Source of the DNA: Lentzea sp. NEAU-D7
Lineage (GTDB): Bacteria; Actinomycetota; Actinomycetes; Mycobacteriales; Pseudonocardiaceae
Direction: 5' to 3'
DNA length: 64,000 nucleotides
Assembly: GCF_026242055.1 (NCBI RefSeq)
Contig: NZ_JAPJDL010000004.1
Location: forward strand, 248,001 to 312,000
Shown: piece by piece, positions 1 through 64,000 of the stretch
Layout of the letters: each line of letters begins with the position of its first letter
Numbering within the stretch: position 1 is the stretch's first letter
Made by a program: the position numbers and the translations under genes
The notes under the pieces: model-generated
Seen by the model: only the letters and a program-made list of their open reading frames with translations
Told to the model about the DNA's origin: nothing
The model's database searches: none

Positions 1-1164
1 GGAGCCGCGTTCGTGCTCGCCTGGGCGGCGGAAGCGGCCCAGGTCGACATCAGCGCTGGGCTCGCCATCGCAGTACTCGCCGTCGTCGCCGTGCTGCCCG
101 AGTACGCGGTCGACCTGGTGTTCACCTACCAGGCAGGACAGCAGTTCGGAGAGCACGGCACATGCGTGTCGGCGGAAGGCGGAGCAAACCCTTGCTCCCT
201 TGCGCTGGCGAACATGACAGGAGCCAACCGCATCTTGGTGGGATTCGGCTGGCCGCTGGTCGTTCTGGTGGCGAGCATTTCGGCACGGCGGGCGGCCAGG
301 AGCAGCGCCTCGACCCGGCCCGGCCGGGTCAGCCTGGCGCCCACCATGTCGGCCGAGGTGGTCTTTCTCGGCATCGCGACGCTGTACTCACTGACGCTGC
401 CGCTGCGCACATCGCTCACTCTGCTCGACGCCGCCATCTTCGTGTCGATTTTCGCCGCGTACGGCTGGAGACTGGCGAAGATGCCAGCGGAGCAACCTGA
501 CCTGATAGGTGTGGCGGCGTGGGCCGGGGGCAAACCGGCCGCTCGCCGCCGCACCCTGGTTATCAGCATGTTCGTGGCCGCGGGCCTGGTCATCCTGGCC
601 ACGGCGGAACACTTCGCGCATAGCCTCGTGGACACCGGGCAGCAGATCGGCGTCGACGAGTTCCTGCTGGTGCAGTGGATCGCTCCGCTGGCGAGCGAGT
701 CACCCGAGCTGATCGTCGCCTGCCTGTACGCGGTGCGTCTCAAGGCGTCGCACTCGCTGGGCACGTTGCTGTCCAGCAAGGTCAACCAGTGGACGTTGCT
801 GGTTGGCACAATTCCGGTGATCTTCGCGATCTCCGCGACGACCGCTCACGGGTTGCCGATCGACACGAACCAGCGCCTGGAACTGCTTATCACAGCAGCG
901 CAGTCGTTGTTCGCGGTGAGCATTCTGGTCAACCTCGGCCTCACCACCGGCGGGGCGGCGACGCTCTTCGCGTTGTTCGCCGTCCAGTTCGTCGCCAGCA
1001 TCACGATGTCACCCCGGTTCAACGAAGTCCTGATCCTGGTGCTGTCCGCGCTGTACACGGCGCTGGCCGCTGGACAGCTCCTGCGCCGCAGACGTGACTG
1101 CGTACGGGTGGTGCGCGACGGATTGGTGCGCCCGTTCTCCGAACTCGAACACAGGGACACCTGA
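1..1164 (+). CDS. CaCA-family sodium/calcium exchanger-like protein, 5' end outside window
   Basis: Polytopic membrane protein with the two alpha-repeat regions of the cation/Ca2+ exchanger superfamily. The first contains PEYAVD and later NMTGANRILVGFGWPL. The second contains ASESPELIVACLYAVRLK followed by SSKVNQWTLLVGTIP. The acidic residues in the two repeats (PEYA and SESPEL) are where this family coordinates cations. The frame is open to base 1, so the GTG at 13 is probably internal and the N-terminus is missing. Likely an inner-membrane cation antiporter; the ion is not predictable. The next gene follows after 9 nt, suggesting cotranscription. Confidence 0.8.
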   Translation, partial: GAAFVLAWAAEAAQVDISAGLAIAVLAVVAVLPEYAVDLVFTYQAGQQFGEHGTCVSAEGGANPCSLALANMTGANRILVGFGWPLVVLVASISARRAARSSASTRPGRVSLAPTMSAEVVFLGIATLYSLTLPLRTSLTLLDAAIFVSIFAAYGWRLAKMPAEQPDLIGVAAWAGGKPAARRRTLVISMFVAAGLVILATAEHFAHSLVDTGQQIGVDEFLLVQWIAPLASESPELIVACLYAVRLKASHSLGTLLSSKVNQWTLLVGTIPVIFAISATTAHGLPIDTNQRLELLITAAQSLFAVSILVNLGLTTGGAATLFALFAVQFVASITMSPRFNEVLILVLSALYTALAAGQLLRRRRDCVRVVRDGLVRPFSELEHRDT

Positions 1165-1173
1165 GGAGATGCC

Positions 1174-1656
1174 GTGATGACCAGCAAGGCCGCCGTGGGG
1201 GCCACCAGCGGTCTGGTGGCGGGAATGGTGATGGGCTTCTGGGTGATGGCGGTGATGGCGGCTTTCGGAACGGGGATGCTCGCGCCACTCAACATCATCG
1301 CTCATCTGGTCGTCCGGGACGTGCCGCTGGACGGGGCGTTCGACTGGACCGGCCTGCTGGTAGGCGGCGCCGTTCACCTGGTTCTGTCAGTGCTGTTCGG
1401 CGCTCTGTTCGGTATGGCGCTGCGCCGCCGTTCGGGATACCGCTCGCTGCAGGGCAAGGCATTGGTGATCGCCGGATTCCTCTTCGGTCTGCCGCTGTGG
1501 CTCGTCGACCGCGTGCTGCTGTGGCCCCTGATCAATCTGGCTGGAGCGCGTGCGTTCACGCCGTGGGTCTCGTTCTTCGGCCACGTCCTGTACGGGTCCG
1601 CGCTCGGCATCGGCGTGTGGTCGACCATCAGGACTCCCACCGCCCGTCTCGGATGA
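1174..1656 (+). CDS. Four-helix hypothetical membrane protein
   Basis: About 160 residues with four predicted membrane helices (about 10-32, 60-80, 92-115, 135-152) and short loops. The Shine-Dalgarno AGGAG at 1164-1168 overlaps the stop of the exchanger gene; start is GTG 1174 or, better spaced, ATG 1177. I do not recognise the family. Tight coupling to the exchanger suggests joint expression, perhaps as an accessory membrane subunit (inference). Confidence 0.7.
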   Translation: MMTSKAAVGATSGLVAGMVMGFWVMAVMAAFGTGMLAPLNIIAHLVVRDVPLDGAFDWTGLLVGGAVHLVLSVLFGALFGMALRRRSGYRSLQGKALVIAGFLFGLPLWLVDRVLLWPLINLAGARAFTPWVSFFGHVLYGSALGIGVWSTIRTPTARLG

Positions 1657-2074
1657 ACTGAGGACCACTGCGTGAGATCGCCTCTGCACTGTGCAAATGA
1701 TGTGTTTCACTCGGGCATGTGCCCAATTCGGTGGCTCGGCGAGAACTGGCGGACGGCGATGTGGACGCGGCCTTAATGCCCTATCCGGGGGCGGATGCGA
1801 TCGCCGGTCACGCGTATGCAGGAGTTCGGACGTCGGCTCACGGAGGGGATGGCGCCCTCATCGAGGTGGCGCATGTTCTCGCGTGATTGGATGTTCCGGC
1901 TCGCGGACCTTCCCGGTCTCCGCACGCGGATACTTGCGAGGCGGCCGCCAAGGTCGCCGGCAAACCCCGCTACGATGACGAATCCTGCCGTACTCCGGCA
2001 GTCCTGCCCTTGCGAACTCCCTACGATCACCCTGGCGTGTCGTCTCTTCGATTGCGCCCCGCAATGATTGCCGT
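1657..2074. other. Intergenic stretch without convincing gene
   Basis: Short ORFs are present on both strands but none has a ribosome-binding site or recognisable family. The only structured element seen is the palindrome at 1685-1696. Confidence 0.5.
1685..1696 (-). promoter_or_regulatory. Candidate operator, TTGCACAGTGCA (minus orientation)
   Basis: Exact match to the TTGCACANTGCA palindrome seen near 7995, 27546, 27900, 28812 and 30617. It lies between the exchanger operon and the SPW gene at 2075. The binding protein is unknown; a MarR paralogue in the window is one candidate. Confidence 0.4.
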
Positions 2075-2446
2075 GTGCGTGAAGAACAGTGCCGACGATC
2101 GGAAGCCAGAACCGGAACCCTCACGTTCTTCGCGGGTGTATGGCTGATCGCGGCTCCTCTGCTCCTGGATTTTCAAGCCGCACAGCGTCTCTTCCGGCCC
2201 TACTGGCTTGCGCTGGTACTCGCCGCGGTCATCATGCTGGTGGGAATGCTGCGCGCGTTGGCGCCATTGGACGTTCCATGGCTGCGCACGGCCAACATCT
2301 GGCTTGCGGCGGCGCTCGTCGCGGCAGGGTTCCTTCTCCGCGCCGATGGCAGCCCGGTGGTGCATATGAACCAGATCGTCGTCGGAGCAGCGATTGCGCT
2401 GGTATCACTAGTGGTCGCGATCGATGCCGGGAAGTGGCTCGGCTGA
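2075..2446 (+). CDS. SPW-repeat-like membrane protein
   Basis: About 123 residues with four hydrophobic helices: FFAGVWLIAAPLLLDF, YWLALVLAAVIMLVGML, a WLRTANIWLAAALVAAGFLL segment, and NQIVVGAAIALVSLVVAID. Layout and the G-W-L/P-x-L pattern fit the SPW-repeat family of small actinobacterial membrane proteins of unknown function. Start is GTG 2075 with no strong ribosome-binding site, so it is uncertain. It converges on a broken MarR gene. A truncated second copy of the same gene ends at 24165, also facing a MarR gene, so the pair was duplicated. Confidence 0.7.
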   Translation: MREEQCRRSEARTGTLTFFAGVWLIAAPLLLDFQAAQRLFRPYWLALVLAAVIMLVGMLRALAPLDVPWLRTANIWLAAALVAAGFLLRADGSPVVHMNQIVVGAAIALVSLVVAIDAGKWLG

Positions 2447-2456
2447 GCGGTCAGAT

Positions 2457-2814
2457 TCAGCCGAGGTCACCTGAGGTGACCGCGCGTTCGCCGCCTGCGG
2501 CGGTGAACGCGGTGAGCGCATCGACAAGTCCGCGCCGTTCGTCCTCGGACATCCTTGTCACGATCCGTCCGATCGCCGCCCGCCGTCGACGAATCACATC
2601 ACGCACGACCCGGCGTCCCTCGTCGGTGAGTTCCACGACGACCTCACGGCGTGGCCGGGGTGGTTTGGCGCGCGACCATCCGGCTCGCACCAACCGCTTG
2701 ACCATGCGGGTCGCGGTGGAGGGGTTGACATCCAGCAGGTCTGCCAATGAGCTGCGCTTCATCGCTCCCGGCTGTCCAGGACGACGAGCATCCGGAACTG
2801 CGGCAGGGGTGCGT
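2457..2814 (-). pseudogene. MarR-family regulator, truncated and frameshifted
   Basis: The C-terminal two thirds is closely similar to the intact MarR gene at 24172-24654: SSLADLLDVNPSTATRMVKRL (recognition helix region), the REVVVELTDEGRRVVRDV wing, and DERRGLVDALTAF. Near 2760-2770 the frame shifts: the expected dimerisation segment (LPQFRMLVVLD in the paralogue) reads out of frame. Upstream of about 2814 homology stops at a transposase remnant, so about the first 45 residues are lost. Not expected to be functional. Confidence 0.75.
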
Positions 2815-3609
2815 CGCAGGTCGAGGAATCGGCGACGGTTGGTCGATGGAGTTCGGTGGCGGGTGCGGGCCGGTGCCCCGTAGCGTGATCTGCCATCCGA
2901 GTACGGGCCTTGGCAGACCGTGTATGGGCTGCTCTGTAGGTGGTAGCGCCAGGGAGTGTGGGCGCGGATACTCACGTTGTTGCAGTCGAGAGCGGACGCG
3001 GCGGGGCTGATCGTCTGGGAGGTCAATGTCGACTCGACGGCATGCCGGGCCCATCAGTACGCGGCTTGTGCACGGCGGGATGAGGCCGGGCAGAAGGAGC
3101 CGCCTGGCGGGTTGGTCTACGAGCCAGATGATCACGGGTTGGGCCGGTCGCGGGGCGGGTTCAGCACGAAGATCCATCTTGCGTGCGAGCAGGGCCAGAG
3201 CCCCTGTCACTCCTGGTGACTGCGGGTCAGAGGGGTGACGGTCCGCAGTTCGTGCCGGCACGGGAGGCGATCAGAGTGCCCCGGCTGGGCCTGGGCCGAC
3301 CGCGGCGGACTCCGGTCCGGGTGCGGCCGACAAAGCGGCCTCGTCCGCTGCCAACCGCGCCTACCTGAGGAGGCGCGGAATCCGGTGCTCCATCGCCGAG
3401 CCGGTCGACCAGGTCCGCAACCGCGAGCGCCGGGGCCGCTTCGGCGGTCGGCCACCTGACTTCGACCGCCAGGACTACAAAGCCCGCCACGCGGTGGAAT
3501 GCGGCATCAGCCGTCTCAAACAGCACCGGCCGTGGCCGCGCGGTACGAGAAGTTGGCCTGCCGTTCCGAGGCGGCAGTCCAGGTCGCGGCGGTGAACTTG
3601 TGGCTGTGA
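2815..3609 (+). pseudogene. IS5-family transposase remnant
   Basis: Translation in shifting frames gives a recognisable IS5-type transposase: LVDGVRWRVRAGAPW, PSEYGPWQTVYGL, WARILTLLQSRADAAG, VNVDSTACRAHQ (first catalytic Asp), GLGRSRGGFSTKIHLAC, AYLRRRGIRCSIAEP, and HAVECGISRLKQHR (catalytic Glu). There is an in-frame TAG near 2947, a frameshift near 3210 and others later, and the N-terminus is absent. I saw no terminal inverted repeats. It joins the truncated MarR gene directly, so insertion plus deletion probably destroyed both. Confidence 0.8.
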
Positions 3610-3854
3610 CCTGGACGCCCGAGGCACGAGCACAGGGCTGCCCGCTGATACGTGGCCATCAGCTGGACCGCCGATGCTGACGTGCCGCGCCCGGCCGATT
3701 GCACCGTCAACGGCGCCATCCCGGCATGACCCCGCGGGCTTCGTGCGCAAGCGGGTGTCACCGGATCCAGTGGCACCCGCTAGGCAATTGATCACGCACC
3801 GCAATACCTTGATCGCGCTGCGCGTTGTGTCGCGCTTTCACAGATCGAGGCCCC

Positions 3855-4745
3855 ATGAGCTTTCAGCAGTTCCTGTCACGGGCCGCTTCCCGGATCGGCT
3901 GGTGCGTCACCGCGCTCGGCCTAGTCCTGATCGCGGCGCTGCTGGCCCAGCCTGCCGCCGCCGACACGACACCGGCGCCGCCGCTGGCGCTGGTCTCGAT
4001 CGTCAAGGCGACGAAGACCGTCAACGACTACCAGCCGGTCTACGCGGAGTGCCGCGATGGGGACTGGGCCATCAGCGGCGGCGCGGAGGCGGTAGCCCCC
4101 AACGCCGTGTACCACGAGGTCGGCCTGGTCGGGAGCTTCCCCGCCGTCCTCCACGGTGAGACGGGAGCGTGGGGATGGGTGGCCAACGCCCGCAACTTCG
4201 GTGGGACACCCACCACTGTGACCGTCTGGGCGGTCTGCGCGTCCCTGCCCAGGGGCTATGAGGTCGTGCAGGCCCCGCTCGTCCAGGTGCCGAGCGACCA
4301 GACCGTCACCGTCTCCTGCCCGGCAGGCAAGACCGCCCTCGGCGGCGGCGCCGAGATCAAGGGCACCGAAAGCTCTCTCACCAAGAGCTACCCGTCCGGC
4401 TTCACCGCCTCCGGACCGACGGCGTGGACGGTGGCTGGCCGTGTCTGGTCGAACGGCACGGTCGGCGTCGCTGGGGCCGTGACCTGTGCCGACCCGATCG
4501 CCGACAACGAGTGGACGACCTACAAGGTCAGCAAGAACACCCCGTCAGGAGGGTTCCTCACCTGCCTCAACGGACGGCGGGTCACCAGCGGCGGCGCCGC
4601 GGCGAACAGCCAGGAGCCCGTACTCATCGCATCCAGGCCCGGCCTGATGAGCGAGGGAGCCGACCGCGACGGCTGGTGGATCCAGGCCGGAAGCCTCTGG
4701 GAGCCGATCGACGTGGACCTCTATGTGATGTGCAGAAGTCGATAG
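3855..4745 (+). CDS. Secreted hypothetical protein with GGGAE-type repeats
   Basis: About 296 residues from ATG 3855, with GAGG 4-5 nt upstream; a longer GTG start at 3825 lacks a signal. A signal peptide (hydrophobic ALGLVLIAALLAQPAAA then AD) is followed by repeats built on a Cys, a turn and a glycine triplet: CRDGDWAISGGAE, CPAGKTALGGGAEIKG, CLNGRRVTSGGAA, each followed by a W-x-V strand. Cysteines are spaced as if paired. This looks like an exported beta-rich surface protein. Function unknown. It is followed by a decayed DUF4142 gene. Confidence 0.75.
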   Translation: MSFQQFLSRAASRIGWCVTALGLVLIAALLAQPAAADTTPAPPLALVSIVKATKTVNDYQPVYAECRDGDWAISGGAEAVAPNAVYHEVGLVGSFPAVLHGETGAWGWVANARNFGGTPTTVTVWAVCASLPRGYEVVQAPLVQVPSDQTVTVSCPAGKTALGGGAEIKGTESSLTKSYPSGFTASGPTAWTVAGRVWSNGTVGVAGAVTCADPIADNEWTTYKVSKNTPSGGFLTCLNGRRVTSGGAAANSQEPVLIASRPGLMSEGADRDGWWIQAGSLWEPIDVDLYVMCRSR

Positions 4746-4895
4746 CGGCGGACTGCGGACACAGCCGCAAAGACAGCCGGCCGAACGCAGAAACGGGCCC
4801 GGGTCCTTGCATACCGCCTGCGACGCACCACTCCGACCAGTCCTCGTTCCGAGGCCCCAGAACGGCACCACGATCGCCACGGCCCAACAGCCGCA

Positions 4896-5521
4896 GTGGA
4901 GCCAGAACTAAAACACGGCCCAGGGCTGGACAAATCCGCCAACCCGCTGGTGAAGGAAGCAGGCTGGCATCTGATCGACGGGCACGCCGAGCTCGACGCC
5001 AAGGTCCTCGAGCTCGGCCGCACGCTGAACGTCCCGCTGCCCAGCGAGGCCAACGCCGACCAGCGAGGTTGGATCGCCGAAATGACCAACGCCCCCGCCG
5101 GCAGCGCCGAGTTCGATCGTATCTTCGCCAACCGCCTTCACGCGGCGCACGGTGGTGTCTACAAGTTCCTCGCGGTCGTTCGCACCGGTACACGCAACAC
5201 GCTCATCCGCGACTTCGCGAAGCGCTGCATGGAAGTCGTGCTCGACCACATCCAGGTCCTCGAAGCGACCGGCATGGTCGACTTCAACGACACCGAAGCG
5301 ATTCCGCTCGCGGCCGTTGCGGCAGCACCTGCCAGCCCCCGCCGGTTCCCACTGTGCCCCAGGCCGTGCCGAACGTTCCCAGAACTCAGAACATCGCTCA
5401 GCAGAACGAGAGCGACGGCTCCGATGCACTGCTCGGATTCCTCGTGATGGTCGCCGTGGTCGTCGGGATCTACTTGTGGACCAGCGGACGGCCAGGTCGC
5501 TCACGTTCTTCACGGCAATGA
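4896..5521 (+). pseudogene. DUF4142 protein, decaying copy
   Basis: Residues ANPLVKEAG to LEATGMVDF are nearly identical to the intact gene at 27991-28785. The signal peptide and the first ~60 residues are missing, and a frameshift near 5335 moves the proline/transmembrane tail (VPTVPQAVPNVP, then GSDALLGFLVMVAVVVGIYLW) into another frame that ends at 5521. An ATG-initiated partial ORF (4896-5447) remains but lacks both export signal and anchor. The downstream partner, an RCK gene, is intact. Confidence 0.8.
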
Positions 5522-5525
5522 GGAT

Positions 5526-5574
5526 TCATCGAAAGGGCCTCGCAAGGTTGCATGCTGCGGGCTTCCGGCAGACT
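5526..5574 (+). promoter_or_regulatory. Conserved promoter/operator block upstream of first RCK gene
   Basis: Contains the block TCGAAAGGGCCTCGCAAGG followed by TTGCATGCTGC (degenerate palindrome, 5548-5558), then after 15 nt CAGACT (5569-5574). The same arrangement occurs at 27523, 28787 and 30594. TTGCAY may be a -35 and CANNNT a -10 with short spacing, the palindrome overlapping the -35 (inference). Confidence 0.5.
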
Positions 5575-5581
5575 GTGGGCG

Positions 5582-5669
5582 GCGGACGCGAACCGGTCGG
5601 GCGAGCGTCCGCGCCCATCCGCTACGGGGAGATCCGGGTACCGGCCGGCAGGATCGGCGGCCGGTATCC
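5582..5669 (+). promoter_or_regulatory. Structured 5' leader, two stem-loops
   Basis: Stem 1: GCGGACGC (5582-5589) pairs with GCGTCCGC (5605-5612). Stem 2: GGGTACCGGCCG (5636-5647) pairs with CGGCCGGTATCC (5658-5669), 12 bp with one G-U. Both occur at equivalent positions before the paralogue at 28954, stem 2 with compensatory changes. Stem 2 ends 27 nt before the start codon. Confidence 0.55.
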
Positions 5670-5696
5670 GCCCACGCACGATGAGGAAACGTCTGG

Positions 5697-6311
5697 ATGC
5701 GCTCACATGCCGTTCTCATCGGCTACAGCGCTCGCGGCCGCGTCGTCCTGAGTGCGCTGCTCGCCGGAGGGCATGCGACGGACTTCACCATCGTCGACTC
5801 CGATCCCGAACGCGTCGCGCAGGCCCGAGCGGATGGTGTGCGCGCCGTGGCGGGCGAAGGCTGGTGCCTGGATGTGCTGTGGTCTGCCGGTGCAGAGACC
5901 TCCGACCACATCGTCGTCGCGGTGACCGACGACGCTCTCGCTCTGCGCATCACCTCGGTCGTGCGCAGCTTCAACGAGACCGCGACGATCACTACTCTGG
6001 TCCGCAGCACGCAAATGCACGAGCTCATCGAGTACCTCGGAGCCGACCACGTCCTGGTGGCTGACCGGGTCGGCGAGTGGGCGCTCAAAGTTGAAAGCCT
6101 TCCGCGCGAACTGTTTCCCGAGCTGGAATGGGCGGTGGAGGAGCGTCCCGCGATGCCGTATGAGGTCGGCAGCTCGCCGCTTGACTGTGGTAGCGAGGTG
6201 TTGGCGATCGTGCGGGACGGTCAGCGGATGTGGACCGATGACGCGGAGATCGGGGAGCTGCGCGGTGATGACTGGCTGATCGTGTTGAGCACCATGCCGG
6301 TCATCGACTGA
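5697..6311 (+). CDS. Stand-alone RCK/TrkA-N NAD-binding protein (copy 1)
   Basis: 204 residues, cytoplasmic, no membrane segment. The N-terminal half is a Rossmann fold: strand VLIGYSARGR (nucleotide loop, the usual GxGxxG reading GYSARG), acidic strand end VDSDPER, then VAVTDDALALRITSVVRS and the YLGADHVL switch typical of TrkA-N. The C-terminal part (VLAIVRDGQRMW, later LRGDDWLIVLS) resembles a TrkA-C/RCK-C subdomain. Such domains gate K+ channels or transporters when bound to NAD(H) or other ligands; no pore gene is adjacent. Start ATG 5697 with GAGG upstream. About three quarters identical by eye to the protein at 28954. Confidence 0.75.
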   Translation: MRSHAVLIGYSARGRVVLSALLAGGHATDFTIVDSDPERVAQARADGVRAVAGEGWCLDVLWSAGAETSDHIVVAVTDDALALRITSVVRSFNETATITTLVRSTQMHELIEYLGADHVLVADRVGEWALKVESLPRELFPELEWAVEERPAMPYEVGSSPLDCGSEVLAIVRDGQRMWTDDAEIGELRGDDWLIVLSTMPVID

Positions 6312-6356
6312 CAATTTCGGGCGCAGGAGCACCGGCCGGGCTGCATCGATGTCTCC

Positions 6357-6384
6357 ATTGGACACCGTCATGATGGTGTCCAAT
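6357..6384. terminator. Hairpin terminator after RCK gene
   Basis: Perfect inverted repeat ATTGGACACC / GGTGTCCAAT with an 8-nt loop, 45 bp after the stop at 6311. No U-tract. Confidence 0.6.
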
Positions 6385-6592
6385 CGCCGCTCTAACCGGC
6401 GAGTGTGCACGTGTCGGCGTCCACTTCGGACTTCAGCAGGCCCGAGGCCTCCGGAATGACTGGGCGGGTGAACATCCTACCCGGCCGATCGGACTCCTGA
6501 TCGCCTGACCTGACCCGTACATGGTTAGTAGGGCCTCCGGAGGTGAATCCCGACAGGTCACTGTCCGAGCGACGCTGGTTCCGGGAGTCGGC

Positions 6593-7981
6593 ATGAGGCG
6601 GTTGTCCTGGTGGGGTGAACGGGTGGTGGCGCTGGCGGCGATCGCTGCCGTCGTAATGGCGTCGATCGCTGTCTCGCTGGCGATCACACCGATGCAGAAG
6701 GTGTCGGTGGCCGGGCAGACGGTGCGCGTCGGCGCGGTTGCGTCGCTGACGGCGTCGGGACCGGGGGTCCTGGAGTTGTTCGGTCAGCGGCTGAGCACCG
6801 CGGTGCAGTTCACCGGCCCGGTGCGACCTCGGCTGGAGCTCAGCCGCATCACCCTGGACAGCGAAATCGAGAACTTCGTCGCCTCGGATGATATGGAGAG
6901 TCCCACCAACGCGCTCGGACAGGCGCTGGCCGCCGGCTGGAAGCGGTACTTCCTGCTCGAAACGGTGATCGCTGGATTGTTCGCACTGTTCTTCGCCGGT
7001 GCCGTTGTCGGATGGATGAGATTGTCCCGCAGACGCACCGTCGTCGTGCTGCTGGCAAGCCTGCTGTGCGTCGAGGCGGTCAACGTGGGCGCCGTGATGG
7101 TCGGCGCGCGTTCGGCTCCGGATCGGCTTCGCGGTGTCAATTCTCTCGCCGCTTTGGTCGGGCGGGCCCAGCTGCCCGCTGTACCGGCGGCGGAAGGAAC
7201 CGATGTCGGCCCGGTGGATGCGCTGGTGTTGGGGGACTCGGTCGCGGCGGGAGCGGGTCTCCCTGCCGTTGTGCAGCCGACCGCACAGGACCGTGCATGT
7301 GGCCGCAGCGCGGACGCTTTCGCAGAGAACCTGGCTGCCGTCAACCGCTGGCGAATACTCAACCTGGCCTGCGGTGGTGCCACGATCACGGCGGGCGTCA
7401 TGGGATCCCAACAGGCGGGGGACACGGTGGTGCCGTCTCAGCTGGCTGTTGCGAAAACGAGTGAACAGGTGCGTGTGGTGATCGTCAGCATCGGTGCCAA
7501 CGATGTTGGCTGGACGTCGCTGCTCCGGTTGTGCGCGATGACGCCGAGTTGCGACAACAACGCGTCGACCGCCTACTTCCAGCAACAGCTCGCGGAGTTC
7601 AGCCTGAGCTACGAGCAGTTGCTGTTGCGGCTGAGAGAACTCCCCGCCCGTCCCCGGCTTTTGATCAACCTCTACTATGATCCGTTCGGCGGGAACCAGC
7701 ACTGCTTGGCTGAACACGGCTTCACGCCGGCCAAGCAGAGATCTCTGCTCGCGTTGCTGCACTCCCTCAACGAGGTGCTGCGCAAGGGAGCCGAAGCAGC
7801 CGGAGCGACCCCTGTCCGGCCGGACTTCACGGGTCATGGGTTGTGTGACCAGCAGCCGTACGTCCAGGGAGTGAACGCCTCGGCTCCCTTTCACCCGACG
7901 ACCGCCGGCCAGCTGGCCATGGCTCTGGCCGACCAACATGCGCTGCGGTACGAGCCGACTGTCACGTCCACAACAAGATGA
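6593..7981 (+). CDS. Membrane-anchored SGNH/GDSL hydrolase
   Basis: About 462 residues from ATG 6593 (GGGAG upstream, immediately before the first helix); an ATG at 6521 would add 24 residues. An N-terminal membrane helix (about 8-30), an extracytoplasmic segment, and two further helices (about 125-145, 153-175) precede a C-terminal SGNH hydrolase domain. Catalytic blocks are visible: GDSV (nucleophile Ser about 216), GGAT (block II Gly), GAND (block III Asn, about 303) and APFHPT (block V His about 434). Likely an extracytoplasmic lipase/esterase or acyl-modifying enzyme; substrate unknown. The gene converges on the BrkB gene. Confidence 0.85.
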   Translation: MRRLSWWGERVVALAAIAAVVMASIAVSLAITPMQKVSVAGQTVRVGAVASLTASGPGVLELFGQRLSTAVQFTGPVRPRLELSRITLDSEIENFVASDDMESPTNALGQALAAGWKRYFLLETVIAGLFALFFAGAVVGWMRLSRRRTVVVLLASLLCVEAVNVGAVMVGARSAPDRLRGVNSLAALVGRAQLPAVPAAEGTDVGPVDALVLGDSVAAGAGLPAVVQPTAQDRACGRSADAFAENLAAVNRWRILNLACGGATITAGVMGSQQAGDTVVPSQLAVAKTSEQVRVVIVSIGANDVGWTSLLRLCAMTPSCDNNASTAYFQQQLAEFSLSYEQLLLRLRELPARPRLLINLYYDPFGGNQHCLAEHGFTPAKQRSLLALLHSLNEVLRKGAEAAGATPVRPDFTGHGLCDQQPYVQGVNASAPFHPTTAGQLAMALADQHALRYEPTVTSTTR

Positions 7982-7994
7982 TCAACGCGCCTTG

Positions 7995-8007
7995 TTGCAC
8001 ATTGCAA
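7995..8007. promoter_or_regulatory. Candidate operator TTGCACATTGCAA
   Basis: Perfect palindrome (arms TTGCA/TGCAA) just after the hydrolase stop. No convincing gene starts downstream on the plus strand (a 72-codon ORF at 8039 has no family), so it may mark a lost gene start. Confidence 0.4.
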
Positions 8008-8076
8008 AGATCTGTCTCGCACATGCAGGAAGATTACGATGTGCAAGTTCATGGATTTCGTTGTCCTCAAGGCGAT

Positions 8077-8097
8077 CCGACCACCTATGGTGGTCGG
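8077..8097. terminator. Bidirectional hairpin terminator
   Basis: Perfect 9-bp inverted repeat CCGACCACC-TAT-GGTGGTCGG between the convergent hydrolase and BrkB genes. Confidence 0.65.
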
Positions 8098-8132
8098 ACG
8101 CCGTTCGGTGCCAGCATTACCATTGCCGCGGC

Positions 8133-9074
8133 CTAGGAAGAGACTCTGGTCTCGCTGTCTTGATCACACTCGGTATCCCGCTCCTTCTGGGCGTCGATCT
8201 CCGCACCGAGCAGCACCGCGAACGCCGAGAGGTACAGCCACAACAACAGCACGGTGACTCCAGCCAAGGTCCCGTAGGTCCGGTGATAGCCCGAGGAGTA
8301 GTTGAGATACAAGGCGAAACCGGCTGACCCCGCCAACCACACCACGACTGCCACCGTGCTGCCGGCCGTTACCCAGTGCCATCCCTTTGTGCTGCGGTTG
8401 GGACCGAAGCGGTACATCACGGCCAGCGCCAGCGTCACCAGCAGAACCCCTCCCGCCCACCGCACCAGGTTGACCACGTCCCTCGTGGACGAGTCGGCTC
8501 CGACCACGTCGAGGATGACCGGAACGGCTGCCACCACAGCAAGTCCGACCACTACTACGGTCAACGCTCCTAGCGCGAACAGCAGGGCCAGTCCACGTAG
8601 TCTGAAGAAGCCGCGCGTCTCCCGTACGCCGTGGGCGATGTTGAGTCCGGCGATGAGCCATCGCACGGCGTTGGACATGCTCCACAACACTGTGGCGGCA
8701 CTGACTACCAGCCCCATGGTCAACCCTGTGACGTCAATCTCCGCGGCCGCACGCAACTGTTGCATCACGAGATCGCCCGCTTCTCCTGGCACCACCCGGA
8801 GGAGGGGTGCGAGCTGATCGGGTACGTGGTGCGGGTCCGCCACGAGAGCGTAGACCGTGAGCAACGCGATCATCGTAGGCGCCAGCGCGAGCATGACGAA
8901 GAACGCCACTCCGGCCGCGACCAACGGCAGCCGGTCGGCAGACACCGCGTCCAGCACGCGTTTGACGACATTCCACCAGGCTGGCATGGGAACTCGGTCC
9001 CTCCACCGGCGAAGGTGCCGGAAACGTTCACGCACAAGAGAAAGCACTGGACCGCGTGTGGTTCGTCCGTTCAT
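8133..9074 (-). CDS. YihY/BrkB-family membrane protein
   Basis: About 313 residues from ATG 9074 (a TTG at 9101 would add nine). Six predicted membrane helices and the family pattern: DRLPLVAAGVAFFVMLALAP at the first helix, LWSMSNAVRWLIAGLNIAHGV, RGFFRLRGLALLFALG, then FGPNRSTKGWHWVTAGST and YHRTYGTLAGVTVLLLWLYLSA. Members were once called ribonuclease BN but are now regarded as membrane proteins of unclear role, perhaps transport. The C-terminus is short and acidic. Divergent from the PAP2 gene. Confidence 0.85.
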   Translation of the reverse strand: MNGRTTRGPVLSLVRERFRHLRRWRDRVPMPAWWNVVKRVLDAVSADRLPLVAAGVAFFVMLALAPTMIALLTVYALVADPHHVPDQLAPLLRVVPGEAGDLVMQQLRAAAEIDVTGLTMGLVVSAATVLWSMSNAVRWLIAGLNIAHGVRETRGFFRLRGLALLFALGALTVVVVGLAVVAAVPVILDVVGADSSTRDVVNLVRWAGGVLLVTLALAVMYRFGPNRSTKGWHWVTAGSTVAVVVWLAGSAGFALYLNYSSGYHRTYGTLAGVTVLLLWLYLSAFAVLLGAEIDAQKERDTECDQDSETRVSS

Positions 9075-9250
9075 GCAGCAGGAATTCCCCTTTGTCTGCA
9101 AGATAATCTGGACGGATCAGCCGTTGTGCGGCCCGGCCGATGCGACGAAAGTTTGAGGCCGGGCTCGGGTAGCCGCCACGTTGATGGGTAGCCCATCACG
9201 AGGCGACCCACTGACCGTCGCGGGTCATGATGAGCTGATGGGAGTCCGCC

Positions 9251-10705
9251 ATGACATTTCGACCCTCACCGGACGCGGTGTCTCGCGCTGAACGTTTCGC
9301 GCTCGGCACGGTCGTCGGCCTGGCGCTCGTCACGGCGGCTGGAGTCGGTTTCGCGCTGCTGCTAACACTAGTTCAGCTGCGGTGGAAGCCGCTTCACGAG
9401 CTGGACCTGATGATTGCGGGCGGGTTGAACGATCTTGTGGCCGGCAACGACATCGTGGTGAGAGTGCTGACTGGTGTCACCGACTTGGGCGGGACAGCGA
9501 TGCTGCTGTGGGTGGTCACGGTTGGCGCGGCCTGGCTTCTGATTCGCCGCCAGCCGCGGCTCGCCGGCTATGCGGTGGTCACCGCAGTCGGTGCACTGGT
9601 GCTCAACGGCGCGGTCAAGGCGCTTGTCGGGAGGCTTCGCCCCGTCGTCGACTTTCCAGTTGCTGCTAGCACCGGTATGAGCTTTCCCAGCGGGCATGCG
9701 ATGGGCTCGCTGGTGTCCTACGGCGTGCTCCTGCTGATCTTCCTGCCCGTCGTGCCGAAGTCCGCACGATGGGTGTTCGCCACACTTGTCGGTGTCGTGG
9801 TCGTAGCGGTGGGCTTCTCCCGGATGGCGCTGGGCGCGCACTTCCTCAGCGACGTGCTCGCTGGATGGCTGCTAGGACTGCTGTGGTTGGGGGTCACCGC
9901 GGTCGCCTTCCGGCGCTGGGGTCACCCAACCACCGCGAAGGTCACCCCGCTGTCGAGTGGGCTCGCGCCTGAAGCGGAGTCCCAACTACGGCCGGTCCCG
10001 CGACGGCACCCGCCCACTCTGCCGCATCCTTGGCGAGGAGCCGCCGAGCTCGTCACCGCCTGGGTGCTGCTGCTAGGCCTGCTCTACGGCGCCGGCCTGC
10101 TGGTCAGCGCGGATGGAACGGGGCCGGTGCCGCTCGCCTGGGACCACAACGCGGTGACGTGGCTGGCTCACCACCGTGTTGCACTTCTGGACACCTTCAA
10201 CGCCTATGCGAGCCGGATCGGCAGCACCGGCGGAGTTCTTGCCGCAGCGTTCGTCATCGGCCCCCTCGTGCTCGCGATCACTCACAGTTGGCGGCCGGTG
10301 CTCTTCCTCACCGTTGTGCTCGTCGGTGAGGTCAGCCTTTTTCTCACCACCACCGCGATCGTGAGCCGATCCAGGCCCGATGTGCCACAGCTCAATCCGA
10401 ACCTGCCGCCAACCTCAAGCTTCCCCTCCGGTCACGTCGCCGCGGCTTGCGCTCTGTACGCCGCGACGGCTCTCCTTGTGGTCTCCGCTACCCGCCGCTG
10501 GTGGAAATGGCTGGTCGTGACGGCAACCATCGCGCTTGTCGCAACCGTCGCGTTCACGCGACTGTATGCCGGTGTCCACTACCCGACCGATGTCGCCGGC
10601 GGTGCCTCGATGGCACTGATCTGGATCATGGTGTGCTGGTGGGTGATCCGCCCGCAGGGGCTGATGACCGGTGACTCCATCACGCAATCGTCCACTGAGG
10701 ACTAA
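9251..10705 (+). CDS. Tandem double PAP2-superfamily phosphatase
   Basis: 484 residues; ATG 9251 preceded by GGAG. Two consecutive PAP2 domains, each with about six membrane helices, joined by a cytoplasmic-type linker (about 230-260). Domain 1 has the full signature: KALVGRLRP, SFPSGHAMGS and SRMALGAHFLSD. Domain 2 has VSRSRP, SFPSGHVAAA and TRLYAGVHYPTD, but the motif-1 Lys is replaced by Thr. Such enzymes dephosphorylate lipid phosphates such as undecaprenyl pyrophosphate or phosphatidylglycerophosphate. The duplication is in one frame, so it is a fusion. Confidence 0.85.
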   Translation: MTFRPSPDAVSRAERFALGTVVGLALVTAAGVGFALLLTLVQLRWKPLHELDLMIAGGLNDLVAGNDIVVRVLTGVTDLGGTAMLLWVVTVGAAWLLIRRQPRLAGYAVVTAVGALVLNGAVKALVGRLRPVVDFPVAASTGMSFPSGHAMGSLVSYGVLLLIFLPVVPKSARWVFATLVGVVVVAVGFSRMALGAHFLSDVLAGWLLGLLWLGVTAVAFRRWGHPTTAKVTPLSSGLAPEAESQLRPVPRRHPPTLPHPWRGAAELVTAWVLLLGLLYGAGLLVSADGTGPVPLAWDHNAVTWLAHHRVALLDTFNAYASRIGSTGGVLAAAFVIGPLVLAITHSWRPVLFLTVVLVGEVSLFLTTTAIVSRSRPDVPQLNPNLPPTSSFPSGHVAAACALYAATALLVVSATRRWWKWLVVTATIALVATVAFTRLYAGVHYPTDVAGGASMALIWIMVCWWVIRPQGLMTGDSITQSSTED

Positions 10706-10778
10706 ATATTTTTGTCACGGTTGTCGGATCGTGCTGTTCCTATCGGCAGACTTCCCGGCGACTGGGTAATCAGTTGCC

Positions 10779-11723
10779 GTGGAGGTCTTCGAGCAACGTG
10801 GAAACATCGTCGCCGGGTTCGACGGTTCGGACCAGTCACGCGAAGCGGTGCTGTGGGCTGCAGTCGAAGCAGCACGCCGCAGCTGCCCGCTGCTCATCGT
10901 AGAGGCACAGGTCTGGCCGGAGGTCAGCGCCGGGCACTGGCCGGGCCCTGTGGCATTGCCTGGGTGGGATCCGACGTCCGCGTCTGCGTGGGGCACGATG
11001 CCGCCGTTCACTGACCAGCACGTGCGGCAGCGCATCGAGCAACATCTCGCTGAACTGACTGACCAGTGCCGGGCGGTGGCGCCGGGAATCAGCGTGTCCG
11101 TCACCGTCGTCGAGGGCACCGCCTCAGTGGCACTGCTCACCGCCGCCGACGCCACCGAAGCCGATCTCCTGGTCGTGGGAATGTCCGGGCTTGGCTCGCT
11201 GTCGCGAACACTGCTCGGTTCCACCGCTGCGGACCTCGTGCACAGCACCGATCGGCCTGTCGTCGTGGTCCGTGACGCCCCGCCACGTTTGGATGCACCG
11301 GTCGTTCTTGGTGTGGACGGCACTAACGCCAGCGTTCGCGCCGTCGGGTTCGCGTTCGACTTCGCAGCGCGGCACGGGTGTGGTGTCGTTGCAGTGCACG
11401 CCCTCTCCGGCTGGCCTTTGGACGTGATCACCTCGGCAGGTCCATCGAGTCCCGAAACCGACCGCAGCGCGGCCAGAAACGTGCTGTACGACGAATTCCT
11501 GCGACCCTGGCACGACAGCCATCCCAGCGTGCCCGTTCACATCGACGTCGTCGACGAACGGCCGGCACACACGCTGCTGGATCACTCCGAACAGGCCCGG
11601 CTGATGGTGGTCGGCAACCGCGGCCGCGGCGCAGTGCGCCGTGTTCTGTTCGGCTCGGTCAGTCACGTCGTTCTGCATCACGCAGTATGTCCGGTAGCTA
11701 TCGTGCCCGGAGTCGACAGTTAG
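10779..11723 (+). CDS. Universal stress protein, two USP domains (copy 1)
   Basis: 314 residues from GTG 10779. Two UspA domains in tandem (about 8-150 and 158-312), each ending in the ATP-binding loop G-x2-G-x9-G-S/T: GMSGLGSLSRTLLGST and GNRGRGAVRRVLFGSV. First strand NIVAGFDGSDQS is typical. Cytoplasmic, probably ATP-binding stress/dormancy protein. A paralogue lies at 22772 on the other strand. A/T-rich sequence (AAATATTTTT, about 10705) precedes it and may contain the promoter. Confidence 0.9.
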   Translation: MEVFEQRGNIVAGFDGSDQSREAVLWAAVEAARRSCPLLIVEAQVWPEVSAGHWPGPVALPGWDPTSASAWGTMPPFTDQHVRQRIEQHLAELTDQCRAVAPGISVSVTVVEGTASVALLTAADATEADLLVVGMSGLGSLSRTLLGSTAADLVHSTDRPVVVVRDAPPRLDAPVVLGVDGTNASVRAVGFAFDFAARHGCGVVAVHALSGWPLDVITSAGPSSPETDRSAARNVLYDEFLRPWHDSHPSVPVHIDVVDERPAHTLLDHSEQARLMVVGNRGRGAVRRVLFGSVSHVVLHHAVCPVAIVPGVDS

Positions 11724-11858
11724 GCCACGCCGCGGGCGTGATGTATGAACTCTCCGTCGCGATGCTCGTGGTTCCGGTGTTGGTGTATCGCTTCGGGGCA
11801 GACGCTCCTGTTGGGCAATCGCCGGATCCTGGAGATGGTGGCTCGTCAGGCAGCTGCG

Positions 11859-12278
11859 TCAGCACTGATCCACAAGGCTTTGATGATCTGCGACGAAGTG
11901 GAAGCGCTCCCGGAGACCCGCCATCTCGAACACTCGTACCAGGCCACCGCAACCGGTGATCGATATCGTGACACCGCGTGCACGGGCGTAGTCATCGGCG
12001 ATGACGAGCACGTTCAAGCCACCTGCCGACAAGAACGTTACATCGGACAGGTCAAGGACGATCAGGCGAACCTCCTCGCTGAGATGTTCGTCCAGGCGCT
12101 CGGCGAGGAGCCATGTCGTCAGCATGTCGATCTCGCCAGCTAGCTCCAAGATCGTGCAATCCGGTTGGATCCTCATGCTGTGGACGTGTAGCACTTGGCG
12201 CGCTGCGGCGGCACGATCAGGGCGGGGCGGGAGCGTCCACAGTTGCCCGGCTTTCACGAGGTCGAGAACGGATCGCAT
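11859..12278 (-). CDS. STAS-domain anti-sigma factor antagonist-like protein
   Basis: 139 residues; ATG 12278 with AGGTG upstream. An N-terminal extension of about 35 residues precedes a STAS domain (LELAGEIDMLTTWLL, VRLIVLDLSDVTFLSAGGLNVL, then VTISITGCGG). At the site where SpoIIAA-like proteins carry the phosphorylated serine (FLDSSGL), this protein reads FLSAGGL: Ala85 replaces the acceptor and Ser84 sits where Asp is usual. It may act independently of kinase phosphorylation or use the shifted Ser. A HATPase regulator lies 4 kb away (16414); pairing is possible but unproven. Confidence 0.8.
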   Translation of the reverse strand: MRSVLDLVKAGQLWTLPPRPDRAAAARQVLHVHSMRIQPDCTILELAGEIDMLTTWLLAERLDEHLSEEVRLIVLDLSDVTFLSAGGLNVLVIADDYARARGVTISITGCGGLVRVFEMAGLRERFHFVADHQSLVDQC

Positions 12279-12652
12279 GTCGTCGCACCTTCTCTCAGCT
12301 TACCGAGGATGCTTCTTCGCTGCCTTCACGCATCGCGATACTACCGATGGTGACCGCCGGCTTCCTCTTCAAAGCGCAAATGTTGTTATCTGCACGAATT
12401 GTGAGAAGGTCGTTACCCTGCAATGTCCGAAGCTTGTCGGCGAGCTGTCCATACGCCATGTGCGGCGATTGGACAAGATGATGTTCGCGGCGGTTCGCGG
12501 CCCGGCAGATTCCTGTGCTCTTCGCCCGCGAACCGCCGTGGGTTGCCGGTGGGACGGCGGCCTGGAGTTGCCGGTTCCGCCACACTCCAGGTGCGGTAGG
12601 CCAAGAGGCGCTTTGCGCCTAGCCATGTCCGTCCTCTACCAGTTCCAGTCGA
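12279..12652. other. Intergenic stretch, no gene seen
   Basis: 374 bp with only short overlapping ORFs on both strands lacking start signals. It contains the hairpin at 12606-12620. Confidence 0.5.
12606..12620. terminator. Short hairpin downstream of PRC-barrel gene
   Basis: AGGCGC-TTT-GCGCCT, 33 bp past the stop of the minus-strand gene at 12653. A small stem, so only a weak terminator candidate. Confidence 0.4.
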
Positions 12653-13021
12653 TCAGACCTCGGGAATCAGGCGGCCCCGTGGAACGGCGAGGCGGACTCC
12701 ATCCGGGTCGACGTGATGGATCTGCTCAGTGCCGGCGTACAGGTCGGTGGCGAACAGGCCCTTGGCATCGATCTTGATGTATCCAGTGCGCAGTAGCCTT
12801 CCTTCTAGTTGCGGGTGCACATCGGGTTCCGAGCCGGTGAACGAGTTCACGACGTGCTCGGTCATCCCCCGAGGAGACCGCTGGCCTTCGGCAGTGATCG
12901 CTTCCGGGTCGCCGAATTTCACCTCGGCCACTGTGCCCAATTCCTCGTCTTCGCTGTCCACTACGCGCATGCCGACCTCGACGTTCGTCATGGGGTCGGG
13001 TTCCGGGATCTGTGTGGTCAT
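12653..13021 (-). CDS. PRC-barrel-like small protein
   Basis: 122 residues, excellent ribosome-binding site AGGAGGTG before ATG 13021. The N-terminal half (VEVGMRVVDSEDEELGTVAEVKFGDPEAI) is the typical opening of PRC-barrel/DUF2171 proteins, in which small beta barrels bind RNA or partner proteins. The C-terminal half (GYIKIDAKGLFATDLYAG, then VRLAVPRGRLI) completes a beta-rich fold. Cytoplasmic; common in actinobacterial stress regions. Role unknown. Confidence 0.7.
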   Translation of the reverse strand: MTTQIPEPDPMTNVEVGMRVVDSEDEELGTVAEVKFGDPEAITAEGQRSPRGMTEHVVNSFTGSEPDVHPQLEGRLLRTGYIKIDAKGLFATDLYAGTEQIHHVDPDGVRLAVPRGRLIPEV

Positions 13022-13109
13022 CTGGGCGCACCTCCTGTGGTCACGGGCTGGACCTTCATACGCTTACCCGGCTTCAGGCTCGGAGAACCGGGAACGGCGT
13101 GTGCGCTTG

Positions 13110-13184
13110 ATGCTGTATCTCAAGCGGTTGCTAGTGGGAAGGCCACAGCGCGACGATGAGGATCCGCGGAGGAGTCCCTCCTGA
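13110..13184 (+). pseudogene. Possible amino-acid permease N-terminal fragment
   Basis: A 24-codon frame reading LKRLLVGRPQRDD resembles the opening of APC-type permeases (usually followed by LLPKRIALPVFASD), but homology stops at once. If correct, a whole transporter has been deleted here. Weak evidence. Confidence 0.25.
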
Positions 13185-13543
13185 CGGCTGCCTCTAAAGG
13201 ACGAGTTCAACACCGGAGCCCGCAACAACGTTGAAACAACCGGCTTCCGCGGTATGACGTACCAGTGCGGCACACCGCGCAGGACGGACCGCCTGATCGA
13301 GACAACCAACTCCGTTGCGATCGGATCTCGAAGAGAACTCCAGGCCTGCAAAGGAAATCACGATCAGGCGACGGCTGGACGTCGAGAGATTCGATGCCTT
13401 CGCCGAGGGGATGCCTCCACAACAGGACGATGAGGGTAGGAGGGATGAAGGCGTGGACCCGCTCGGCCGACCGGAAGATTTGCAGGCTCGCCGCCGCCGA
13501 TCACCTCGAACCGGAAATCTGGTTCCGCACCTGAAAGGGGACG

Positions 13544-14439
13544 AATGCAAGGACTGCTCGACTGTCCGTGTCGAGGCCGCTGGGCATGAAGTGTTGGTGC
13601 GTCAAGCAGATCATCCCGGTGATCATCCGACACCGGTCGTGCTGGTGCACGGGATGGCGGTGTGCTCACGCTATTTGGTGCCGACCATGACGCGGCTCGC
13701 CCAGTCCCGCACAGTCGTCGCTCCGGACCTACCCGGGTTCGGACGTAGCTCCGAGGCTGGGCCACCGATCTCCGTTAGGGACGCGGCTGAAGTCCTGCGG
13801 GCCGTCATGACGCGTCTGACCGGGCCGGCGATCGTGATGGGGCACTCGGCGGGATGCCATGCCGCGGTGGAGTTGGCCGTCCGCCATCCCGAACTGGTCC
13901 GCCGTCTGGTCCTGGTCAGCCCGCCTCCGGGCCACCGCCATCCCCTCGCCGTGATCATCCGATGGGCTCAGGCAATGGCACAGGAACCGTCGCCGCTGGT
14001 GGCCGAGACATTGCGAGATGCGGTGATCGCAGGTCCGCGCAAGGTCTGGGGAGCCTTTCGCCACCTGCTGTCGTATCGGCTGCGGGCCACACTGCGCAGG
14101 GTCGGCTGCCCCGTGCTCCTCGTGCGCGGAGCGCGCGATCCGTTGGTTCCGCGCGCGGTGGCACGGCATCTCGCAGACATCGCGCAGCGCGGCCGCTACG
14201 CGGAAGTTCCGGGATGCCACGCAGTGCCGTACACCTCGCCAGACGACCTGGCCCGGGTCATTCTCGAGGTCGATCCGGCAAACGAGCGGACGGCAGCGCA
14301 GCAGGGAGACAGGGGTTCGAGTTTCACAACCGTCGACCCGCCGACTACGAACGGTCTCCACTCGTCGGCACGTGAGGAGCGTGAACGTGGTGCCCACCAA
14401 GACCGACATCGCTCTGCGGACAGCAGGGATGGTCGCTGA
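13544..14439 (+). CDS. Alpha/beta hydrolase, start region probably frameshifted
   Basis: Alpha/beta hydrolase fold with VLVHGMAV (oxyanion HG), nucleophile elbow GHSAGCHAA, acid LLVRGARDPLVP and catalytic His in EVPGCHAVPY. The best ribosome-binding site (AAAGGGG) precedes ATG 13544, but that frame runs into a stop after 14 codons. The hydrolase is read in the neighbouring frame from about 13560, where no good start exists (GTG 13453 or GTG 13591 are alternatives). A one-base indel near 13563 is likely. The last ~50 residues are low-complexity and overlap the next gene. Confidence 0.65.
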
Positions 14440-14971
14440 CGTGCTTCGCGGCGCCGTGCTTGTGGGGGCCGTGTACGCCGCGCTCGTCGACGAGGTCGAG
14501 GGTGGCATCCGGCTCGGTCTGGTCTTCGCGATCCTGCTGGCTCCTCGGCTGGCCGGTCTGCCCCGCCCCTTCGACTTGGCAGTTTGCATCTTGCTGCCAC
14601 TGGCCGCAGCGGCGTCGCTGTTCCACTGGTATCGCGAGATCATCTGGCTGGACTGGGTGCTGCACTGCCTCTGCACCGGCGCGCTCGCCGCGATGACCTA
14701 CCTGTTGCTGCTGCGCACACCCCTGCTGCCGCACCAACGGCACCACGGCCGTAGCGCGGTAGTGTTCCTGACCACGGTCGTGGGCCTTGCATTAGGCGTG
14801 TTCTGGGAGTTTTACGAGTGGTACGCGGAGGTCGTGGCCGGCGTCCGGATCGGCGTTGGCTACAGCGACACCATCGCCGATTTGGCGATGGACACCCTTG
14901 GCTCCATCGCTGCGGGTCTTGCGCTGATGGCGTGGCTGGCGAACGGCCGCAACCCTTTCCCTAACAGGTAG
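14387..14971 (+). CDS. DUF2238/YjdF-like membrane protein
   Basis: About 195 residues. GAGGAG at 14374 favours GTG 14387 or 14390 over GTG 14372. Five to six hydrophobic helices with conserved polar motifs inside them: WLDWVLHCLCTGALAA, FWEFYEW and GYSDTIADLAMDTLGS, matching the DUF2238 family of integral membrane proteins of unknown function. It overlaps the 3' end of the hydrolase frame. Confidence 0.7.
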   Translation: MVPTKTDIALRTAGMVADVLRGAVLVGAVYAALVDEVEGGIRLGLVFAILLAPRLAGLPRPFDLAVCILLPLAAAASLFHWYREIIWLDWVLHCLCTGALAAMTYLLLLRTPLLPHQRHHGRSAVVFLTTVVGLALGVFWEFYEWYAEVVAGVRIGVGYSDTIADLAMDTLGSIAAGLALMAWLANGRNPFPNR

Positions 14972-14999
14972 GAAGTGGTCGCACTTCCCCGGCCGTGAG

Positions 15000-15551
15000 G
15001 GTCACGTTCCCGGCCGATCCTGTCGCTGCTGTCTGTGTGCTGATAGGTCGTCGCAGCACTGACGACTGCCATCACGAACACGAGCAGACCGGCGGCAACA
15101 TCATTGCTCGTCGCTTCGTAGGCATACGACGCTGACGGCATTCGAGCACGAACGGCGACGCGACAAGCCAAGGACCGAGAAGAGCGTTAACGAGGCTCAA
15201 CCACGGCAGTCGGTCCGAAGCCACCATCCGGATCGAGGCGAGCACCACGATCGCAGTTCCCAGCACCAGGTCGTTCCAGTACGCGCCAAGCCCGTCTGCA
15301 GCCGGGACCTGGTCGAGCACGAATGGAGCCAGCAACAGCCATATGCCAGCAAGAATTGTCACCGCACTGACTGCACGTGCAACCGTCGGCACTGGACGGG
15401 GAGGCGCTACTGGGGCTCCGTAGGGACAGTTGAAGCCGGACCCGGTAGCCGCTCCACCTCCAAGACCGGTGACCGTCGTGCCGATCTTCTCCTTCGGGGT
15501 GGCGGAGTCGTTACCGCGGTCCTGTCCACTGCGTGAAAATCGTCGAACCAA
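15000..15551 (-). pseudogene. SPW-repeat protein, frameshifted
   Basis: Reads as an SPW protein: ILAGIWLLLAPFVLD, YWNDLVLGTAIVVLASIRM, then SLVNALLGPWLVASPFVL. Near 15125-15150 the frame is lost and the expected last helix (SNDVAAGLLVFVMAVVSAAT) continues in another frame. The N-terminal 50 residues are Pro/Gly-rich. Third SPW-type gene of the window and probably inactive. Confidence 0.7.
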
Positions 15552-15865
15552 TCGCGACCTCCCGCCCGAGTCTCATCCCTGCTTCCTCGAAGCGTTCTCC
15601 ACGCAGGACAAGGGAAACGACGGGTGCAACTGCCGTCCCAGTCGAGGCGGTGTTGTGACCTGATTGGACGGCAGCGTTGAGCGCGAACCCGATTGCACTA
15701 ACCGTGTGCCCGAATCCCTCCGTACTCACATGAACTGCTCCCTCACGGCGACGCTGCTCCCGACGGCTTGCAGGGTCACCACGCGAGTCTGCCGAGCAGC
15801 GTTATCTCACCTTGCTTGCGGCTCGTCTACCCAGGTGAAAGTCGCAACAGGACGTTTGCCACGCT
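15552..15865. other. Intergenic stretch, no gene seen
   Basis: About 310 bp without a supported gene. Its last 25 bp (GGACGTTTGCCACGCTG) match the sequence upstream of the paralogue at 30384. Confidence 0.5.
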
Positions 15866-16053
15866 GTGGTGATGCGCCGATTCCTCTTCGACTGCAGCGG
15901 TGTCGTCCGACCATTAGTTCTGGTCGGCATGTTGGTGGCCCGTTCCAGTGGGCGTACTCGTGTTGGCCTCATGGGGGCGGATGGGCGGGACTGGCTGCTA
16001 TCGCCGTGATTCTCGCAGGAGGGCTCGCGCTCGTGATTCGCAGCGACGGTTGA
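15866..16053 (+). pseudogene. Small membrane protein, frameshifted copy
   Basis: Paralogue of the intact 61-residue protein at 30384-30569. It opens VVMRRFLFDCSGVVRPLVLVGML, then shifts frame near 15935; the end (WAGLAAIAVILAGGLALVIRSDG) is recovered in a second frame. Upstream DNA is also conserved between the two, so the duplication included flanking sequence. Confidence 0.75.
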
Positions 16054-16413
16054 GCCGAGTGCTGAGGGCCCCTAAGCAGCCTGTCAATGCCTAGCCCGTT
16101 GGCAGCTGACCATTCTCTGGCCTGATCGCTTCGCATCAGGTTGCCAACGTGCGTCCCCACCAGCTCGACCTCGCCGAGCGCTCGAAGGGTTCGTCACGGT
16201 CGGTCAGCATGTCATCTCACTGCAGTGAACGCCCCTGCACAATGGCCCGTCAGCCAGCGCATAGCCGCTGACTCCAGATCTGATCACCGAAAACTTAACG
16301 AATCCGAAAGGTCGTCAAGCACCACATACGTGCTTCACGCTGATGAGTCGCAGATATCGTGCGAAAAGCGCGCACAGCATGTTGGTGCGTGCCTATGTGG
16401 AGGCGCCCAATTG
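16054..16413. other. Intergenic stretch before HATPase gene
   Basis: An in-frame upstream extension of the next gene exists from 16141 but has no family signature and is poor in expected codon bias; treated as noncoding. No motif recognised. Confidence 0.45.
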
Positions 16414-16836
16414 ATGACCGTCGGTGACGGCCCTGCGGCAATCGTGCTCGACTTGCCTGTCGAGCCGAACATCAAGTTGTCGGTAGTGCGCGATCAGGTT
16501 GCCGTCACATTGCGTGATCTAGGCGAAGACCACCGCTACGACGTGGCGCTCGTCGTCACTGAACTGGTGAGCAACGTCCTGGACCACACACCCGGAACGG
16601 GTCGGCTCCGCATCTTCCGGTACTACGCGCCGTGTGATATCAAGATCGAAGTCGATGACAGCTCGCCAGCCCAGCCGGTACGCGGGCGTTCACGACTTGG
16701 TGGCACGAGAGGCCGTGGCATCGTGGTCGTCGACAACCTGGCCTGCGAGTGGGGCAGCCGCCCACTGCCTGACGGCGGCAAAACGGTGTTCGCGTCGATT
16801 CCTTGCCCTGATGACGAGAACTCGACCAGCCCGTGA
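16414..16836 (+). CDS. RsbW-like HATPase regulator
   Basis: 140 residues from ATG 16414 (TTG 16411 possible) with GGAGG upstream. Single GHKL ATPase domain: N box TELVSNVLDHT (Glu50, Asn54), G1 VDDSSPAQP, G2 GTRGRGI, and GGKTVFASI near the end. This is the actinobacterial HATPase_c_2 type related to anti-sigma kinases, which phosphorylate STAS antagonists or bind sigma factors. No sigma gene is adjacent. The STAS protein at 11859 and the GAF-PP2C phosphatase at 42300 are possible partners (inference). Confidence 0.8.
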   Translation: MTVGDGPAAIVLDLPVEPNIKLSVVRDQVAVTLRDLGEDHRYDVALVVTELVSNVLDHTPGTGRLRIFRYYAPCDIKIEVDDSSPAQPVRGRSRLGGTRGRGIVVVDNLACEWGSRPLPDGGKTVFASIPCPDDENSTSP

Positions 16837-16933
16837 CGATCCTCAGAGCGCACCCAGCCGATCCCGTAGGCGCTTCTAAGCCATGAGATGCGGTGGTGGC
16901 ATCGCCGTCCGCCATGGCATGTCCCTGCAGAGC

Positions 16934-17227
16934 TCATCGTTTGGCGTGCAGGGAAAAGCGGATCTTCCCACCATCCTCGCGGCGGGCGTCGAGGACCTGA
17001 TCGTCGAGAATTTCGGCCACCTCGGGCTGCAAGAACACATGGGAGTTCAGTGCTCCCACCACGATCTGGTCACCGCTCGCTGGCCGGTCCATCACAGTGA
17101 GGGAGAGATCAGCGCCGTCGTCGTTCATGTCCGCGACGGAAATCCTCAACCCGCCGCCGTTCACAGTTCCCGCTGACGAGGCGAGATCCTTGATCGCTTC
17201 TCCAGCAGATGGCGTGATGTCGAGCAT
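16934..17227 (-). CDS. HesB/IscA-like protein lacking cysteines
   Basis: About 97 residues from ATG 17227 (AAGGG upstream; a longer start at 17272 is less likely). MLDITPSAGEAIKDL, GGLRISVADMNDDGADLSL and EILDDQVLDARREDG follow the HesB/IscA fold, but the Cys residues that bind iron-sulfur clusters in IscA are absent. Such Cys-less actinobacterial members presumably have another role. Monocistronic by context. Confidence 0.75.
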   Translation of the reverse strand: MLDITPSAGEAIKDLASSAGTVNGGGLRISVADMNDDGADLSLTVMDRPASGDQIVVGALNSHVFLQPEVAEILDDQVLDARREDGGKIRFSLHAKR

Positions 17228-17615
17228 GGTTTTCCCTTCGATGCCTTCGTACCAAGGTAGACGTCGTGGCACGAGCGCAAACGTGGCTCCGATGGAACAG
17301 GCCAGGTGGTGGAGCTACAACGAAGTCTCTTCGTTACCTGGGAAACGATCGGATGACAATCCTGGCTGGTGTGCCGCGACGTGACCAACGCTGCAGCATC
17401 AGAGCGGGTTGAGACCAGGCCAGCGGACGTAATGAGTCGCAAGGTGACCGCAAGATTCTACCTGCTCGTCTGCAGGAACCCGTTGGGCCGGAACGACGAC
17501 AGGTGTCGGCGGCGATGGTCGGCGAGTTCGTGACCACCGGTGCGGGAGTGAGGCTCGAACCGCTCCATTGGTGTGATGCAGAGGCGCCTGCCGTGCAAAT
17601 CTATGAGGGGCAACG
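17228..17615. other. Divergent promoter region of HesB-like and PBP genes
   Basis: 388 bp between divergent genes. Short ORFs only. No operator recognised. Confidence 0.5.
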
Positions 17616-19745
17616 ATGATGCGTCTTCTGGGACTCTGCCTGGTGGCGGGAATCCTCCTGTCCGGAATGCTGTTCCCGGTCGTCGGTGGAGCGGGCGTGT
17701 TGCTGTCCCAGGCCAGCGACCAGTTTGCGAACCCGGTCGCGTTGCCTGTCGGCGTCGAGCCGCCGGCGGTGACGACCTTGGTCGACGAAGAAGGCAAGCC
17801 CTTTGCTCATCTCTATGACCAGCACCGGGTGCTTGTGAAGTCCGAGGACATCTCACGGGCGATGAAAGACGCGATCGTGGCTGTGGAGGACCATCGGTTC
17901 TATGAGCATCGTGGTGTGGACTGGGTGGCCACCGCGCGGGCGGCGGTGCGCAACTATGCCTCGGACGCGGTGGTGCAGGGTGCTTCCACCCTGACCCAGC
18001 AGTACATCAAGAACCACCTTATCCATGTCGTGGCGCGCGATGACCCGCTACGTCAAGCGCGGGTGCAGTTGCGCACGCCTGAGCGCAAGCTGCAGGAGAT
18101 CCGCATGGCTGTGGCGCTGGAAAGTACGTTCTCCAAAGAGGAAATCCTGACCCGCTACCTCAACACAGTGCCGTTCGGAGCCGGTACCTACGGCGTCGCG
18201 GCAGCCGCGCAGCTCTACTTCGGTACCACGCCGGACAGTCTGACCGTGCCGCAGGCCGCATTGCTCGCCGCGCTCGTCAACAGCCCGGCCGCGTTGAACC
18301 CCGAACACTCTCCGGATGCCGCCTTGCAGCGCCGCAACCTCGTCATCGACCGCATGGCGGACCACAGCATGGTGCACCGCGCCGCGGCTGAGAGAGCCAG
18401 AGAGACGCCTCTGGGCGTGCAGACCCCGCTGCGGAGGCTGCCGAACGGATGTGTGGCCGCCGATCCGGGACTCGGCTTCTTCTGCTCCTACGTCGTCGAC
18501 TACTTGGCCTCCAAGGGCATCACCCCACAGCGGTTGAAGGCTGGTGGCTACACAGTGCACACAACGCTCAATCGCGCGGTAAGTCAGGCCACCGAGCGAG
18601 CAGTGCTGGCGCAGGTCCCCCGACAGACCTCAGGTGTCGCCGGCACGATGGCGGTCGTCAAACCTGGCCGTGACCGGCACGAGGTCACCGCGCTGGTGGC
18701 CAACCGAGATCACGGCGCTGACGCCGAGCGGTTCCAGAGCATGCTGGACCTACCCGCCGGAGTGGCCAACAAGTTCGGCGCGGGATCCGTGTACAAGGTC
18801 TTCACCGCCGCCGCAGCCCTCGAACAGGGCTACCGCGTCGGCTCTGTCATCGACTCGCCCGGCTCCTACACCTCGCAGGTGTTCAAAGGCGGCGCGCCAG
18901 GCTGCCCGTCGACCGGCGAGCCGGACACCCGCTGGTACTGCCTGCGCAACCACAACGATGACTACCCGGCCCGCATGACGCTGCGCCAAGCGTTGGCTAC
19001 CTCGCCCAACACCGCCTTCGTCATCCTCGAGGAGCGGGTCGGCCTGGACGCCGTCGTCGAGATGGCGCGAAGGCTGGGGATGCGCCAGACGCTGGCGACC
19101 AACATCGACGGGACACGCCCGGATCCGAACTCGTCGCGGCCCGATCTGCGGATCAACCAGGCCGAGTTCTTCACCAGCAGGCAGAACGCCTCCTTCACCC
19201 TCGGCCCGGCACCGTCGAGCACACTGGAACTGGCGAACGTCGCCGCCACCGTCGTAAGCGGCGGCACCTGGTGTGAACCGACGCCGATTGCCCAGGTGGT
19301 CGACCGGCACGGCAGAGCCGTGGAACTTCCGGCATCACCGTGTGATCAGGCCGTGCCCGAGCCAGTTGCCAATGCCCTCGCAGCCGCCCTGAGCGACGAC
19401 GGACACCGAGGCACAGCCGCGAACGCGGCTCGGCGCCACGGGTGGACAAGGCCGATGATCGGCAAGACAGGCACCACGGAGGAGTACAAGTCCGCCGCTT
19501 TCTTGGGCGCCACGATGAACTACGCGGGCGCCGTACAGGTGTTCAACGACAGCCCTGCACCCCGTCCGATCTGCGTCAGGCCCGTGGGCCCTGTGCTGTG
19601 TGCGACCGGCGACCTCTATGGCGGAACGCTGCCCGCCCTTGCTTGGTTCGACGGGATGACGGAGGTGCACGCCAACATGCCTGTGAAACCGCTGCCCGCG
19701 GTACCGCTTGCCCAGCGCACGACGACACGTACCGGCGACGGTTGA
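17616..19745 (+). CDS. Bifunctional class A penicillin-binding protein (copy 1)
   Basis: 709 residues, ATG 17616 after GAGGGG. One N-terminal membrane anchor (about 5-30). Glycosyltransferase 51 domain with EDHRFYEHRGVDW (catalytic Glu91) and GASTLTQQYIKN. Transpeptidase domain with SVYK (Ser391, Lys394), SPN (about 463) and KTGTTEEYKSA (about 617). Polymerises and crosslinks peptidoglycan outside the membrane. It ends soon after the transpeptidase domain, without a PASTA domain, unlike the close paralogue at 38448. Confidence 0.93.
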   Translation: MMRLLGLCLVAGILLSGMLFPVVGGAGVLLSQASDQFANPVALPVGVEPPAVTTLVDEEGKPFAHLYDQHRVLVKSEDISRAMKDAIVAVEDHRFYEHRGVDWVATARAAVRNYASDAVVQGASTLTQQYIKNHLIHVVARDDPLRQARVQLRTPERKLQEIRMAVALESTFSKEEILTRYLNTVPFGAGTYGVAAAAQLYFGTTPDSLTVPQAALLAALVNSPAALNPEHSPDAALQRRNLVIDRMADHSMVHRAAAERARETPLGVQTPLRRLPNGCVAADPGLGFFCSYVVDYLASKGITPQRLKAGGYTVHTTLNRAVSQATERAVLAQVPRQTSGVAGTMAVVKPGRDRHEVTALVANRDHGADAERFQSMLDLPAGVANKFGAGSVYKVFTAAAALEQGYRVGSVIDSPGSYTSQVFKGGAPGCPSTGEPDTRWYCLRNHNDDYPARMTLRQALATSPNTAFVILEERVGLDAVVEMARRLGMRQTLATNIDGTRPDPNSSRPDLRINQAEFFTSRQNASFTLGPAPSSTLELANVAATVVSGGTWCEPTPIAQVVDRHGRAVELPASPCDQAVPEPVANALAAALSDDGHRGTAANAARRHGWTRPMIGKTGTTEEYKSAAFLGATMNYAGAVQVFNDSPAPRPICVRPVGPVLCATGDLYGGTLPALAWFDGMTEVHANMPVKPLPAVPLAQRTTTRTGDG

Positions 19746-20049
19746 ATCCTGTGCTGCTCGAGAAGTCGTCACCACGGTGTTCGGCGCATCTCTCCGACTG
19801 AGATCACGCTTGGGTGATCGTGCCCTGCTGTGCAAGGACTTGGAAGTTGCTGTCCGCCGCGTCCCTCGCTGCTCCGTGGTGAAGCAGTGAGGGACGCTGA
19901 GCTTCTCTTGCTTCGGCACGAGAAGACGGAGCTTCGCCGACAATTGCCCAGCAGGGTCCACTACGAGCCCTGTAGATGCTGAGAAACACATCCGCGCAGG
20001 TCAGCAGGCATCGGCGTGTTGCCGGTCACACCGGATCCTGAACAGCCGG
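19746..20049. other. Intergenic stretch with hairpins
   Basis: 304 bp between convergent genes; no gene. Besides the strong stem at 19859 it has GATCAC/GTGATC (19802-19819). Confidence 0.6.
19859..19897. terminator. Strong hairpin terminator between convergent genes
   Basis: GCGTCCCTCGCTGCT pairs with AGCAGTGAGGGACGC over 15 bp with one G-U and a 9-nt loop, lying 114 bp past the PBP stop and facing the DUF2254 gene end. Confidence 0.7.
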
Positions 20050-21249
20050 TCAGGCTTCCGTGAACGCCTGGAGCATGCGGGCGATCGCCGTGTGGTGCTC
20101 GGGCCGGGCGACGTCGGCCAAGTCGAGGAGCATCCGGTGCAGCCGGGAGCGGACGCGAGGGTCGTCGGCCGCGACGCGGGCGATCTCGTCCACCGCTACG
20201 GCCAGCAGGTCGTCGAACCCCGCCTCCGGCACGGTCAGCAGGAGCACACCCTCGGCGACTCGCCTGCGCGGCGGCAGCGGTCGGGTGGCCAGGCAGCGGA
20301 GCAGGTCGTGCAGTTGATCGACGACCTGGACGGCGGTGGTCGGGTCGTTCAGCGACGGCGACAGCGCGCGCAGGGCGATGTCCACGAGTTGGCGCAGACC
20401 GAAACCGACGTCCTGGTCCAGGGTGCGCTCCTCGTTCAGGACGACCGCGGCGCAGAGCTCCTCACGGGTCGGTGGCTCCGCCGTCCCCGTCACCTCGAAC
20501 AACGTGGCGCCCGCGGGCAGGAACTCACCGATTGCGGGCACCAGCCGTATCGAGCACCGGTGCTCGGCCGCCGTGTCGGCGAGGCGGTCGTCCCGCACGC
20601 TCTGCACGACACCGCCCTCGGCGGCCGGCACCCGGTGGACCGGTCCGGCAGCGGGCACACCCTCGGACGGAGCGCTGGCGTCGTCGGGGGGATAGCGGCG
20701 GGCGATGAGCGTCCTGGTATCAGTGGCGATCCGGTTGATGATCGTGGAGACCCTGATGGACTGGGTGATGTGGTGGATGTAGCGCAGAAAGACGAGCACA
20801 CTGATGAAGACCAGCACCACGGCCGCGGTGACCGCCGTAGCGGGGACGAAGCCTTCGGTCTCCGCTGTGCCGCGGACCGTGCGCAGGACGACGAACGCGA
20901 ACACGAACGTCGCCACGAACACGCCGAGCGCGACCTGTGTGAAGCGGTCGTGCAGGAATGTGTTGAGCACGCGCGGGGAGAACTGGCTGCTGGTCAACTG
21001 CAGAACCACGACCGTGATCGAGAACACCAGACCGGTGAACGAGATCATCGAGGTGATGATCGCCGCGAGCAGTGCGCGGGCACCCTCTGGGCCGCCGCTG
21101 AACAGCAGCGGCAGCGAGCCGAACAGCTCCTGGTCGACCGCGGTCAGCGTGATGGCGAGGCCGGCTGCTGTAAGGGCGATGGCCAGGGGCAATGCCCAAA
21201 AGCGGTCGCGCAGCCAGTACCGCAGCCCCGTCCGCCTCTCGCTCCTCAT
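20050..21249 (-). CDS. DUF2254 membrane protein
   Basis: About 399 residues from ATG 21249 (upstream start 21297 lacks a signal). Four membrane helices in the first half; LLAAIITSMISFTGLVFSITVVVLQLT, split across the second helix, and SSQFSPRVLNTFLHDRFTQ are hallmark DUF2254 sequences. The C-terminal half is soluble, with VGFGLRQLVDIALRALSPSLNDPTTA, also characteristic. Family function unknown; the arrangement resembles an ion-channel scaffold but that is speculation. Confidence 0.85.
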   Translation of the reverse strand: MRSERRTGLRYWLRDRFWALPLAIALTAAGLAITLTAVDQELFGSLPLLFSGGPEGARALLAAIITSMISFTGLVFSITVVVLQLTSSQFSPRVLNTFLHDRFTQVALGVFVATFVFAFVVLRTVRGTAETEGFVPATAVTAAVVLVFISVLVFLRYIHHITQSIRVSTIINRIATDTRTLIARRYPPDDASAPSEGVPAAGPVHRVPAAEGGVVQSVRDDRLADTAAEHRCSIRLVPAIGEFLPAGATLFEVTGTAEPPTREELCAAVVLNEERTLDQDVGFGLRQLVDIALRALSPSLNDPTTAVQVVDQLHDLLRCLATRPLPPRRRVAEGVLLLTVPEAGFDDLLAVAVDEIARVAADDPRVRSRLHRMLLDLADVARPEHHTAIARMLQAFTEA

Positions 21250-21333
21250 CCCGGCATCGTAAACAGCTGGAGTGCTCCGGACATCCGGGCGGGCCACGCA
21301 CGCGGACCGACTGCCCGCCCGGCGGTCGCGGGC

Positions 21334-21462
21334 ACCATCGGCAATTTGTTGAACACGATCCGCCAGGCTGAGGCGATCTTGCAGGGCGAAGGACTCATTG
21401 GGTCGAAGCAGGGTCGCGGCACCTTTGTTGTCGGGTTGCCTCAGCCAGGCGGCGTGTGCTCG
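21334..21462 (+). pseudogene. GntR-type winged-helix fragment
   Basis: About 40 codons reading TIRQAEAILQGEGLIGSKQG then RGTFV, the second half of a GntR DNA-binding domain. Nothing upstream or downstream continues it. A relic. Confidence 0.5.
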
Positions 21463-21653
21463 ATGCCCGGCTCCTCCGGTCCGCCGGTGGGCAGGTTGAC
21501 GGGCGGTTCGATGCGCAGGGCCTTGACGACCGGGACGTCCGAAGAGGAGTGCAGGACGATGGACAGGGTGATGGTGACGGCCACGAGGTCGAACATCCCG
21601 GCTCGGTACGCACCGGCCGTCCTGCGTCCGATGAACTCGGCGTCGGACGTGAT
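21441..21653 (-). pseudogene. C-terminal fragment of a cation:proton antiporter-like protein
   Basis: A minus-strand frame reads SDAEFIGRRTAGAYRAGMFD, LVAVTITLSIVLHSSSDVPV and a Pro-rich tail to a TGA at 21441. The VTITLSIVLHSSSDVPV helix resembles the last segment of CPA-type antiporters. A TAG closes the frame upstream at about 21660, so only the tail survives. Family assignment tentative. Confidence 0.4.
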
Positions 21654-21693
21654 CCGCTGCCTGATCTACCTCGGGCGAGAGCTGGATGGCCGG

Positions 21694-22762
21694 TCACTTC
21701 TCGCTTGCGCTTGCGCGGGGGCGTTGGAAGAGCACGTAGAGGTAGGTCCGCGAAGGAACCAGGACCAGTGCGCCGGCACCCAGCGCGACGAGCAGGGCGG
21801 TGAGGGTGGTGCGGCCCATCGCGGCCTGCTCGACGGTGAGGGACGGCACCAGCACGTATGGGTACTGCCCGACCGCCCAGCCGATGAGGATCGCCGTAAC
21901 GGCGACTGCGGAGGCGATCCTGGCGAGGGTGTAGTGCCGGGCAAGCAGCAGGCCGGGCGCTGCGAGACCGGCGATGACCGACAGCACCACGACCGGCAAA
22001 CCGCGTCCTGTCAGGCCGGCGAACAACGTTGGCGCGTCGGTACGCAGTACCGCGATCCCTCCCAGGCCCACCGCGCCGGCCACGGCGGCGATCACCAGAG
22101 CGTGCACACGGAACTGGTCGGCCAGGTCGTCCTCCCCATCGCGCCGGGCATCGCCGCAGAGGAACACCGCGGCCAGGTAGGCGCAGACCAGCACGGCGAG
22201 TGTGCCGCCCACCAGCGAGGTGGGGTTGGCCCAGCTTGCCAGCACGTCGCCGGCGGCGATGCCGGGCGGCACCCGGCCGGAGGCCACGCCGCCGACGACG
22301 GCGCCGAGGAGGAACGGAGTCAGCAGCGAGGACAGTGCGAAGGCCGCGCCGAAGAACCGGCGCCTTCCCAGCGTGCTGACGCTCTTGCGGTAGGCGAAGG
22401 CGGCGCCGCGGGGATCATGCCGAACCCGGCCAGCGTGAGCGGGATGTAGAGCGCGTGGTGACCGCTGCGGCGAAGGCACGGGAGAAGCCGGTCCACAGCA
22501 CGACCAGCACGAAGATCAGCCACACGTGGTTGGCCTCCCAGACCGGGCCGATCGACCGCTCGATGCGGTCCCGCACCCGGTGTCCGCGTTCGGTGCCGCC
22601 CGCCAGCAGGTCCCAGACCTCGCCGCCGAAGTCGGCACCGCCGAACAGCGACGCGTACCAGGCCAGTGTCACCAGGGTCAACGCCAGGAACGCCACTTCG
22701 GCGGCGACGAACGCGATGAGTATGCGGAGGCCCGCCATGAAGCCGCTCGGTTGTTCGTGCAC
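21694..22762 (-). pseudogene. cydB: Cytochrome bd oxidase subunit II-like gene with two frameshifts
   Basis: Start GTG 22762 with GGAGG, 10 nt after the usp stop. The first part is clear CydB: FGGADFGGEVWDLLAGG, RSIGPVWEANHVWLIFV, LWTGFSRAF. Near 22455 the frame breaks; HALYIPLTLAGFGMI is in a second frame and RGAAFAYRKSVSTLGRRRFF to the C-terminus (21694) in a third. Helices and conserved loops are otherwise complete, so inactivation is recent or a sequencing error should be excluded. No CydA gene is in the window. Confidence 0.75.
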
Positions 22763-22771
22763 CCCGCCTCC

Positions 22772-23548
22772 CTAAACACTCACCGGAGCACTGGGCAACA
22801 CCGCGACGGAACACAGCGCACGGCTGAGTGCCGCGCGGCTGACTGAGCCGAACACTGCTCTGTGCACGACGCCATGACCGCGGTCTCGTACCACGAGTAG
22901 CTGAGCTTCTTCGGAGTGCGCGAGCAACGTGTCGACATCATCGTGCACAGGACGCAGTTCGCACGCGTGGCGGTCCGCATACGTGGAGGCGAACTGCAGG
23001 GCGGACATGGTTTCGGCCGTGCCATCGACTCCAACCACCACCGGACCGCTCCTGTGCGCCGGTCCGCCGTGCACCGCGACGACCGGTTGGTCCGCCTGGT
23101 TCACGAGGTCTGTGGCCGTGCAACCGATCAGCGTGCGGGGCAACACGCCCAGCCCGGACATCCCGACCACCAGCAGTTCCGCGTCCACCGTCCGGGCCGC
23201 CTCGAGAAGGGTCGGAGCGGCCCGGCCTGCCACGACCCGGGCCTCGACGTCCAAACCCGGCTCGAGCTGCCGGCACTCCTCTGCGGCGGCGCGGACCTGC
23301 TCCTCGGCCTGTCGCAGGAGGGGCGTGTCGTCGAACACCGCTGCCGCGCCCCATCCAGGCGCGGCCACAGTTCCCCAGGCACTCGTGATCGCCGTCAGCT
23401 GAGCGTGAACGAGCAGCAGCGAACGGCGCCGATGAGCGGCTTCGGCCGCTGCCCAGAGGATCGCCCCTCGGGCGCAGTCGGAGCCGTCGAAACCTGCGAC
23501 CACACCACCTCGATGACCGGACTCCGCGAACGGGTTGGCAGCAGACAT
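22772..23548 (-). CDS. Universal stress protein, two USP domains (copy 2)
   Basis: 258 residues from ATG 23548 (GAGG and AAGGA upstream). Two UspA domains with ATP loops GMSGLGVLPRTLIGCT and, degenerate, RDRGHGVVHRAVFGSV (first Gly replaced). The second domain is shortened relative to the paralogue at 10779. It precedes the cydB-like gene by 9 nt; an usp-cyd pairing would fit a low-oxygen or redox stress role (inference). Confidence 0.88.
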   Translation of the reverse strand: MSAANPFAESGHRGGVVAGFDGSDCARGAILWAAAEAAHRRRSLLLVHAQLTAITSAWGTVAAPGWGAAAVFDDTPLLRQAEEQVRAAAEECRQLEPGLDVEARVVAGRAAPTLLEAARTVDAELLVVGMSGLGVLPRTLIGCTATDLVNQADQPVVAVHGGPAHRSGPVVVGVDGTAETMSALQFASTYADRHACELRPVHDDVDTLLAHSEEAQLLVVRDRGHGVVHRAVFGSVSRAALSRALCSVAVLPSAPVSV

Positions 23549-23639
23549 GTCCTTCACCTCAAAGCCGATGGTGCACACAAAGCAACTTGACGGAGGCGGA
23601 TGGACGCCGAGCGTTGTGGCTCCGGTGTCGTCCTAAGAG

Positions 23640-24084
23640 GCTTCACCGTATGCACGTGAGTGCCTGCGTTGCACGATCTAATCCGTTGGTACGAGGAAAT
23701 GTTGCACAGAAGAAAGGTCGAGCCTCGCGCTCGATCGGTTGCGCGACGGTTGATCGGAGCGAGTAGGCCAAGCACCCTTGGACACGGCGGGTGCGACCTC
23801 CATTGTTTCGTTCCTTTCGATGGTGTGGTCGTGGTGAGGCCACCGCGACCACCGGCGCGTCTCAGCCAGAGCCGAGCAGGTCCCGGCACGCCATGGTCAT
23901 GAACGAGCCTCCTTCTCCGGGTTGCGTTTCGAACTCGGAGGCTTCCCCGCTCGTGTTGTGCCCACGGGTGCGGCGGCGCGCATCCCGATCACCAGACCGA
24001 TCACCAACGTGACGACGGTCAACGCCACGAGAGCGATGTACGCCCAGTTCGGACCGCAGTCCACAGCAGGCCGAGCAGGAACGC
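23640..24084. other. Degraded sequence upstream of usp copy 2
   Basis: Contains partial matches to the TTGCAC element (about 23662 and 23694). A minus-strand frame near 23890-24060 reads WAYIALVALTVVTLVIGLVIGM, a single membrane helix. No complete gene. Confidence 0.4.
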
Positions 24085-24165
24085 GTCAACCAGGTGGTGG
24101 TCGGGGCCGCCATCGCGCTGGTGTTGCTGGTGGTCGCCGTCGATGCGGGAAGGCGGCTGGGCTGA
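24085..24165 (+). pseudogene. 3' fragment of SPW-like gene
   Basis: Reads VNQVVVGAAIALVLLVVAVD to a stop at 24165, matching the last helix of the intact gene ending at 2446. As there, the stop lies a few bases from the 3' end of a convergent MarR gene. Confidence 0.7.
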
Positions 24166-24171
24166 CTCCGT

Positions 24172-24654
24172 TCAGATCCAGCCGAGATCAGCCGTGGTCA
24201 CCGTGGGCTCGTCGCCTGCTTCGGTGAAGGCGGTCAGCGCATCGACGAGCCCACGCCGTTCATCCTCGGGCATCCTCGCGACGATCTTCCCGATCTCCGC
24301 ACGACGCCGTCGGGTCACGCCGCGTACAACCCGCCGACCTGCGTTGGTCAGTTCGGTCACGACCTCACGGCGCGTTGCCGGGTTCGGCTGGCGTGCGATC
24401 ATCCCGGTCGTCACGAGGCGGTCGACCATGCGGGTCACGGTGGACGGGTTGACGTCCAGCAGTTCGGCCAACGAGCTGAGCTTCATCGATCCCCGGCTGT
24501 CCAGGACGACGAGCATCCGGAACTGCGGCAGGGTGAGGGTCTCCTCGAACGCCGCGAGCGAGCGCGCGGACACGGCGACCAGCAGGCGCGAGGCTGTGAG
24601 CACGGCGTCGGTGAGCGCGTCGACGTCGTTCGGGCCGACCTTGGACCGGGTCAT
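24172..24654 (-). CDS. MarR-family transcriptional regulator
   Basis: 160 residues from ATG 24654. Winged helix-turn-helix: LTLPQFRMLVVLDSRGSMKL, SSLAELLDVNPSTVTRMVDR (recognition helix), wing PATRREVVTELTNAGRRVV, then C-terminal dimerisation helix DERRGLVDALTAF. MarR proteins bind short palindromes as dimers and release them on ligand or redox signals; the TTGCACANTGCAA sites in this window are of the right size (inference). Lies 33 nt downstream of the SRPBCC gene, likely one operon. Confidence 0.88.
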   Translation of the reverse strand: MTRSKVGPNDVDALTDAVLTASRLLVAVSARSLAAFEETLTLPQFRMLVVLDSRGSMKLSSLAELLDVNPSTVTRMVDRLVTTGMIARQPNPATRREVVTELTNAGRRVVRGVTRRRRAEIGKIVARMPEDERRGLVDALTAFTEAGDEPTVTTADLGWI

Positions 24655-24686
24655 GCGACTGTTGTACCGCAACTTCGGTGCTGTGA

Positions 24687-25136
24687 TCACAGAGCTGGTT
24701 GGTGTACTGCCTGTTTTGTACGGCATTCGTCAGCTACGACGGTTTCGAGGGCGTCGAGCGCTGATTCGACCCAGGTGTCGACCGTGCTCCGTGAAGCTCC
24801 GGGCGGGCCGGTCAAGCGCACGGACACCGCGCTGCGGCCTGCGGTCAGCCGGAGAACCTGGAGGGTGCCGTTGCAGCTCGTCGTGGTTTCGCTGCCCCAC
24901 GTGATGCGCAACCGTTCCCAGTCGATGGTGACCTGTCGCTCGACGTCGACATCAGCGTGCAGGCCCGGCAACCACAGGCGGATGAGGTTGGGGCCGGACA
25001 ACTCGACCTCGACGGAGTCGGGCAGCCAGGCGGTCATGTTGTCGAGATCGGACAGGACGTCGAAAACGGCGTCCGCGTCGGCAGGCATGGATCGGCTTCG
25101 GCTCAAAACGGAGTCCCTCCGGCGGATTCCGTCCAT
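24687..25136 (-). CDS. SRPBCC-family (START-like) protein
   Basis: 149 residues, ATG 25136. Opens with a strand then PADADAVFDVLSDLDNMTAW and PDSVEVEL, the usual N-terminal helix-grip pattern of coenzyme Q-binding/polyketide cyclase-like proteins. Middle strands (ADVDVERQVTIDWERLRITW, VSVRLTGPPG) and a long C-terminal helix (WVESALDALETVV) complete the fold. Likely binds a small hydrophobic ligand; unknown. It could supply the ligand sensor for the adjacent MarR gene (speculative). Confidence 0.75.
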   Translation of the reverse strand: MDGIRRRDSVLSRSRSMPADADAVFDVLSDLDNMTAWLPDSVEVELSGPNLIRLWLPGLHADVDVERQVTIDWERLRITWGSETTTSCNGTLQVLRLTAGRSAVSVRLTGPPGASRSTVDTWVESALDALETVVADECRTKQAVHQPAL

Positions 25137-25172
25137 TCTGTCGATTTCCCGGCCGCTGCGCCTGACGAGTGC

Positions 25173-25400
25173 CTAACGATCGCCGGTCGTGCCGGGTGAT
25201 GGAGCGAGTGCCGTCGAAGCGGCAGGGGTGCTCGAGGTGGTTGAAGTGGTTGCCGGTGCCGAATGGCGCCGCTGCGTCACCACCGGCGTAGGCGCCTCGT
25301 TGTGCGTGGTCGTGGTGCCCAGGGGTTCAGGCTCATCCTGTGTGGACACTCCACAGGCAGCAGCTAGAAGGCATGCGGCGGCGACCAAGAAGATTCTCAT
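25173..25400 (-). CDS. Small Ser/Thr-rich lipoprotein
   Basis: 75 residues. MRIFLVAAACLLAAAC is a lipoprotein signal with lipobox LAAC. The mature part is a flexible Pro/Thr/Ser tail (TTTTHNEAPTPVVTQ, SAPATTSTTSSTPAAS) without a folded domain. Its ATG overlaps the histidine-kinase stop (ATGA), so it is translated as the third gene of the two-component operon and may be a membrane-tethered accessory factor. Confidence 0.75.
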   Translation of the reverse strand: MRIFLVAAACLLAAACGVSTQDEPEPLGTTTTHNEAPTPVVTQRRHSAPATTSTTSSTPAASTALAPSPGTTGDR

Positions 25401-26764
25401 ACGAGGGCCTCCGGAAGCTCCACGACGAATCGCGCTCCACCGCCAGGGCGGTCCTCGACCCACACCTTGCCGTGATGGCGGCGGACGTGTTCGGCGACGA
25501 GCGCCAGACCGAGTCCGCTGCCGGTGTCGGCACCCCGGCTGCCCGCTCTGGCGCCACGGGTGAAACGTTCGAACACCTGGCTCCTCATGTCATGAGGTAC
25601 ACCGGGTCCCGCATCATCGACCTCGAGCCGGACGCTGTCGTCCTGGTGGAGCACGGCCAGCCGGACGGCGCCTCCGGCATGCTGCTCGGCGTTTTCGATG
25701 AGGTTGCCTATGACGCGGTCGAGCCTGCGCCGGTCGCCGAGCACCAGTGGCGGTGGCGACTCGATGACGATCTCGACGTCCTGGCCCAGCCGCAAACCTG
25801 CGGCACCGCGCACGAGGCCACCGACGTCGAGCGGCTCGAAGTCAGCCTTGTCGCCGTCCTGGTCGGCTCGGCTGATCTCCATCAGGTCGACCACCATGCG
25901 GGCGAACCTGTCGACCTCGGACGTGAGCAGCCCGAGTGCCTTGCCCGCCGTGCCGGGCAACTCCGCCTGCCGGCGCCGGAGCACCGCGGCGGCGTTGACC
26001 ATCGTCGTGAGAGGTGAGCGGAGTTCGTGGCTGACGTCGCCCGCGAACCTGGCATCGCGCAGCACCCGTTGCTCCAACGCGTCGGCGGTCGTGTTGAACG
26101 TGCTGGCCAGTGGTCCGAGGTCGGGGTCGCGCTGGCTGGGTAGTCGTGCCTTCAGATCGCCGCCGGCGATGCGTGACGCAGCGGCGGTCAGTTCGGTCAA
26201 TGGTCTCAGCGCGCGTCTGCTGGCCCAGGAACCGAGTCCGACGCCGATCATGCCGCTGAGCACGGTTCCGGCGATCAGCAGGCCGCTGAGGAAGCGGAAG
26301 GTGCGGTCGAGCTGGACGAGTTGGAAGAGTTCGACGTAGACGCCCTGTCCGTCGGCCAGTGACTGGGCCACCGCGATCACCGGGATGCCGTCGGCCCTGA
26401 GGCGTTGCCTGGCGGGCGTGCCATCGCGTGCCATTGCGAGCAGCTCGGCGGGAACGACGGCGGGATCGACCTGCCGTCCGCTCGTCAGCACCTCGTTCCC
26501 GTGGAAGAGCATGATCGTCGAATCCGGGTTGGTGGTGAGACCGGTCAGCAGTTCGGTCAGCCCGTCCGAGTTGGAGCGGACGGCCGCCTCGACCAGGCGC
26601 AGGTTGACCTCCGCCTGACGGGTCGTGGCCTGCACGCGTTGCCGGAGCATGTAGTCCGACGCCAGGTTCCACGTCGCGAGGGCCAGCAGGCTGGTGACGA
26701 GCACTGAACCGAGACCGAACGCGGCCGCCACCCGCCAGCGCAGGGAGAGGCGAGGCACCATCAT
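25397..26764 (-). CDS. Sensor histidine kinase
   Basis: 455 residues from ATG 26764 or 26761; ATGA overlap with the response regulator. Two membrane helices (about 10-32 and 155-180) flank an extracytoplasmic sensor. Then HAMP (RRALRPLTELTAAASRIAGG), HisKA with FAGDVSHELRSPLTTM (His about 245), and a GHKL domain with N box VIGNLIENAEQHA, G1 VDDAGPGVP and G2 GSGLGLALVAEH. Autophosphorylates and donates to the regulator encoded just upstream. Architecture is MtrB/CseC-like. Confidence 0.92.
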   Translation of the reverse strand: MMVPRLSLRWRVAAAFGLGSVLVTSLLALATWNLASDYMLRQRVQATTRQAEVNLRLVEAAVRSNSDGLTELLTGLTTNPDSTIMLFHGNEVLTSGRQVDPAVVPAELLAMARDGTPARQRLRADGIPVIAVAQSLADGQGVYVELFQLVQLDRTFRFLSGLLIAGTVLSGMIGVGLGSWASRRALRPLTELTAAASRIAGGDLKARLPSQRDPDLGPLASTFNTTADALEQRVLRDARFAGDVSHELRSPLTTMVNAAAVLRRRQAELPGTAGKALGLLTSEVDRFARMVVDLMEISRADQDGDKADFEPLDVGGLVRGAAGLRLGQDVEIVIESPPPLVLGDRRRLDRVIGNLIENAEQHAGGAVRLAVLHQDDSVRLEVDDAGPGVPHDMRSQVFERFTRGARAGSRGADTGSGLGLALVAEHVRRHHGKVWVEDRPGGGARFVVELPEALV

Positions 26765-27444
26765 CTCGGGGGGCCGATCTTGTAACCGGAACCGCGCACC
26801 GTCAGCACGAACACCGGATCTTCCGGGTTGTGCTCGACCTTCGTGCGCAGTCTGCGGATGTGCACGTCGAGCAACCGGGTGTCGCCGTAGTAGTCGTACC
26901 CCCACACCCGCTGCAACAGCTGTTCCCTGGTGACGATGCGCCCGCCGCCCCCGGCCAGTTCGGCGAGGAGGCGGAACTCGGTGCGCGTCAGCCGGATCTC
27001 CTCACCGCCACGTTTGACGACGCCTTCGTCCGGCCAGATCTCCAGGTCCTCGATGCGGTAGCACAGGTTCTCCCTCGTGCCGCCACGTCGCCGCAACAAT
27101 GCCCGGATGCGTGCGGCCAGTTCACTCGCCACCAGGGGCTTGGTCACGTAGTCGTCCGCGCCCGCTTCCAGCCCGGCGATGACATCGGGCGTGTCAGTGC
27201 GCGCCGTCACGATGATGATCGGCAGATCGCCCTGGGCGCGCAGTCTCCTGCAGACCTGCAGGCCGTCCACCCCGGGCAGCATGAGGTCGAGCAGGACGAC
27301 GTCGAAGGAACTGTCGTCGAGCCGGCTCAACGCGTCTTCGCCCGAGACGGCCTCGTCCACGGCGAAGCCCTCGTCCGCGAGGGCCAGGCCGAGTGCCTGG
27401 CGGATGCGCTCGTCGTCGTCCACGAGCAGCACGGAGAAATCCAT
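26761..27444 (-). CDS. OmpR-family response regulator
   Basis: 227 residues from ATG 27444. Receiver domain with acidic DDDE (9-12), phosphoacceptor Asp53 in LLDLMLPGVDG, Thr in VTARTD and Lys in YVTKPL. OmpR/PhoB winged-helix domain: LTRTEFRLLAELAGGGGRIV, VWGYDYYGDTRLLDVHIRRL and VRGSGYKI. First gene of a regulator-kinase-lipoprotein operon. A TTGCACAATGCA site lies about 100 bp upstream. Confidence 0.93.
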   Translation of the reverse strand: MDFSVLLVDDDERIRQALGLALADEGFAVDEAVSGEDALSRLDDSSFDVVLLDLMLPGVDGLQVCRRLRAQGDLPIIIVTARTDTPDVIAGLEAGADDYVTKPLVASELAARIRALLRRRGGTRENLCYRIEDLEIWPDEGVVKRGGEEIRLTRTEFRLLAELAGGGGRIVTREQLLQRVWGYDYYGDTRLLDVHIRRLRTKVEHNPEDPVFVLTVRGSGYKIGPPR

Positions 27445-27522
27445 GTCCCGCTTTTCTTCGTAGGTTTCTAGTGCTGCTTCTACCACGTTGCCATGGTGAC
27501 CGCATCGCGGCTGAGATGTATG

Positions 27523-27572
27523 CCTTCGAAAGGACTTCGTAAGGTTGCACAATGCACGCGTCAGGCATGCTT
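27523..27572 (+). promoter_or_regulatory. Conserved promoter/operator block
   Basis: TTCGAAAGGACTTCGTAAGG followed by TTGCACAATGCA (27546-27557), then CATGCT 15 nt after TTGCAC. Same arrangement as the blocks before the three RCK genes. It is oriented towards the small gene at 27692 but also sits in the upstream region of the response regulator on the other strand. Confidence 0.5.
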
Positions 27573-27691
27573 GTCGCCGCGGGGGATCGCCCGTAGTGGG
27601 CGCGTGCCCGCGCGCTTCCGGGGAAGGTCAGACGTCAGCCGACGAGAGACGGCCGGCGTCTGTCTCGGGATGATGAAAGGCCCTACCAGTC

Positions 27692-27892
27692 GTGACAGGC
27701 ATGCCCACCACTGACGAAGGCATGACAGGGACAATCCTGGTGTGCGACGGATGCGGCCGGTCGCGCCGCACCAGTGCCACAGGTCTGTTCGCGTGGGACT
27801 TGCTGTGGCTGCAGGCTGATCAGGCAGGGTGGACGGGCTCGGACAGGCCGCTGGGACCTCACTACTGCACGATCTGCGTTGATAACGAGTAG
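27692..27892 (+). CDS. Small zinc-ribbon-like protein
   Basis: 66 residues (start GTG 27692, or ATG 27701/27722). CDGCGRS near the N-terminus and HYCTIC near the C-terminus form two Cys-x2-Cys knuckles expected to bind Zn, separated by a Trp-rich segment (FAWDLLWLQADQAGW). No known family. Preceded by the same conserved promoter block as the RCK genes, suggesting shared regulation. Confidence 0.6.
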   Translation: MTGMPTTDEGMTGTILVCDGCGRSRRTSATGLFAWDLLWLQADQAGWTGSDRPLGPHYCTICVDNE

Positions 27893-27899
27893 ATAACGT

Positions 27900-27912
27900 T
27901 TGCACAATGCAA
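27900..27912. promoter_or_regulatory. Candidate operator TTGCACAATGCAA
   Basis: Perfect palindrome 79 bp upstream of the DUF4142 start, immediately after the zinc-ribbon stop. TAATCT adjoins it. Confidence 0.45.
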
Positions 27913-27990
27913 TAATCTTGCCGGTCCGATTCGTCCGTATCCCTCCGTGTCGGTACACACGATCGCCGCTCTACGCGGAGGGAGATCCAC

Positions 27991-28785
27991 GTGCTCACAC
28001 GTCTCGCCCAGGTGGTGACGGTGCTCGCGATCCTTTGTTCGCTCGCGGCTCCGCAGGCGTCCGCCCAACCCGAATTCGGGCCGGAGTACACGCAGACCCA
28101 GTTCGGCCCGATGGGACCTGCGGGCAGGGACATGCTGGTCAAGGTTCGACTGGCTGGATTGTGGGAGGGGCCCGCCGGTCGGCTGGGACTGGAGAAGTCC
28201 GCCAATCCTCTCGTGAAGGAGGCGGGCCGTCATCTGATCAACGGCCACGCCGAACTGGACGCCAAGGTTCTCGAGCTCGGGCGCACGCTGAACGTCCCGC
28301 TGCCCAGCGAGTCCAACGCGGACCAGAAGGGCTGGATCGCGGAGATGACCAACGCCCCGGCCGGCAGCGCCGAGTTCGACCGGGTCTTCGCCAACCGCCT
28401 CCGCGCGGCGCACGGTGGTGTCTACAAGTTCCTCGCGGTCGTTCGCACCGGCACCCGCAACACGTTGATCCGGGACTTCGCCAAGCGCTGCATGGAAGTC
28501 GTGCTCGACCACATCCAAGTTCTCGAAGCGACCGGCATGGTCGATTTCACCGACACGGAAGCCATTCCGCTCGCCGCGCTCGCCGCCGCACCGGTCAGCC
28601 CCGCGCCCGTTCCCACCGTTCCCCAGGCGGTGCCCACCGTGCCCAGGACGCAGAACATCGCTCAGGAGAACGGAAGTGACGGCTCCGACGCGATCCTCGG
28701 TGTCGTCGTGATGGTGGCCGTCGTAGGCGGGATCTACCTGTGGACAGGTGGACGTCCGCGCCGCTCGCGCTCGTCGCGACAATGA
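27991..28785 (+). CDS. DUF4142 exported protein with C-terminal anchor
   Basis: 264 residues, GTG 27991 after GGAGGGAG. Signal peptide (VVTVLAILCSLAAPQASA), then a DUF4142 ferritin-like helical bundle (about 40-185: DMLVKVRLAGLWEGPAG, KEAGRHLINGHAELDAKV, FANRLRAAHGGVYKFLAVVR, FAKRCMEVVLDHIQVLEATG). A Pro/Val-rich linker leads to a C-terminal membrane helix (ILGVVVMVAVVGGIYLW) and a basic end. It therefore sits outside the membrane, anchored at its C-terminus. The His/Glu residues of the bundle could bind metal but this is unproven. A decayed copy lies at 4896. Confidence 0.85.
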   Translation: MLTRLAQVVTVLAILCSLAAPQASAQPEFGPEYTQTQFGPMGPAGRDMLVKVRLAGLWEGPAGRLGLEKSANPLVKEAGRHLINGHAELDAKVLELGRTLNVPLPSESNADQKGWIAEMTNAPAGSAEFDRVFANRLRAAHGGVYKFLAVVRTGTRNTLIRDFAKRCMEVVLDHIQVLEATGMVDFTDTEAIPLAALAAAPVSPAPVPTVPQAVPTVPRTQNIAQENGSDGSDAILGVVVMVAVVGGIYLWTGGRPRRSRSSRQ

Positions 28786-28786
28786 C

Positions 28787-28838
28787 ATCAGATCGCAAGT
28801 GCCTCGCAAGGTTGCACAGTGCGGGACTCCATCAGAAT
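28787..28838 (+). promoter_or_regulatory. Conserved promoter/operator block upstream of second RCK gene
   Basis: GATCGCAAGTGCCTCGCAAGG, TTGCACAGTGCG (28812-28823), then CAGAAT (28833-28838) at 15-nt spacing, 6 nt before the first stem. Confidence 0.5.
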
Positions 28839-28844
28839 GGCGGG

Positions 28845-28928
28845 GCGGACGCCACCGATCGGGGCGGGCGTCCGCGCCAGGCCACCACGGGAGATCCGGG
28901 TGCCGACCGGCAGGATCGGTCGGCACCC
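28845..28928 (+). promoter_or_regulatory. Structured 5' leader with covarying stem
   Basis: Stem 1 GCGGACGC (28845-28852) / GCGTCCGC (28868-28875). Stem 2 GGGTGCCGACCG (28898-28909) / CGGTCGGCACCC (28917-28928), loop GCAGGAT. Against the copy at 5636, two base pairs of stem 2 change in compensating fashion and one G-U becomes G-C. Confidence 0.6.
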
Positions 28929-28953
28929 GCCCGCGCAAGATGGGGAACGTCGG

Positions 28954-29568
28954 ATGCGCTCACATGTCGTGCTCATCGGCTACAGCGCGCGCGGCCGTGT
29001 CGTCCTGAGCACGCTGTTCGCCGGAGGTCATGCGACGGACTTCACCATCGTCGACTCCGATCCTGAACGCGTCGTGCAAGCCGGAGTGGACGGTGTACGC
29101 GCCGTAGCGGGTGAAGGCTGGCGCCTGGACGTGCTGTGGTCGGCGGGCGTGCACACGTCGGACCACATCGTCGTCGCCGTGACCGACGACGCTTTGGCTT
29201 TGCGCATCACCTCGGTCGTGCGCAGCCTGAACGAGGCCGCCACGATCACCACCCTGGTCCACAGCACACAACTGCAGGAACTCATCGAGTACCTCGGCGC
29301 CGATCACGTCCTGGTCGCGGATCGGGTCGGCGAGTGGGCGCTGGAGATGGACGGCATCGTGTGCGATCAGTTGCCGGAGCTGGAGTGGTCCGTGCTGGAG
29401 CGTCCGGTCATGCAGGACGAGGTCGGCAGCTCGCCGTGGGAGTGTGGCAACGACGTGCTGGCCATCGTGCGGGACGGTCAGCGGATCTGGATCGAGGATC
29501 CTGAGGTCGGGGAGTTGCGCTGCGACGACAAACTTGTCGTGCTGAGCAGCGGACCCGTTGGTGACTGA
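28954..29568 (+). CDS. Stand-alone RCK/TrkA-N NAD-binding protein (copy 2)
   Basis: 204 residues from ATG 28954 (GGGGA 7-9 nt upstream). Same architecture as the protein at 5697: VLIGYSARGR, VDSDPER, VAVTDDALALRITSVVRS, YLGADHVLVADRVGEWALE, then VLAIVRDGQRIWIEDPE and CDDKLVVLSS. Follows the DUF4142 gene after 168 bp, an order shared with the 4.9-6.3 kb copy. No potassium channel gene is present nearby, so its membrane partner must be encoded elsewhere or it acts alone. Confidence 0.78.
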   Translation: MRSHVVLIGYSARGRVVLSTLFAGGHATDFTIVDSDPERVVQAGVDGVRAVAGEGWRLDVLWSAGVHTSDHIVVAVTDDALALRITSVVRSLNEAATITTLVHSTQLQELIEYLGADHVLVADRVGEWALEMDGIVCDQLPELEWSVLERPVMQDEVGSSPWECGNDVLAIVRDGQRIWIEDPEVGELRCDDKLVVLSSGPVGD

Positions 29569-29653
29569 CAGCTCTGCGGCGTCTGCGGAACTCACCGTCC
29601 CAACACAAGTGCTGGTCCGTGGTCAGCAAGATTTCCACCGAACACATCGCGGC

Positions 29654-29941
29654 TCAGTGGCCGTTCCACACGAGTGGTAGCGCGGAGACACATGCGAGGC
29701 TCACGAGAGCGCTGATCAGGAACAGTCCGCGCGATTGCTTCACGGTCGACTGACGATCACGGCCGAGCATGACTAGAGATGCGGACACGGCTGCCGTGCA
29801 CACCGCAGGAACGATCGCCGAACTCCAGCCGTGCCGTGCTGCGGTGTTCAGCAGGAGCAATGAGCACATTGCGGCGGCCAGCGCGGTGCGGTTCCATGCC
29901 AGCGCTGTGCGTTCAGGCTGCAGGCCTGCGTCACGATTCAT
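29654..29941 (-). CDS. DUF202-type membrane protein (second gene)
   Basis: 95 residues from ATG 29941, overlapping the upstream gene by ATGA. ERTALAWNRTALAAAMCSLLLLN is the DUF202 signature, with three membrane helices. Partner of the YidH-like protein encoded just upstream; the two small proteins probably act together. Function unknown. Confidence 0.8.
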   Translation of the reverse strand: MNRDAGLQPERTALAWNRTALAAAMCSLLLLNTAARHGWSSAIVPAVCTAAVSASLVMLGRDRQSTVKQSRGLFLISALVSLACVSALPLVWNGH

Positions 29942-30282
29942 CCGACCACCACCAGCACCGCCGCGAACAACGCCATCAACACCACTCCGGCCGCGAGCAC
30001 GACGATCATCGAGTTGCGCGGCAGGGGAGCCCCAGTGCGCATCGCTTGCTGGACGCGCCGCCACCGGGGAAAGCTGACCACTGCGACGACGAAGGCCAGC
30101 CCGACGCATCCCAGTGCGAGACCGGTCGTGGCGCCGGGTATCGCGAACGGGGGCACGAACTGCTGGATCGCCACGCCCGCGGCGAGCAGACCCAGCGCGG
30201 TGCGGATCCAGGCGAGAAACGTGCGCTCGTTGGCCAACGAGAACCGGTAGTCGGGTTCCTGCTCGGGTGGTTCCATCGCCAT
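29938..30282 (-). CDS. DUF202/YidH-family membrane protein
   Basis: 114 residues, GAGGAG before ATG 30282. FSLANERTFLAWIRTALGLLAAGVAI is the classic DUF202 opening; three helices follow, with RWRRVQQAMRTGAPLPR between the second and third. Coupled by stop-start overlap to a second DUF202 gene. Inner membrane; role unknown. Confidence 0.85.
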   Translation of the reverse strand: MAMEPPEQEPDYRFSLANERTFLAWIRTALGLLAAGVAIQQFVPPFAIPGATTGLALGCVGLAFVVAVVSFPRWRRVQQAMRTGAPLPRNSMIVVLAAGVVLMALFAAVLVVVG

Positions 30283-30383
30283 TGAGCCTCCTCGTGCGAG
30301 AGGGTACTTCGTTGCCGAGGAGCAGCAATTGCGGTGCTGCGTGTCGGCCCACCTGAATGTCCTCCTAGGACGTTTGCCAGGCT

Positions 30384-30569
30384 GTGGTGATGCGCCGATT
30401 CCTCTTCGACTCCAGCGGTGTCCTCCGTCCAGCGGTTCTGGCCGGGTTGTTCGTAGTCGTACCTGTAGCGGTACTGGCTCTGGCCTCCTGGGGAGGATGG
30501 GCGGGGTTGACCGTGATCGCTGTGATCTTCGCCGTAGGTCTGGTCCTCATTGTCCGCAGCGACCGTTGA
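30384..30569 (+). CDS. Small two-helix membrane protein
   Basis: 61 residues (GTG 30384/30387 or ATG 30390). MRRFLFDSSGVLRP then two helices (AVLAGLFVVVPVAVLALASW, GLTVIAVIFAVGLVLIVR) and a short basic tail. No recognised family. A frameshifted copy with conserved upstream DNA is at 15866, which argues this was a real gene at the time of duplication. Confidence 0.6.
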   Translation: MVMRRFLFDSSGVLRPAVLAGLFVVVPVAVLALASWGGWAGLTVIAVIFAVGLVLIVRSDR

Positions 30570-30593
30570 TCCAGGAACTGCTCGACATACGCG

Positions 30594-30643
30594 ATCATCG
30601 AAAGGACCTCGCAAGGTTGCACAGTGCAGGTTTCCGTCACAAT
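30594..30643 (+). promoter_or_regulatory. Conserved promoter/operator block upstream of third RCK gene
   Basis: ATCGAAAGGACCTCGCAAGG, TTGCACAGTGCA (30617-30628), then CACAAT (30638-30643) at 15-nt spacing. Confidence 0.5.
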
Positions 30644-30649
30644 GGGGAG

Positions 30650-30681
30650 GCGGACGCGAACCGGTCGTGGTGAGCGTCCGC
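30650..30681 (+). promoter_or_regulatory. Leader stem 1, third copy
   Basis: GCGGACGC / GCGTCCGC with a 16-nt loop, starting 6 nt after the CACAAT box, as in the other two leaders. Stem 2 is not conserved here; only a tight palindrome TGCTCC-G-GGAGCA (30689-30701) stands in its place. Confidence 0.5.
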
Positions 30682-30726
30682 GCCAAACTGCTCCGGGAGC
30701 ACGGCTAGTCCGCGATGGGAGATTTG

Positions 30727-31347
30727 GTGAGTTCGCGAACCGTGCTCATCGGTTACAGCGTCCGCGGTCGAGCCGTCGTCGCGGCGCTGCGTGAAAATGG
30801 CCACGCGAACGGCTTCATGGTGGTCGACTCGGATCCCGTGCGGGCCGAGCAAGCTGTGCTGGAAGGTGTGCCGGCGGTGGTCGGTCCCTGCTGGCGTTTA
30901 CGCACCTTGTGGTTGGCCGGCGCGCATGACGCCGACCATGTCGTTGTCGCGGTTCCGGATGACGAGACGGCCGTTCGGACCACGTCCGCAGTGCGTTCGC
31001 TCAACGAGACAGCCACGATCATCACCGTGGTCCACAGCCGTGAAGTTCGCGAGCTGATCGAACACGCGGGCGCCGATCACGTTGTAGACGTCCGTCAGGT
31101 CTACGAATGGGCACCCGGCGCGACGCGGCCACAGGACGGCGCCGATGAGTCTGCTGATCTTGAGTGGACGTTGACCGAACGCGCGGTGACGCAGGACGAG
31201 GTCGGCCGTTCGCCACGCGCCTGCGGGCATCAGGTGCTCGCCGTGATGCGACACGGTCAGCGGATCTGGGGAGAGGATCCGGCGGTGGCGGTGCTGCGTG
31301 ATGACGACAGACTGCTCGTGGTGAGTAGCAGGTCTGTCACCACGTGA
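30727..31347 (+). CDS. Stand-alone RCK/TrkA-N NAD-binding protein (copy 3)
   Basis: 206 residues from GTG 30727, which has GGGAG at the right distance and aligns the N-terminus with the paralogues; ATG 30715 is the alternative. VLIGYSVRGRAVV, VDSDPVRAEQA, VAVPDDETAVRTTSAVRS, HAGADHVVDVRQVYEWA, and VLAVMRHGQRIWGEDPAVAVL. More diverged than the other two. The nucleotide loop again lacks the second Gly of GxGxxG. Confidence 0.75.
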   Translation: MSSRTVLIGYSVRGRAVVAALRENGHANGFMVVDSDPVRAEQAVLEGVPAVVGPCWRLRTLWLAGAHDADHVVVAVPDDETAVRTTSAVRSLNETATIITVVHSREVRELIEHAGADHVVDVRQVYEWAPGATRPQDGADESADLEWTLTERAVTQDEVGRSPRACGHQVLAVMRHGQRIWGEDPAVAVLRDDDRLLVVSSRSVTT

Positions 31348-31408
31348 GGCCGCAGTGACGGGTGGATTGACCGATGCGGGCGGCGGCGCTGCAAGGCATG
31401 CTGTGCAC

Positions 31409-31774
31409 ATGGCCGTTGATCCACGTGGTGCGGACTTGAAGCGACTGCTCGCCGAAGATCCTGGCGGGCCGGTGGTGATGCTGAACCTGTTGCGGTTCGC
31501 CGAAGGCGGTGCGGAGTCCTATGAGGAGTATGCGCGTCAGCTGCGCGAGACGTTCCTGCCCCGGTACGGCGGCGAGATCGTCTACGCCGGAACGGGCTCC
31601 ACGGTGCTGGTGGCCGAGGAAGGCCAGGACTGGGACGCGGTGATCATCGTGCGCTACCCGGACCGGACCGCGTTCAGCCGCATGGTGGCCGATGCCGGCT
31701 ACCAGGAGGTGACGCGGTTGCGCACGGAGGCGTTGACCGAGGCGGTGCTCCAGGCCACCACCGCCTGGAGCTGA
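31409..31774 (+). CDS. DUF1330-family protein
   Basis: 121 residues from ATG 31409 (upstream in-frame start 31355 unlikely). Ferredoxin-like alpha-beta fold of the DUF1330/dimeric alpha-beta barrel type: PVVMLNLLRFAEGGAESYEEY, GGEIVYAGTGSTVLVAEEGQ, WDAVIIVRYPDRTAFSRMV. Cytoplasmic, probably dimeric; enzymatic role unknown. The sequence GCAAGGCATGCTGTGCA just upstream resembles a degenerate version of the window's repeated element. Confidence 0.75.
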   Translation: MAVDPRGADLKRLLAEDPGGPVVMLNLLRFAEGGAESYEEYARQLRETFLPRYGGEIVYAGTGSTVLVAEEGQDWDAVIIVRYPDRTAFSRMVADAGYQEVTRLRTEALTEAVLQATTAWS

Positions 31775-32021
31775 TCCGACTCTGTCCGCGAATCCGGTCG
31801 TCGGACGGCGCAGGCACGACGTGATCTCCGGTCCAAGAAGGTGACCTCAGCTGGTGACGAACGCGCGCTGGTGATCAGGCAGAGCGACGCCGATGCTGCG
31901 AAGCGACGACCGCACCTGTCCGGCCCCGGTACGAGGCAAGCGCGACATGCGGTTGCTCTTGCCCGCTACGAGGTCGGCCAGGTTGCGCTTCAGGTGACCA
32001 AAGGCTTCCCGCCGGGCTGAG
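31775..32021. other. Intergenic stretch
   Basis: About 250 bp between convergent genes; no gene or motif seen apart from the adjoining terminator. Confidence 0.5.
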
Positions 32022-32050
32022 CGGGGTGCGGACGGCGCGACCGCACCCCG
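32022..32050. terminator. Hairpin terminator of DUF1996 gene
   Basis: Perfect 10-bp stem CGGGGTGCGG / CCGCACCCCG with a 9-nt loop, directly after the minus-strand stop at 32061. Confidence 0.7.
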
Positions 32051-32060
32051 ACGGTAACGA

Positions 32061-33809
32061 TCAGCCGCAGCGCCGTCCTTCGTTGACGCACTTCACAATC
32101 TGCGCCATGGTCTGGTCGGAGTTGACGTTGGCGAAGTCGTTGTGGTCGGAGAACGGGTTGTGGTTCTCCTCCGGGAACGCGTCGAGCTGGTACTGACCGT
32201 TCTCCTGTACGTCGCGGGAGATGTCGTAGGAGATGCTGATCCGCAGCTGCGGGATCGCCTTGAAGCCCTGCGGACACGCGCCGGTCTGCTTGTCGGCGAA
32301 CCGGACGTGGTCGCGGTGGTTGGCGCTGTCGGCGTTCTTGCCGTCCCAGCAGCCCGCGAAGTCGTGCACCCGCATGACCTTGCTGCCGTTCGGGCAAATC
32401 ACGTACTTGTCCGAGAGCCGGTCCTCGAACCCGCTGCAGGTCCACGTGGCACGGGCGTTGGCGGGGCCGCGGCTGGTCGGCTTGGCGTCACCGACGACCA
32501 TCTTCAGGAACTTCGGCATGCCCGTGACCTTGCTGGCCGCGTTGCCGCGGTACTCGATCTTCACCTGGGCCGGCCGGACGATCTTGCCGTTGTTGCCGAC
32601 GAGCTCCAGGTTCTTGCCGGTGGGAGCAGCCAGGGCCGGGTCGTTGGCGCCGTCGTTGTTGTTGTTTCCGCCCGCGTTGCCGGTCTCGTTGAGGCCGCAC
32701 GGTGCGAGGCGTTCAAGTCCCTGCGGCCGCGAGGCGTTGCGGCCGATCGCGATGGCGATCCGGTCGAGGGTCGCGACCCGCTTGTCCTTCAACGGCCCGA
32801 GGATCGCGTTGTCGACGAAGTTCGGCCCACCCTGGCCCTTGCTCGTGACCAGTCGCTGATTGGCCTCGGCGATCTGCTTGTCCAGCAACGCGAGGTTCCG
32901 GTCCACCTCGTCGACCGCCTGGTCCGGCACACCGGGCAGCGCACCGCGCACGGACGGGCACTTGATCGTCGGCGTGGGGCTGTCCTGTTTCGCGCCGTCC
33001 TGGGCTGCGAACTTGCGAGGAGCCTGCGAGTGCCCACCGTGCCCGAAACGCACGTCGCAGTCGGCGAGTGAGATCAGGTTCGGCTTGCGCGCGGACCGGC
33101 CGATGGCGATCGCCATCCGGTCCAGCGTGGCCACCCGCTTGCTGCGCAGCGGGCCGAGGATTGCGTTGTTCACGAAGTTCGGGTCGCCGGGGTTCTCGTT
33201 GCGCGCCACTCGGTCGCTGGCCTCCTTGACCTGCTGGTCCAGCAACGCGAGGTTCCTGGTCACCTCGTCGCGGGCCTGCTGCGGCACTGCGGGCAACCTG
33301 TCCTTCACCGAGGGACAGGCGACCTCCGCCCCGCCTGCCTCCTTGATTTTCTCCGGGCTGGAGCCGGACGAGTTCACGTTGGCCTTCGGGTTGATCCGGA
33401 CGACCGGCCAGAAGTAGGACGACCGGTCGCCGTTGCGGCAGGTCGTGTCCGAGTCCTCCAGGCTCTCATCGGTGGACTCGGCACTGATCGACAGGTTGCC
33501 CACGAAGTCGTGGACGTGCTGAGCGCCGTGGCGCAGACCCGGCTGGGCGACCGGGTTGTCGGCGCTGAACTTGCCGTTCTCGTTCGTGCCGCAGTCGACC
33601 GTGAACACGCCGCTGGTGCCGCCCTGCTGCAACTTCGGGTTGACGACGTTGGAGGTGACCTGGTCGATGCGCACGAACGCACTGAGCGGCGCCGGATCGC
33701 CGTTCCTGGCGGCCAGTGCCGCGGTGGCGGTGCCTGCTGCCACCACGGCCACCGCCGACAACGAAGCGATCAGCCGGAACTTCCGCCTGTCGGTTACGCG
33801 GTGTGTCAT
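32061..33809 (-). CDS. Secreted DUF1996 protein interrupted by two internal repeats
   Basis: About 582 residues from ATG 33809, with GAGGAGG upstream. Signal peptide (SLSAVAVVAAGTATAALA). DUF1996 sequence is split: the first part (about 35-150) has GLRHGAQHVHDFVGN and YFWPVVR; the second (about 400-582) has WTCSGFEDRLSDKYVICPNG, RVHDFAGCWDGKNAD, NHRDHVRF and DAFPEENHNPFSDHNDF. Between them are two tandem ~88-residue repeats starting CPSVKDRLP and CPSVRGALPG, each containing NFVxNAILGPL and KRVATLDRxAIAIGR. DUF1996 proteins are extracellular, His-rich, and of unknown function. Confidence 0.85.
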   Translation of the reverse strand: MTHRVTDRRKFRLIASLSAVAVVAAGTATAALAARNGDPAPLSAFVRIDQVTSNVVNPKLQQGGTSGVFTVDCGTNENGKFSADNPVAQPGLRHGAQHVHDFVGNLSISAESTDESLEDSDTTCRNGDRSSYFWPVVRINPKANVNSSGSSPEKIKEAGGAEVACPSVKDRLPAVPQQARDEVTRNLALLDQQVKEASDRVARNENPGDPNFVNNAILGPLRSKRVATLDRMAIAIGRSARKPNLISLADCDVRFGHGGHSQAPRKFAAQDGAKQDSPTPTIKCPSVRGALPGVPDQAVDEVDRNLALLDKQIAEANQRLVTSKGQGGPNFVDNAILGPLKDKRVATLDRIAIAIGRNASRPQGLERLAPCGLNETGNAGGNNNNDGANDPALAAPTGKNLELVGNNGKIVRPAQVKIEYRGNAASKVTGMPKFLKMVVGDAKPTSRGPANARATWTCSGFEDRLSDKYVICPNGSKVMRVHDFAGCWDGKNADSANHRDHVRFADKQTGACPQGFKAIPQLRISISYDISRDVQENGQYQLDAFPEENHNPFSDHNDFANVNSDQTMAQIVKCVNEGRRCG

Positions 33810-34231
33810 ACGTCCTCCTCGTAGGCGCCGTGTCTGAGGGGGCATACGCAGGCGCAGGCGACGTCGACTGGGCGCAAGCTGCGACGTCAGCACTCCGTAA
33901 GAACCTTCGCTCGCGCCGACAGCGGGACGACTGAGTCCAGCTGTTCGCGAAGTGCACCGCGGACAGGCCCGAGCACATGGACAAGACCGTGATCGCGTTC
34001 GGCAGCAGGCGAACGGCGGGTCGCTGGAGCCATCGGTTCTCGTTTTCGGCAACGGCCTGCTGGACTTCTTCGTGCGGCGTCGCAGGTGAAGCGAGGTCGA
34101 GTGGAACTCTGGCACGAAGGAGTGGATCTTGGTGGCTGTGCAAAAGGTGGCAACGCATTTGATTCGCAGTCAAGTGCGCCGAACTGCGTCCAACGTGCTT
34201 GTTTGCAGGTCAGCGGCCTGCGAACCCGTAT

Positions 34232-34274
34232 CTGGGGGTCAAGGGGTCGCAGGTTCAAATCCTGTCGTCCCGAC
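34232..34274 (+). repeat. tRNA 3'-end-like attachment site
   Basis: GTCGCAGGTTCAAATCCTGT forms a T-stem/loop (GCAGG-TTCAAAT-CCTGT), followed by CGTCCCGAC as an acceptor 3' strand. No matching 5' acceptor strand is seen upstream, so this is only the 3' end of a tRNA. With an integrase gene 116 bp downstream it is best read as an att site. Confidence 0.55.
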
Positions 34275-34278
34275 GCCA

Positions 34279-34321
34279 AGAGGGTTCTCGCAGGTCAGAT
34301 ACTGTGAGAATCCTCTTTTTG
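34279..34321 (+). terminator. Rho-independent terminator
   Basis: 15-bp stem AGAGGGTTCTCGCAG / CTGTGAGAATCCTCT (two G-U pairs), 8-nt loop, then TTTTT. The clearest intrinsic terminator in the window, probably the original one of the tRNA locus. Confidence 0.85.
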
Positions 34322-34389
34322 TGATCTTGCCGAGTTCTGCCGGGTCGAGCACGACGCTCATCGACCCCTTTGCTCGGAGGGCTTTCACA

Positions 34390-35347
34390 ATGCCTCTTCT
34401 GGATCTGAACAAGCTCTCAAACGGCCTCTCCGAGACCTGGACCGGCTATCTGCGTGATTGGGACCGCACGTTGCGATCCGCGAGTCATCCGGAGACCACT
34501 CGCTACAACTACCTCCTCGCCGCCGCGCAGCTAGCGCGCTACCTGGCGGAGTACTCGCCCGACCCGGAGGCCGACGACGCGGCCGACGACCCGTGCGAGT
34601 GACCAAGGCGCACGTCGAGTTCTTCCAGGCTTGGATGATCGAGACCCGGTCGGGTGCCACGGCACTGAACAAGCACAAAGGCCTCCAGCAGTTCTTCAAG
34701 TGGCTGGTGGAGGACGCGGAGGACATCGACCGCTCGCCGATGGACCGGGTGAAGCAGCCCAAGCCGCAGAAGAAGTTGATCGCCGTCATCCGCGACGACG
34801 ACACCAAGAAGGTCCTCGGCACCTGCAAGGGCAAGGACTTCGTGCAGCTTCGCGACGAAGCGATCATCCGGCTCTACTACAACACCGGCGGCCGCTTGTC
34901 GGAGGTCGGCAACCTCAGCCTCGACGACCTCAATCAGGACACCGACTCCGTGCACTACCACGGCAAGGGCAACAAGGACCGCCGTGTCCGGTACGGACCC
35001 AAGAGCGCCCGGGCGATCAGCCGCTACCTTCGGGCCCGTGCGAAGCACAAGGGCGTCGAGCTGCCAGACTGTGGCTCGCCGATCGAGGCATCCGTGCGCT
35101 GACGCCCAACGGCATCAAGATCATGATCAAGCGCCGAGGACTATCCGCTGGACTGAAAGGCGTGCACGCGCATCGGTGGCGGCACAACTTCGCGCACGAG
35201 TGGAAGCGCGCAGGCGGCGATACCGGCGACCTGATGTTGTTGCTCGGATGGACCTCAGAGGACATGCCACGCCACTACGGCGAGAGCGCCGCGGCCGAGC
35301 GGCCCCAGGAGACGCAGCTGCGGATGGGGATCGGTGAACATGTCTGA
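34390..35347 (+). pseudogene. Tyrosine recombinase (integrase), two frameshifts
   Basis: N-terminal part from ATG 34390 (LSETWTGYLRDWDRTLRSA) ends out of frame near 34595. The core-binding and catalytic start continue in a second frame (THVEFFQAWMIETRSG-like, NTGGRLSEVGNLSLDD with catalytic Arg, HGKGNKDRRV with Lys). Near 35080 the frame shifts again; KGVHAHRWRHNFAHEW (HxxR) and LLGWTSEDMPRHY (Tyr) close the protein. All catalytic residues are traceable, but the gene is broken. Confidence 0.8.
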
Positions 35348-36023
35348 CCAGACGCGTGTCCGCCGGATCGTCGAAGTAATCATGGGCACGGTGGTCGGAC
35401 TGACCTTTTTGTTCGGCTTCGGCAACGTGCTGAGTCTGGGGCTCAGGCTTGGCGTGCAGGGATGGATCGCTCCACTGGTTGCCCCTGCGGTCGACCTGTC
35501 CGTAGTGGGGTTGCTGCTCGGGCTGCGCCATACAGCGGCGAACGGAGTAGGTGAAGAGCAACTCAAGCCCGTCCGTCGCCTGCTCATGTTCTGCAGTTTG
35601 GTCACGTTGGCTTTGAACATTGCCGATCCCGTCATCGCAGGGGAGTACGGCAAGGCTGCATTCGATGCGGTCGGGCCCCTGCTGCTCATCGGCTGGTCCG
35701 ACGTGGGGCCGCGGCTGCTACAGGGCATGAACTGTGCTCGGCGCGTTAGCTCGGAGGTTGAGAATCAGCCGGCACCGCTGCCCGTCAAGGCAAGAGTCAG
35801 TGACTCAACCGAGCTGGTAGACACGGTGTCGACGGCTGACGACGAGCTGTTGGAACGTGCGAGGCGTGAGGACATCCGCCATCGTGAGCTCTACCAGCGG
35901 CCGATCTCGTCGGAGGCGTTGCGTCAGCGACTTCGGGTGGGCTCCGCCTGGTCGAGAAGGCTCGTCAACGCCGTTCGCTCCATGGACCGAACAGGCCGTG
36001 CGACAGTGACCTCTTCGGTGTGA
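35340..36023 (+). CDS. DUF2637/SpdB-like membrane protein
   Basis: About 227 residues from ATG 35340 (GGGGA upstream), overlapping the integrase end by 8 nt. Three to four helices: VVGLTFLFGFGNVLSLGLRL, APLVAPAVDLSVVGLLLGL, LVTLALNIADPVIAGEYG, and AFDAVGPLLLIGWSDVGP. The C-terminal region (EALRQRLRVGSAWSRRLVNAV) looks like a helix-turn-helix. DUF2637 proteins occur on actinomycete integrative conjugative elements, with plasmid-spread functions. This appears to be the only intact gene left from such an element here. Confidence 0.7.
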   Translation: MSDQTRVRRIVEVIMGTVVGLTFLFGFGNVLSLGLRLGVQGWIAPLVAPAVDLSVVGLLLGLRHTAANGVGEEQLKPVRRLLMFCSLVTLALNIADPVIAGEYGKAAFDAVGPLLLIGWSDVGPRLLQGMNCARRVSSEVENQPAPLPVKARVSDSTELVDTVSTADDELLERARREDIRHRELYQRPISSEALRQRLRVGSAWSRRLVNAVRSMDRTGRATVTSSV

Positions 36024-36399
36024 ACGGATCCTGTCGAGTATCAAGCAGTTGCACTGGTCTCAGTACGACGGTCTTGAGCTGCATGAACAACCGTATCGAG
36101 TCTCGATGATTTCCGGGCGTCTCGGTAGGGATCGCGCGTCTCAGCTACCGGATTTACTGCCAGTCTAGATTCAACGGGGCGCTTAGGCAGTGGGCCGATT
36201 GGTTCAATGCGCGATCCAGGCTGAGCACAGCGCTCGCCTGGATCGCGCGGCCACGTCCCGATCTTGGATCGAGCCCGCCGAGTGCCCAGATCGGGTCGGC
36301 GTCGCGGGGGTGCATGTCCTCGTCAAAGGCACGCTCGAGCAGCCGTTTCTGGACACCAGAGTGGACATGACGAGGGCATTCTGAAATTTCGCGAGCAAC
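36024..36399. other. Gene debris, unidentified
   Basis: A minus-strand frame (about 36160-36380) reads VQKRLLERAFDEDMHPRDAD and later GGLDPRSGRGRAIQAS, coding-like but without recognised family, start or stop context. Confidence 0.3.
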
Positions 36400-36740
36400 C
36401 CGGCCCGCTCGGACACCACCAACCAGCGAGGCCGAGATCGACGAGCAGTTCGCCGTGAACTTCCGCGCCCGCTGGACTGCCACGAATGCACAGGCGGCCC
36501 TTGTGCGACGGGGAGGTGGAGGCGCGATCGTGAACACGTCGAGCATCGGCAGCCGCCGCGCCAACCCCCGGTCCTGCCCACCTACGGCGCCATGAGGCGC
36601 GATCTCAACAGCCTCATCGAGAGCGCCGCCGTTAAGTGGGCGTGGCCGAACTGCGCGTGGTGGCCGAGGTGACGGCCTGGCTGCTCAGCGACGGGGCATC
36701 GATGGTGATCGGGGCAATTATGCCCGTGGACGGGGAGCGG
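36400..36740 (+). pseudogene. Short-chain dehydrogenase remnant
   Basis: Pieces of an SDR in different frames: EIDEQFAVNFRARWTATNAQ, GGGAIVNTSSIGSRRANP, LPTYGAMRRDLNSLIESAAV (Tyr of the YxxxK site, with Lys replaced by Arg), and VTAWLLSDGASMVIGAIMPV. The N-terminal nucleotide-binding domain and the segment before the last piece are missing. Confidence 0.7.
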
Positions 36741-36759
36741 GCGCGTAGCGTTGTGTGCC

Positions 36760-37161
36760 GTGAACGATCGTTCGGACGTGCCGGGCCGGGTGCTGGACGA
36801 GGTGCGGGCCATCTGCGCTGCGCTGCCGGAGGCCACCGAGCAAGCGGCGTGGGTGGGCGTGCGGTGGAGCGTCCGCAACCGCAGCTTCGTGCACGTCTTC
36901 ATGGCGCATCCCGGTGAGACCGGGGCGTACAGCCGGGCCGTCGAACTCACCGAACCAACAGTGATCATGACGTTCCGCGCCCAGCCCGAGGAGTTCGACG
37001 CCTTGGCCGGAGCCGGGGAGCCGTTCTTCCGGGCGGCGTGGGGCAAGGACGTGGTCGGGCTGAAGGTGCTGCCGGACGTGGATTGGGACGAGGTGCGGGA
37101 GTTGCTGACTGAGAGCTACCGCGTGCTGGCGCCGGCGAAGCTCGTGAAGCTGCTCGGTTGA
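36760..37161 (+). CDS. MmcQ/YjbR-family protein
   Basis: 133 residues from GTG 36760 (TTG 36751 possible). CyaY-like/MmcQ fold: VLDEVRAICAALPEATEQAA, WVGVRWSVRNRSFVHVFM, VIMTFRAQPEEFDALAGAGE, DVDWDEVRELLTESYRVLAP. Members are small putative DNA-binding or ligand-binding proteins; no clear activity. Intact between pieces of broken genes. Confidence 0.8.
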   Translation: MNDRSDVPGRVLDEVRAICAALPEATEQAAWVGVRWSVRNRSFVHVFMAHPGETGAYSRAVELTEPTVIMTFRAQPEEFDALAGAGEPFFRAAWGKDVVGLKVLPDVDWDEVRELLTESYRVLAPAKLVKLLG

Positions 37162-37741
37162 GCGGTCAGGGCTCGCGGGTGCTGGGGACTGCGGACCACG
37201 TCCGCTCGTGGCGATTGGCGGTGATCTCGGCGAATGCCTGGTTCACGGCGGCGGCGGACGGTTGCTTGCGCGGGTGGTTCCTGGTCGGCAGGGCGGACAT
37301 CGCGGAGGCGAGCGACTTGAACGCCACGTATTCCTTGGGCCTGTCGGACGTCCAGGGAATGGTCAGAGGTCCGTTCGTCGTCGCGAGTACTCGGCGGCTT
37401 GATCAACGAGTACGAACCCGCGGTGGCCTAAGGCAGGTCAGACCCGCTGAGCCTAGTTTTGCACCACACAGGCTCACGAATCGCCGCCGCGATGAACGAC
37501 CGCAGCTCGGCCGGCTGCGGCGCTTGTCGCGAGTTGGCGTGATGCTGCTGCCACCTGTATTCGATGTCTTCGCCACGTTCGTGGAATTCGGAGTACGGAC
37601 CGAACTCGACGAATGGCCACGCGGCATTCAATCGCGGGTCGAACGCACCGCTCAACCAGTATGGGCCGCGCTGGGCACATTTCCGCCGCGCCGGCGCAAG
37701 TGTGGCCAGCCTAAGATGATTCACACCGTGCCGGAGGTGGG
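37162..37741. other. Gene debris
   Basis: Minus strand 37164-37345 reads RPKEYVAFKSLASAMSALPT then NHPRKQPSAAVNQAFAE, a coding-like tail without a start. Minus strand 37430-37680 reads FDPRLNAAWPFVEFGPYSEF and LRSFIAAAIREPV. Plus strand 37675-37760 reads QPKMIHTVPEVGYRIDP, the end of an OmpR-type DNA-binding domain. None is complete. Confidence 0.45.
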
Positions 37742-38023
37742 CTATCGCATCGATCCTTGAACCGCGAGCAATCCGAGAGCCTGCGCCTTCAGCACCGCAG
37801 AGACCTTGTCCGTCGTGCGCAGCTTCGCGTAGATGTGCTCGAGGTGCTTCTGCACGGTCCGCGGCGAGATCAACAGCCGGTGGCCGACCGCACCAGCCGT
37901 CAACCCATCGGCGATCAGTCCAAGCACCGTCAGCTCGCGGGCGGTGAGACCGCCGTCGTTCTCCGATGGCGCACGCGGCGTATACCGCTCCAACGCCGCG
38001 CTGGAGTCGGGCCTGGCGCTCAC
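37742..38023 (-). pseudogene. LuxR-type helix-turn-helix fragment
   Basis: About 93 codons: GLTARELTVLGLIADGLTAG, AVGHRLLISPRTVQKHLEHI, YAKLRTTDKVSAVLKAQALG is a complete LuxR C-terminal DNA-binding domain, but no receiver or sensor domain precedes it. An in-frame start exists at 38023, so a small stand-alone HTH protein cannot be excluded. Confidence 0.55.
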
Positions 38024-38440
38024 TCTGTGGGTCGTCGCGTTCGGTGTGGCCTTCCGCTGGTGGCCCGGATCGCTTCATTCCGCGTGTCCAGCCTGCTGGC
38101 GCTCGGCTAGTTCCTCGTGACAGCGCAACTCCTTTTGTTCGGCCGCAACTACATCGCCTGGGTGGTCCTGCTGGGTCCTGGGCGCGGGCCTCACCCACAC
38201 AGCGCCGGACGAGTGGGCCACCGACATCAACGCGTTGCTCAACACCTCTGCGGAGGTGGCGGCGGCGCTCGGCATCTCGGTTTTCGGTGACCTCCTACCC
38301 CCGTCGTGGCGGTTCAGGGTGGTCCTGGGGAGCGGTTTCCGGGGCTTGCGGTGGTCGCGGTGGCGTTGACGGTCACGTCGTTCGTCGCTGCCATCGCGCA
38401 ACGCCATGACCGAGGTCTGCAACGAGTTCTGGTGACGCCA
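38015..38440 (+). pseudogene. Possible transporter or membrane-protein remnant
   Basis: Frameshifted pieces: LALTLWVVAFGVAFRWWPGS, then GAGLTHTAPDEWATDINALL, NTSAEVAAALGISVFGDLL and VAVALTVTSFVAAIAQRHDR. The last three resemble the end of an MFS-type exporter. Weak. Confidence 0.4.
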
Positions 38441-38447
38441 GGGGGTG

Positions 38448-40880
38448 TCAGCCGGGGTGCGGGGCGGACGGAATTGCGGGGGCGGGAGGCGGCAGGACCG
38501 CGGCAGGGGAGGGCGGCTTCGGTGGAGAAGTCGTCGTGGGAGGCAGGACGGGGCCGCTGCTGACGGAGAGCGTCACCGGTGCGCCTCGCAGGGAGAAGCC
38601 CCGCAGTGACTGAGCGACCACGGCGCCTCGGGGCTTCGGTGAGCTGATGGATACGGTCCTCACCTGGTAACCCGCGTCGCGCAGCATCGCCGACGCCTTG
38701 CTGATCTCCGAGCCGACGACGTCCGGCACCGTCAGTCCGGGATCGCCGCGGAGGTAGCGTTCCTCCACCTGCGGCAGGGGCTTCTCCGGCAGGTCGGCGT
38801 GCACCTTCACCATCGTGTCGAACCAGGTGGCCGCCGGCACGGTGCCGCCGTAGATGTTGCCCTCGGAGCACAGTCGCGGCGGTCCGCCGCCAATGCAGAT
38901 GCCTTTCGGTGAGGTGCTGTCGTTGAACACCTGGACGGCGGCGGCGTAGTCGGGGGTGGCTCCCAGGTACGCCGCGGACTTGTACTCCTCGGTGGTCCCG
39001 GTCTTGCCCATCATCGGGCGCTTCCACCCTGCTTTGCGCGCTGCCTGTGCCGAGCTGCCGATGCCTTTGCTGTCGTCGCCCAGGCCGACGGCGAGTGCGT
39101 CGGCCAGCGGTTCCGGGACCGCCTGCTCGCACGGAGGTCGTTTCAGCTCAACGGGTTTGCCGTCCCGATCGAGCACCCGCCGGATCGGGGTGGGTTTGCA
39201 CCAGGTGCCGCCGCTCATGATCGTGGCAGCGACGTTCGCGAGTTCGAGGGTGCTCGACGGTGCGGGGCCCAGGGTGAAGGAGGCGTTGGCGTTGGCGGCG
39301 TAGTACTGCTTTTGAGAAACCCGCAGGTCCTTGGGGCCCTTCGTGGTGGGCGGTACTCCGGCGATGTTCGTGGCCATCGTCTTGCGCATGCCGAGCCGGG
39401 ACGCCATGTCCACCACGGCATCCATACCGGTCTTCTCCTCCAGCATGACGAACGCCGTGTTGGGTGACGTCGCGAGCGCTTGCCGCAGTGGCATTTGTGG
39501 CGGGTAGCGGTCGTTGTGGTTGGACAGGCAGTACCAGTAGGTGTTCGGTTCACCCGTGGCGGGACAGGAGGCGGCTCCGCCCTTGAAGACCTTCGAGGTG
39601 TAGGAGTTGGGGGAGGGGATCACCGTGTCGATGCCGATTCCCTTCTGCAGGGCGGCGGCCGCGGTGAAGATCTTGTACACCGAGCCGGTGCCGAACTTGT
39701 TCTCCACTCCGCTGGGCAGGTCGAACTGCGTCTGGAACTCCTCCTTCTTGAGGCCGTAGTCGCGGTTGGCCACCAGCGCCACGACCTCGTGGGCGTCCTT
39801 TCCCGGACGGACGACGGCCATCGTGTTCGCCACGCCCGGCGTGTTCTTGGGCGCCTGGGCCTCGACCGCCTGCTTCGCGTGCTCGGTGATCTTCGGGTCC
39901 AGTGTGGTCTCCACCCGGTAGCCGCCGATCTTCAGCTCCTCCAGGCTGAAACCGGCCTCGGTCAGGTACTCCACCAGGAACGAGCAGAAGAACCCGTACG
40001 ACGGTCCCGCCCCGACACAACCTGTCCGCAGCGGGCGAACCGGCTCGTGCAGGCCGAGCGGAGCGGCCTTGTGGCGATCCGCCACGTCCCTGCTCAACTT
40101 CTCGCCGGCGACCATCGCGTCGATCACGAGGTTCCTGCGCTGCAACGCCTTGTCCGGCCGTGCCTCCGGATCCAGCGCGGTCGGGCTGTTCACCATCCCC
40201 GCGAGCATTGCGGCCTGAGGGACGGTCAGCTTGTCCGGTGTCGTGCCGAAGTAGGCCTGCGAGGCGGCGGCGACACCGAAGATCGTCGAACCGAACGGCA
40301 CGAGATCGAGATAGCGCCCGAGGATCTCGTCCTTGCTCAGCGCCGTCTCGATGCCCACCGCGATGCGCGCCTCCCGCAGCTTGCGAGTGAGGCTTTGCTC
40401 CTGAGCGGCGTGTTGCGCGTCCCTGTCAGTACGCGCCAGCACGTGTACCAGGTAGTTCTTGACGTACTGCTGGGTCAGCGTGGACGCTCCCTGTTCCACC
40501 GAGCCGCTCGCGTTGTTGCGAGCCGCGGCGCGCAACGTGGCCAGACCGTCGACGCCGTGGTGGTCGTAGAAGCGATGATCCTCGATCGCGAGCAACGCGT
40601 CCTTCATGGGCTGGGAGATCTTGTCCGGCGGAGTCCGCACCCGGTACTGGTCGTACAGGTACGCGATCGGTGTCCCATGCTTGTCCGTCACCGTCGTCAT
40701 CAACGGCGGCTCCGTGGCCAGTATCATCGCCAGAGTGGAATCCACCTGATCGCTGAGCTTGTTGGACAACGCCCCCATCGTCGCCGTGGCCGGAAAGAGC
40801 AGCCCGGCGAGCAGCACACCGGCGAGCAGGCAAAGCCCGGCCAGTTTGCCGACACAGGGCACGATCCGCTTGCGATCCAC
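38448..40880 (-). CDS. Bifunctional class A penicillin-binding protein with PASTA domain (copy 2)
   Basis: About 810 residues from GTG 40880, which has GAGGGGAG 7 nt upstream; TTG 40901 is the alternative. N-terminal anchor (LAGLCLLAGVLLAGLLF). GT51 domain with EDHRFYDHHGVDGL and GASTLTQQYVKNYL; transpeptidase with SVYK, SPN and KTGTTEEYKSA. A single PASTA domain follows (about 715-776: LTVPDVVGSEISKASAMLRD), then a Pro-rich tail. PASTA domains bind muropeptides or beta-lactams. Close paralogue of the PBP at 17616, which lacks PASTA. Confidence 0.93.
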   Translation of the reverse strand: MDRKRIVPCVGKLAGLCLLAGVLLAGLLFPATATMGALSNKLSDQVDSTLAMILATEPPLMTTVTDKHGTPIAYLYDQYRVRTPPDKISQPMKDALLAIEDHRFYDHHGVDGLATLRAAARNNASGSVEQGASTLTQQYVKNYLVHVLARTDRDAQHAAQEQSLTRKLREARIAVGIETALSKDEILGRYLDLVPFGSTIFGVAAASQAYFGTTPDKLTVPQAAMLAGMVNSPTALDPEARPDKALQRRNLVIDAMVAGEKLSRDVADRHKAAPLGLHEPVRPLRTGCVGAGPSYGFFCSFLVEYLTEAGFSLEELKIGGYRVETTLDPKITEHAKQAVEAQAPKNTPGVANTMAVVRPGKDAHEVVALVANRDYGLKKEEFQTQFDLPSGVENKFGTGSVYKIFTAAAALQKGIGIDTVIPSPNSYTSKVFKGGAASCPATGEPNTYWYCLSNHNDRYPPQMPLRQALATSPNTAFVMLEEKTGMDAVVDMASRLGMRKTMATNIAGVPPTTKGPKDLRVSQKQYYAANANASFTLGPAPSSTLELANVAATIMSGGTWCKPTPIRRVLDRDGKPVELKRPPCEQAVPEPLADALAVGLGDDSKGIGSSAQAARKAGWKRPMMGKTGTTEEYKSAAYLGATPDYAAAVQVFNDSTSPKGICIGGGPPRLCSEGNIYGGTVPAATWFDTMVKVHADLPEKPLPQVEERYLRGDPGLTVPDVVGSEISKASAMLRDAGYQVRTVSISSPKPRGAVVAQSLRGFSLRGAPVTLSVSSGPVLPPTTTSPPKPPSPAAVLPPPAPAIPSAPHPG

Positions 40881-41583
40881 AGATGGACTCCCCTCGGTCA
40901 ATGCGGCTTCCGCCGGTTACCCGCCGAATCTGCTTTCAGGCGACCTCATCGAATGAAACCGACGCCGGGGATTCGTTACCCAGGGTGCTGAGTGGGGACC
41001 TTCTCACTCTCTCGTGTTACCAGATTCGAGTCTGAATTCTCCGCGGGCTGACTGTCGAAAACTGGTGCGAGGAAAACCGCCGCGTGCACAACGGTGCTCG
41101 GGCGTGCCGGGAGCAGTCGGCGCGCCTGCGTGTTCTTGTGCTGGTCGGCCACCGCGCGCCCACGTTCGGCTCCTCGCTGCATGAACTCCGCGCACAACGC
41201 CATCTCTGCCAACCTGGTCTAGTCGCACAGATCGTCCGCATCGGACGTGGGTCTCAGCCCTGTGTGCGGCCTGTGGCTGAGTCCTCCGGCACGGCGCGAC
41301 GGGCGTGAGGTCGTCTCGGGCGAAGCATGCGTGCGGACACATTCACCCGATGGCGGGGTGCGAACGAGATGCCTGCTTCTTTGGCCTGGTCATCCGGCGA
41401 AACAAAACTAAATGGCGAAAAGAAGGCGCCACTCGAAGGTGTGATCTGAAGTGGGATCGTCACGCCAGAGCGCGATTGACGATTTGGTGACTCATGACCG
41501 TTTGGATACGGTCTTGCCGGACTTGAGGAACGTGTGCAACGCCGACACGTTCCTTTCTGAACGATTCAACAGAGGAGATTTTC
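40881..41583. other. Long intergenic region
   Basis: About 700 bp between divergent genes. Several overlapping ORFs of 60-110 codons on both strands have no start signals or family. Presumably holds the promoters of the PBP and the rodlin-like gene; none recognised. Confidence 0.45.
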
Positions 41584-41820
41584 GTGCTGAAGAAGGCAGG
41601 CGCGGCCGTCGCTATCGCGGGCGCTTTTCTCGGTTTCGGTTCCACCGCGATGGCTGACGCCCCCGAGCTGGACATGTCGCACCAGGTCGGCGGTGTCAAC
41701 CTGGACGACTCCGAGGTGCTCAGCGACCTGAACGCCTGCTTCATCGACGTCAACGTCATCGCGGTGCCGGTGCTGTCGGACAACGACAGCGGCCTGTGCG
41801 CCAACCCCGACGACAAGTGA
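41584..41820 (+). CDS. Rodlin-like small secreted protein (copy 1)
   Basis: 78 residues, GTG 41584 after GAGGAG. Signal peptide MLKKAGAAVAIAGAFLGFGS ending TAMA-DA. Mature part has two Cys enclosing a hydrophobic stretch: ACFIDVNVIAVPVLSDNDSG then LCAN. The MLKKA start, the VxLV-type strand and the two-Cys segment resemble Streptomyces rodlins, which assemble into rodlets on aerial hyphae, but it is much shorter. Tandem with a related gene 130 bp downstream. Confidence 0.6.
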   Translation: MLKKAGAAVAIAGAFLGFGSTAMADAPELDMSHQVGGVNLDDSEVLSDLNACFIDVNVIAVPVLSDNDSGLCANPDDK

Positions 41821-41862
41821 CGTGAGGCGGCGCGCGTTGCGACGGCGCCGTCCGCAGACCGG

Positions 41863-41898
41863 GGAACGGAGTCTGGCAGGGGTGCCTGGCTCCGTTCC
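41863..41898 (+). terminator. Hairpin terminator between rodlin-like genes
   Basis: GGAACGGAG / CTCCGTTCC with an inner stem GGCA-GGGG-TGCC, 43 bp after the stop. The two genes are therefore probably separate transcripts. Confidence 0.65.
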
Positions 41899-41949
41899 TC
41901 CTTCGTAGCACGCACGGACCGGCCGAAGGGTTCGCAAGGAGAAATCATC

Positions 41950-42351
41950 ATGCTGAAGAAGGCTTTTGCCGCGGCTGCTGTGGGCGCGGGTTTTCTGATG
42001 ATGGGCACGCCCGCGTTCGCGGCGCAGGGCGGCGCGATGGACGACGTGACCGACCTCGCCTCGAAGTATGACCACGACCACCAGGTGAGTCTGGTCAACA
42101 TGGAGAACGCCGAACTGCTCAGTGACACCAACGTCTGCCACGTCGACGTGAACGTCATCGCGGTGCCAGCCTTCTCCGACAACGACGGCGAACGCTGCGT
42201 GGGCCTCGACATCGACGGTGAGCACTCCCACGGGGAACCACTCGGAACACTGACCCGCGCCACAGCACGTCACGCCGTCGGCGCACTGACTCCTGATCAT
42301 CAAGAGCTGTGGCGGATCGCCACCAACGCGATGTCGTCCGTCGCTGGTTGA
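41950..42351 (+). CDS. Rodlin-like secreted protein (copy 2), extended C-terminus
   Basis: 133 residues, ATG 41950 after AAGGAG. Signal peptide MLKKAFAAAAVGAGFLMMGT with cleavage near AFA-AQ. Contains HQVSLVNMENAELLSDTN and VCHVDVNVIAVPAFSDNDGE, then RCVG, matching copy 1 (conserved Cys pair). Unlike copy 1 it runs on about 50 residues (LTRATARHAVGALTPDHQEL) and overlaps the 3' end of the convergent phosphatase gene by 52 bp. The extension may result from loss of the original stop. Confidence 0.6.
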   Translation: MLKKAFAAAAVGAGFLMMGTPAFAAQGGAMDDVTDLASKYDHDHQVSLVNMENAELLSDTNVCHVDVNVIAVPAFSDNDGERCVGLDIDGEHSHGEPLGTLTRATARHAVGALTPDHQELWRIATNAMSSVAG

Positions 42352-43508
42352 TCGCCGACCATGGTGGCCATGACCTCGATGCACGCCGCCTCCGGGCCCA
42401 TCGGCAGGACGGCCCGCCGTAGCCGCTCCAGACCAGCGTCGAGGTCCTGCCCCCGGCGTTCCACCAGACCGTCGGTGTACAGGACGATCAGAGAGCCTGG
42501 CGGCACGTCGACGTCAGTGCATCGGCGGCCCGTGCTGCCGAGGTTGAACCCGATGGGCGGGCCGACGTGGACGGCGATGAAACCGGACTCGTCTCCTGGA
42601 GCCGCGAGCACTGGGGGCAGGTGTCCGGCCACGGCGAGGCGCATGCGGTGGGTCGCCGTATCGATGACGGCGTAGGCGACGGTGGCCATGGTGCCGGTCT
42701 CGAAGTAACTGGCCTTCCGATCGAGTTTGCTCAGCACCGCCGCTGGATCGGAGTAGTCCAGCGCGTAGGCGCGCGACGCGCTTCTCAGCCGCCCCATGAC
42801 GACGGCGGCCTTCAGACCGTTACCGGCGACGTCGCCGATCACCACGCCGATGCGCTCACCGGGCAGTTCGAACACGTCGTACCAGTCGCCGCCGACGCCG
42901 CTGTCCGCACCGGCGACGTAGCGGGCCGCGAATTCCCAGCCCTCGGTGCTCGGCAGTCGGCCCGGCAGCAGGCTCTCCTGCAGCAACGCGGCCGCGGCAC
43001 GTTCAGCACGCGTGCGGTCCACGTAGACCGCTACCGCGAGACGATCGGCGATCAGTTGCAGCGCCTCGATCTCCTCGTCGGTGAACCGGCGTGCCGCGGC
43101 ACTGCCGACGTGGAGGACCCCGATCAGGTCGCCCTCTCCTATCATCGGCACGCCCAGCAGCACTCGTAGGCCGTGCTCCCACAGCAGCGGGTTGACCACA
43201 GTGGACTCGTCGACGCGCTCGAGCTGCAACGGTTCCCGCGACCGGGCCACGCGGCCGGCGAAACCCTTGCCGACCGGCACGCGCACTCCCTGGAAGACCT
43301 CCTCTTCCAGGCCCGAGGCAGCCCTCGCCACCAGCTGCGTGCCGCTGCGATCCATCAGCAGGACTGTCACGGTGTCGACCGTGAGCAGCTCACGAGTTCG
43401 TTCCAGCAACACTTCCAGGAGCTTGTCCAGATCAAGCTCCCTGAGCGACGCGTCCGTGACGGCGTTGAGGGCCTGCAGACGGATCACCGAGCCCTCGGCC
43501 TCAGCCAT
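42300..43508 (-). CDS. GAF-PP2C (SpoIIE/RsbU-type) phosphatase
   Basis: 402 residues from ATG 43508 with GGGAGG. GAF domain about 8-165 (LDKLLEVLLERTRELLTVDT, VPVGKGFAGRVARSREPLQL, VPMIGEGDLIGVLHVGS). PP2C phosphatase about 195-402 with metal-binding motifs SGVGGDWYDVFE, VIGDVAGNGLKAA, VLYTDGLVERRG and TDDIALVAI. Such enzymes dephosphorylate STAS anti-anti-sigma factors in response to signals sensed by GAF. The window's STAS protein (11859) lacks the usual acceptor Ser, so its substrate is probably elsewhere. Confidence 0.9.
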   Translation of the reverse strand: MAEAEGSVIRLQALNAVTDASLRELDLDKLLEVLLERTRELLTVDTVTVLLMDRSGTQLVARAASGLEEEVFQGVRVPVGKGFAGRVARSREPLQLERVDESTVVNPLLWEHGLRVLLGVPMIGEGDLIGVLHVGSAAARRFTDEEIEALQLIADRLAVAVYVDRTRAERAAAALLQESLLPGRLPSTEGWEFAARYVAGADSGVGGDWYDVFELPGERIGVVIGDVAGNGLKAAVVMGRLRSASRAYALDYSDPAAVLSKLDRKASYFETGTMATVAYAVIDTATHRMRLAVAGHLPPVLAAPGDESGFIAVHVGPPIGFNLGSTGRRCTDVDVPPGSLIVLYTDGLVERRGQDLDAGLERLRRAVLPMGPEAACIEVMATMVGDQPATDDIALVAIRHSS

Positions 43509-44409
43509 TCCGCCTCCCTTGACGTTCATCGGTCCATGACACTACGTCGTGCGTCCACCATGTCCCACGACCCTCCGTCTCGGTGATCGTCCGATCTCGA
43601 GATGGCCGTGGACTGGCTGTGGTCCCTGCGGTGGATGCCACCCACTCGCGACATCAGCACTCCGTGAAGCGAACGGTGACGAACAACCGAAGCGCCTGGC
43701 ATGTCGGCTCAGGCGGTTGTCGCTTTCCAGAAAGCCGTCATCCCCGTGTTGGCAGACGGCGATGAGGGGTGTTGGTGCCCGTCATCCGCAGTAGGCGGGT
43801 GAGGTGGCCAAGGCGGGGTGACACCGCCTCGCTGAGAGCGGCGGTCCGCCTGCTGAAAGAACTCGGGTGCAACGACGTCATCATCGCTGCACCGCTTGTG
43901 TCTCTCATAGGCGCTCTTTCTTTTGGTTCTGTACTGCTTTCTGCGGTTCTTTCCTTCTGTGGGTTCCTTGCCGAGGACGGGATTTTCGCTACTGGCAGTT
44001 TCGAGTCGTGGCCGTGAGTCGCGAAATCTGGAGAAACAGTTCGCTGCGATTCCATCGCGATCTTCGAATATTTGTAACGTTTGAATACGTGAATCGCTGA
44101 CGTGTAACAAGGCAGAGCGTTTGTCCGACGTTCACGGCAGCGAGGCATGTAGTTCACCTGCTCGAACGAGGCAGAGATGCCGAGTCTTGGTTGGAGCTCC
44201 GGCGCCGTTGGGTGTGAACCTGCGAGACATCGCCGCATGTCTGGTTTGGTGCCCTCATTGCTTGCTGGGTGCGAATTTAATGTATTTCGACGGGCAATAT
44301 CATGATCCGTCTTAAATTGTGCACAGGAAGAGTAGATCATGAAGGGTAAATTGAGTCCGTGCAGTATCGGACCACTCCCTGGAAGGCGGAAGCCTGCGGG
44401 AATCGGGCT
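43509..44409. other. Long intergenic region
   Basis: About 900 bp, with a lower-GC part around 43900-44350. A plus-strand frame (43769-44017) reads RAAVRLLKELGCNDVIIAAP, coding-like but unidentified. No RNA gene or repeat recognised. Confidence 0.4.
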
Positions 44410-44781
44410 GTGAAGAGTTCTGTTCGCCGCAGCAGCGTCCGACGTGGCGCGATCATCGCGCTGGTTGCTGCCGCCGGGTTGGGACCCGCGGGATTCGTGA
44501 TGGGCGTGGCGTCCGCCGGGCTGAGTCCGGTCTTGGCGGTGACCGTGTCGATCGAGGGCGCCATCGGCACATGGACAGCCGCACTCACTCAGCCCAGCGC
44601 CGCAGCACCGACGACCGGTACCACCGCGCCGGTCCCGGCAGCACCACCCGATTCGGCTCCGGATCAGCCGATCGTCTCCACCACGCCGTCCACGCTCGAC
44701 ACGACACCGTCCACATCGGCCGGTACCACGCCTGCTGACGCGCCATCCGGTTCCAGCGAGCCGGAACCCACGACTCCCTGA
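44410..44781 (+). CDS. Hypothetical protein with Pro/Thr-rich tail
   Basis: About 123 residues from GTG 44410 (ATG 44359 possible). Basic N-terminus (SSVRRSSVRRG), one or two hydrophobic segments (AIIALVAAAGLGPAGFVMGV, LSPVLAVTVSIEGAIGTW) and a long Pro/Thr/Ser tail (TPSTLDTTPSTSAGTTPAD). Likely exported or membrane-anchored with a disordered extracellular tail. No family recognised; start uncertain. Confidence 0.5.
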   Translation: MKSSVRRSSVRRGAIIALVAAAGLGPAGFVMGVASAGLSPVLAVTVSIEGAIGTWTAALTQPSAAAPTTGTTAPVPAAPPDSAPDQPIVSTTPSTLDTTPSTSAGTTPADAPSGSSEPEPTTP

Positions 44782-44894
44782 CCGCCGAGGGTGTCCGCAC
44801 GCCATCACGCCACCAGGTTCACGACCGGCGCAGCTTTACGCCACCCGACGGCCTTCCGGCCACCAGGTTTCTGTCCCACATGAGGAGACTCGCC

Positions 44895-45389
44895 ATGCAT
44901 GTCAGCAAGAAAGCCAAGTCCGTTTTCGTCATCGCCTCCGTCGCAACGATCCTCGGCGTCAGCGGCCTGGCAGTTGCCTCCTTCGTCCAGGAGAGCACCG
45001 CCGAGGGCGTGTCAGGCTCGGCTGAGGCGATGGTTCCCGCCACCGTGACCGGCGCGCAGACCGGCACGTTGCTGCCCGGCGAAAAGGCCTACGTCACCCT
45101 GACCCTGTCCAACCCGAACGCCAACGTGAAGATCAAGCTGATGAGCGTGACCCCGGGCGAGGTCGTGATCGACAGCGTCACCAACCCCGTCGACTCGGCC
45201 TACTGCCACGGCCAGATCGAACTGTCGGCCGCCGGCGCGGACCCCCTGCTGCCGACACTGGCCGTGAGCGAGGCCAACTTCCCGTACAAGCTCACCGACG
45301 CCGTGAAGCTCAAGGACGACACCGACATCCGCTGCCAGGCCATGACCTACCACACCACCTGGACCGCCCAGTTCCAGGCCGTCCGCTAG
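44895..45389 (+). CDS. Secreted hypothetical protein, paralogue pair member 1
   Basis: 164 residues, ATG 44895 with GAGGAG upstream. Signal/anchor helix (VFVIASVATILGVSGLAVAS). Mature part is beta-rich: TLLPGEKAYVTLTLSNPNAN, VKIKLMSVTPGEVVIDSVTN, YCHGQIELSAAG, and IRCQAMTYHTTW, with two conserved Cys. The LxPGExxxVTLTLxNPNxN strand pair looks like an immunoglobulin-like/camelysin-type sandwich. Function unknown; 45503 encodes a tandem paralogue. Confidence 0.7.
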   Translation: MHVSKKAKSVFVIASVATILGVSGLAVASFVQESTAEGVSGSAEAMVPATVTGAQTGTLLPGEKAYVTLTLSNPNANVKIKLMSVTPGEVVIDSVTNPVDSAYCHGQIELSAAGADPLLPTLAVSEANFPYKLTDAVKLKDDTDIRCQAMTYHTTWTAQFQAVR

Positions 45390-45433
45390 GTCCGGGAACA
45401 CCCCGCTGATCGCCGCCAAGCAGGGGCCATCGA

Positions 45434-45468
45434 CGACAACCACGAGGCTGCCGGCCCCGTGGTTGTCG
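45434..45468 (+). terminator. Hairpin terminator between the paralogous genes
   Basis: Perfect 11-bp stem CGACAACCACG / CGTGGTTGTCG, 45 bp after the stop at 45389. Confidence 0.7.
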
Positions 45469-45502
45469 CACTACCCCCACTAGTCGCAGAAGGGAGAAAA
45501 CG

Positions 45503-45988
45503 ATGCACAGCAACAGAAAAGGCAAATCGCTACTGCTCATCCACGCCGTCGTTGCCGTCAGCACCTTCGTGATCGCCGCGTTTGTCCAGCACACCACCGC
45601 TAGCGGCTCAGCCGGCTCGCCCGAGTCTGTCACCCGCGCAACGGTTCCCGGCACACAGATCGGCGTCCTGCTACCCGGTGAAACCGCGAACGTCACCCTC
45701 ACCCTGGCAAACCCGCACGCCAACGTGAAAGCCGAACTGCAACCCATCTCCGCCGGGGACGTCGTCATCGACACCGTCGCCGATCCCGCCGACAAGCCCT
45801 ACTGCCACGACCAGATCGAACTGTCCACCGTCGGAGCGGACCCCCATCTGCCCACCCTCGCGAAGCACGAGACCAACCACCCGTACAAGATGATCGACGC
45901 CGTGAAGCTCAAGGCCGACACCGACGTCCGCTGCCAGGGCATGACGTATCACACCACATGGTTCGTCCACCTCAAGGTCATCCACTGA
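45503..45988 (+). CDS. Secreted hypothetical protein, paralogue pair member 2
   Basis: 161 residues, ATG 45503 after AGAAGGGAG. Hydrophobic N-terminus (LLLIHAVVAVSTFVIAAFVQ) then VLLPGETANVTLTLANPHAN, YCHDQIELSTVGADPHLPTL and VRCQGMTYHTTWFVHL. About 55-60% identical by eye to the protein at 44895, with both Cys conserved. Same predicted exported beta-sandwich. Role unknown. Confidence 0.7.
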   Translation: MHSNRKGKSLLLIHAVVAVSTFVIAAFVQHTTASGSAGSPESVTRATVPGTQIGVLLPGETANVTLTLANPHANVKAELQPISAGDVVIDTVADPADKPYCHDQIELSTVGADPHLPTLAKHETNHPYKMIDAVKLKADTDVRCQGMTYHTTWFVHLKVIH

Positions 45989-46154
45989 CATCCACCGCAC
46001 CCGGCCCTGCGCAGTCGACCCACTCCCACAAACTACGTCGAAAGCTGCGGCTGCCCTACCAGCCAACGGCGTGTGGTTCCCCCGTCTCAAGTCCGGCGCC
46101 ACAATGGTTGACCGGACCAAGACACCTCAGCAGCTCTCCTTGTCCACTGAGGAC

Positions 46155-46181
46155 AGCGGCAACATCACCGGTGTTGCCGCT
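46155..46181. terminator. Bidirectional hairpin terminator
   Basis: Perfect 10-bp stem AGCGGCAACA / TGTTGCCGCT with loop TCACCGG, between convergent genes ending at 45988 and 46209. Confidence 0.75.
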
Positions 46182-46208
46182 GCCCGTTAGTACCGCTGCT
46201 CCTATCGG

Positions 46209-47534
46209 TCAGCAGGTGCAGGTGCCGCCGTTGTTGGTTCCGGCGATGCCGTTGGCGCCTGCGAGGCCGCTGGCGCCAGAGGAAGTGGTGATGGTGTCGG
46301 CCGCGTCGTTGATGGTTCCGGAGTTCCCGAGACCACCGGCACCCGCGGCACCGCCGAGACCGGCAGGACCGCCAGGGCCGCTGCAGCCGGTGCCGCCGTT
46401 ACCGCCAGTGGCACCGTTACCGCCCTTGCCGCCGGTCGCGGTGATGATGTCGACACCGGTGCCGCCAGTGAGGGTGCCGGAGTTCCCGATCCCACCGGCG
46501 CCACCGGCACCGGCCACGCCCCCTGCACCGCCGGGCTGGACGGCTGCCGAGCCGTTGCCGCCCTTGCCGCCGACGCCGCCGTTCCCGCCGAGCCCGCCGT
46601 TGGCCTTCAGCGTGTCGACGCCGGCACCGCCGCTGATGGTGCCGGAGTTCCCGATCCCACCGGCACCGCCGGCACCGCCGACGCCCCCGGCGCCGCCGCC
46701 GTGGCCGCAGCCAGCGACGCCTCCGGCCGCACCAGTACCACCGGCACCACCGTTGGCGGTCACGTCGTCCAGACCGGGATCACCGACATCGCCGGTGAAG
46801 GTTCCAGAGTTCCCGACGCCGCCGGCCGCGCCGGCGCCGCCTATGCCGCCAGCTCCCGCGCCGCCGGCGACGAGGCCGCTGTTGCCGCCCAAGCCACCGA
46901 GGCCGCCGTTGCCGCCCTTGCCCGCGGTGAGGGTGACGATGTCGTTGCCGGCCCCACCGGTGATGTTCCCGGCATTGCCGACGCCACCGATTCCGCCGAT
47001 GCCGCCGTTGCCACCGGCGCCACCCGCGCCACTGGCGAATCCGACGCCGCCCTGGCCGCCGTTGCCGCCATTACCTCCGGCCCCACCGAGGACGATGATG
47101 GTGTCCGTGCCCGCGCCGCCGTCGATGACGCCGGTGCTCCCGACACCGGGTCCGCCGACGTTTCCGGCTCCCCCGTTGCCGCCGGCATTCCCCGCGGGAG
47201 TGCCCGCGGTGCCGTTGGCTCCAGCGGGGCCGTTGGTGCCCGCGGTACCGGCGACGCCGGTAACCCTGATCGTGTCGTTGCCGGCGAGGCCGTTCACGGT
47301 GCCGTTCACGGCACCGCCGGTGATGGTGATGATGTTGTTCCCGCTGGTGCCGTCCAGCACTTGACCAGCCGGGATCCCTGCGGTGCAGGTGAAGTTGGCG
47401 CCGCTCTGGGTACAGCCCGGCGGGAGCGCCCACGCCTGCGTGGGAACGAGGAGGACAAATCCCGCCGCGGTGCCCAAGGCGATGAGGGCCCGCCCGGCCC
47501 GGCCTGCCGTGCTGATGCGTGCTGTCGATCTCAT
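46209..47534 (-). CDS. Secreted glycine-rich repeat protein (RTX/PGRS-like)
   Basis: About 441 residues from ATG 47534. Signal peptide (LIALGTAAGFVLLVPTQAWA), an N-terminal CTQSGANFTCTAG region, then six ~54-residue repeats. Each unit pairs an RTX-like box (GNSGTISGGAGVDTLKANGG) with a run of GGxGGxGG triplets, ending GGAGGIGN. The last unit lacks most of the Gly run and the protein ends CTC. Asp positions in GGAGxDxI could bind Ca2+ as in hemolysin-type repeats. Likely an extracellular beta-roll/solenoid fibre. Opposite-strand Pro-rich ORFs are shadows. Confidence 0.8.
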   Translation of the reverse strand: MRSTARISTAGRAGRALIALGTAAGFVLLVPTQAWALPPGCTQSGANFTCTAGIPAGQVLDGTSGNNIITITGGAVNGTVNGLAGNDTIRVTGVAGTAGTNGPAGANGTAGTPAGNAGGNGGAGNVGGPGVGSTGVIDGGAGTDTIIVLGGAGGNGGNGGQGGVGFASGAGGAGGNGGIGGIGGVGNAGNITGGAGNDIVTLTAGKGGNGGLGGLGGNSGLVAGGAGAGGIGGAGAAGGVGNSGTFTGDVGDPGLDDVTANGGAGGTGAAGGVAGCGHGGGAGGVGGAGGAGGIGNSGTISGGAGVDTLKANGGLGGNGGVGGKGGNGSAAVQPGGAGGVAGAGGAGGIGNSGTLTGGTGVDIITATGGKGGNGATGGNGGTGCSGPGGPAGLGGAAGAGGLGNSGTINDAADTITTSSGASGLAGANGIAGTNNGGTCTC

Positions 47535-48296
47535 GATCAACCTTCCACCCGTGAAATTGCCCGAAGCTGATGCCACGGACCTGCGAGGTGGTGTGATGAC
47601 CGGGGTCTGGGGTCACTGCCCGGTGCCGTAGAAGTGAGGACACCGGATCGACCAACACCCTCGACGTGACCGAGCCTTCGCGCCTTTTTCGGGGATGGCA
47701 ATGCAAACTGCGGCCTGTCACCCGGACGTGAGACCAGGTTCCCGCCAATGCCAGCAATGTCATGATCGCCCCGTTGCCTTTGGTCGATTTCTCGCGGCCT
47801 GACCACCGCATGCTGCAAAACATGATTTTTCAAATTTGTCCGGAGGAGCTCGCGTCGGTGCGAACGGCACGGATGGCTTCCGTTGATCAACACGGAATGT
47901 GATCGTCCTCCTCGATCGGCGTTCCGTGGCTTCGCAGGCCCGATCGGCAAAATTGGGTCTGCAGTGGAGGCAGCCATCGGACGGCGCTGATCAGCTAGTC
48001 ATCTTGCCTGGTCCTGGCTGCATGAGTCTTGAGCGTGGGCACTTTTCGCGCCCAGCCTGATTCGATGGTCTATCACGTCGCCTTGACGTTGACGCCCACA
48101 TGGCTTCGAATAGTGCACGTAGACTCCCTTAAACACGAATTCACCATCTCGCGACGATGAGCCATTCGGGGCGGCTGGGTTTGCATCCTGTTAGCTGGGG
48201 AGTATGGTGTGTGTTGTTGCCCAGGACCCCGGTAGCGCAGAACGATGCGAACCGGGGTTGTTTTGTGCACGATTATGTTTCAGGACAGTAGGCGTC
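47535..48296. other. Long divergent intergenic region
   Basis: About 760 bp between divergent secreted-protein genes. Short ORFs without signals. No motif recognised. Confidence 0.45.
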
Positions 48297-49145
48297 ATGC
48301 AAAAAGTCCGCACGACCATTCGCGCGATGCTCGGTGCCACCGTGGTGGTAGGGGCCATGGCTGTTACCGCCCCTGCGGCGCAGGCCATCACCATCCCTGT
48401 CGCGTGCAGCGAGAGCGCTCTCGTCGCGGCGGTGAACCTGGCCAACTCCACCCCTGCCGCGGACACCCTCGTCCTGGCGGGCGGCTGCACCTACGGCCTG
48501 ACTGCCGCCCATGGCGGGCCGACCACCGGGCTGCCGGTCATCACCACTCAGATGGAGCTGCTCGGCCCGGCGACCATCACCCGCACGTCGCTGCTGCTGT
48601 TCCGCATCTTCGAGGTCAGCGCCACCGGCAACCTCACCCTCAGCACCTCGGTCGCGGTCACCAACGGCAGCGTCGTCGGTAACGGTGGCGGCATTCTCAA
48701 CCGAGGAGCGGTAACCCTGACCAGCAGCAGTCTGAGCGGCAACCTGGCCACCCTCAACGGCGGCGGCCTGGCCAACGCCGACACCCCCACCGGCACCTCG
48801 CCCGCCGCCACGTTCACCAGGAGCCCGGTGACGGACAACGTCGCGCTGCTGGACGGTGGCGGAATCTACAACGGCCTGCGCGGCACACTGACCACGACTG
48901 GTGTCACCGGCGGCCTGATGCTCGTCGGCCGCAACACCGGATCACGTGGCGGGGGCATCGCGGCGGTCGACTCGGCCACGACCACCATGACCCAGACCGC
49001 CGTGACGACCAACGTCGCCGTGCTCACCGCGGGCGGCGTCTACCGCCAGGGCGGCACCATGACCAACAACAACTCACCGATCAGCGGCAACCTGACGAAC
49101 AACTGCCTCGGCAGCGTCCCCGCCGTGCCCAGTTGCACCGGATAA
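48297..49145 (+). CDS. Secreted right-handed beta-helix-type protein
   Basis: 282 residues from ATG 48297. Signal peptide (GATVVVGAMAVTAPAAQA-IT). CSESALVAAVNLANSTPAAD then LVLAGGCTYGL is typical of actinobacterial polymorphic-outer-membrane-protein-like surface proteins. Coils follow with GGG(I/L)xN turns: VVGNGGGILNRGAVTLTSS, NLATLNGGGLANAD, VALLDGGGIYNG, GSRGGGIAAV, VLTAGGVYRQGG. Probably a parallel beta-helix displayed outside the cell. Terminator directly downstream. Confidence 0.8.
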   Translation: MQKVRTTIRAMLGATVVVGAMAVTAPAAQAITIPVACSESALVAAVNLANSTPAADTLVLAGGCTYGLTAAHGGPTTGLPVITTQMELLGPATITRTSLLLFRIFEVSATGNLTLSTSVAVTNGSVVGNGGGILNRGAVTLTSSSLSGNLATLNGGGLANADTPTGTSPAATFTRSPVTDNVALLDGGGIYNGLRGTLTTTGVTGGLMLVGRNTGSRGGGIAAVDSATTTMTQTAVTTNVAVLTAGGVYRQGGTMTNNNSPISGNLTNNCLGSVPAVPSCTG

Positions 49146-49164
49146 CCACATCTCGAACAACGCC

Positions 49165-49193
49165 GTGGGCCGCCCCGAAACGGGCAGGCCCAC
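49165..49193 (+). terminator. Hairpin terminator
   Basis: GTGGGCC + GCCC stem closing on loop CGAAAC with GGGC and GGCCCAC, one bulged A. Begins 20 bp after the stop at 49145. Confidence 0.7.
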
Positions 49194-49370
49194 AGCTATG
49201 CGCGGACAATCGTTGTCGCCTGGCCTTGATCCATGCCGGATCTCGAGCACAGACCGACGCGCAGCCTGCCGGGCGGGCTGCGGCTGGAGGTGCTGCTCGA
49301 CGAGATGTGGACGGCTCGCCGAGATCGGCTCCACCCGGCACAAAGTCGGCGTGCCGACTCCGGCTAGCTC

Positions 49371-49940
49371 GTGTTGGAAGGCGCTCAGTGCCTCCTGATG
49401 CGGCCGCGAAAGGCACTCGGCGCAGGCCCTTCAGACGATGACTCCGCAGCCGAGTTCCATCTCATCGACATGGGCCCGGTCGGCAGCGCTCGCGTGCACT
49501 TCGCCCGAGCGCTCGTGCTCGCGGGACGGGGCCAGCACGACAGCCAGGTTGCCAACATCAGCTGTCGGCTCGGCCGCGTGTGCTTGCACCACGGGAGCCT
49601 CGACGAGGCGTTGGACTACTTCGCGCTGGGTCAGCTGGCCGCGGCCGGGCCGGGCGACGAGATCGCCGCCAGCATCTTGTCGATGAACTCGGCGTGGACC
49701 CATGCCAGGAAAGGCGACGGTGGTCAGGCGCTCGCCGAGCTCGACCGCGGCAGGGACCGGTTCGCGGCCGTCGACCCTGCCGATGTGCCCAGCTGGGCCG
49801 GGTTCTTCACCGAGACCGATCTTTCGGTCATGGTCGGTGCCGTCCACACCGATCTGGCCCACACCACGAACCCCGCCACGCCCGAACCGCGATTCCACTT
49901 GGCCAGGCCTCGGTGAAATCCACGGTCGGTGTACTAGGAC
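49371..49940 (+). pseudogene. TPR domain remnant of an XRE-type regulator
   Basis: Reads VHFARALVLAGRGQHDSQVA, RLGRVCLHHGSLDEALDYFA, LGQLAAAGPGDEIAASILSM and GQALAELDRGRDRFAAVD, the TPR array typical of long Pseudonocardiaceae XRE-TPR regulators. The DNA-binding N-terminus is missing and the C-terminus shifts frame near 49890. A short preceding fragment (RLEVLLDEMWTARRDRL, about 49275) may belong to another lost gene. Confidence 0.6.
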
Positions 49941-50758
49941 GTGCCTGCCGGTTCGGTGCTGCGGCGCTTCGCGCGCCGCAGGTAGCGCTCCAGCCCGTTG
50001 AGTTTCTGATCGGCGATGAACGTCGACGGTTCGTTGATGATGATGTCCTCGGCGTGCCGGATGCATGCCCATGCCGAGTCCCCCCAGGGGTCGGCGACCT
50101 TGACCTCCACGGGCTTGTCGCACGGGCCCGACAAGCCGAGCTCGCACACCTGGGGGTGTTCGCCGTCGAGATGGTCGGCCGCGAGGTGCCGCAGCTGGCC
50201 CGCCAACTTGGCCGACGCGGTGGAGCGTGGGCCGGGGATCTGGTCCAGGCCGCGTTCCGCGCGCACGGCTTGAATGGCCGCCAGGCGCAGCTCCAACTGG
50301 TCGGCGACGATCCCGGCCAGCGCGGTGAGCGTCGCGACCTGGGTGTCGGTGACTTCGCGGGGGTCGCGGTCGATCACGTTGACCGTGCCCAGCCGGTGGC
50401 CGTCGCTGGTGGTGATCGGCGCGGCGGCGTAGAAACGCAGACCCAAGTCTCCGCGCACCAGCGGGTGGTCAAGGGTGCGGGGGTCGACCGCGCCGTCGTT
50501 CACCACATACACCCCGTCCTGCAAAACGGCCGAGGCGCACAGGCCGGGCTCGGTACCGATCTGGGTGACACCCTCCAGACCGTGACAGGCCGCGAACCAC
50601 ACGCGGTCGACGTCCACGATCGTCACGGTCGCGATCGGTGTGTCGAAGACCTGTGCGGCCACACGGGCGACGCTGTCGAAACTACCGTCGGCGGGCGCGT
50701 CCAAGATGTGGTAGCGGCGGACCGCCGACAGACGCTCTGGATCGGTGTGGGTGAGCAC
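49934..50758 (-). CDS. GAF-domain protein
   Basis: 274 residues, ATG/GTG at 50758. DPERLSAVRRYHILDAPADG and SFDSVARVAAQVFDTPIATV open a GAF domain (about 10-165) with VWFAACHGLEGVTQIGTEPG, LCASAVLQDG and PITTSDGHRLGTVNVID. A central helix (LELRLAAIQAVRAERGLD) leads to a C-terminal part with Cys residues (CELGLSGPCDKPVEVKVADP, WACIRHAEDIIINEP). No output domain, so it may bind a ligand and act on a partner. Confidence 0.8.
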   Translation of the reverse strand: MLTHTDPERLSAVRRYHILDAPADGSFDSVARVAAQVFDTPIATVTIVDVDRVWFAACHGLEGVTQIGTEPGLCASAVLQDGVYVVNDGAVDPRTLDHPLVRGDLGLRFYAAAPITTSDGHRLGTVNVIDRDPREVTDTQVATLTALAGIVADQLELRLAAIQAVRAERGLDQIPGPRSTASAKLAGQLRHLAADHLDGEHPQVCELGLSGPCDKPVEVKVADPWGDSAWACIRHAEDIIINEPSTFIADQKLNGLERYLRRAKRRSTEPAGTS

Positions 50759-51097
50759 GCGAGCAACAGTAACCCAGGATCACCGCAAGCCCGGACTGCG
50801 AGAGATCTTGTAACCGTGCCACGTTGACCGCTGGCGACAGTGGACACTTTCACCGGTCGACATCGCGAAGGCCTCGCCACCGAGGCCTAGGTGGTCTGGC
50901 AGCCGCTCCGTGCTGTGGTGAACCGTCCGCGGTGTGGACTGCCAGTCGACGCCGGGGGAGTGCGGCATCCTCGGTTCCCACACGCTCACCACGCGCAGGT
51001 CGTCACGCTCTCGCAGCAACCGCGCCAGTACCCCCGCGGTCGTCAGGAATGCGACTCGCAGCCAGCGGACGACAGTTTTCGGACCGAGACGCCGAGG
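50759..51097. other. Intergenic stretch
   Basis: About 340 bp, short ORFs only, no motif recognised. Confidence 0.45.
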
Positions 51098-52012
51098 TCA
51101 TGCCGGCACCTTGACGACGAGCGCTCCGGGGTTCACCTCGACCTTCAGTGACCTGGTTGTCCCGCAGACTTCTCCGTCGACCTCGAACGGCTTGGTGCGA
51201 CTGCTGCGCAACTCCAAGCGCTTGAACCGGAACCGCTCCACCGCCGGCCCGTCCGCCCGGCGGGAACCGATCAGGCGCCCCGCCGTCACCAGCCAACCCC
51301 TGGTGTTCACGTCATGCAGCAACGCCAGGTCCAGGAGCCCATCGGTGGGATCTGCGTCCGGCAGGAGGGAAACCCCGCCCTGCAGGGCGCCTATGTTGCC
51401 GACGACCGCTCCAAGGACGCGGCGGGTCAGCCAGCTGCCGTCGTCCAACCGGACAGTCACCCGGGTGGCGCCCGACCTCAGACCCTTGAGGACGGCTGGT
51501 ACGTATGCGGGCCATCCCAGGAGGCGCTTCATCTTGGGCGAGGTGTCGCGGACCATCTCCGCGTCCAGACCGATCCCACCCATGCCGACGAAAGGGCGTC
51601 CGTCCAGCAGGCCCATGTCGACGCGGCGGTCCGCCCCGTCGAACGCCGACGTGACGGCGTCCTCCACCTCACTGCCGATTCCCAGGTTCCGGGCCACGAG
51701 GTTCCCCGTGCCGATCGGCACGATTCCCATCGCCACCCCGGTGTGCGCCAACCCGGCGGCCACCGCGTTCACCGTGCCGTCTCCACCACACGCCAAAACC
51801 AGTCGCGAGTGGTTGCGCAGGGCGAGTGCGGTCACCCCTGTCCCGGCATCGTCACGGGTGGTCTCGAACCACTGCGGCTCGCACCAGCCGCGGTCCCAGG
51901 CGGCACGAGATACCAGGTCCCGCAAGCCGGAGTGGTCCACCACGGCGCCCGGATGAACGACCACCGCCACACGATGCCTGTCACGCCAAGGATCCACCCG
52001 AACCGCCTTCAT
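51098..52012 (-). CDS. Diacylglycerol kinase-family lipid kinase
   Basis: 304 residues from ATG 52012 (upstream start 52111 unlikely). DAGK catalytic domain: VAVVVHPGAVVDHSGLRDLV, LVLACGGDGTVNAVAAGL (nucleotide-binding GGDGT), MGIVPIGTGNLVARNLGI. C-terminal beta-sandwich with PFVGMGGIGLDAEMVRDT and later PFEVDGEV. Phosphorylates a lipid (diacylglycerol or related) at the membrane. Monocistronic. Confidence 0.85.
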   Translation of the reverse strand: MKAVRVDPWRDRHRVAVVVHPGAVVDHSGLRDLVSRAAWDRGWCEPQWFETTRDDAGTGVTALALRNHSRLVLACGGDGTVNAVAAGLAHTGVAMGIVPIGTGNLVARNLGIGSEVEDAVTSAFDGADRRVDMGLLDGRPFVGMGGIGLDAEMVRDTSPKMKRLLGWPAYVPAVLKGLRSGATRVTVRLDDGSWLTRRVLGAVVGNIGALQGGVSLLPDADPTDGLLDLALLHDVNTRGWLVTAGRLIGSRRADGPAVERFRFKRLELRSSRTKPFEVDGEVCGTTRSLKVEVNPGALVVKVPA

Positions 52013-52280
52013 GAGATCGACACCGGACCGGATGCCCTGCGACAAGCAAACGCACACGTGGACACGACACGCAAACCGCTGTGGACCCGGCCGGGACGGG
52101 GCCACAGTCACGCCCCGTGTCGCGGGCGCGCGTGCGGCATGGGCCCATAGGGCTGTCCGACCGGTCCCCTGCCTCTCGCGCTACCAGGGACGATGACTTG
52201 CCGAGCGGCGCAACCTGCAATTCCTGCCGAGTGAGGGGTCACCGAGACCGTCGTGGCGTTGATCGAACGGACGGCGCGTC

Positions 52281-52520
52281 AGAACACTCTGTCTACCGAC
52301 GACTCCGTGCGGGGGAGTTCGCCGGCGAAGGCCACGAGCGCGGCGTCGTCCAGGGCGCGGCCGAGGTGCTTGGTCCAGCGGTCCCCGAGCACGATCAGCA
52401 CATGATCCCGTGCGGCGGCCAAGAACGGCGTTCGTTCTTCCTGCGCCGCAGGCGGTCCGCCGATCCCAGCAGCACCGCGGCTGACTGGGGATGAACCGCG
52501 ACAGGGCCGTTGAGAAAGAT
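52281..52520 (-). pseudogene. C-terminal fragment of a large transcriptional regulator
   Basis: Minus-strand pieces AVHPQSAAVLLGSADRLRRR and, in another frame, HLGRALDDAALVAFAGELPR to a stop at 52281 resemble the end of LuxR/AfsR-type regulators. No upstream continuation. Weak. Confidence 0.3.
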
Positions 52521-52576
52521 CATGTGTCTGCCGATCCGAGCTGCTGAAGTCAACGGGGCCTCTCTCCAGACCCTCG

Positions 52577-53500
52577 ATGCCTGCTCAACAGTTGTGGGTG
52601 CTGGACGACAACGCGTTCAGCATGGCGGTGCACGCCGGTCGAAGCTTGGGTGAGCGGATCGTCCGTCACGTGTTCCGAAACCGCGCCTGGACGGCGGAGG
52701 ACTTTTTGAGCAGTTCGGTGCGCTGGACGCCCCAGACCGGCGATTCGCGGTCTTCATCGAGGGCATGGTGTCGGCAGACGTGCTGCACGACGAGTCGGCG
52801 CAGCGGGCGCTGGTCGACGTGATCAACCCGCACCTCCGCACGATCGGCGCTGAACTGCGCAAGGTGGGCGAGGAGGACGGGTCTGAGTTTCCGAGTAGTG
52901 GCGGTGCGTTGGGGCACTGGACGGCCGAAGAACCCGATCTTCGCCTCCTCGGTCAAGCCGGACATCCGCTTCCGGGACGCGATCGACAACGACATAGAGA
53001 TCGTCAGCAACGCCGACAAGGTCCTCGTATACGACCGGAGGATCGAGCCGGAGGGCTGCGATGGACCGATCTCCAGGCATGGTGGAAGGATAGGCAGGGC
53101 CTGGACAGTGACGGAGAGGCGAAAGAGACGCTATACAAGCGATTGATCGCAAGCCTGCCGGCCAACTCGCCGCCCCAACGTCTGCTTTTCCAGCTCTACC
53201 ACCATGTCCACGGCTTGGTGGTGCCGGAGGTTCCAGCGCTGCTGCCCGAGGTGTGGCTCCATTGGGATCCGCAGACTGCGCGGGCTCGCGGCCAGGACGC
53301 ACTCCTCAACTTCCGTGTGGACTTCCTGCTACTGCTGCCACAGGGACGCCGGGTTGTGCTAGAAGTCGATGGCGCCCACCACTACCCGACTGACAGGAAG
53401 TCGGATCCGGCCGTCTACGCACGCATCGCGCGCGGAGATCGTGACCTCAAGCTGAGTGGTTATGACGTCTTTCGTAATCAAGGTCAAACCCGGCGTATCG
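52577..53500 (+). pseudogene. AbiJ-like / nuclease-domain gene, several frameshifts
   Basis: Successive frames give WVLDDNAFSMAVHAGRSLGE, RRFAVFIEGMVSADVLHDE, VDVINPHLRTIGAELRKVGE, VVAVRWGTGRPKNPIFASSV, KPDIRFRDAIDNDIEIVSNA, then LYKRLIASLPANSPPQRLLF and FRVDFLLLLPQGRRVVLEVD-GAHH. The AbiJ-type N-terminal module and a PD-(D/E)XK/Vsr-like EVDGxHH end suggest an abortive-infection or antiviral protein (family assignment from memory). At least three frameshifts; inactive. Confidence 0.5.
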
Positions 53501-54247
53501 CCTGCTTTCGAGCGGGATGCCGGTCTCGCGGCGATCGACGAGAGCCTGTTGCGCCAACAGGTCCCACGCCTTTCGCACGTGTTTGCCGTCTGCGAGTCCC
53601 AGCGTCACGCCGAAGATCGCATCCATGTCCCTGCACACGTCCAAACGCGGTCGGGCCTGGATCAGGTTCTTGATGTTCTCGGTGATCGTCAGAACCCATC
53701 GCCGCTGGAGGTCCTCCTCGGCGCGGGCGTGTTCTTCTCGGTGATCTGTGGGACAAGTGCTCCCGAGAACAGGTCTTCTTGACCCGTGTCGGCCTCTCGG
53801 GCGAGGCGCTTGTTAAGAGTGAGTTGGTGGTTGGTCTCGCGCCAGGTTTTGTTGGCCTTCGCGGGTGCTTCGGCGATGCACCACTTGCCGTGGGGATGGA
53901 AGGTGAAGTGGACGAGCCAAGGTCGCTTCGCAGCGTTGCGGGACACCGGCGTGAGTGCGTTGGTTGACCGCTTGGCAGATGCGGCGCGCGTACTCTCCGA
54001 CTAGCTTGCTCACGGCTTGGCTGCCGGTGGGTGCCTTGAGGTAGACGTCGCGCCACCAGGCTCCGCCGAGAACCATGTCCAGGCGGTCGAGCGTGGTCGA
54101 GCGAGACGAAATCCTCCGCCTTGCATACGCTGTGATCTTCCGCGACCTCGAGGACGTCCTTCGCCCAACATCACGCCGCCAGATTGGCTGCCCACGGTCG
54201 CATAACGCCGCACAACCTCGTCGCGGGGTGCAGATGCGCACAGCCAC
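53447..54247 (-). pseudogene. Unidentified frameshifted gene
   Basis: Minus-strand pieces in three frames: LGGAWWRDVYLKAPTGSQAV with LVGEYARRICQAVNQRTHAG; PWLVHFTFHPHGKWCIAEAP with ANKTWRETNHQLTLNKRLAR; and MDVCRDMDAIFGVTLGLADG with KHVRKAWDLLAQQALVDRRE, to a stop at 53447. Consistent with one ~250-residue gene now broken. It resembles partner proteins of three-Cys-motif systems, but I am not confident. Confidence 0.4.
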
Positions 54248-54301
54248 GGGAGGCCGGTGGTAGTGCTGGCACCGCGAGCTGTTATGTCGACTGCCAGGCC
54301 A

Positions 54302-54667
54302 CTACCGGTGGTCCCATGGTGAAGTGACCGACTCGTCCCAGTCGTCGTCTTCCGCAGGAGTCCGCCTGCGGGGCGGAAGGACCGGTGGCGCGGCCGGTGG
54401 GTCCAGCACGTCCGCCGCGTGGGCCAGCGCGGCCTCCGCTTCCGCGCGTTGCTGCGGCGATGTCGACTCCATGGTCGCGGCCGCGTCCGTTACGGCCTGG
54501 GTGAACATCTCGCCGTAGGCCAGGCTGTTGCCGGCCTCCCGCAACGTCATCCGCCGGGACAGCACTTCGCGTGCCATCTCCGCAGCCGGGTCGCGCCGCC
54601 CACCGCTCGACAGCAGGCGGAGTACCGACTGCAGCGCTCGCTTCTCGTCCACCTGGGGAAAGCTCAC
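54302..54667 (-). CDS. Small protein coupled to WXG-like gene
   Basis: 121 residues from GTG 54667, overlapping the upstream stop (GTGA). Helical N-terminal half (DEKRALQSVLRLLSSGG, AAEMAREVLSRRMTLREAGN, MFTQAVTDAAATMESTSPQQ, AEAEAALAHAADVLD), then a Pro/Arg/Asp-rich tail ending SPWDHR. No family recognised. Translational coupling suggests it forms a complex with, or chaperones, the upstream protein. Confidence 0.65.
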   Translation of the reverse strand: MSFPQVDEKRALQSVLRLLSSGGRRDPAAEMAREVLSRRMTLREAGNSLAYGEMFTQAVTDAAATMESTSPQQRAEAEAALAHAADVLDPPAAPPVLPPRRRTPAEDDDWDESVTSPWDHR

Positions 54668-55566
54668 AGCGGCGACCCCGGTGACAGCAGCATCGCGGGT
54701 GGCCGCAGCTGGCTGATGCGGCGGTAGTCGACGGTCGCGAACCATCCCGAGATGCCCTCGTACATCTTCGAGATCTCGGACTGCTTGCTCGACAGGGACT
54801 CGTAGGCCTGCTTGAACTTCTCCGCCCAGTAGTAGAGGAGCCCGAGCAACGCCGCCAGCGCCGCCGGATGCGCGGCCCGGGCCATGGCCGCTCTGGTCAG
54901 CGCCCACGCGATGGCCGCGTCCACCATCTCACCGGCCGCGGTGGTGACGAACTTGCTAAAACTGCGCACCGCCCTCACCGCGTCCTGGTAGCGCTTGGCC
55001 ACCTCCAGGCACACCGGCGCGAAGTCGGTGGCGGCATCGGCAAGCGCCAGCAGGTACTCGCGGGCCTCGTTCGCGGCCCGTCCCTCCCACACCCACTCCG
55101 ACCCGGCACTCGCCGAGGCGATGTTGCGCCCGATGCCCTCGGCGACCTTCCCGATCTGACCCCACACGATCGCGCAGCGCTGAAACCCCGCCCAGTCACC
55201 GGTGAGCCAGGTGAACGCCTCCTGGAACGGATCCTTGCCCACCAGCCACACCGCGGCCTGCCGCGCCGCCGCACTGACGCTGAGCAGGTCGTGCCGCCAG
55301 TCATACTCGAACAGCGGTGTGGTGGCGTGCAGCTCCGGATCGGTGAACCAGTCCGAGGGCTCGCTCGGATCGGCGAACGACGGGGCGTCGAGCGATCCGC
55401 CGTACCGTCGCGCGAAGTTCGGTAGCGGCCCGTCCAACGCCCTGAACAGCGCGTCGAAACGCTGCTTCTCCTCGTCGTCGAGTTTGGCGAACGCGTCGGC
55501 GGTCTGGTCGACAGCCCGAGCCGCCCGGTTGGTCCGGTCAGCCAGTTCCTTGGTCGCTCCGCTCAT
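54664..55566 (-). CDS. Large helical protein with WXG-like motif
   Basis: 300 residues from ATG 55566 (in-frame start 55674 less likely). Predominantly helical. The centre contains CAIVWGQIGKVAEGIGRNIA then WVWEGRAANEAREYLLALAD, which has the W-x-G turn, Ala-rich helices and YL spacing of WXG100/ESAT-6-like helical hairpins. The C-terminal half has Ala-rich helices (AIAWALTRAAMARAAHPAAL) and a hydrophobic stretch LAALLGLLYYW. It could be a type VII secretion substrate or polymorphic-toxin-like scaffold, but no toxin domain or secretion gene is visible. Confidence 0.65.
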   Translation of the reverse strand: MSGATKELADRTNRAARAVDQTADAFAKLDDEEKQRFDALFRALDGPLPNFARRYGGSLDAPSFADPSEPSDWFTDPELHATTPLFEYDWRHDLLSVSAAARQAAVWLVGKDPFQEAFTWLTGDWAGFQRCAIVWGQIGKVAEGIGRNIASASAGSEWVWEGRAANEAREYLLALADAATDFAPVCLEVAKRYQDAVRAVRSFSKFVTTAAGEMVDAAIAWALTRAAMARAAHPAALAALLGLLYYWAEKFKQAYESLSSKQSEISKMYEGISGWFATVDYRRISQLRPPAMLLSPGSPL

Positions 55567-55922
55567 CAGCCGGTGGATTCGCTCGTGGTGACGGGCCGCC
55601 AGCGTGTCAACACAGCTGGGCACGCCGGCCGGAACTTGGCTACCGCTACGACCATGCGCACGGCTCACCGGCACTCGTCCAGCGGCTCATGACATGCGAG
55701 TACGTCCACGAGACCAGGTAACTCTCGCCGGACGGCTCGCGGCTGACCGATCATTCGGGACCGCCGTCCGGTTGTCGCTTACCGCTAACAGGACGCTGCT
55801 AACGTCGGACCCCGCCACGGCGGTCGACGCGCACAACGAGCCGGAGCCGACTCTGTTCTGAACTCCGGCACCACCCGCGCAGGCTGCCAACCAGTCAGCC
55901 GACCGCGAGGAACGCCCGCCGG

Positions 55923-56414
55923 ATGTCCACCACCGTCACCACCCCACGCATCGGCGCTCGGGTGCTGCTGCTCGACGCTCACGACCGCGTGCTGCTCATT
56001 CACGCCTGCGATCCGCACGACCGCGGCCACCACTGGTGGGAACTGCCCGGCGGCGGCCTCGACGAGGGTGAGAAGCCGGAGGACGCCGCTCTGCGCGAGG
56101 TGGCGGAGGAGACAGGCATCGTCATCCCGTCGCTGGGACACAAGCTGTGGATCCGCGAATCCCGCTTCCACTACAAGGGTCGCGATCACCACCGCGAAGA
56201 CCACGTGTTCCTCGGCCGCATCACCGACACCGCGCCCAAAGTGGCACTCAAACCCACCGAGAACGAGAAAGCCGGACTGATCGAACGACGCTGGTGGTCA
56301 GCAGCCGAACTCCGCCAGTGCACCGACAAACTGCTTCCCGCTCAGCTTCCCGGTCTCCTCGACGAACTCCTCGAAGGCAGGCTGGGCACCACGCCGCTGA
56401 AGCTGGTCGACTGA
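55923..56414 (+). CDS. Nudix hydrolase
   Basis: 163 residues from ATG 55923. IGARVLLLDAHDRVLLIHA precedes the Nudix box, which matches the consensus exactly: G44, E50, R58-E59, E62-E63, G65 (GGLDEGEKPEDAALREVAEE then TGI). Downstream DHVFLGRITD and RRWWSAAEL are typical. Hydrolyses a nucleoside diphosphate linked to another moiety, Mg2+-dependent; substrate unknown. Confidence 0.92.
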   Translation: MSTTVTTPRIGARVLLLDAHDRVLLIHACDPHDRGHHWWELPGGGLDEGEKPEDAALREVAEETGIVIPSLGHKLWIRESRFHYKGRDHHREDHVFLGRITDTAPKVALKPTENEKAGLIERRWWSAAELRQCTDKLLPAQLPGLLDELLEGRLGTTPLKLVD

Positions 56415-56744
56415 CCGCGTTGCCAGCGGATGCGGGGCTGACGCTTCACCGAGGACTTTCCGCATAGTCGGTGGGGCTGTGTCGAGCGTTTGGAGCGCAC
56501 ATTCTAGCCGACGCACCATGTCGGCACGGAGCAACTGGCGGGCCTGATCAGGCGACACCGCAGTGACTTGCACCTAGCCGGCAAGAGAGCCACCGGTCGT
56601 CCGGTCGAGTCGTACTTGTAGGTAAGCGTGCCGTCCACTGGGACGGTTCGAGAAGCTGCCGATCCATGACGCGAGAACCTATCGCTGCATTCGTACGTAT
56701 GTTCGATTAGATCCGTGCGGCGTTCCTGATGTCTGTCCTTCGGG
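56415..56744. other. Degraded stretch
   Basis: 330 bp with short minus-strand frames (DQARQLLRADMVRRLECALQ; GTLTYKYDSTGRPVAL) that look coding but are incomplete and unassigned. Confidence 0.4.
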
Positions 56745-57230
56745 TCACGACCTGAGGGGACTGACGAAACATTGGTCGGGGTCCAGGTCGCAGCTCCGGA
56801 GCGCGAGTGCGCCGTCGCGACGTGCGGCGGTCTCGGTGTGAAAGCGGAGCAGGACGAGGTCGAGCTCGGGATCGTTGCCGGTCGTGCCAGCGACTTCGTT
56901 GATCTCACGGAGGCGGTTATCGGATAGTGCTCGACGAGTGTTGGCGAGTCCGCGTGGTTTGGCGACGCGTCGTGCCGGATTGTCGCTTTCGGACATGAGG
57001 CGGTCTGCGATCGCGTGCGGGTAGAGGCAGCGAGCCGCGACGATGCGGTTCCAGTACGTCTCGTAGACGCGCAGCGTGCTGGCGAGTACGGCCTTGGACA
57101 TGCTCTCGACTTACTCGCGGATGCTCGGCATCGAGGTCAGTGCCCGTTGGTCGAACCGTTGTTCCGGCCGAACCGCGAGGCGGTTGAGCAGAAGCCGCGC
57201 CGCCTCGAGGTCGATGTCGTTCACGATGAC
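56745..57230 (-). pseudogene. Tyrosine recombinase N-terminal remnant
   Basis: Opens IVNDIDLEAARLLLNRLAVR then SMPSIRE followed by an in-frame TAA, continuing SKAVLASTLRVYETYWNRIV (core-binding domain) and LRFHTETAARRDGALALRSC (region of the first catalytic Arg), DLDPDQC. The catalytic C-terminus (HxxR, Tyr) is absent. Second integrase remnant of the window, next to the conjugation/methylation genes. Confidence 0.65.
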
Positions 57231-57433
57231 TCTCTGCGCACATACGCGCTGAGCGCCTGGTCGAGCGCCGCCGTCGTGCAGACGACAAGGAGGTCGCCAG
57301 CGGCAGAGGTGGTGAGAAGAAGCCCGTCGCCGCACGCAGTAAACATCGGTGCTGGACCGCCACGGGGAGACGGATGTGGCCGAGCTTCCGGCGGTCGAGC
57401 ACTGTCGGTTCAGCGATGTGCCGCGCAGCCAGT

Positions 57434-57622
57434 TCAGCGGCTTGACCAAGGACCTGGCACCCAGACGACCATGGACATCATGGTTGTGAACGCGTAGCGC
57501 GAGAAGCCTCGTTTGAACTCGTTCAGGAGGCCGGGCAACCGGTAGCCCGTCAACCCGAGGCGAGTTGCTCGATTGATGGTGCTGGCCGCCTCGATTTCGG
57601 CCAGAGCTTCTACGAGGTTCAT
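57434..57622 (-). CDS. Small protein at the end of the methyltransferase operon
   Basis: 62 residues. ATG 57622 overlaps the stop of the C5-methyltransferase gene (ATGA), the same linkage used between all other genes of this operon, which is the main reason to accept it. NLVEALAEIEAASTINRATR then YRLPGLLNEFKRGFSRYAFT; hydrophobic end MMSMVVWVPGPW. No family recognised; may be truncated. Confidence 0.5.
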   Translation of the reverse strand: MNLVEALAEIEAASTINRATRLGLTGYRLPGLLNEFKRGFSRYAFTTMMSMVVWVPGPWSSR

Positions 57623-58656
57623 GCCGCACGCCCTTGGGTCGGCGCGTGCGTGATCGCCTGGAAGTCGTCAAGCAGCACCGAGACTGCGAGGGCGGCTTGG
57701 TGCGGGACAACGCCGTTGCCGAGGATCCGCAGCTGGTCGACGCGGAGCAGCGGAACGTCTGTGAGCCACCCAGCCGGGAGGCCCATGAGGTGCTCGACGA
57801 ACGCGGGGGACAGCACCGGACCGCCGTGTACGCCTGGCACGGTCGGATGTGGGACTGCTCGGCCAGTGACGTTCTCCCAGCGGGTTACAACATGGGAGAA
57901 GGCGCGCCAGTTCGTGTGCGAGGGCGGCGGAGTCCGGGACGAGTTGTCCCGGATGACCGCGTCGACTTGGGCATGGAGCCTCGTGGCGCTCGCTGACGCA
58001 CTGCAAGCATGTCGTTGACGATGTCGTGCAGACTCACCTGACGACCGAGGGCGCGGCGCCGTGCCGGATCGGCGGCGCCGCGGTTGTCGCCGTCTCGCGC
58101 CTGCGGCGTCGGGAACAGCGGGCCATGCGAGCAGGAACACGCGTTCGCGGCGGTGTGGCGTGCCGACGTCGGAGGCGCGAACGCTGCGCCAGACCGCGTC
58201 ATACCCTGCCTCGGCCAGGTCCCCGAGAACGCGGTGGAGTCCGCCGTTCCTCCAGCGGAGCGCGGCGACGTTCTCCACGACGACGAACTGCGGTCGTAGA
58301 ACGCAAATGCCCTCCACGACGTCGATCCACACTCCACTGCGCGTTCCCTTCTCGATGCCTTTGCGTCGTCCAGCGGCGGAGATCTCCTGGCAAGGGAACC
58401 CGACGGTGAGGACGTCGACTTGCTCGACCGTGGTCCAGTCGACGAGGCGAAAGTCGCCCAGGTTGGGCACGTCAGGCAGGCGGGCGGCGAGAACCTCTTC
58501 AACCTGTGCGTCGTGGTCGGCGCACCACGCGATGCGACCGCCACCGAAGGCAGCCAGGACCCCGATGTCCAAGCCGCCGTAGCCGGTGCAGAGCGAACCC
58601 AGCACCGGCCCAGGACCGAACCTGACGGACAGGTCGGGAGCGACGCGCGTGTTCAT
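57619..58656 (-). CDS. DNA (cytosine-5-)-methyltransferase
   Basis: 345 residues from ATG 58656 (ATGA overlap with upstream gene). C5-MTase motifs in order: VLGSLCTGYGGLDIGVLAAF (I), TVGFPCQEISAAG (IV, catalytic Cys89), FVVVENVAAL (VI, ENV), HRRERVFLLAW (VIII), then a short Arg/Ser-rich target-recognition region (about 190-250), and LRILGNGVVPHQAALAV (X). Methylates cytosine in a specific DNA sequence. No restriction endonuclease is adjacent, so an orphan or element-protective methylase is likely. Confidence 0.9.
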   Translation of the reverse strand: MNTRVAPDLSVRFGPGPVLGSLCTGYGGLDIGVLAAFGGGRIAWCADHDAQVEEVLAARLPDVPNLGDFRLVDWTTVEQVDVLTVGFPCQEISAAGRRKGIEKGTRSGVWIDVVEGICVLRPQFVVVENVAALRWRNGGLHRVLGDLAEAGYDAVWRSVRASDVGTPHRRERVFLLAWPAVPDAAGARRRQPRRRRSGTAPRPRSSGESARHRQRHACSASASATRLHAQVDAVIRDNSSRTPPPSHTNWRAFSHVVTRWENVTGRAVPHPTVPGVHGGPVLSPAFVEHLMGLPAGWLTDVPLLRVDQLRILGNGVVPHQAALAVSVLLDDFQAITHAPTQGRAA

Positions 58657-59537
58657 GCGGCGCGTGCTTTGACGGCCGCTGAGCGAGACGGACGAAGTGG
58701 TGTGCGGAAGATGAGCACGTCTTCGTGTGCGATCAGGTGCAGGGGAAGACCCGCCTCGCGCTGCTTGCGGAGGAAGTCGCGTTGGAAGAACGAACCTCGG
58801 GCGACGAAGTCGTGCTCGGCGACCCGTGCGAGAAGAGCAACACATCGTTCCACCGGAATGAGGCCGGCGTTGCGTCCACAGGTGAGGATCTGCGAGGGCA
58901 GGTCGATGAGTTCGGCGTGCTCACGCCAAGGGCGGACCGTGATGGCGATGTGCCCGCCTGGGCGCATGAACTCGCTGAGCGCGCCGAGGATGCGGGTGAA
59001 TCCGCTGAGCAGTCGATGGTGGCCGATGTTGGCGAGGTTGCCGCGGTCGAGCGTGCTGCCGTACTGGTGGAAGTACTTCTGAATGCCCTCGCCAGGAGCC
59101 ACCGCGACTTGGCCGTGCGTTGACGGTCCATACGGCGGCGAGGTCACCACGAGCGCGACTTGGCCGCGCAGTTCGGCGGGCAGCAACGTGGACAACTGAC
59201 GGGCGTCGCCATGGAAGACCTGGCCGTCGTGATCGACGCCTTGCTCGGCAGCGAGAGCGAGGTTGTTGCCGGCGACGGTGACCCAGTGCGGTTCGTACTC
59301 GACGCCCACGGCGCGCCGTCCGAGGCGCACGGCCTCGACGAGCGTTGTGCCGATGCCGCACATCGGGTCCAGCACTAGGTCGCCGGGCTCTGTGTAGTGC
59401 GCGATGGCGTAGCGCGCGACGTCGGGCAGCATCTTCGCGGGATGTGCGGTCGACTCGCGGGTGTAGCGGTTCTTCCGCTGGGTTGAGGGCGAGGTCTGAG
59501 CCGTCGACCAGACGGACACCGGGAGTTCGCTGTTCAT
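58653..59537 (-). CDS. DNA amino-methyltransferase (N4-cytosine or N6-adenine)
   Basis: 294 residues, ATG 59537, overlapping both neighbours by 4 bp. AdoMet motif LVLDPMCGIGTTLVEAVRLG (about 55-74) precedes catalytic TSPPYGPSTHG (132-142). A Ser before PPY is common in N4-cytosine enzymes but also occurs in N6-adenine ones. KNRYTRESTAHPAKMLPDVA and FMRPGGHIAITV are typical of the family. Part of a compact methylation operon. Confidence 0.88.
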   Translation of the reverse strand: MNSELPVSVWSTAQTSPSTQRKNRYTRESTAHPAKMLPDVARYAIAHYTEPGDLVLDPMCGIGTTLVEAVRLGRRAVGVEYEPHWVTVAGNNLALAAEQGVDHDGQVFHGDARQLSTLLPAELRGQVALVVTSPPYGPSTHGQVAVAPGEGIQKYFHQYGSTLDRGNLANIGHHRLLSGFTRILGALSEFMRPGGHIAITVRPWREHAELIDLPSQILTCGRNAGLIPVERCVALLARVAEHDFVARGSFFQRDFLRKQREAGLPLHLIAHEDVLIFRTPLRPSRSAAVKARAA

Positions 59538-60181
59538 CGGATGACCCCCGCTTCGATGACGGCGTTGGCGAGCGGTCGAGCTGCGTGGTCGTGGGGCTGG
59601 GCGAACACCAGCACGTCCGAGTGGATACGGAGATGTGGCGCGGGAAGACCGCGCACCGCGGCGCGGTGTCGCGCACGATGAAGTTCCTCCGCGTCGTGGT
59701 CGTTGAGGTCCACTTGGAACCGGCCGCTGTGGATCGGGGCGTGCACGGCGACGATGTGCTGGAGATAGAGGAGATCGGCGAACTGGGCGCTGGTGACGAC
59801 CTGGCCGGTGCGGTCCACGAGTTCACCGCTGGCCGCGTCGTTGTGGGTCAACACGACGAGGACACCGCCGACTCGGAGCAGTCGTGCCGCGGTGAGCACG
59901 ACCTGGTCCGCCAACTCTGCGATCGTCTGGTGAGGCGGCGTGCAGGTGATGACCAGATCGGCGGTCGCGGTCGGCTCCTGCTCCACATCGGACTCAGAGT
60001 TTGCCCGACGGCCGAGATCGTTCACGGCTTCGACCGCTGGCCCGGTGGAGCTTGAGCTGGTCGGCCAAGGCAGTACGACGACTCGGTCGTCCGGGCGGCT
60101 GAACGCGCGGACCACCTGCTGAATGAGGCGGACCGGCCAGTCTTCGTCCAGCGGAAACTGTGCAGGACCGCAAGCCCACAC
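59534..60181 (-). CDS. Methyltransferase-like protein with degenerate catalytic motif
   Basis: About 215 residues from GTG 60181; the frame stays open to 60409, adding a Pro/Arg/Ser-rich stretch, so the start is uncertain. FSRPDDRVVVLPW replaces the AdoMet-binding DPxxGxGT, and TCTPPHQTIAE stands where TSPPY is expected. LLRVGGVLVVLTHND and HSDVLVFAQPHD keep the family fold. Its 3' end overlaps the active-looking methyltransferase start (ATGA). Possibly a non-catalytic partner or specificity subunit. Confidence 0.65.
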   Translation of the reverse strand: MWACGPAQFPLDEDWPVRLIQQVVRAFSRPDDRVVVLPWPTSSSSTGPAVEAVNDLGRRANSESDVEQEPTATADLVITCTPPHQTIAELADQVVLTAARLLRVGGVLVVLTHNDAASGELVDRTGQVVTSAQFADLLYLQHIVAVHAPIHSGRFQVDLNDHDAEELHRARHRAAVRGLPAPHLRIHSDVLVFAQPHDHAARPLANAVIEAGVIR

Positions 60182-60426
60182 GGTCGCCGGCGTCGGGCCT
60201 GTCGTGGATGAGGACGGGCGCCTCACCGGCCGGGCCGGACTGACCCTGCTGACGTTGGGCGCAGTCGGGTACGGCCTGCGAGTGCCATCAGCGCGGGCAG
60301 AGCCGGGTGCTGAGGACGGTCGTGCTCCAGGACGGCGAGCCGTCCCATCGGTACCAACGGAATCGCCGAATCGCGTCACGGATCCTCCAGGTCGGGGATG
60401 TCGCCTCATTGGCGGGCGGTGATTGA

Positions 60427-60448
60427 CACCCCTGAACTCCGAATGCGG
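60427..60448 (+). repeat. Inverted repeat, left copy
   Basis: CACCCCTGAACTCCG (60427-60441) is exactly inverted at 61467-61481; extending to 22 bp gives two mismatches. Lies in the divergent promoter region between the methylation and conjugation operons. Confidence 0.6.
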
Positions 60449-60708
60449 ATCCTGTTCGGGACGTGCGAGTTCTTTTTGGGCTCCAGACGGCGTGGAGGTC
60501 GCTAACCGATCGAGTACCGGACAGGTACCGAGGTGCTAATCCGCTGGTAGCGGAGGGGTAAGCAGCTGTGAACTCGTTCGACCGCCCGTACCCGCCATGG
60601 CAGGCGTGAATGCTGTTGGTAAGAGCCAAGTCATTGCTGGGTCAGAGTTTGGTGATGGTCAGCGTGGCGCCCTGACGGAGCTGGATTTCCACTTCGTCAG
60701 GAGTTCCG
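60449..60708. promoter_or_regulatory. Divergent intergenic region between methylation and conjugation operons
   Basis: Contains small palindromes, e.g. TCCGC-TGGTA-GCGGA near 60540, and no gene. Promoters for both operons presumably lie here. Confidence 0.4.
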
Positions 60709-61575
60709 ATGCTTCCCAGAAACTGCCCTGGTATCACTGTCGGCTCGATGCCGCTCGACGTCGTCCGCTCTGCTTTCGCGTGGCTCGTTGCCGGCCCTCA
60801 TCCGGTGTCCGTCGACGGGAGCCTGTTCGACGGGTTCCCTGATCGCAGGGTTCGGGTGGACGAAGTCCGTGACCTGTTGCTCCGCCGGACATGCCCACAG
60901 AGCGTCCGCGATGCAGTGTGGACTCACCTCGTCCGGCTTGCTCGGACCGAAGGTGCAACATGGACGGTCGCGTGCGCCGGGATCGCTTTGCCGGCGCTAC
61001 TCAACGTCGCGTCGAAGCTGACCGCTCGGTTCGCCGACGATCCGAGCGACATCCACAGTTCGGTGCTAACAGGGTTTCTCGCCGAGCTAGCCACGATCGA
61101 CCTCAGCCGTCCGCGCGTCATGGTGCGGCTGCGCTGGGCCGCCTGTCGCGCCGGACACGCAGCTCTCCGCGAAGCACTGGACACGCCTGCGCCGTCAGCC
61201 ATTGCGATCGCTTCAGCATCTCCAACTGCGGCGTGGGGACATCCGGACTTCGTTCTCGCGCGCGCTGTCGAAGACGGCGCGGTCTCGTCCAGTGAAGCCG
61301 ACCTCATCGGCCTGACCAGGCTGGAGGAAGTACCGCTAGCCGCGGTCGCTGAACAGCGCGGCGTGAGCTACGAGGCCACGAAGAAAGCTCGCCAACGCGC
61401 TGAACGCCGCCTCGTCCTCTACCTGCGCGACGACGTCGGGCCGGTGTCCCGGAACACTTCCGAATCCGGAGTTCAGGGGTGCGAGAGGCAGCCGATCGCC
61501 TCCCCGCACACCAGTTCGCCCGACGTGCCCGCGCCGCCGTCGAGCACGACTCCGGAGGTGCCGCGATGCGCTTGA
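60709..61575 (+). CDS. Sigma-factor-like DNA-binding protein of the conjugation operon
   Basis: 288 residues, ATG 60709 after AGGAG. The middle (about 120-165) is helical and Arg-rich; the C-terminal LIGLTRLEEVPLAAVAEQRG then VSYEATKKARQRAERRLVLY is a sigma region-4-type helix-turn-helix. A disordered Ser/Pro tail follows. No clear region 2, so it may be a regulator rather than a true sigma. It overlaps the pilin gene by 10 nt, linking control and structural genes. Confidence 0.7.
   Translation: MLPRNCPGITVGSMPLDVVRSAFAWLVAGPHPVSVDGSLFDGFPDRRVRVDEVRDLLLRRTCPQSVRDAVWTHLVRLARTEGATWTVACAGIALPALLNVASKLTARFADDPSDIHSSVLTGFLAELATIDLSRPRVMVRLRWAACRAGHAALREALDTPAPSAIAIASASPTAAWGHPDFVLARAVEDGAVSSSEADLIGLTRLEEVPLAAVAEQRGVSYEATKKARQRAERRLVLYLRDDVGPVSRNTSESGVQGCERQPIASPHTSSPDVPAPPSSTTPEVPRCA
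61460..61481 (-). repeat. Inverted repeat, right copy
   Basis: CGGAGTTCAGGGGTG (61467-61481), inside the 3' coding part of the sigma-like gene, is the exact reverse complement of 60427-60441. Confidence 0.6.
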
Positions 61576-61925
61576 TTCGTTCGTTCCGCCACAGCAGCCG
61601 GGTTCTTCTTCTCACCGAGTTGGTCGTCGTCGTTCTGCTGATCGCCACGTCGACCGCCTCCGCGCAACCTGTGTACGTAGTTGCGCTCGCGTCCACGTTG
61701 GACGAAGTCCTCAACAACATCCGCAACTGGATCATCGGCATCGCCGCCGCCATCGCCACGGTGTGCTTCTCGATCGGCGGGCTGCGACTCCTCATCAACG
61801 GGTCGGAGCCTGGTGAAGTCGACAAGGCGAAGGCATCGTTCAAGGCCGGTGGCGTCGGGTTCGCCATCGCTATGCTCGCGCCGTTGCTCGTCGCGATTCT
61901 CAAGACGTTGGTCGGAGAACGGTGA
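61566..61925 (+). CDS. TrbC/VirB2-like pilin
   Basis: About 119 residues from ATG 61566 (GGAGG upstream), overlapping the previous gene by 10 nt. Signal-like helix (LLTELVVVVLLIATSTASAQ), then NIRNWIIGIAAAIATVCFSI, a polar loop (GSEPGEVDKAKASFKAG) and FAIAMLAPLLVAILKTLV. Two mature helices with a short loop is the VirB2/TrbC arrangement. Expected in the membrane as a conjugation pilus or channel subunit. Confidence 0.8.
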   Translation: MRLIRSFRHSSRVLLLTELVVVVLLIATSTASAQPVYVVALASTLDEVLNNIRNWIIGIAAAIATVCFSIGGLRLLINGSEPGEVDKAKASFKAGGVGFAIAMLAPLLVAILKTLVGER

Positions 61926-63748
61926 TGAACACCGCCTCCACAGCCACTCGTCCTTCGACGACCAAGCGGCGGATCGCGTGGGCGGTGTTCGGTGCGCTCG
62001 CCGCCATTCTCAGCGTCGGAGTCACCTCGGCTGCTGCGGAACCGCAACCGCCCAACCCGACTACGACGACAACCAGCCCGCCGACGACTTCTGCACCACC
62101 CCCATCGACACCGCCCGTTCCCAAGTCAGACGACTGCGGGATCACCGACGTCGGTGCGTGCGTGTCGGAAGGCATCACGAGCTTCTTCTCGGCGCTGGTG
62201 GTGGGCGCGCTCAACCCGCTGCTGAAGACGGTCGGCGAGACCTTGCTGGCGACGCCTCGCCTGGATCAGGTCCCTCGCATCGCCGAGTTGTGGGAGTCGT
62301 CCCGCGTGATCGCGGTCGCGAGCTACGCCCTGCTCATCACAATGGCCGGGTTGATCCTGATGACGTACGAGACGTTGCAGACGCGCACCACCATTCGCGA
62401 GACCGCGCCCCGCATCGCCATCGGGTTCCTGGCCGCGAACCTGTCGTTGCTTCTCGCGGGACGAGCTGTCGAGTTCGCGAACGCGCTGTCGTACGCACTC
62501 GTCGCCGGCGGAGTGGACCCGGACGCCGCCGCCAAGCAACTCGCCGGGATGTTCGCGAACACCGTGACGAGCGCGGCAACCGGGGGCAGCATCTTCAACC
62601 TGCTCGTGAGCCTCGGCATCGTCGTGCTGCTTCTGGCGTTGCTCGGCACCTATGCCGTGCGAGTCGCGGTGACCGCCTTGCTTCTCGCAGGCGCACCACT
62701 CTGCCTCATCCTGCACGGCCTGCAGCAGACAGATGGGATCGCGCGATGGTGGTGGCGTGCGTTTGGCGGCGTGCTCGCAATCCAGATCGGACAGTCACTC
62801 GTTCTCATCGTGGGGTTGCGCGTCCTGCTGTCCGACGGGGGCTTCAGCATCTTCGGCCCCAACCCGGACAACGTTCTGAACCTCATCGTCGCCGGGGCTT
62901 TGTTGTGGATCCTGGTCAAGATCCCGAGCTGGGTCATGCAACGTGTTCAACTCGGCGGCGGTCGCACCTTCCTGGGATCGCTGATCCGCGGCTTCATCGC
63001 CTACAAGACCTTCGGCCTGATCCGCCGGGGAGCGGCAGGTTCGGCACGGGCACCTGGCGCTCGAGCGAGTCGTCCACCTGCCAGACCACCCGACCCGTAC
63101 TCGAACGTCAAGGCGACCGCGTCTGGCCAGTACATGCTGCCGTTGTCCGGACTGAGGCGACGCTCCAAGGCCGCTCCGGCACCTGCAGCGCCTCAGGCCG
63201 GCGGCGTACGGAAACCCCAGGGCCGACAACTCGCTCTTCCGTTTGACAAGGGGTGGCCGTCGGATCGGCCAGTGCTGACCCGCAGTGGCCAGTATCGGCT
63301 CCCCATCGACGTTCCGCGGGCGGCACCAAGCAGTCCGGTGGCCGCGAGTCCAGCCCCCTTGCCTCGACGTGATCCGGGCAAGCAGCTTGAGATCCCGTTC
63401 GACCCTTACCGAGGCATTCGGCCGACACGTCACGGCCAGTACGTACTTCCGCTCGATGTCGCGCGGGTTCCGAAGCCGCCAGCACCCCCTGCGCCCAAGC
63501 AGCCCCGGCGAACTGCTGGCCGAGTGCATCAACCGGAACTTCCCTTCGACCCGTTCGCCGGGACTCGGCCGCAACGTGATGGTCAGTACGCGTTGCCGCT
63601 CGAAAGGGTTGCTCGCGTCGCGCCTCCGCCGATTCCGAAACCGTCGTCGTCTCCACGTCGAGCACGTTCGCGTCAGCTTCGGCTTCCGCTCGACCCGCCT
63701 GTCCGCGCACCGCGAAGCGCCAAGCCGACTACCGGCGGTGCGTCATGA
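61922..63748 (+). CDS. TrbL/VirB6-like membrane protein with C-terminal GQY repeats
   Basis: 608 residues, GTG 61922 or ATG 61925 (overlaps previous stop). Signal peptide, Pro/Thr linker (about 41-75), then six or more helices (about 95-330) with VASYALLITMAGLILMTYET, LSLLLAGRAVEFANALSY, and ALLLAGAPLCLILHGLQQTD, as in TrbL/VirB6. From about 395 a soluble tail carries four GQYxLPL/I boxes (about 401, 455, 504, 552), alternating with (Q/E)LxxPFD boxes (about 435, 486, 536; a weaker one near 585). The tail is unusual for the family. Confidence 0.8.
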   Translation: MMNTASTATRPSTTKRRIAWAVFGALAAILSVGVTSAAAEPQPPNPTTTTTSPPTTSAPPPSTPPVPKSDDCGITDVGACVSEGITSFFSALVVGALNPLLKTVGETLLATPRLDQVPRIAELWESSRVIAVASYALLITMAGLILMTYETLQTRTTIRETAPRIAIGFLAANLSLLLAGRAVEFANALSYALVAGGVDPDAAAKQLAGMFANTVTSAATGGSIFNLLVSLGIVVLLLALLGTYAVRVAVTALLLAGAPLCLILHGLQQTDGIARWWWRAFGGVLAIQIGQSLVLIVGLRVLLSDGGFSIFGPNPDNVLNLIVAGALLWILVKIPSWVMQRVQLGGGRTFLGSLIRGFIAYKTFGLIRRGAAGSARAPGARASRPPARPPDPYSNVKATASGQYMLPLSGLRRRSKAAPAPAAPQAGGVRKPQGRQLALPFDKGWPSDRPVLTRSGQYRLPIDVPRAAPSSPVAASPAPLPRRDPGKQLEIPFDPYRGIRPTRHGQYVLPLDVARVPKPPAPPAPKQPRRTAGRVHQPELPFDPFAGTRPQRDGQYALPLERVARVAPPPIPKPSSSPRRARSRQLRLPLDPPVRAPRSAKPTTGGAS

Positions 63749-64000
63749 CACGACCTGTGCGAATTCCCGCTGACGTCGACCGACCCGATCGCATCCTGTT
63801 CGGCCTGACCGGACGACAGCTCACCATCCTCACAACGACCGGGGTGACGCTCTACGTCCTGTGGGCGGTCACCCAGCGGTTTGTCCCGCTGCCGGCGTTC
63901 TTGTTTCTCGCGCTCCCGTTCGCGACGGTCGCTGTCGTGCTCGCCCTTGGCCAGCGTGACGGAGTGTCGCTGGACCGCTTGCTCTGGGCTGCACTCCGGC
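63745..64000 (+). CDS. PrgI-like conjugation protein, 3' end outside window
   Basis: ATG 63745 overlaps the previous stop (ATGA). The first ~85 residues read IPADVDRPDRILFGLTGRQL, then two adjacent helices (LTILTTTGVTLYVLWAV, FLALPFATVAVVLALG) and DGVSLDRLLWAALR, matching PrgI/SCO6880-type small membrane proteins that precede VirB4 ATPases in actinobacterial transfer clusters. The frame is open at the window edge. Confidence 0.75.
   Translation, partial: MTRPVRIPADVDRPDRILFGLTGRQLTILTTTGVTLYVLWAVTQRFVPLPAFLFLALPFATVAVVLALGQRDGVSLDRLLWAALR

Follow-up and report, generated by a model that had tools for sequence, protein, structure and literature searches.

Hairpin-bearing leaders of a candidate two-component regulon in Lentzea and a second genus

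The 64-kb window analyzed here, a stretch of 64,000 nucleotides from the soil bacterium Lentzea sp. NEAU-D7, contains three genes for TrkA-N (RCK-type) proteins, each preceded by a stem-loop, and raises the question of whether these hairpins are selected RNA structures and what they might do. Gene A (5697..6311; 204 aa; Pfam PF02254, E 3.1e-20), gene B (28954..29568; 204 aa; Pfam), and gene C (30715..31347; Pfam; judging from its relatives, translation may begin at the GTG at 30727) all lie on the plus strand, as do all features below unless noted otherwise, and the A and C proteins share 78% and 56% identity with B. Stem 1, an exact GCGGACGC/GCGTCCGC pairing that can be read directly in the sequence, occupies 5582..5612 in leader A (arms 5582-5589/5605-5612; 7 nt past CAGACT, 5569-5574), 28845..28875 in leader B (arms 28845-28852/28868-28875; 6 nt past CAGAAT, 28833-28838), and 30650..30681 in leader C (arms 30650-30657/30674-30681; 6 nt past CACAAT, 30638-30643), so that all three copies start 6 to 7 nt past a CANNNT box, as the sequence-only reading had described. 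The second stem that it had reported for two of the leaders was recovered by folding and by a hairpin scan in A (5635..5670) and B (28897..28929), with 12 to 14 bp; copy C has none. The claimed differences between these two stems (A-T to G-C, G-C to A-T, and G-U to G-C) are also present. Because the three units are paralogous, however, this comparison amounts to one recent event, and the reported conservation of GCAGGAT in the loop does not extend beyond 5 of the 15 aligned leaders with a second stem.

The hairpins in front of the three RCK genes of Lentzea are real. Because hairpins are common in the GC-rich DNA of this region, any single one is little evidence: 71 in the window score at least 27, among them four leader hairpins (scores 27 to 38) and many that are intragenic. 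The evidential weight lies in the position, repetition, and compensation of the leader hairpins. The window contains 3 instances of GGCGGACGC..GCGTCCGC, compared to 0 in 100 shuffles, and the looser GCGGACGC..GCGTCCGC pattern occurs at 6 sites genome-wide, comprising four leaders (the fourth copy is located elsewhere in the same genome) and two unrelated sites, compared to 1 for the reversed control pattern. Folding energies are moderately unusual relative to shuffled sequences (z of -2.1 for A, -3.0 for B, and -1.0 for C; when longer pieces were folded, leader A gave -1.05, leader B -2.8, and a sibling leader described below -1.3).

A tandem repeat with an 11-nt period, TCGNAAGG, abutting a TTGCAC box, lies upstream of the RCK-type leaders and of this sibling (S) leader. 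In unit A, the repeat (TCGAAAGG-N3-TCGCAAGG, 5529..5547), a putative response-regulator site, is followed by a putative promoter (TTGCAT, 15 nt, CAGACT; 5548..5574) with the same spacing as in the other units, namely B (repeat, 28793..28811; TTGCAC, 15 nt, CAGAAT, 28812..28838), C (repeat, 30598..30616; TTGCAC, 15 nt, CACAAT, 30617..30643), and S (repeat plus TTGCAC-15-CATGCT, 27526..27571). In this genome, the repeat stands ahead of each of the four RCK-type leaders and of both S leaders, once with a mismatch, and the reversed control pattern has no genomic occurrence. A sigma-70 consensus scan identified no promoters in 5400-5800, where the unit A boxes with their 15-nt spacer were not recovered, and only a different site (27879-27908) in 27400-30800, without recovering the S, B, and C boxes.

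The S leader (27526-27691), with a hairpin at 27626..27665 that is homologous across two genera, precedes the gene for a 66-aa zinc-ribbon-like protein (27692..27892) that has no match in Pfam or NCBIfam. Adjoining it on the minus strand are genes for an OmpR-family response regulator (26761..27444; 227 aa; Response_reg and Trans_reg_C) and a sensor histidine kinase (25397..26764; 455 aa; HAMP, HisKA, and HATPase_c), with both starts chosen by us. A DUF4142 gene (27991..28785; PF13628) separates the S unit from RCK unit B; the possibility that the hairpins are terminators of an upstream DUF4142 gene is disfavored, since no such gene precedes copy C, although three units in other genomes are now followed by a convergent gene (see below). 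The layout, with tandem ~11-nt repeats at or upstream of the -35-like box and regulator and kinase genes nearby, is what the sequence of an OmpR-type regulon would be expected to show, and the regulator at 26761-27444 likely governs the units.

Homologous leaders exist in other genomes, so that the absence of homologues, which the sequence-only reading had named as refuting it, did not arise. RCK-type leaders number 16, in 8 of the 24 Lentzea genomes; 15 of these were aligned, with copy C excluded for want of stem 2. The model built from these 15 (R1) recovers all 16, of which only copy C is therefore an independent recovery. The RCK model also matched an S leader of the Lentzea genome G010 and three leaders at repeat sites in a second genus (g8), which we take to be Saccharothrix/Actinosynnema-like. 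Outside Lentzea, R1 gave 17 matches, with 9 of the underlying loci inspected; 3 are the g8 leaders, and these count only because they are located on repeat sites, given that a chance match inside a coding gene (G291) reached an E value of 1.4e-4 and E values are therefore not trusted alone. Three leaders (G005_b, G021, and G010) have no sense gene downstream and are flanked by the S gene and a convergent gene, the latter checked by translation for G005_b and by eye for the other two. The units of the gene-less leaders of G005 and G021 differ at 6 of 149 sites, no fewer than the surrounding DNA, the two genomes being too alike here (~3%) for the comparison to have power to show selection.

The S leaders provide a broader sample. 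Among 65 homologues of the S gene, the repeat was found in 45, and 30 of these 45 have a strong hairpin, compared to 3 of the 20 without the repeat; within g8 alone, the respective counts are 20 of 32 and 0 of 7. Conversely, the hairpin is weak or missing (z ≤2) in 15 of the 45 repeat-bearing leaders. Of the 29 repeat-positive loci examined with flanks longer than 1 kb, 28 have a relative of the response regulator or the histidine kinase next to the S gene. The exception, L072 (G010), has no such relative within 9 kb, and its S leader lacks a strong hairpin (z 0.1). In 19 g8 leaders, the distance from the hairpin center to the repeat is fixed (79.6 nt, sd 1.5) and that to the start codon is looser (53.1, sd 5.9), whereas the reverse holds for the 10 strong-hairpin S leaders of Lentzea, in which the start codon is at a fixed distance (46.4, sd 2.1) and the repeat at a variable one (sd 5.7); G086a was left out of these figures since another hairpin scores best there. 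A search for the g8 form of the repeat, as opposed to the Lentzea form, in 377 sampled genomes of the order yielded 4 positives, all from g8. The sequence-only reading was right that such leaders stand before RCK genes, but its framing as an RCK leader is too narrow because the sibling leader precedes the 66-aa gene.

The claim that compensating changes reveal a selected RNA structure is partly supported, mainly by the S leaders, whose stems differ in sequence but still pair; taken by themselves, the RCK leaders are no more than suggestive. In tests against a tree-aware null that used all 45 repeat-positive S leaders (a subset of 30, picked for hairpin presence and hence biased, was not relied on), 492 of 616 cells are paired, compared to a null maximum of 479, and 14 double changes fall on the same branch (null mean, 4.5; maximum, 13). 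In the RCK leaders, 302 of 315 cells are paired, a value reached in 1 of 1,000 null runs, with only 2 same-branch double changes, which 40 of 1,000 runs matched. Conversely, the covariation check that had been proposed, performed as an R-scape-like per-pair G-test, left every pair of both sets below significance, and the same-branch compensations do not exceed what its null produces (S, 10; mean, 4.85; maximum, 12; RCK, 2; mean, 0.94; maximum, 5); the S count of 10 rather than 14 comes from a trimmed alignment with its own tree, with ancestral ties broken randomly. These results bear on the view that no structure is selected and that GC-rich chance hairpins were simply copied along with paralogous genes. 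The abundance of hairpins in the window, the absence of an individually significant covarying pair, and the confinement of all 16 RCK leaders to one genus, several of them paralogues within one genome, speak for that view, but the S leaders exceed the tree-aware null both in pairing and in double changes and the hairpin is tied to the repeat within a single genus, which together make it improbable.

The co-occurrence of repeat, boxes, and hairpins, the arms that change with pairing kept, and the kinase and regulator genes that adjoin in two genera point to transcribed 5′ leaders of a single two-component regulon with constitutive hairpins, acting likeliest as leaky attenuators, a reading to which we assign a probability of roughly 0.4. 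The genes behind the leaders are probably switched on by one sensor-regulator pair: the OmpR-type regulator would bind the tandem repeat abutting the -35-like box and activate the TTGCAC-15-CANNNT promoter, and the message would start within a few nucleotides of the first hairpin and carry the second, GC-rich hairpin upstream of the ribosome-binding site. The hairpins, constitutive and ligand-free, would then set the productive share of the regulator-driven transcript, most likely tuning expression rather than sensing a chemical. The likeliest route would be partial premature 3′-end formation at the U-less second hairpin, with the remainder reading through and a leader RNA of ~100 nt left behind. 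Stem 2 in A and in B, like the S hairpin, is predicted to have the features of a U-less attenuator or I-shaped terminator, a very stable GC hairpin without a U-tract. Counting against the reading as a whole, the sigma-70 scan did not recover the proposed promoters, the leaders of the window contain neither a canonical terminator nor a U-tract, an alternative (antiterminator) fold is absent from the minimum-energy and centroid folds, and stem 1 has A-C mismatches in two RCK leaders, G005_c (two) and G003_b (one). That the g8 hairpin is fixed to the promoter repeat, not to the start codon, favors a transcription-linked role, against which stands the reversed spacing in the Lentzea S leaders, and the loss or weakness of hairpins where gene and repeat persist, as in the 15 S leaders and the stem-2-less copy C, is as expected of tuning, not of an obligate switch.

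The same hairpins might instead protect the mRNA, with the 5′-end stem blocking 5′-end-dependent decay, the second stem shielding or insulating the ribosome-binding site, and no premature ends being formed. Protective 5′ stem-loops are established in other systems (reviewed in PMC7509114); stem 1 of the RCK leaders begins at the predicted +1, and the fixed distance of the second hairpin from the start codon in the 10 Lentzea S leaders fits as well. This arrangement is nevertheless reversed in g8, and the start sites of the leaders are themselves predictions, so that protection appears somewhat unlikely, if still a serious contender. If, on the other hand, the inverted repeats just past the -10 box were DNA operators bound by a repressor, the near-invariance of the stem-1 arm sequence across the RCK leaders would follow naturally. 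Two pairs of stem 1 are changed on both arms in G006, however. Furthermore, the 11 Lentzea S leaders searched over ~230 nt all lack GCGGACGC, and one of them (G000 C4) has CGGACGC, a motif found in neither of the other two; the genome contains only the two unrelated stem copies besides the four leaders, and the S-leader stems vary with pairing retained. An operator is therefore very improbable.

Slightly less probable still is the idea that the leaders sense a ligand, as an undescribed riboswitch or otherwise, in response to potassium or osmotic stress, as the RCK/antiporter genes downstream might suggest. In RCK leaders, the stem-1 loop and the CGGGGAGA linker show fair conservation, within Lentzea only, but GCAGGAT is retained in a minority of them, the S leaders of the two genera share the stem and, by eye, no common unpaired core, and the hairpin can be lost. 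The sequence-only reading had recognized no riboswitch class, in agreement with the Rfam scans: at the curated gathering threshold, there were no matches in the window or in 5 relative loci, and lenient scans, run on leader B and on the S leader, gave only sub-threshold matches, the best being sRNA P17 (E 0.03; 16.3 of the 45 bits needed). The c-di-AMP (ydaO) riboswitch, presumably RF00379, would be expected before K+-transport genes; it and other known RNA families were rejected since, unlike that riboswitch, the elements described here had no covariance-model match in any of these scans.

Tandem direct repeats at -35 occur in OmpR/PhoB-family regulons, which the Lentzea units resemble in that an OmpR-type regulator gene adjoins its presumptive targets and the repeats abut the -35-like box; unlike in those regulons, the targets share structured leaders, and regulator binding is putative. 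In Streptomyces clavuligerus, according to PMC8269248, U-less strong hairpins occur at 353 of 1,427 transcript ends and 117 premature ends lie in 5′ UTRs. The Lentzea hairpins resemble the HS-U-lack ("I-shaped") ends described there in being very stable, GC-rich, and devoid of a U-tract, and are placed between the predicted start site and the start codon; whereas the S. clavuligerus ends are mapped 3′ ends, the Lentzea element is known from sequence and is found repeatedly within a single candidate regulon, next to a regulator repeat. Similarly, a stem at the predicted 5′ end recalls the ompA-type stabilizers reviewed in PMC7509114, but it is the second stem of the leaders that is conserved across genera. 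None of the literature matches listed refers, in its title or the beginning of its abstract, to the leader or regulon described here.

The repeat thus defines a candidate two-component regulon to which K+-type RCK proteins, DUF4142 proteins, and the 66-aa zinc-ribbon-like family are linked. As the probable binding site, it forms a testable unit with the regulator gene and with the 61 homologous promoter-leader units of the two genera (16 RCK-type and 45 S-type, 30 of the latter with a strong hairpin). If the hairpins set output after transcription start, they would constitute a second, evolvable level of control. A more speculative extension, which we consider a long shot, is that each hairpin unit in the two genera releases the ~100-nt leader RNA as a member of a family dedicated to one two-component regulon and that it might target in trans the remaining messages of the regulon, which in Lentzea have a CGGGGA-bulge-stem layout in common. 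In the genomes without a downstream gene, the leader RNA would then be the only product of the unit.

The three RCK units of the window (G000:C34:248001-312000 of a 9.3-Mb genome) are paralogues built alike, with stem 1 behind a promoter-like block, then a linker and stem 2 (units A and B only, copy C having lost it), and a TrkA-N gene at the end. The sequence-only reading had placed stem 1 exactly, 7, 6 and 6 nt past the boxes CAGACT, CAGAAT and CACAAT, respectively, and the stem pattern occurred in none of 100 shuffles of the window. Among named genomes, four relatives of the RCK protein were found, all in Lentzea. A fourth copy of the leader, on another contig of the same genome (G000:C4, L001/L071), sits 3' of another DUF4142 gene; its RCK gene is a relic of the start only, lying between the leader and a gene (L001 1650-3017) that, by eye, reads like a cation/proton antiporter. 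A fifth copy (L070 4980-5165, G000:C34:186475) has decayed, with the promoter block retained and stem 1 destroyed; of its RCK-like reading frame, the C-terminal part alone remains, as judged by eye. Upstream of RCK gene A, the DUF4142 gene (4896-5521) also looks degraded by eye when set against the other copies, at 27991-28785 and in L001: its N-terminal part is unrecognizable and the frame is lost near the C-terminus. The ORF covering this region (4424-5521) has no Pfam match.

A DNA search of 24 Lentzea genomes yielded 16 strong RCK-leader places (E < 1e-25) in 8 genomes. A covariance model trained on 15 of these leaders recovered all 16 from 390 genomes of the family, 15 of them by construction. 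Where both stems are present (15 leaders), 96.2% of the 345 cells are paired, and two-sided changes occur at four pairs: two lie in stem 2, and the two in stem 1 both come from G006. Stem 1 of G005_c has two A-C mismatches and that of G003_b has one. The loop motif GCAGGAT, previously described as retained between copies, is present in only 5 of the 15. In G005, G021 and G010 (L063, L068 and L066), an RCK-type leader lies between a 66-aa gene and a convergent gene, without a sense gene behind it; that of G010 has lost the -35 box too.

The RCK units share a block of 11-nt period, TCGNAAGG-N3-TCGYAAGG-TTGCAC, with a 66-aa gene at 27692-27892 (+), whose leader (S leader, 27526-27691) contains another strong hairpin. 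The 66-aa protein carries two CxxC motifs; the window member has no match in Pfam or NCBIfam. It has 65 homologues in 43 of the 390 family genomes searched, with up to three gene copies per genome in g8, a non-Lentzea genus, and the small protein family, made up of the window member and 64 homologues elsewhere, has the pattern VTAIP...LICDxCGR...GPHxCxxC. When the 200 nt upstream of all 65 were examined, the tandem repeat was present in 45; a strong hairpin (z > 2 against 30 shuffles) was found in 30 of these 45 leaders versus 3 of the 20 repeat-negative ones, and in g8 alone in 20/32 versus 0/7. Upstream of two homologues in another genus, g11 (L161 and L163), TCGCAAGG is replaced by a variant tandem repeat of 11-nt period, TCGTCAGG or CCGTCAGG, which suggests that the regulator site has turned over.

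Divergent from the 66-aa gene are an OmpR-family response regulator (26761..27444, -) and a HAMP/HisKA kinase (25397..26764, -). Where flanks were tested, most 66-aa homologues adjoin relatives of this two-component system. Relatives of the regulator, the kinase or both were found beside the 66-aa gene in 28 of the 29 repeat-positive loci so tested (all 23 among L139-L168, plus L063, L071, L104, L105 and L106), L072 being the only one without. Five of the seven repeat-negative loci among L139-L168 also show a kinase or regulator match, four of them at 50 to 62% identity. In G383, the repeat precedes a DUF4142 gene that adjoins relatives of the same regulator and kinase. We infer that the regulator binds the repeat.

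In Lentzea, leaders of both kinds have a GGGG run followed by a 5-nt bulge and then a long stem; pairing is possible between this run and bases directly past the stem. The RCK-leader model matches the S leader of G010 (E = 1.5e-5) and weakly matches three g8 leaders at repeat sites (E of ∼0.02; 3 of 17 matches outside Lentzea), although the E-value of one chance match, inside coding DNA, is better than those of the latter. In the 13 Lentzea S leaders, a 13-bp helix is paired in 94.0% of cells and shows double changes at five pairs. With hairpin-less members kept in, the full set of 45 repeat-positive S leaders has 492 of 616 cells paired (79.9%), versus 31 to 48% after sliding of the partner, and 50 cells changed on both sides; 500 within-genus shuffles gave at most 40 of the latter. 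Under a tree-aware null, in which identical substitutions were re-placed at random on a tree, the highest pairing in 1,000 runs was 479 cells, below the observed value, and no run attained the 14 same-branch double changes (mean, 4.5; maximum, 13). Taken alone, the 13 Lentzea S leaders show six double changes (null maximum, 5) and the other 32 show nine (5/1,000 runs as high). The pair-keeping share of changes was not raised (0.39 versus 0.36; 254/1,000 runs), perhaps because some lineages lose hairpins outright. For the RCK leaders, 302 of 315 cells are paired (1/1,000 as high), with two double changes (40/1,000). In a custom, R-scape-like per-pair G-test, no pair of either set reached significance (lowest E, 0.145 for S and 0.40 for RCK), and same-branch compensations were unexceptional under its null (10 versus a maximum of 12, and 2 versus a maximum of 5). 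Overall, selection on RNA structure, proposed by the sequence-only reading, has fair to good support in the S leaders; for the RCK leaders, which have the same layout, the support is suggestive.

The drift of S-leader stem sequences while pairing persists makes it unlikely that the hairpins are DNA operators. A ligand-sensing leader is also unlikely: the leader matches no known family, the sequence-only reading having recognized no riboswitch class, and, judged by eye, the genera share no conserved unpaired core. Most likely, the two-component system would drive the RCK and S promoters, and the hairpins, acting without ligand, would set the share of productive message. In 19 g8 leaders, the hairpin center lies 79.6 nt (SD, 1.5) from the repeat, at a variable distance from the start codon; in 10 Lentzea S leaders the reverse holds, the hairpin being fixed to the start codon and variable to the repeat. 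Given this opposite spacing, attenuation and stabilization are both possible, with attenuation slightly ahead. In Streptomyces clavuligerus, strong hairpins without U tracts were reported at 353 of 1,427 3' ends, along with 117 premature 5'-UTR ends (PMC8269248). Structured 5' leaders and OmpR regulons are known kinds, so the system is not a new mechanism class; neither Rfam nor the matches listed in the literature searches, some of them capped, described this leader or regulon.

The RCK and S promoters are predicted from sequence, with an unusual 15-nt spacing, and a consensus promoter scan does not find them. In this region, the scan gave a single sigma-70-like match (27879-27908), which falls at a direct repeat, GATAACG-N4-GATAACG (within 27881-27917). 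The repeat precedes the DUF4142 gene, overlaps the 66-aa gene's stop codon and has TTTGCACAATGCAATAAT downstream; it is partly coding and may be due to chance. A further block, TTCGATTGCGCCCCGCAATGATTGC..GTGAAGAACA (2042-2120), recurs in L060, L061 and, partly, L065 and is possibly another promoter or a coding start in the same gene neighborhood.
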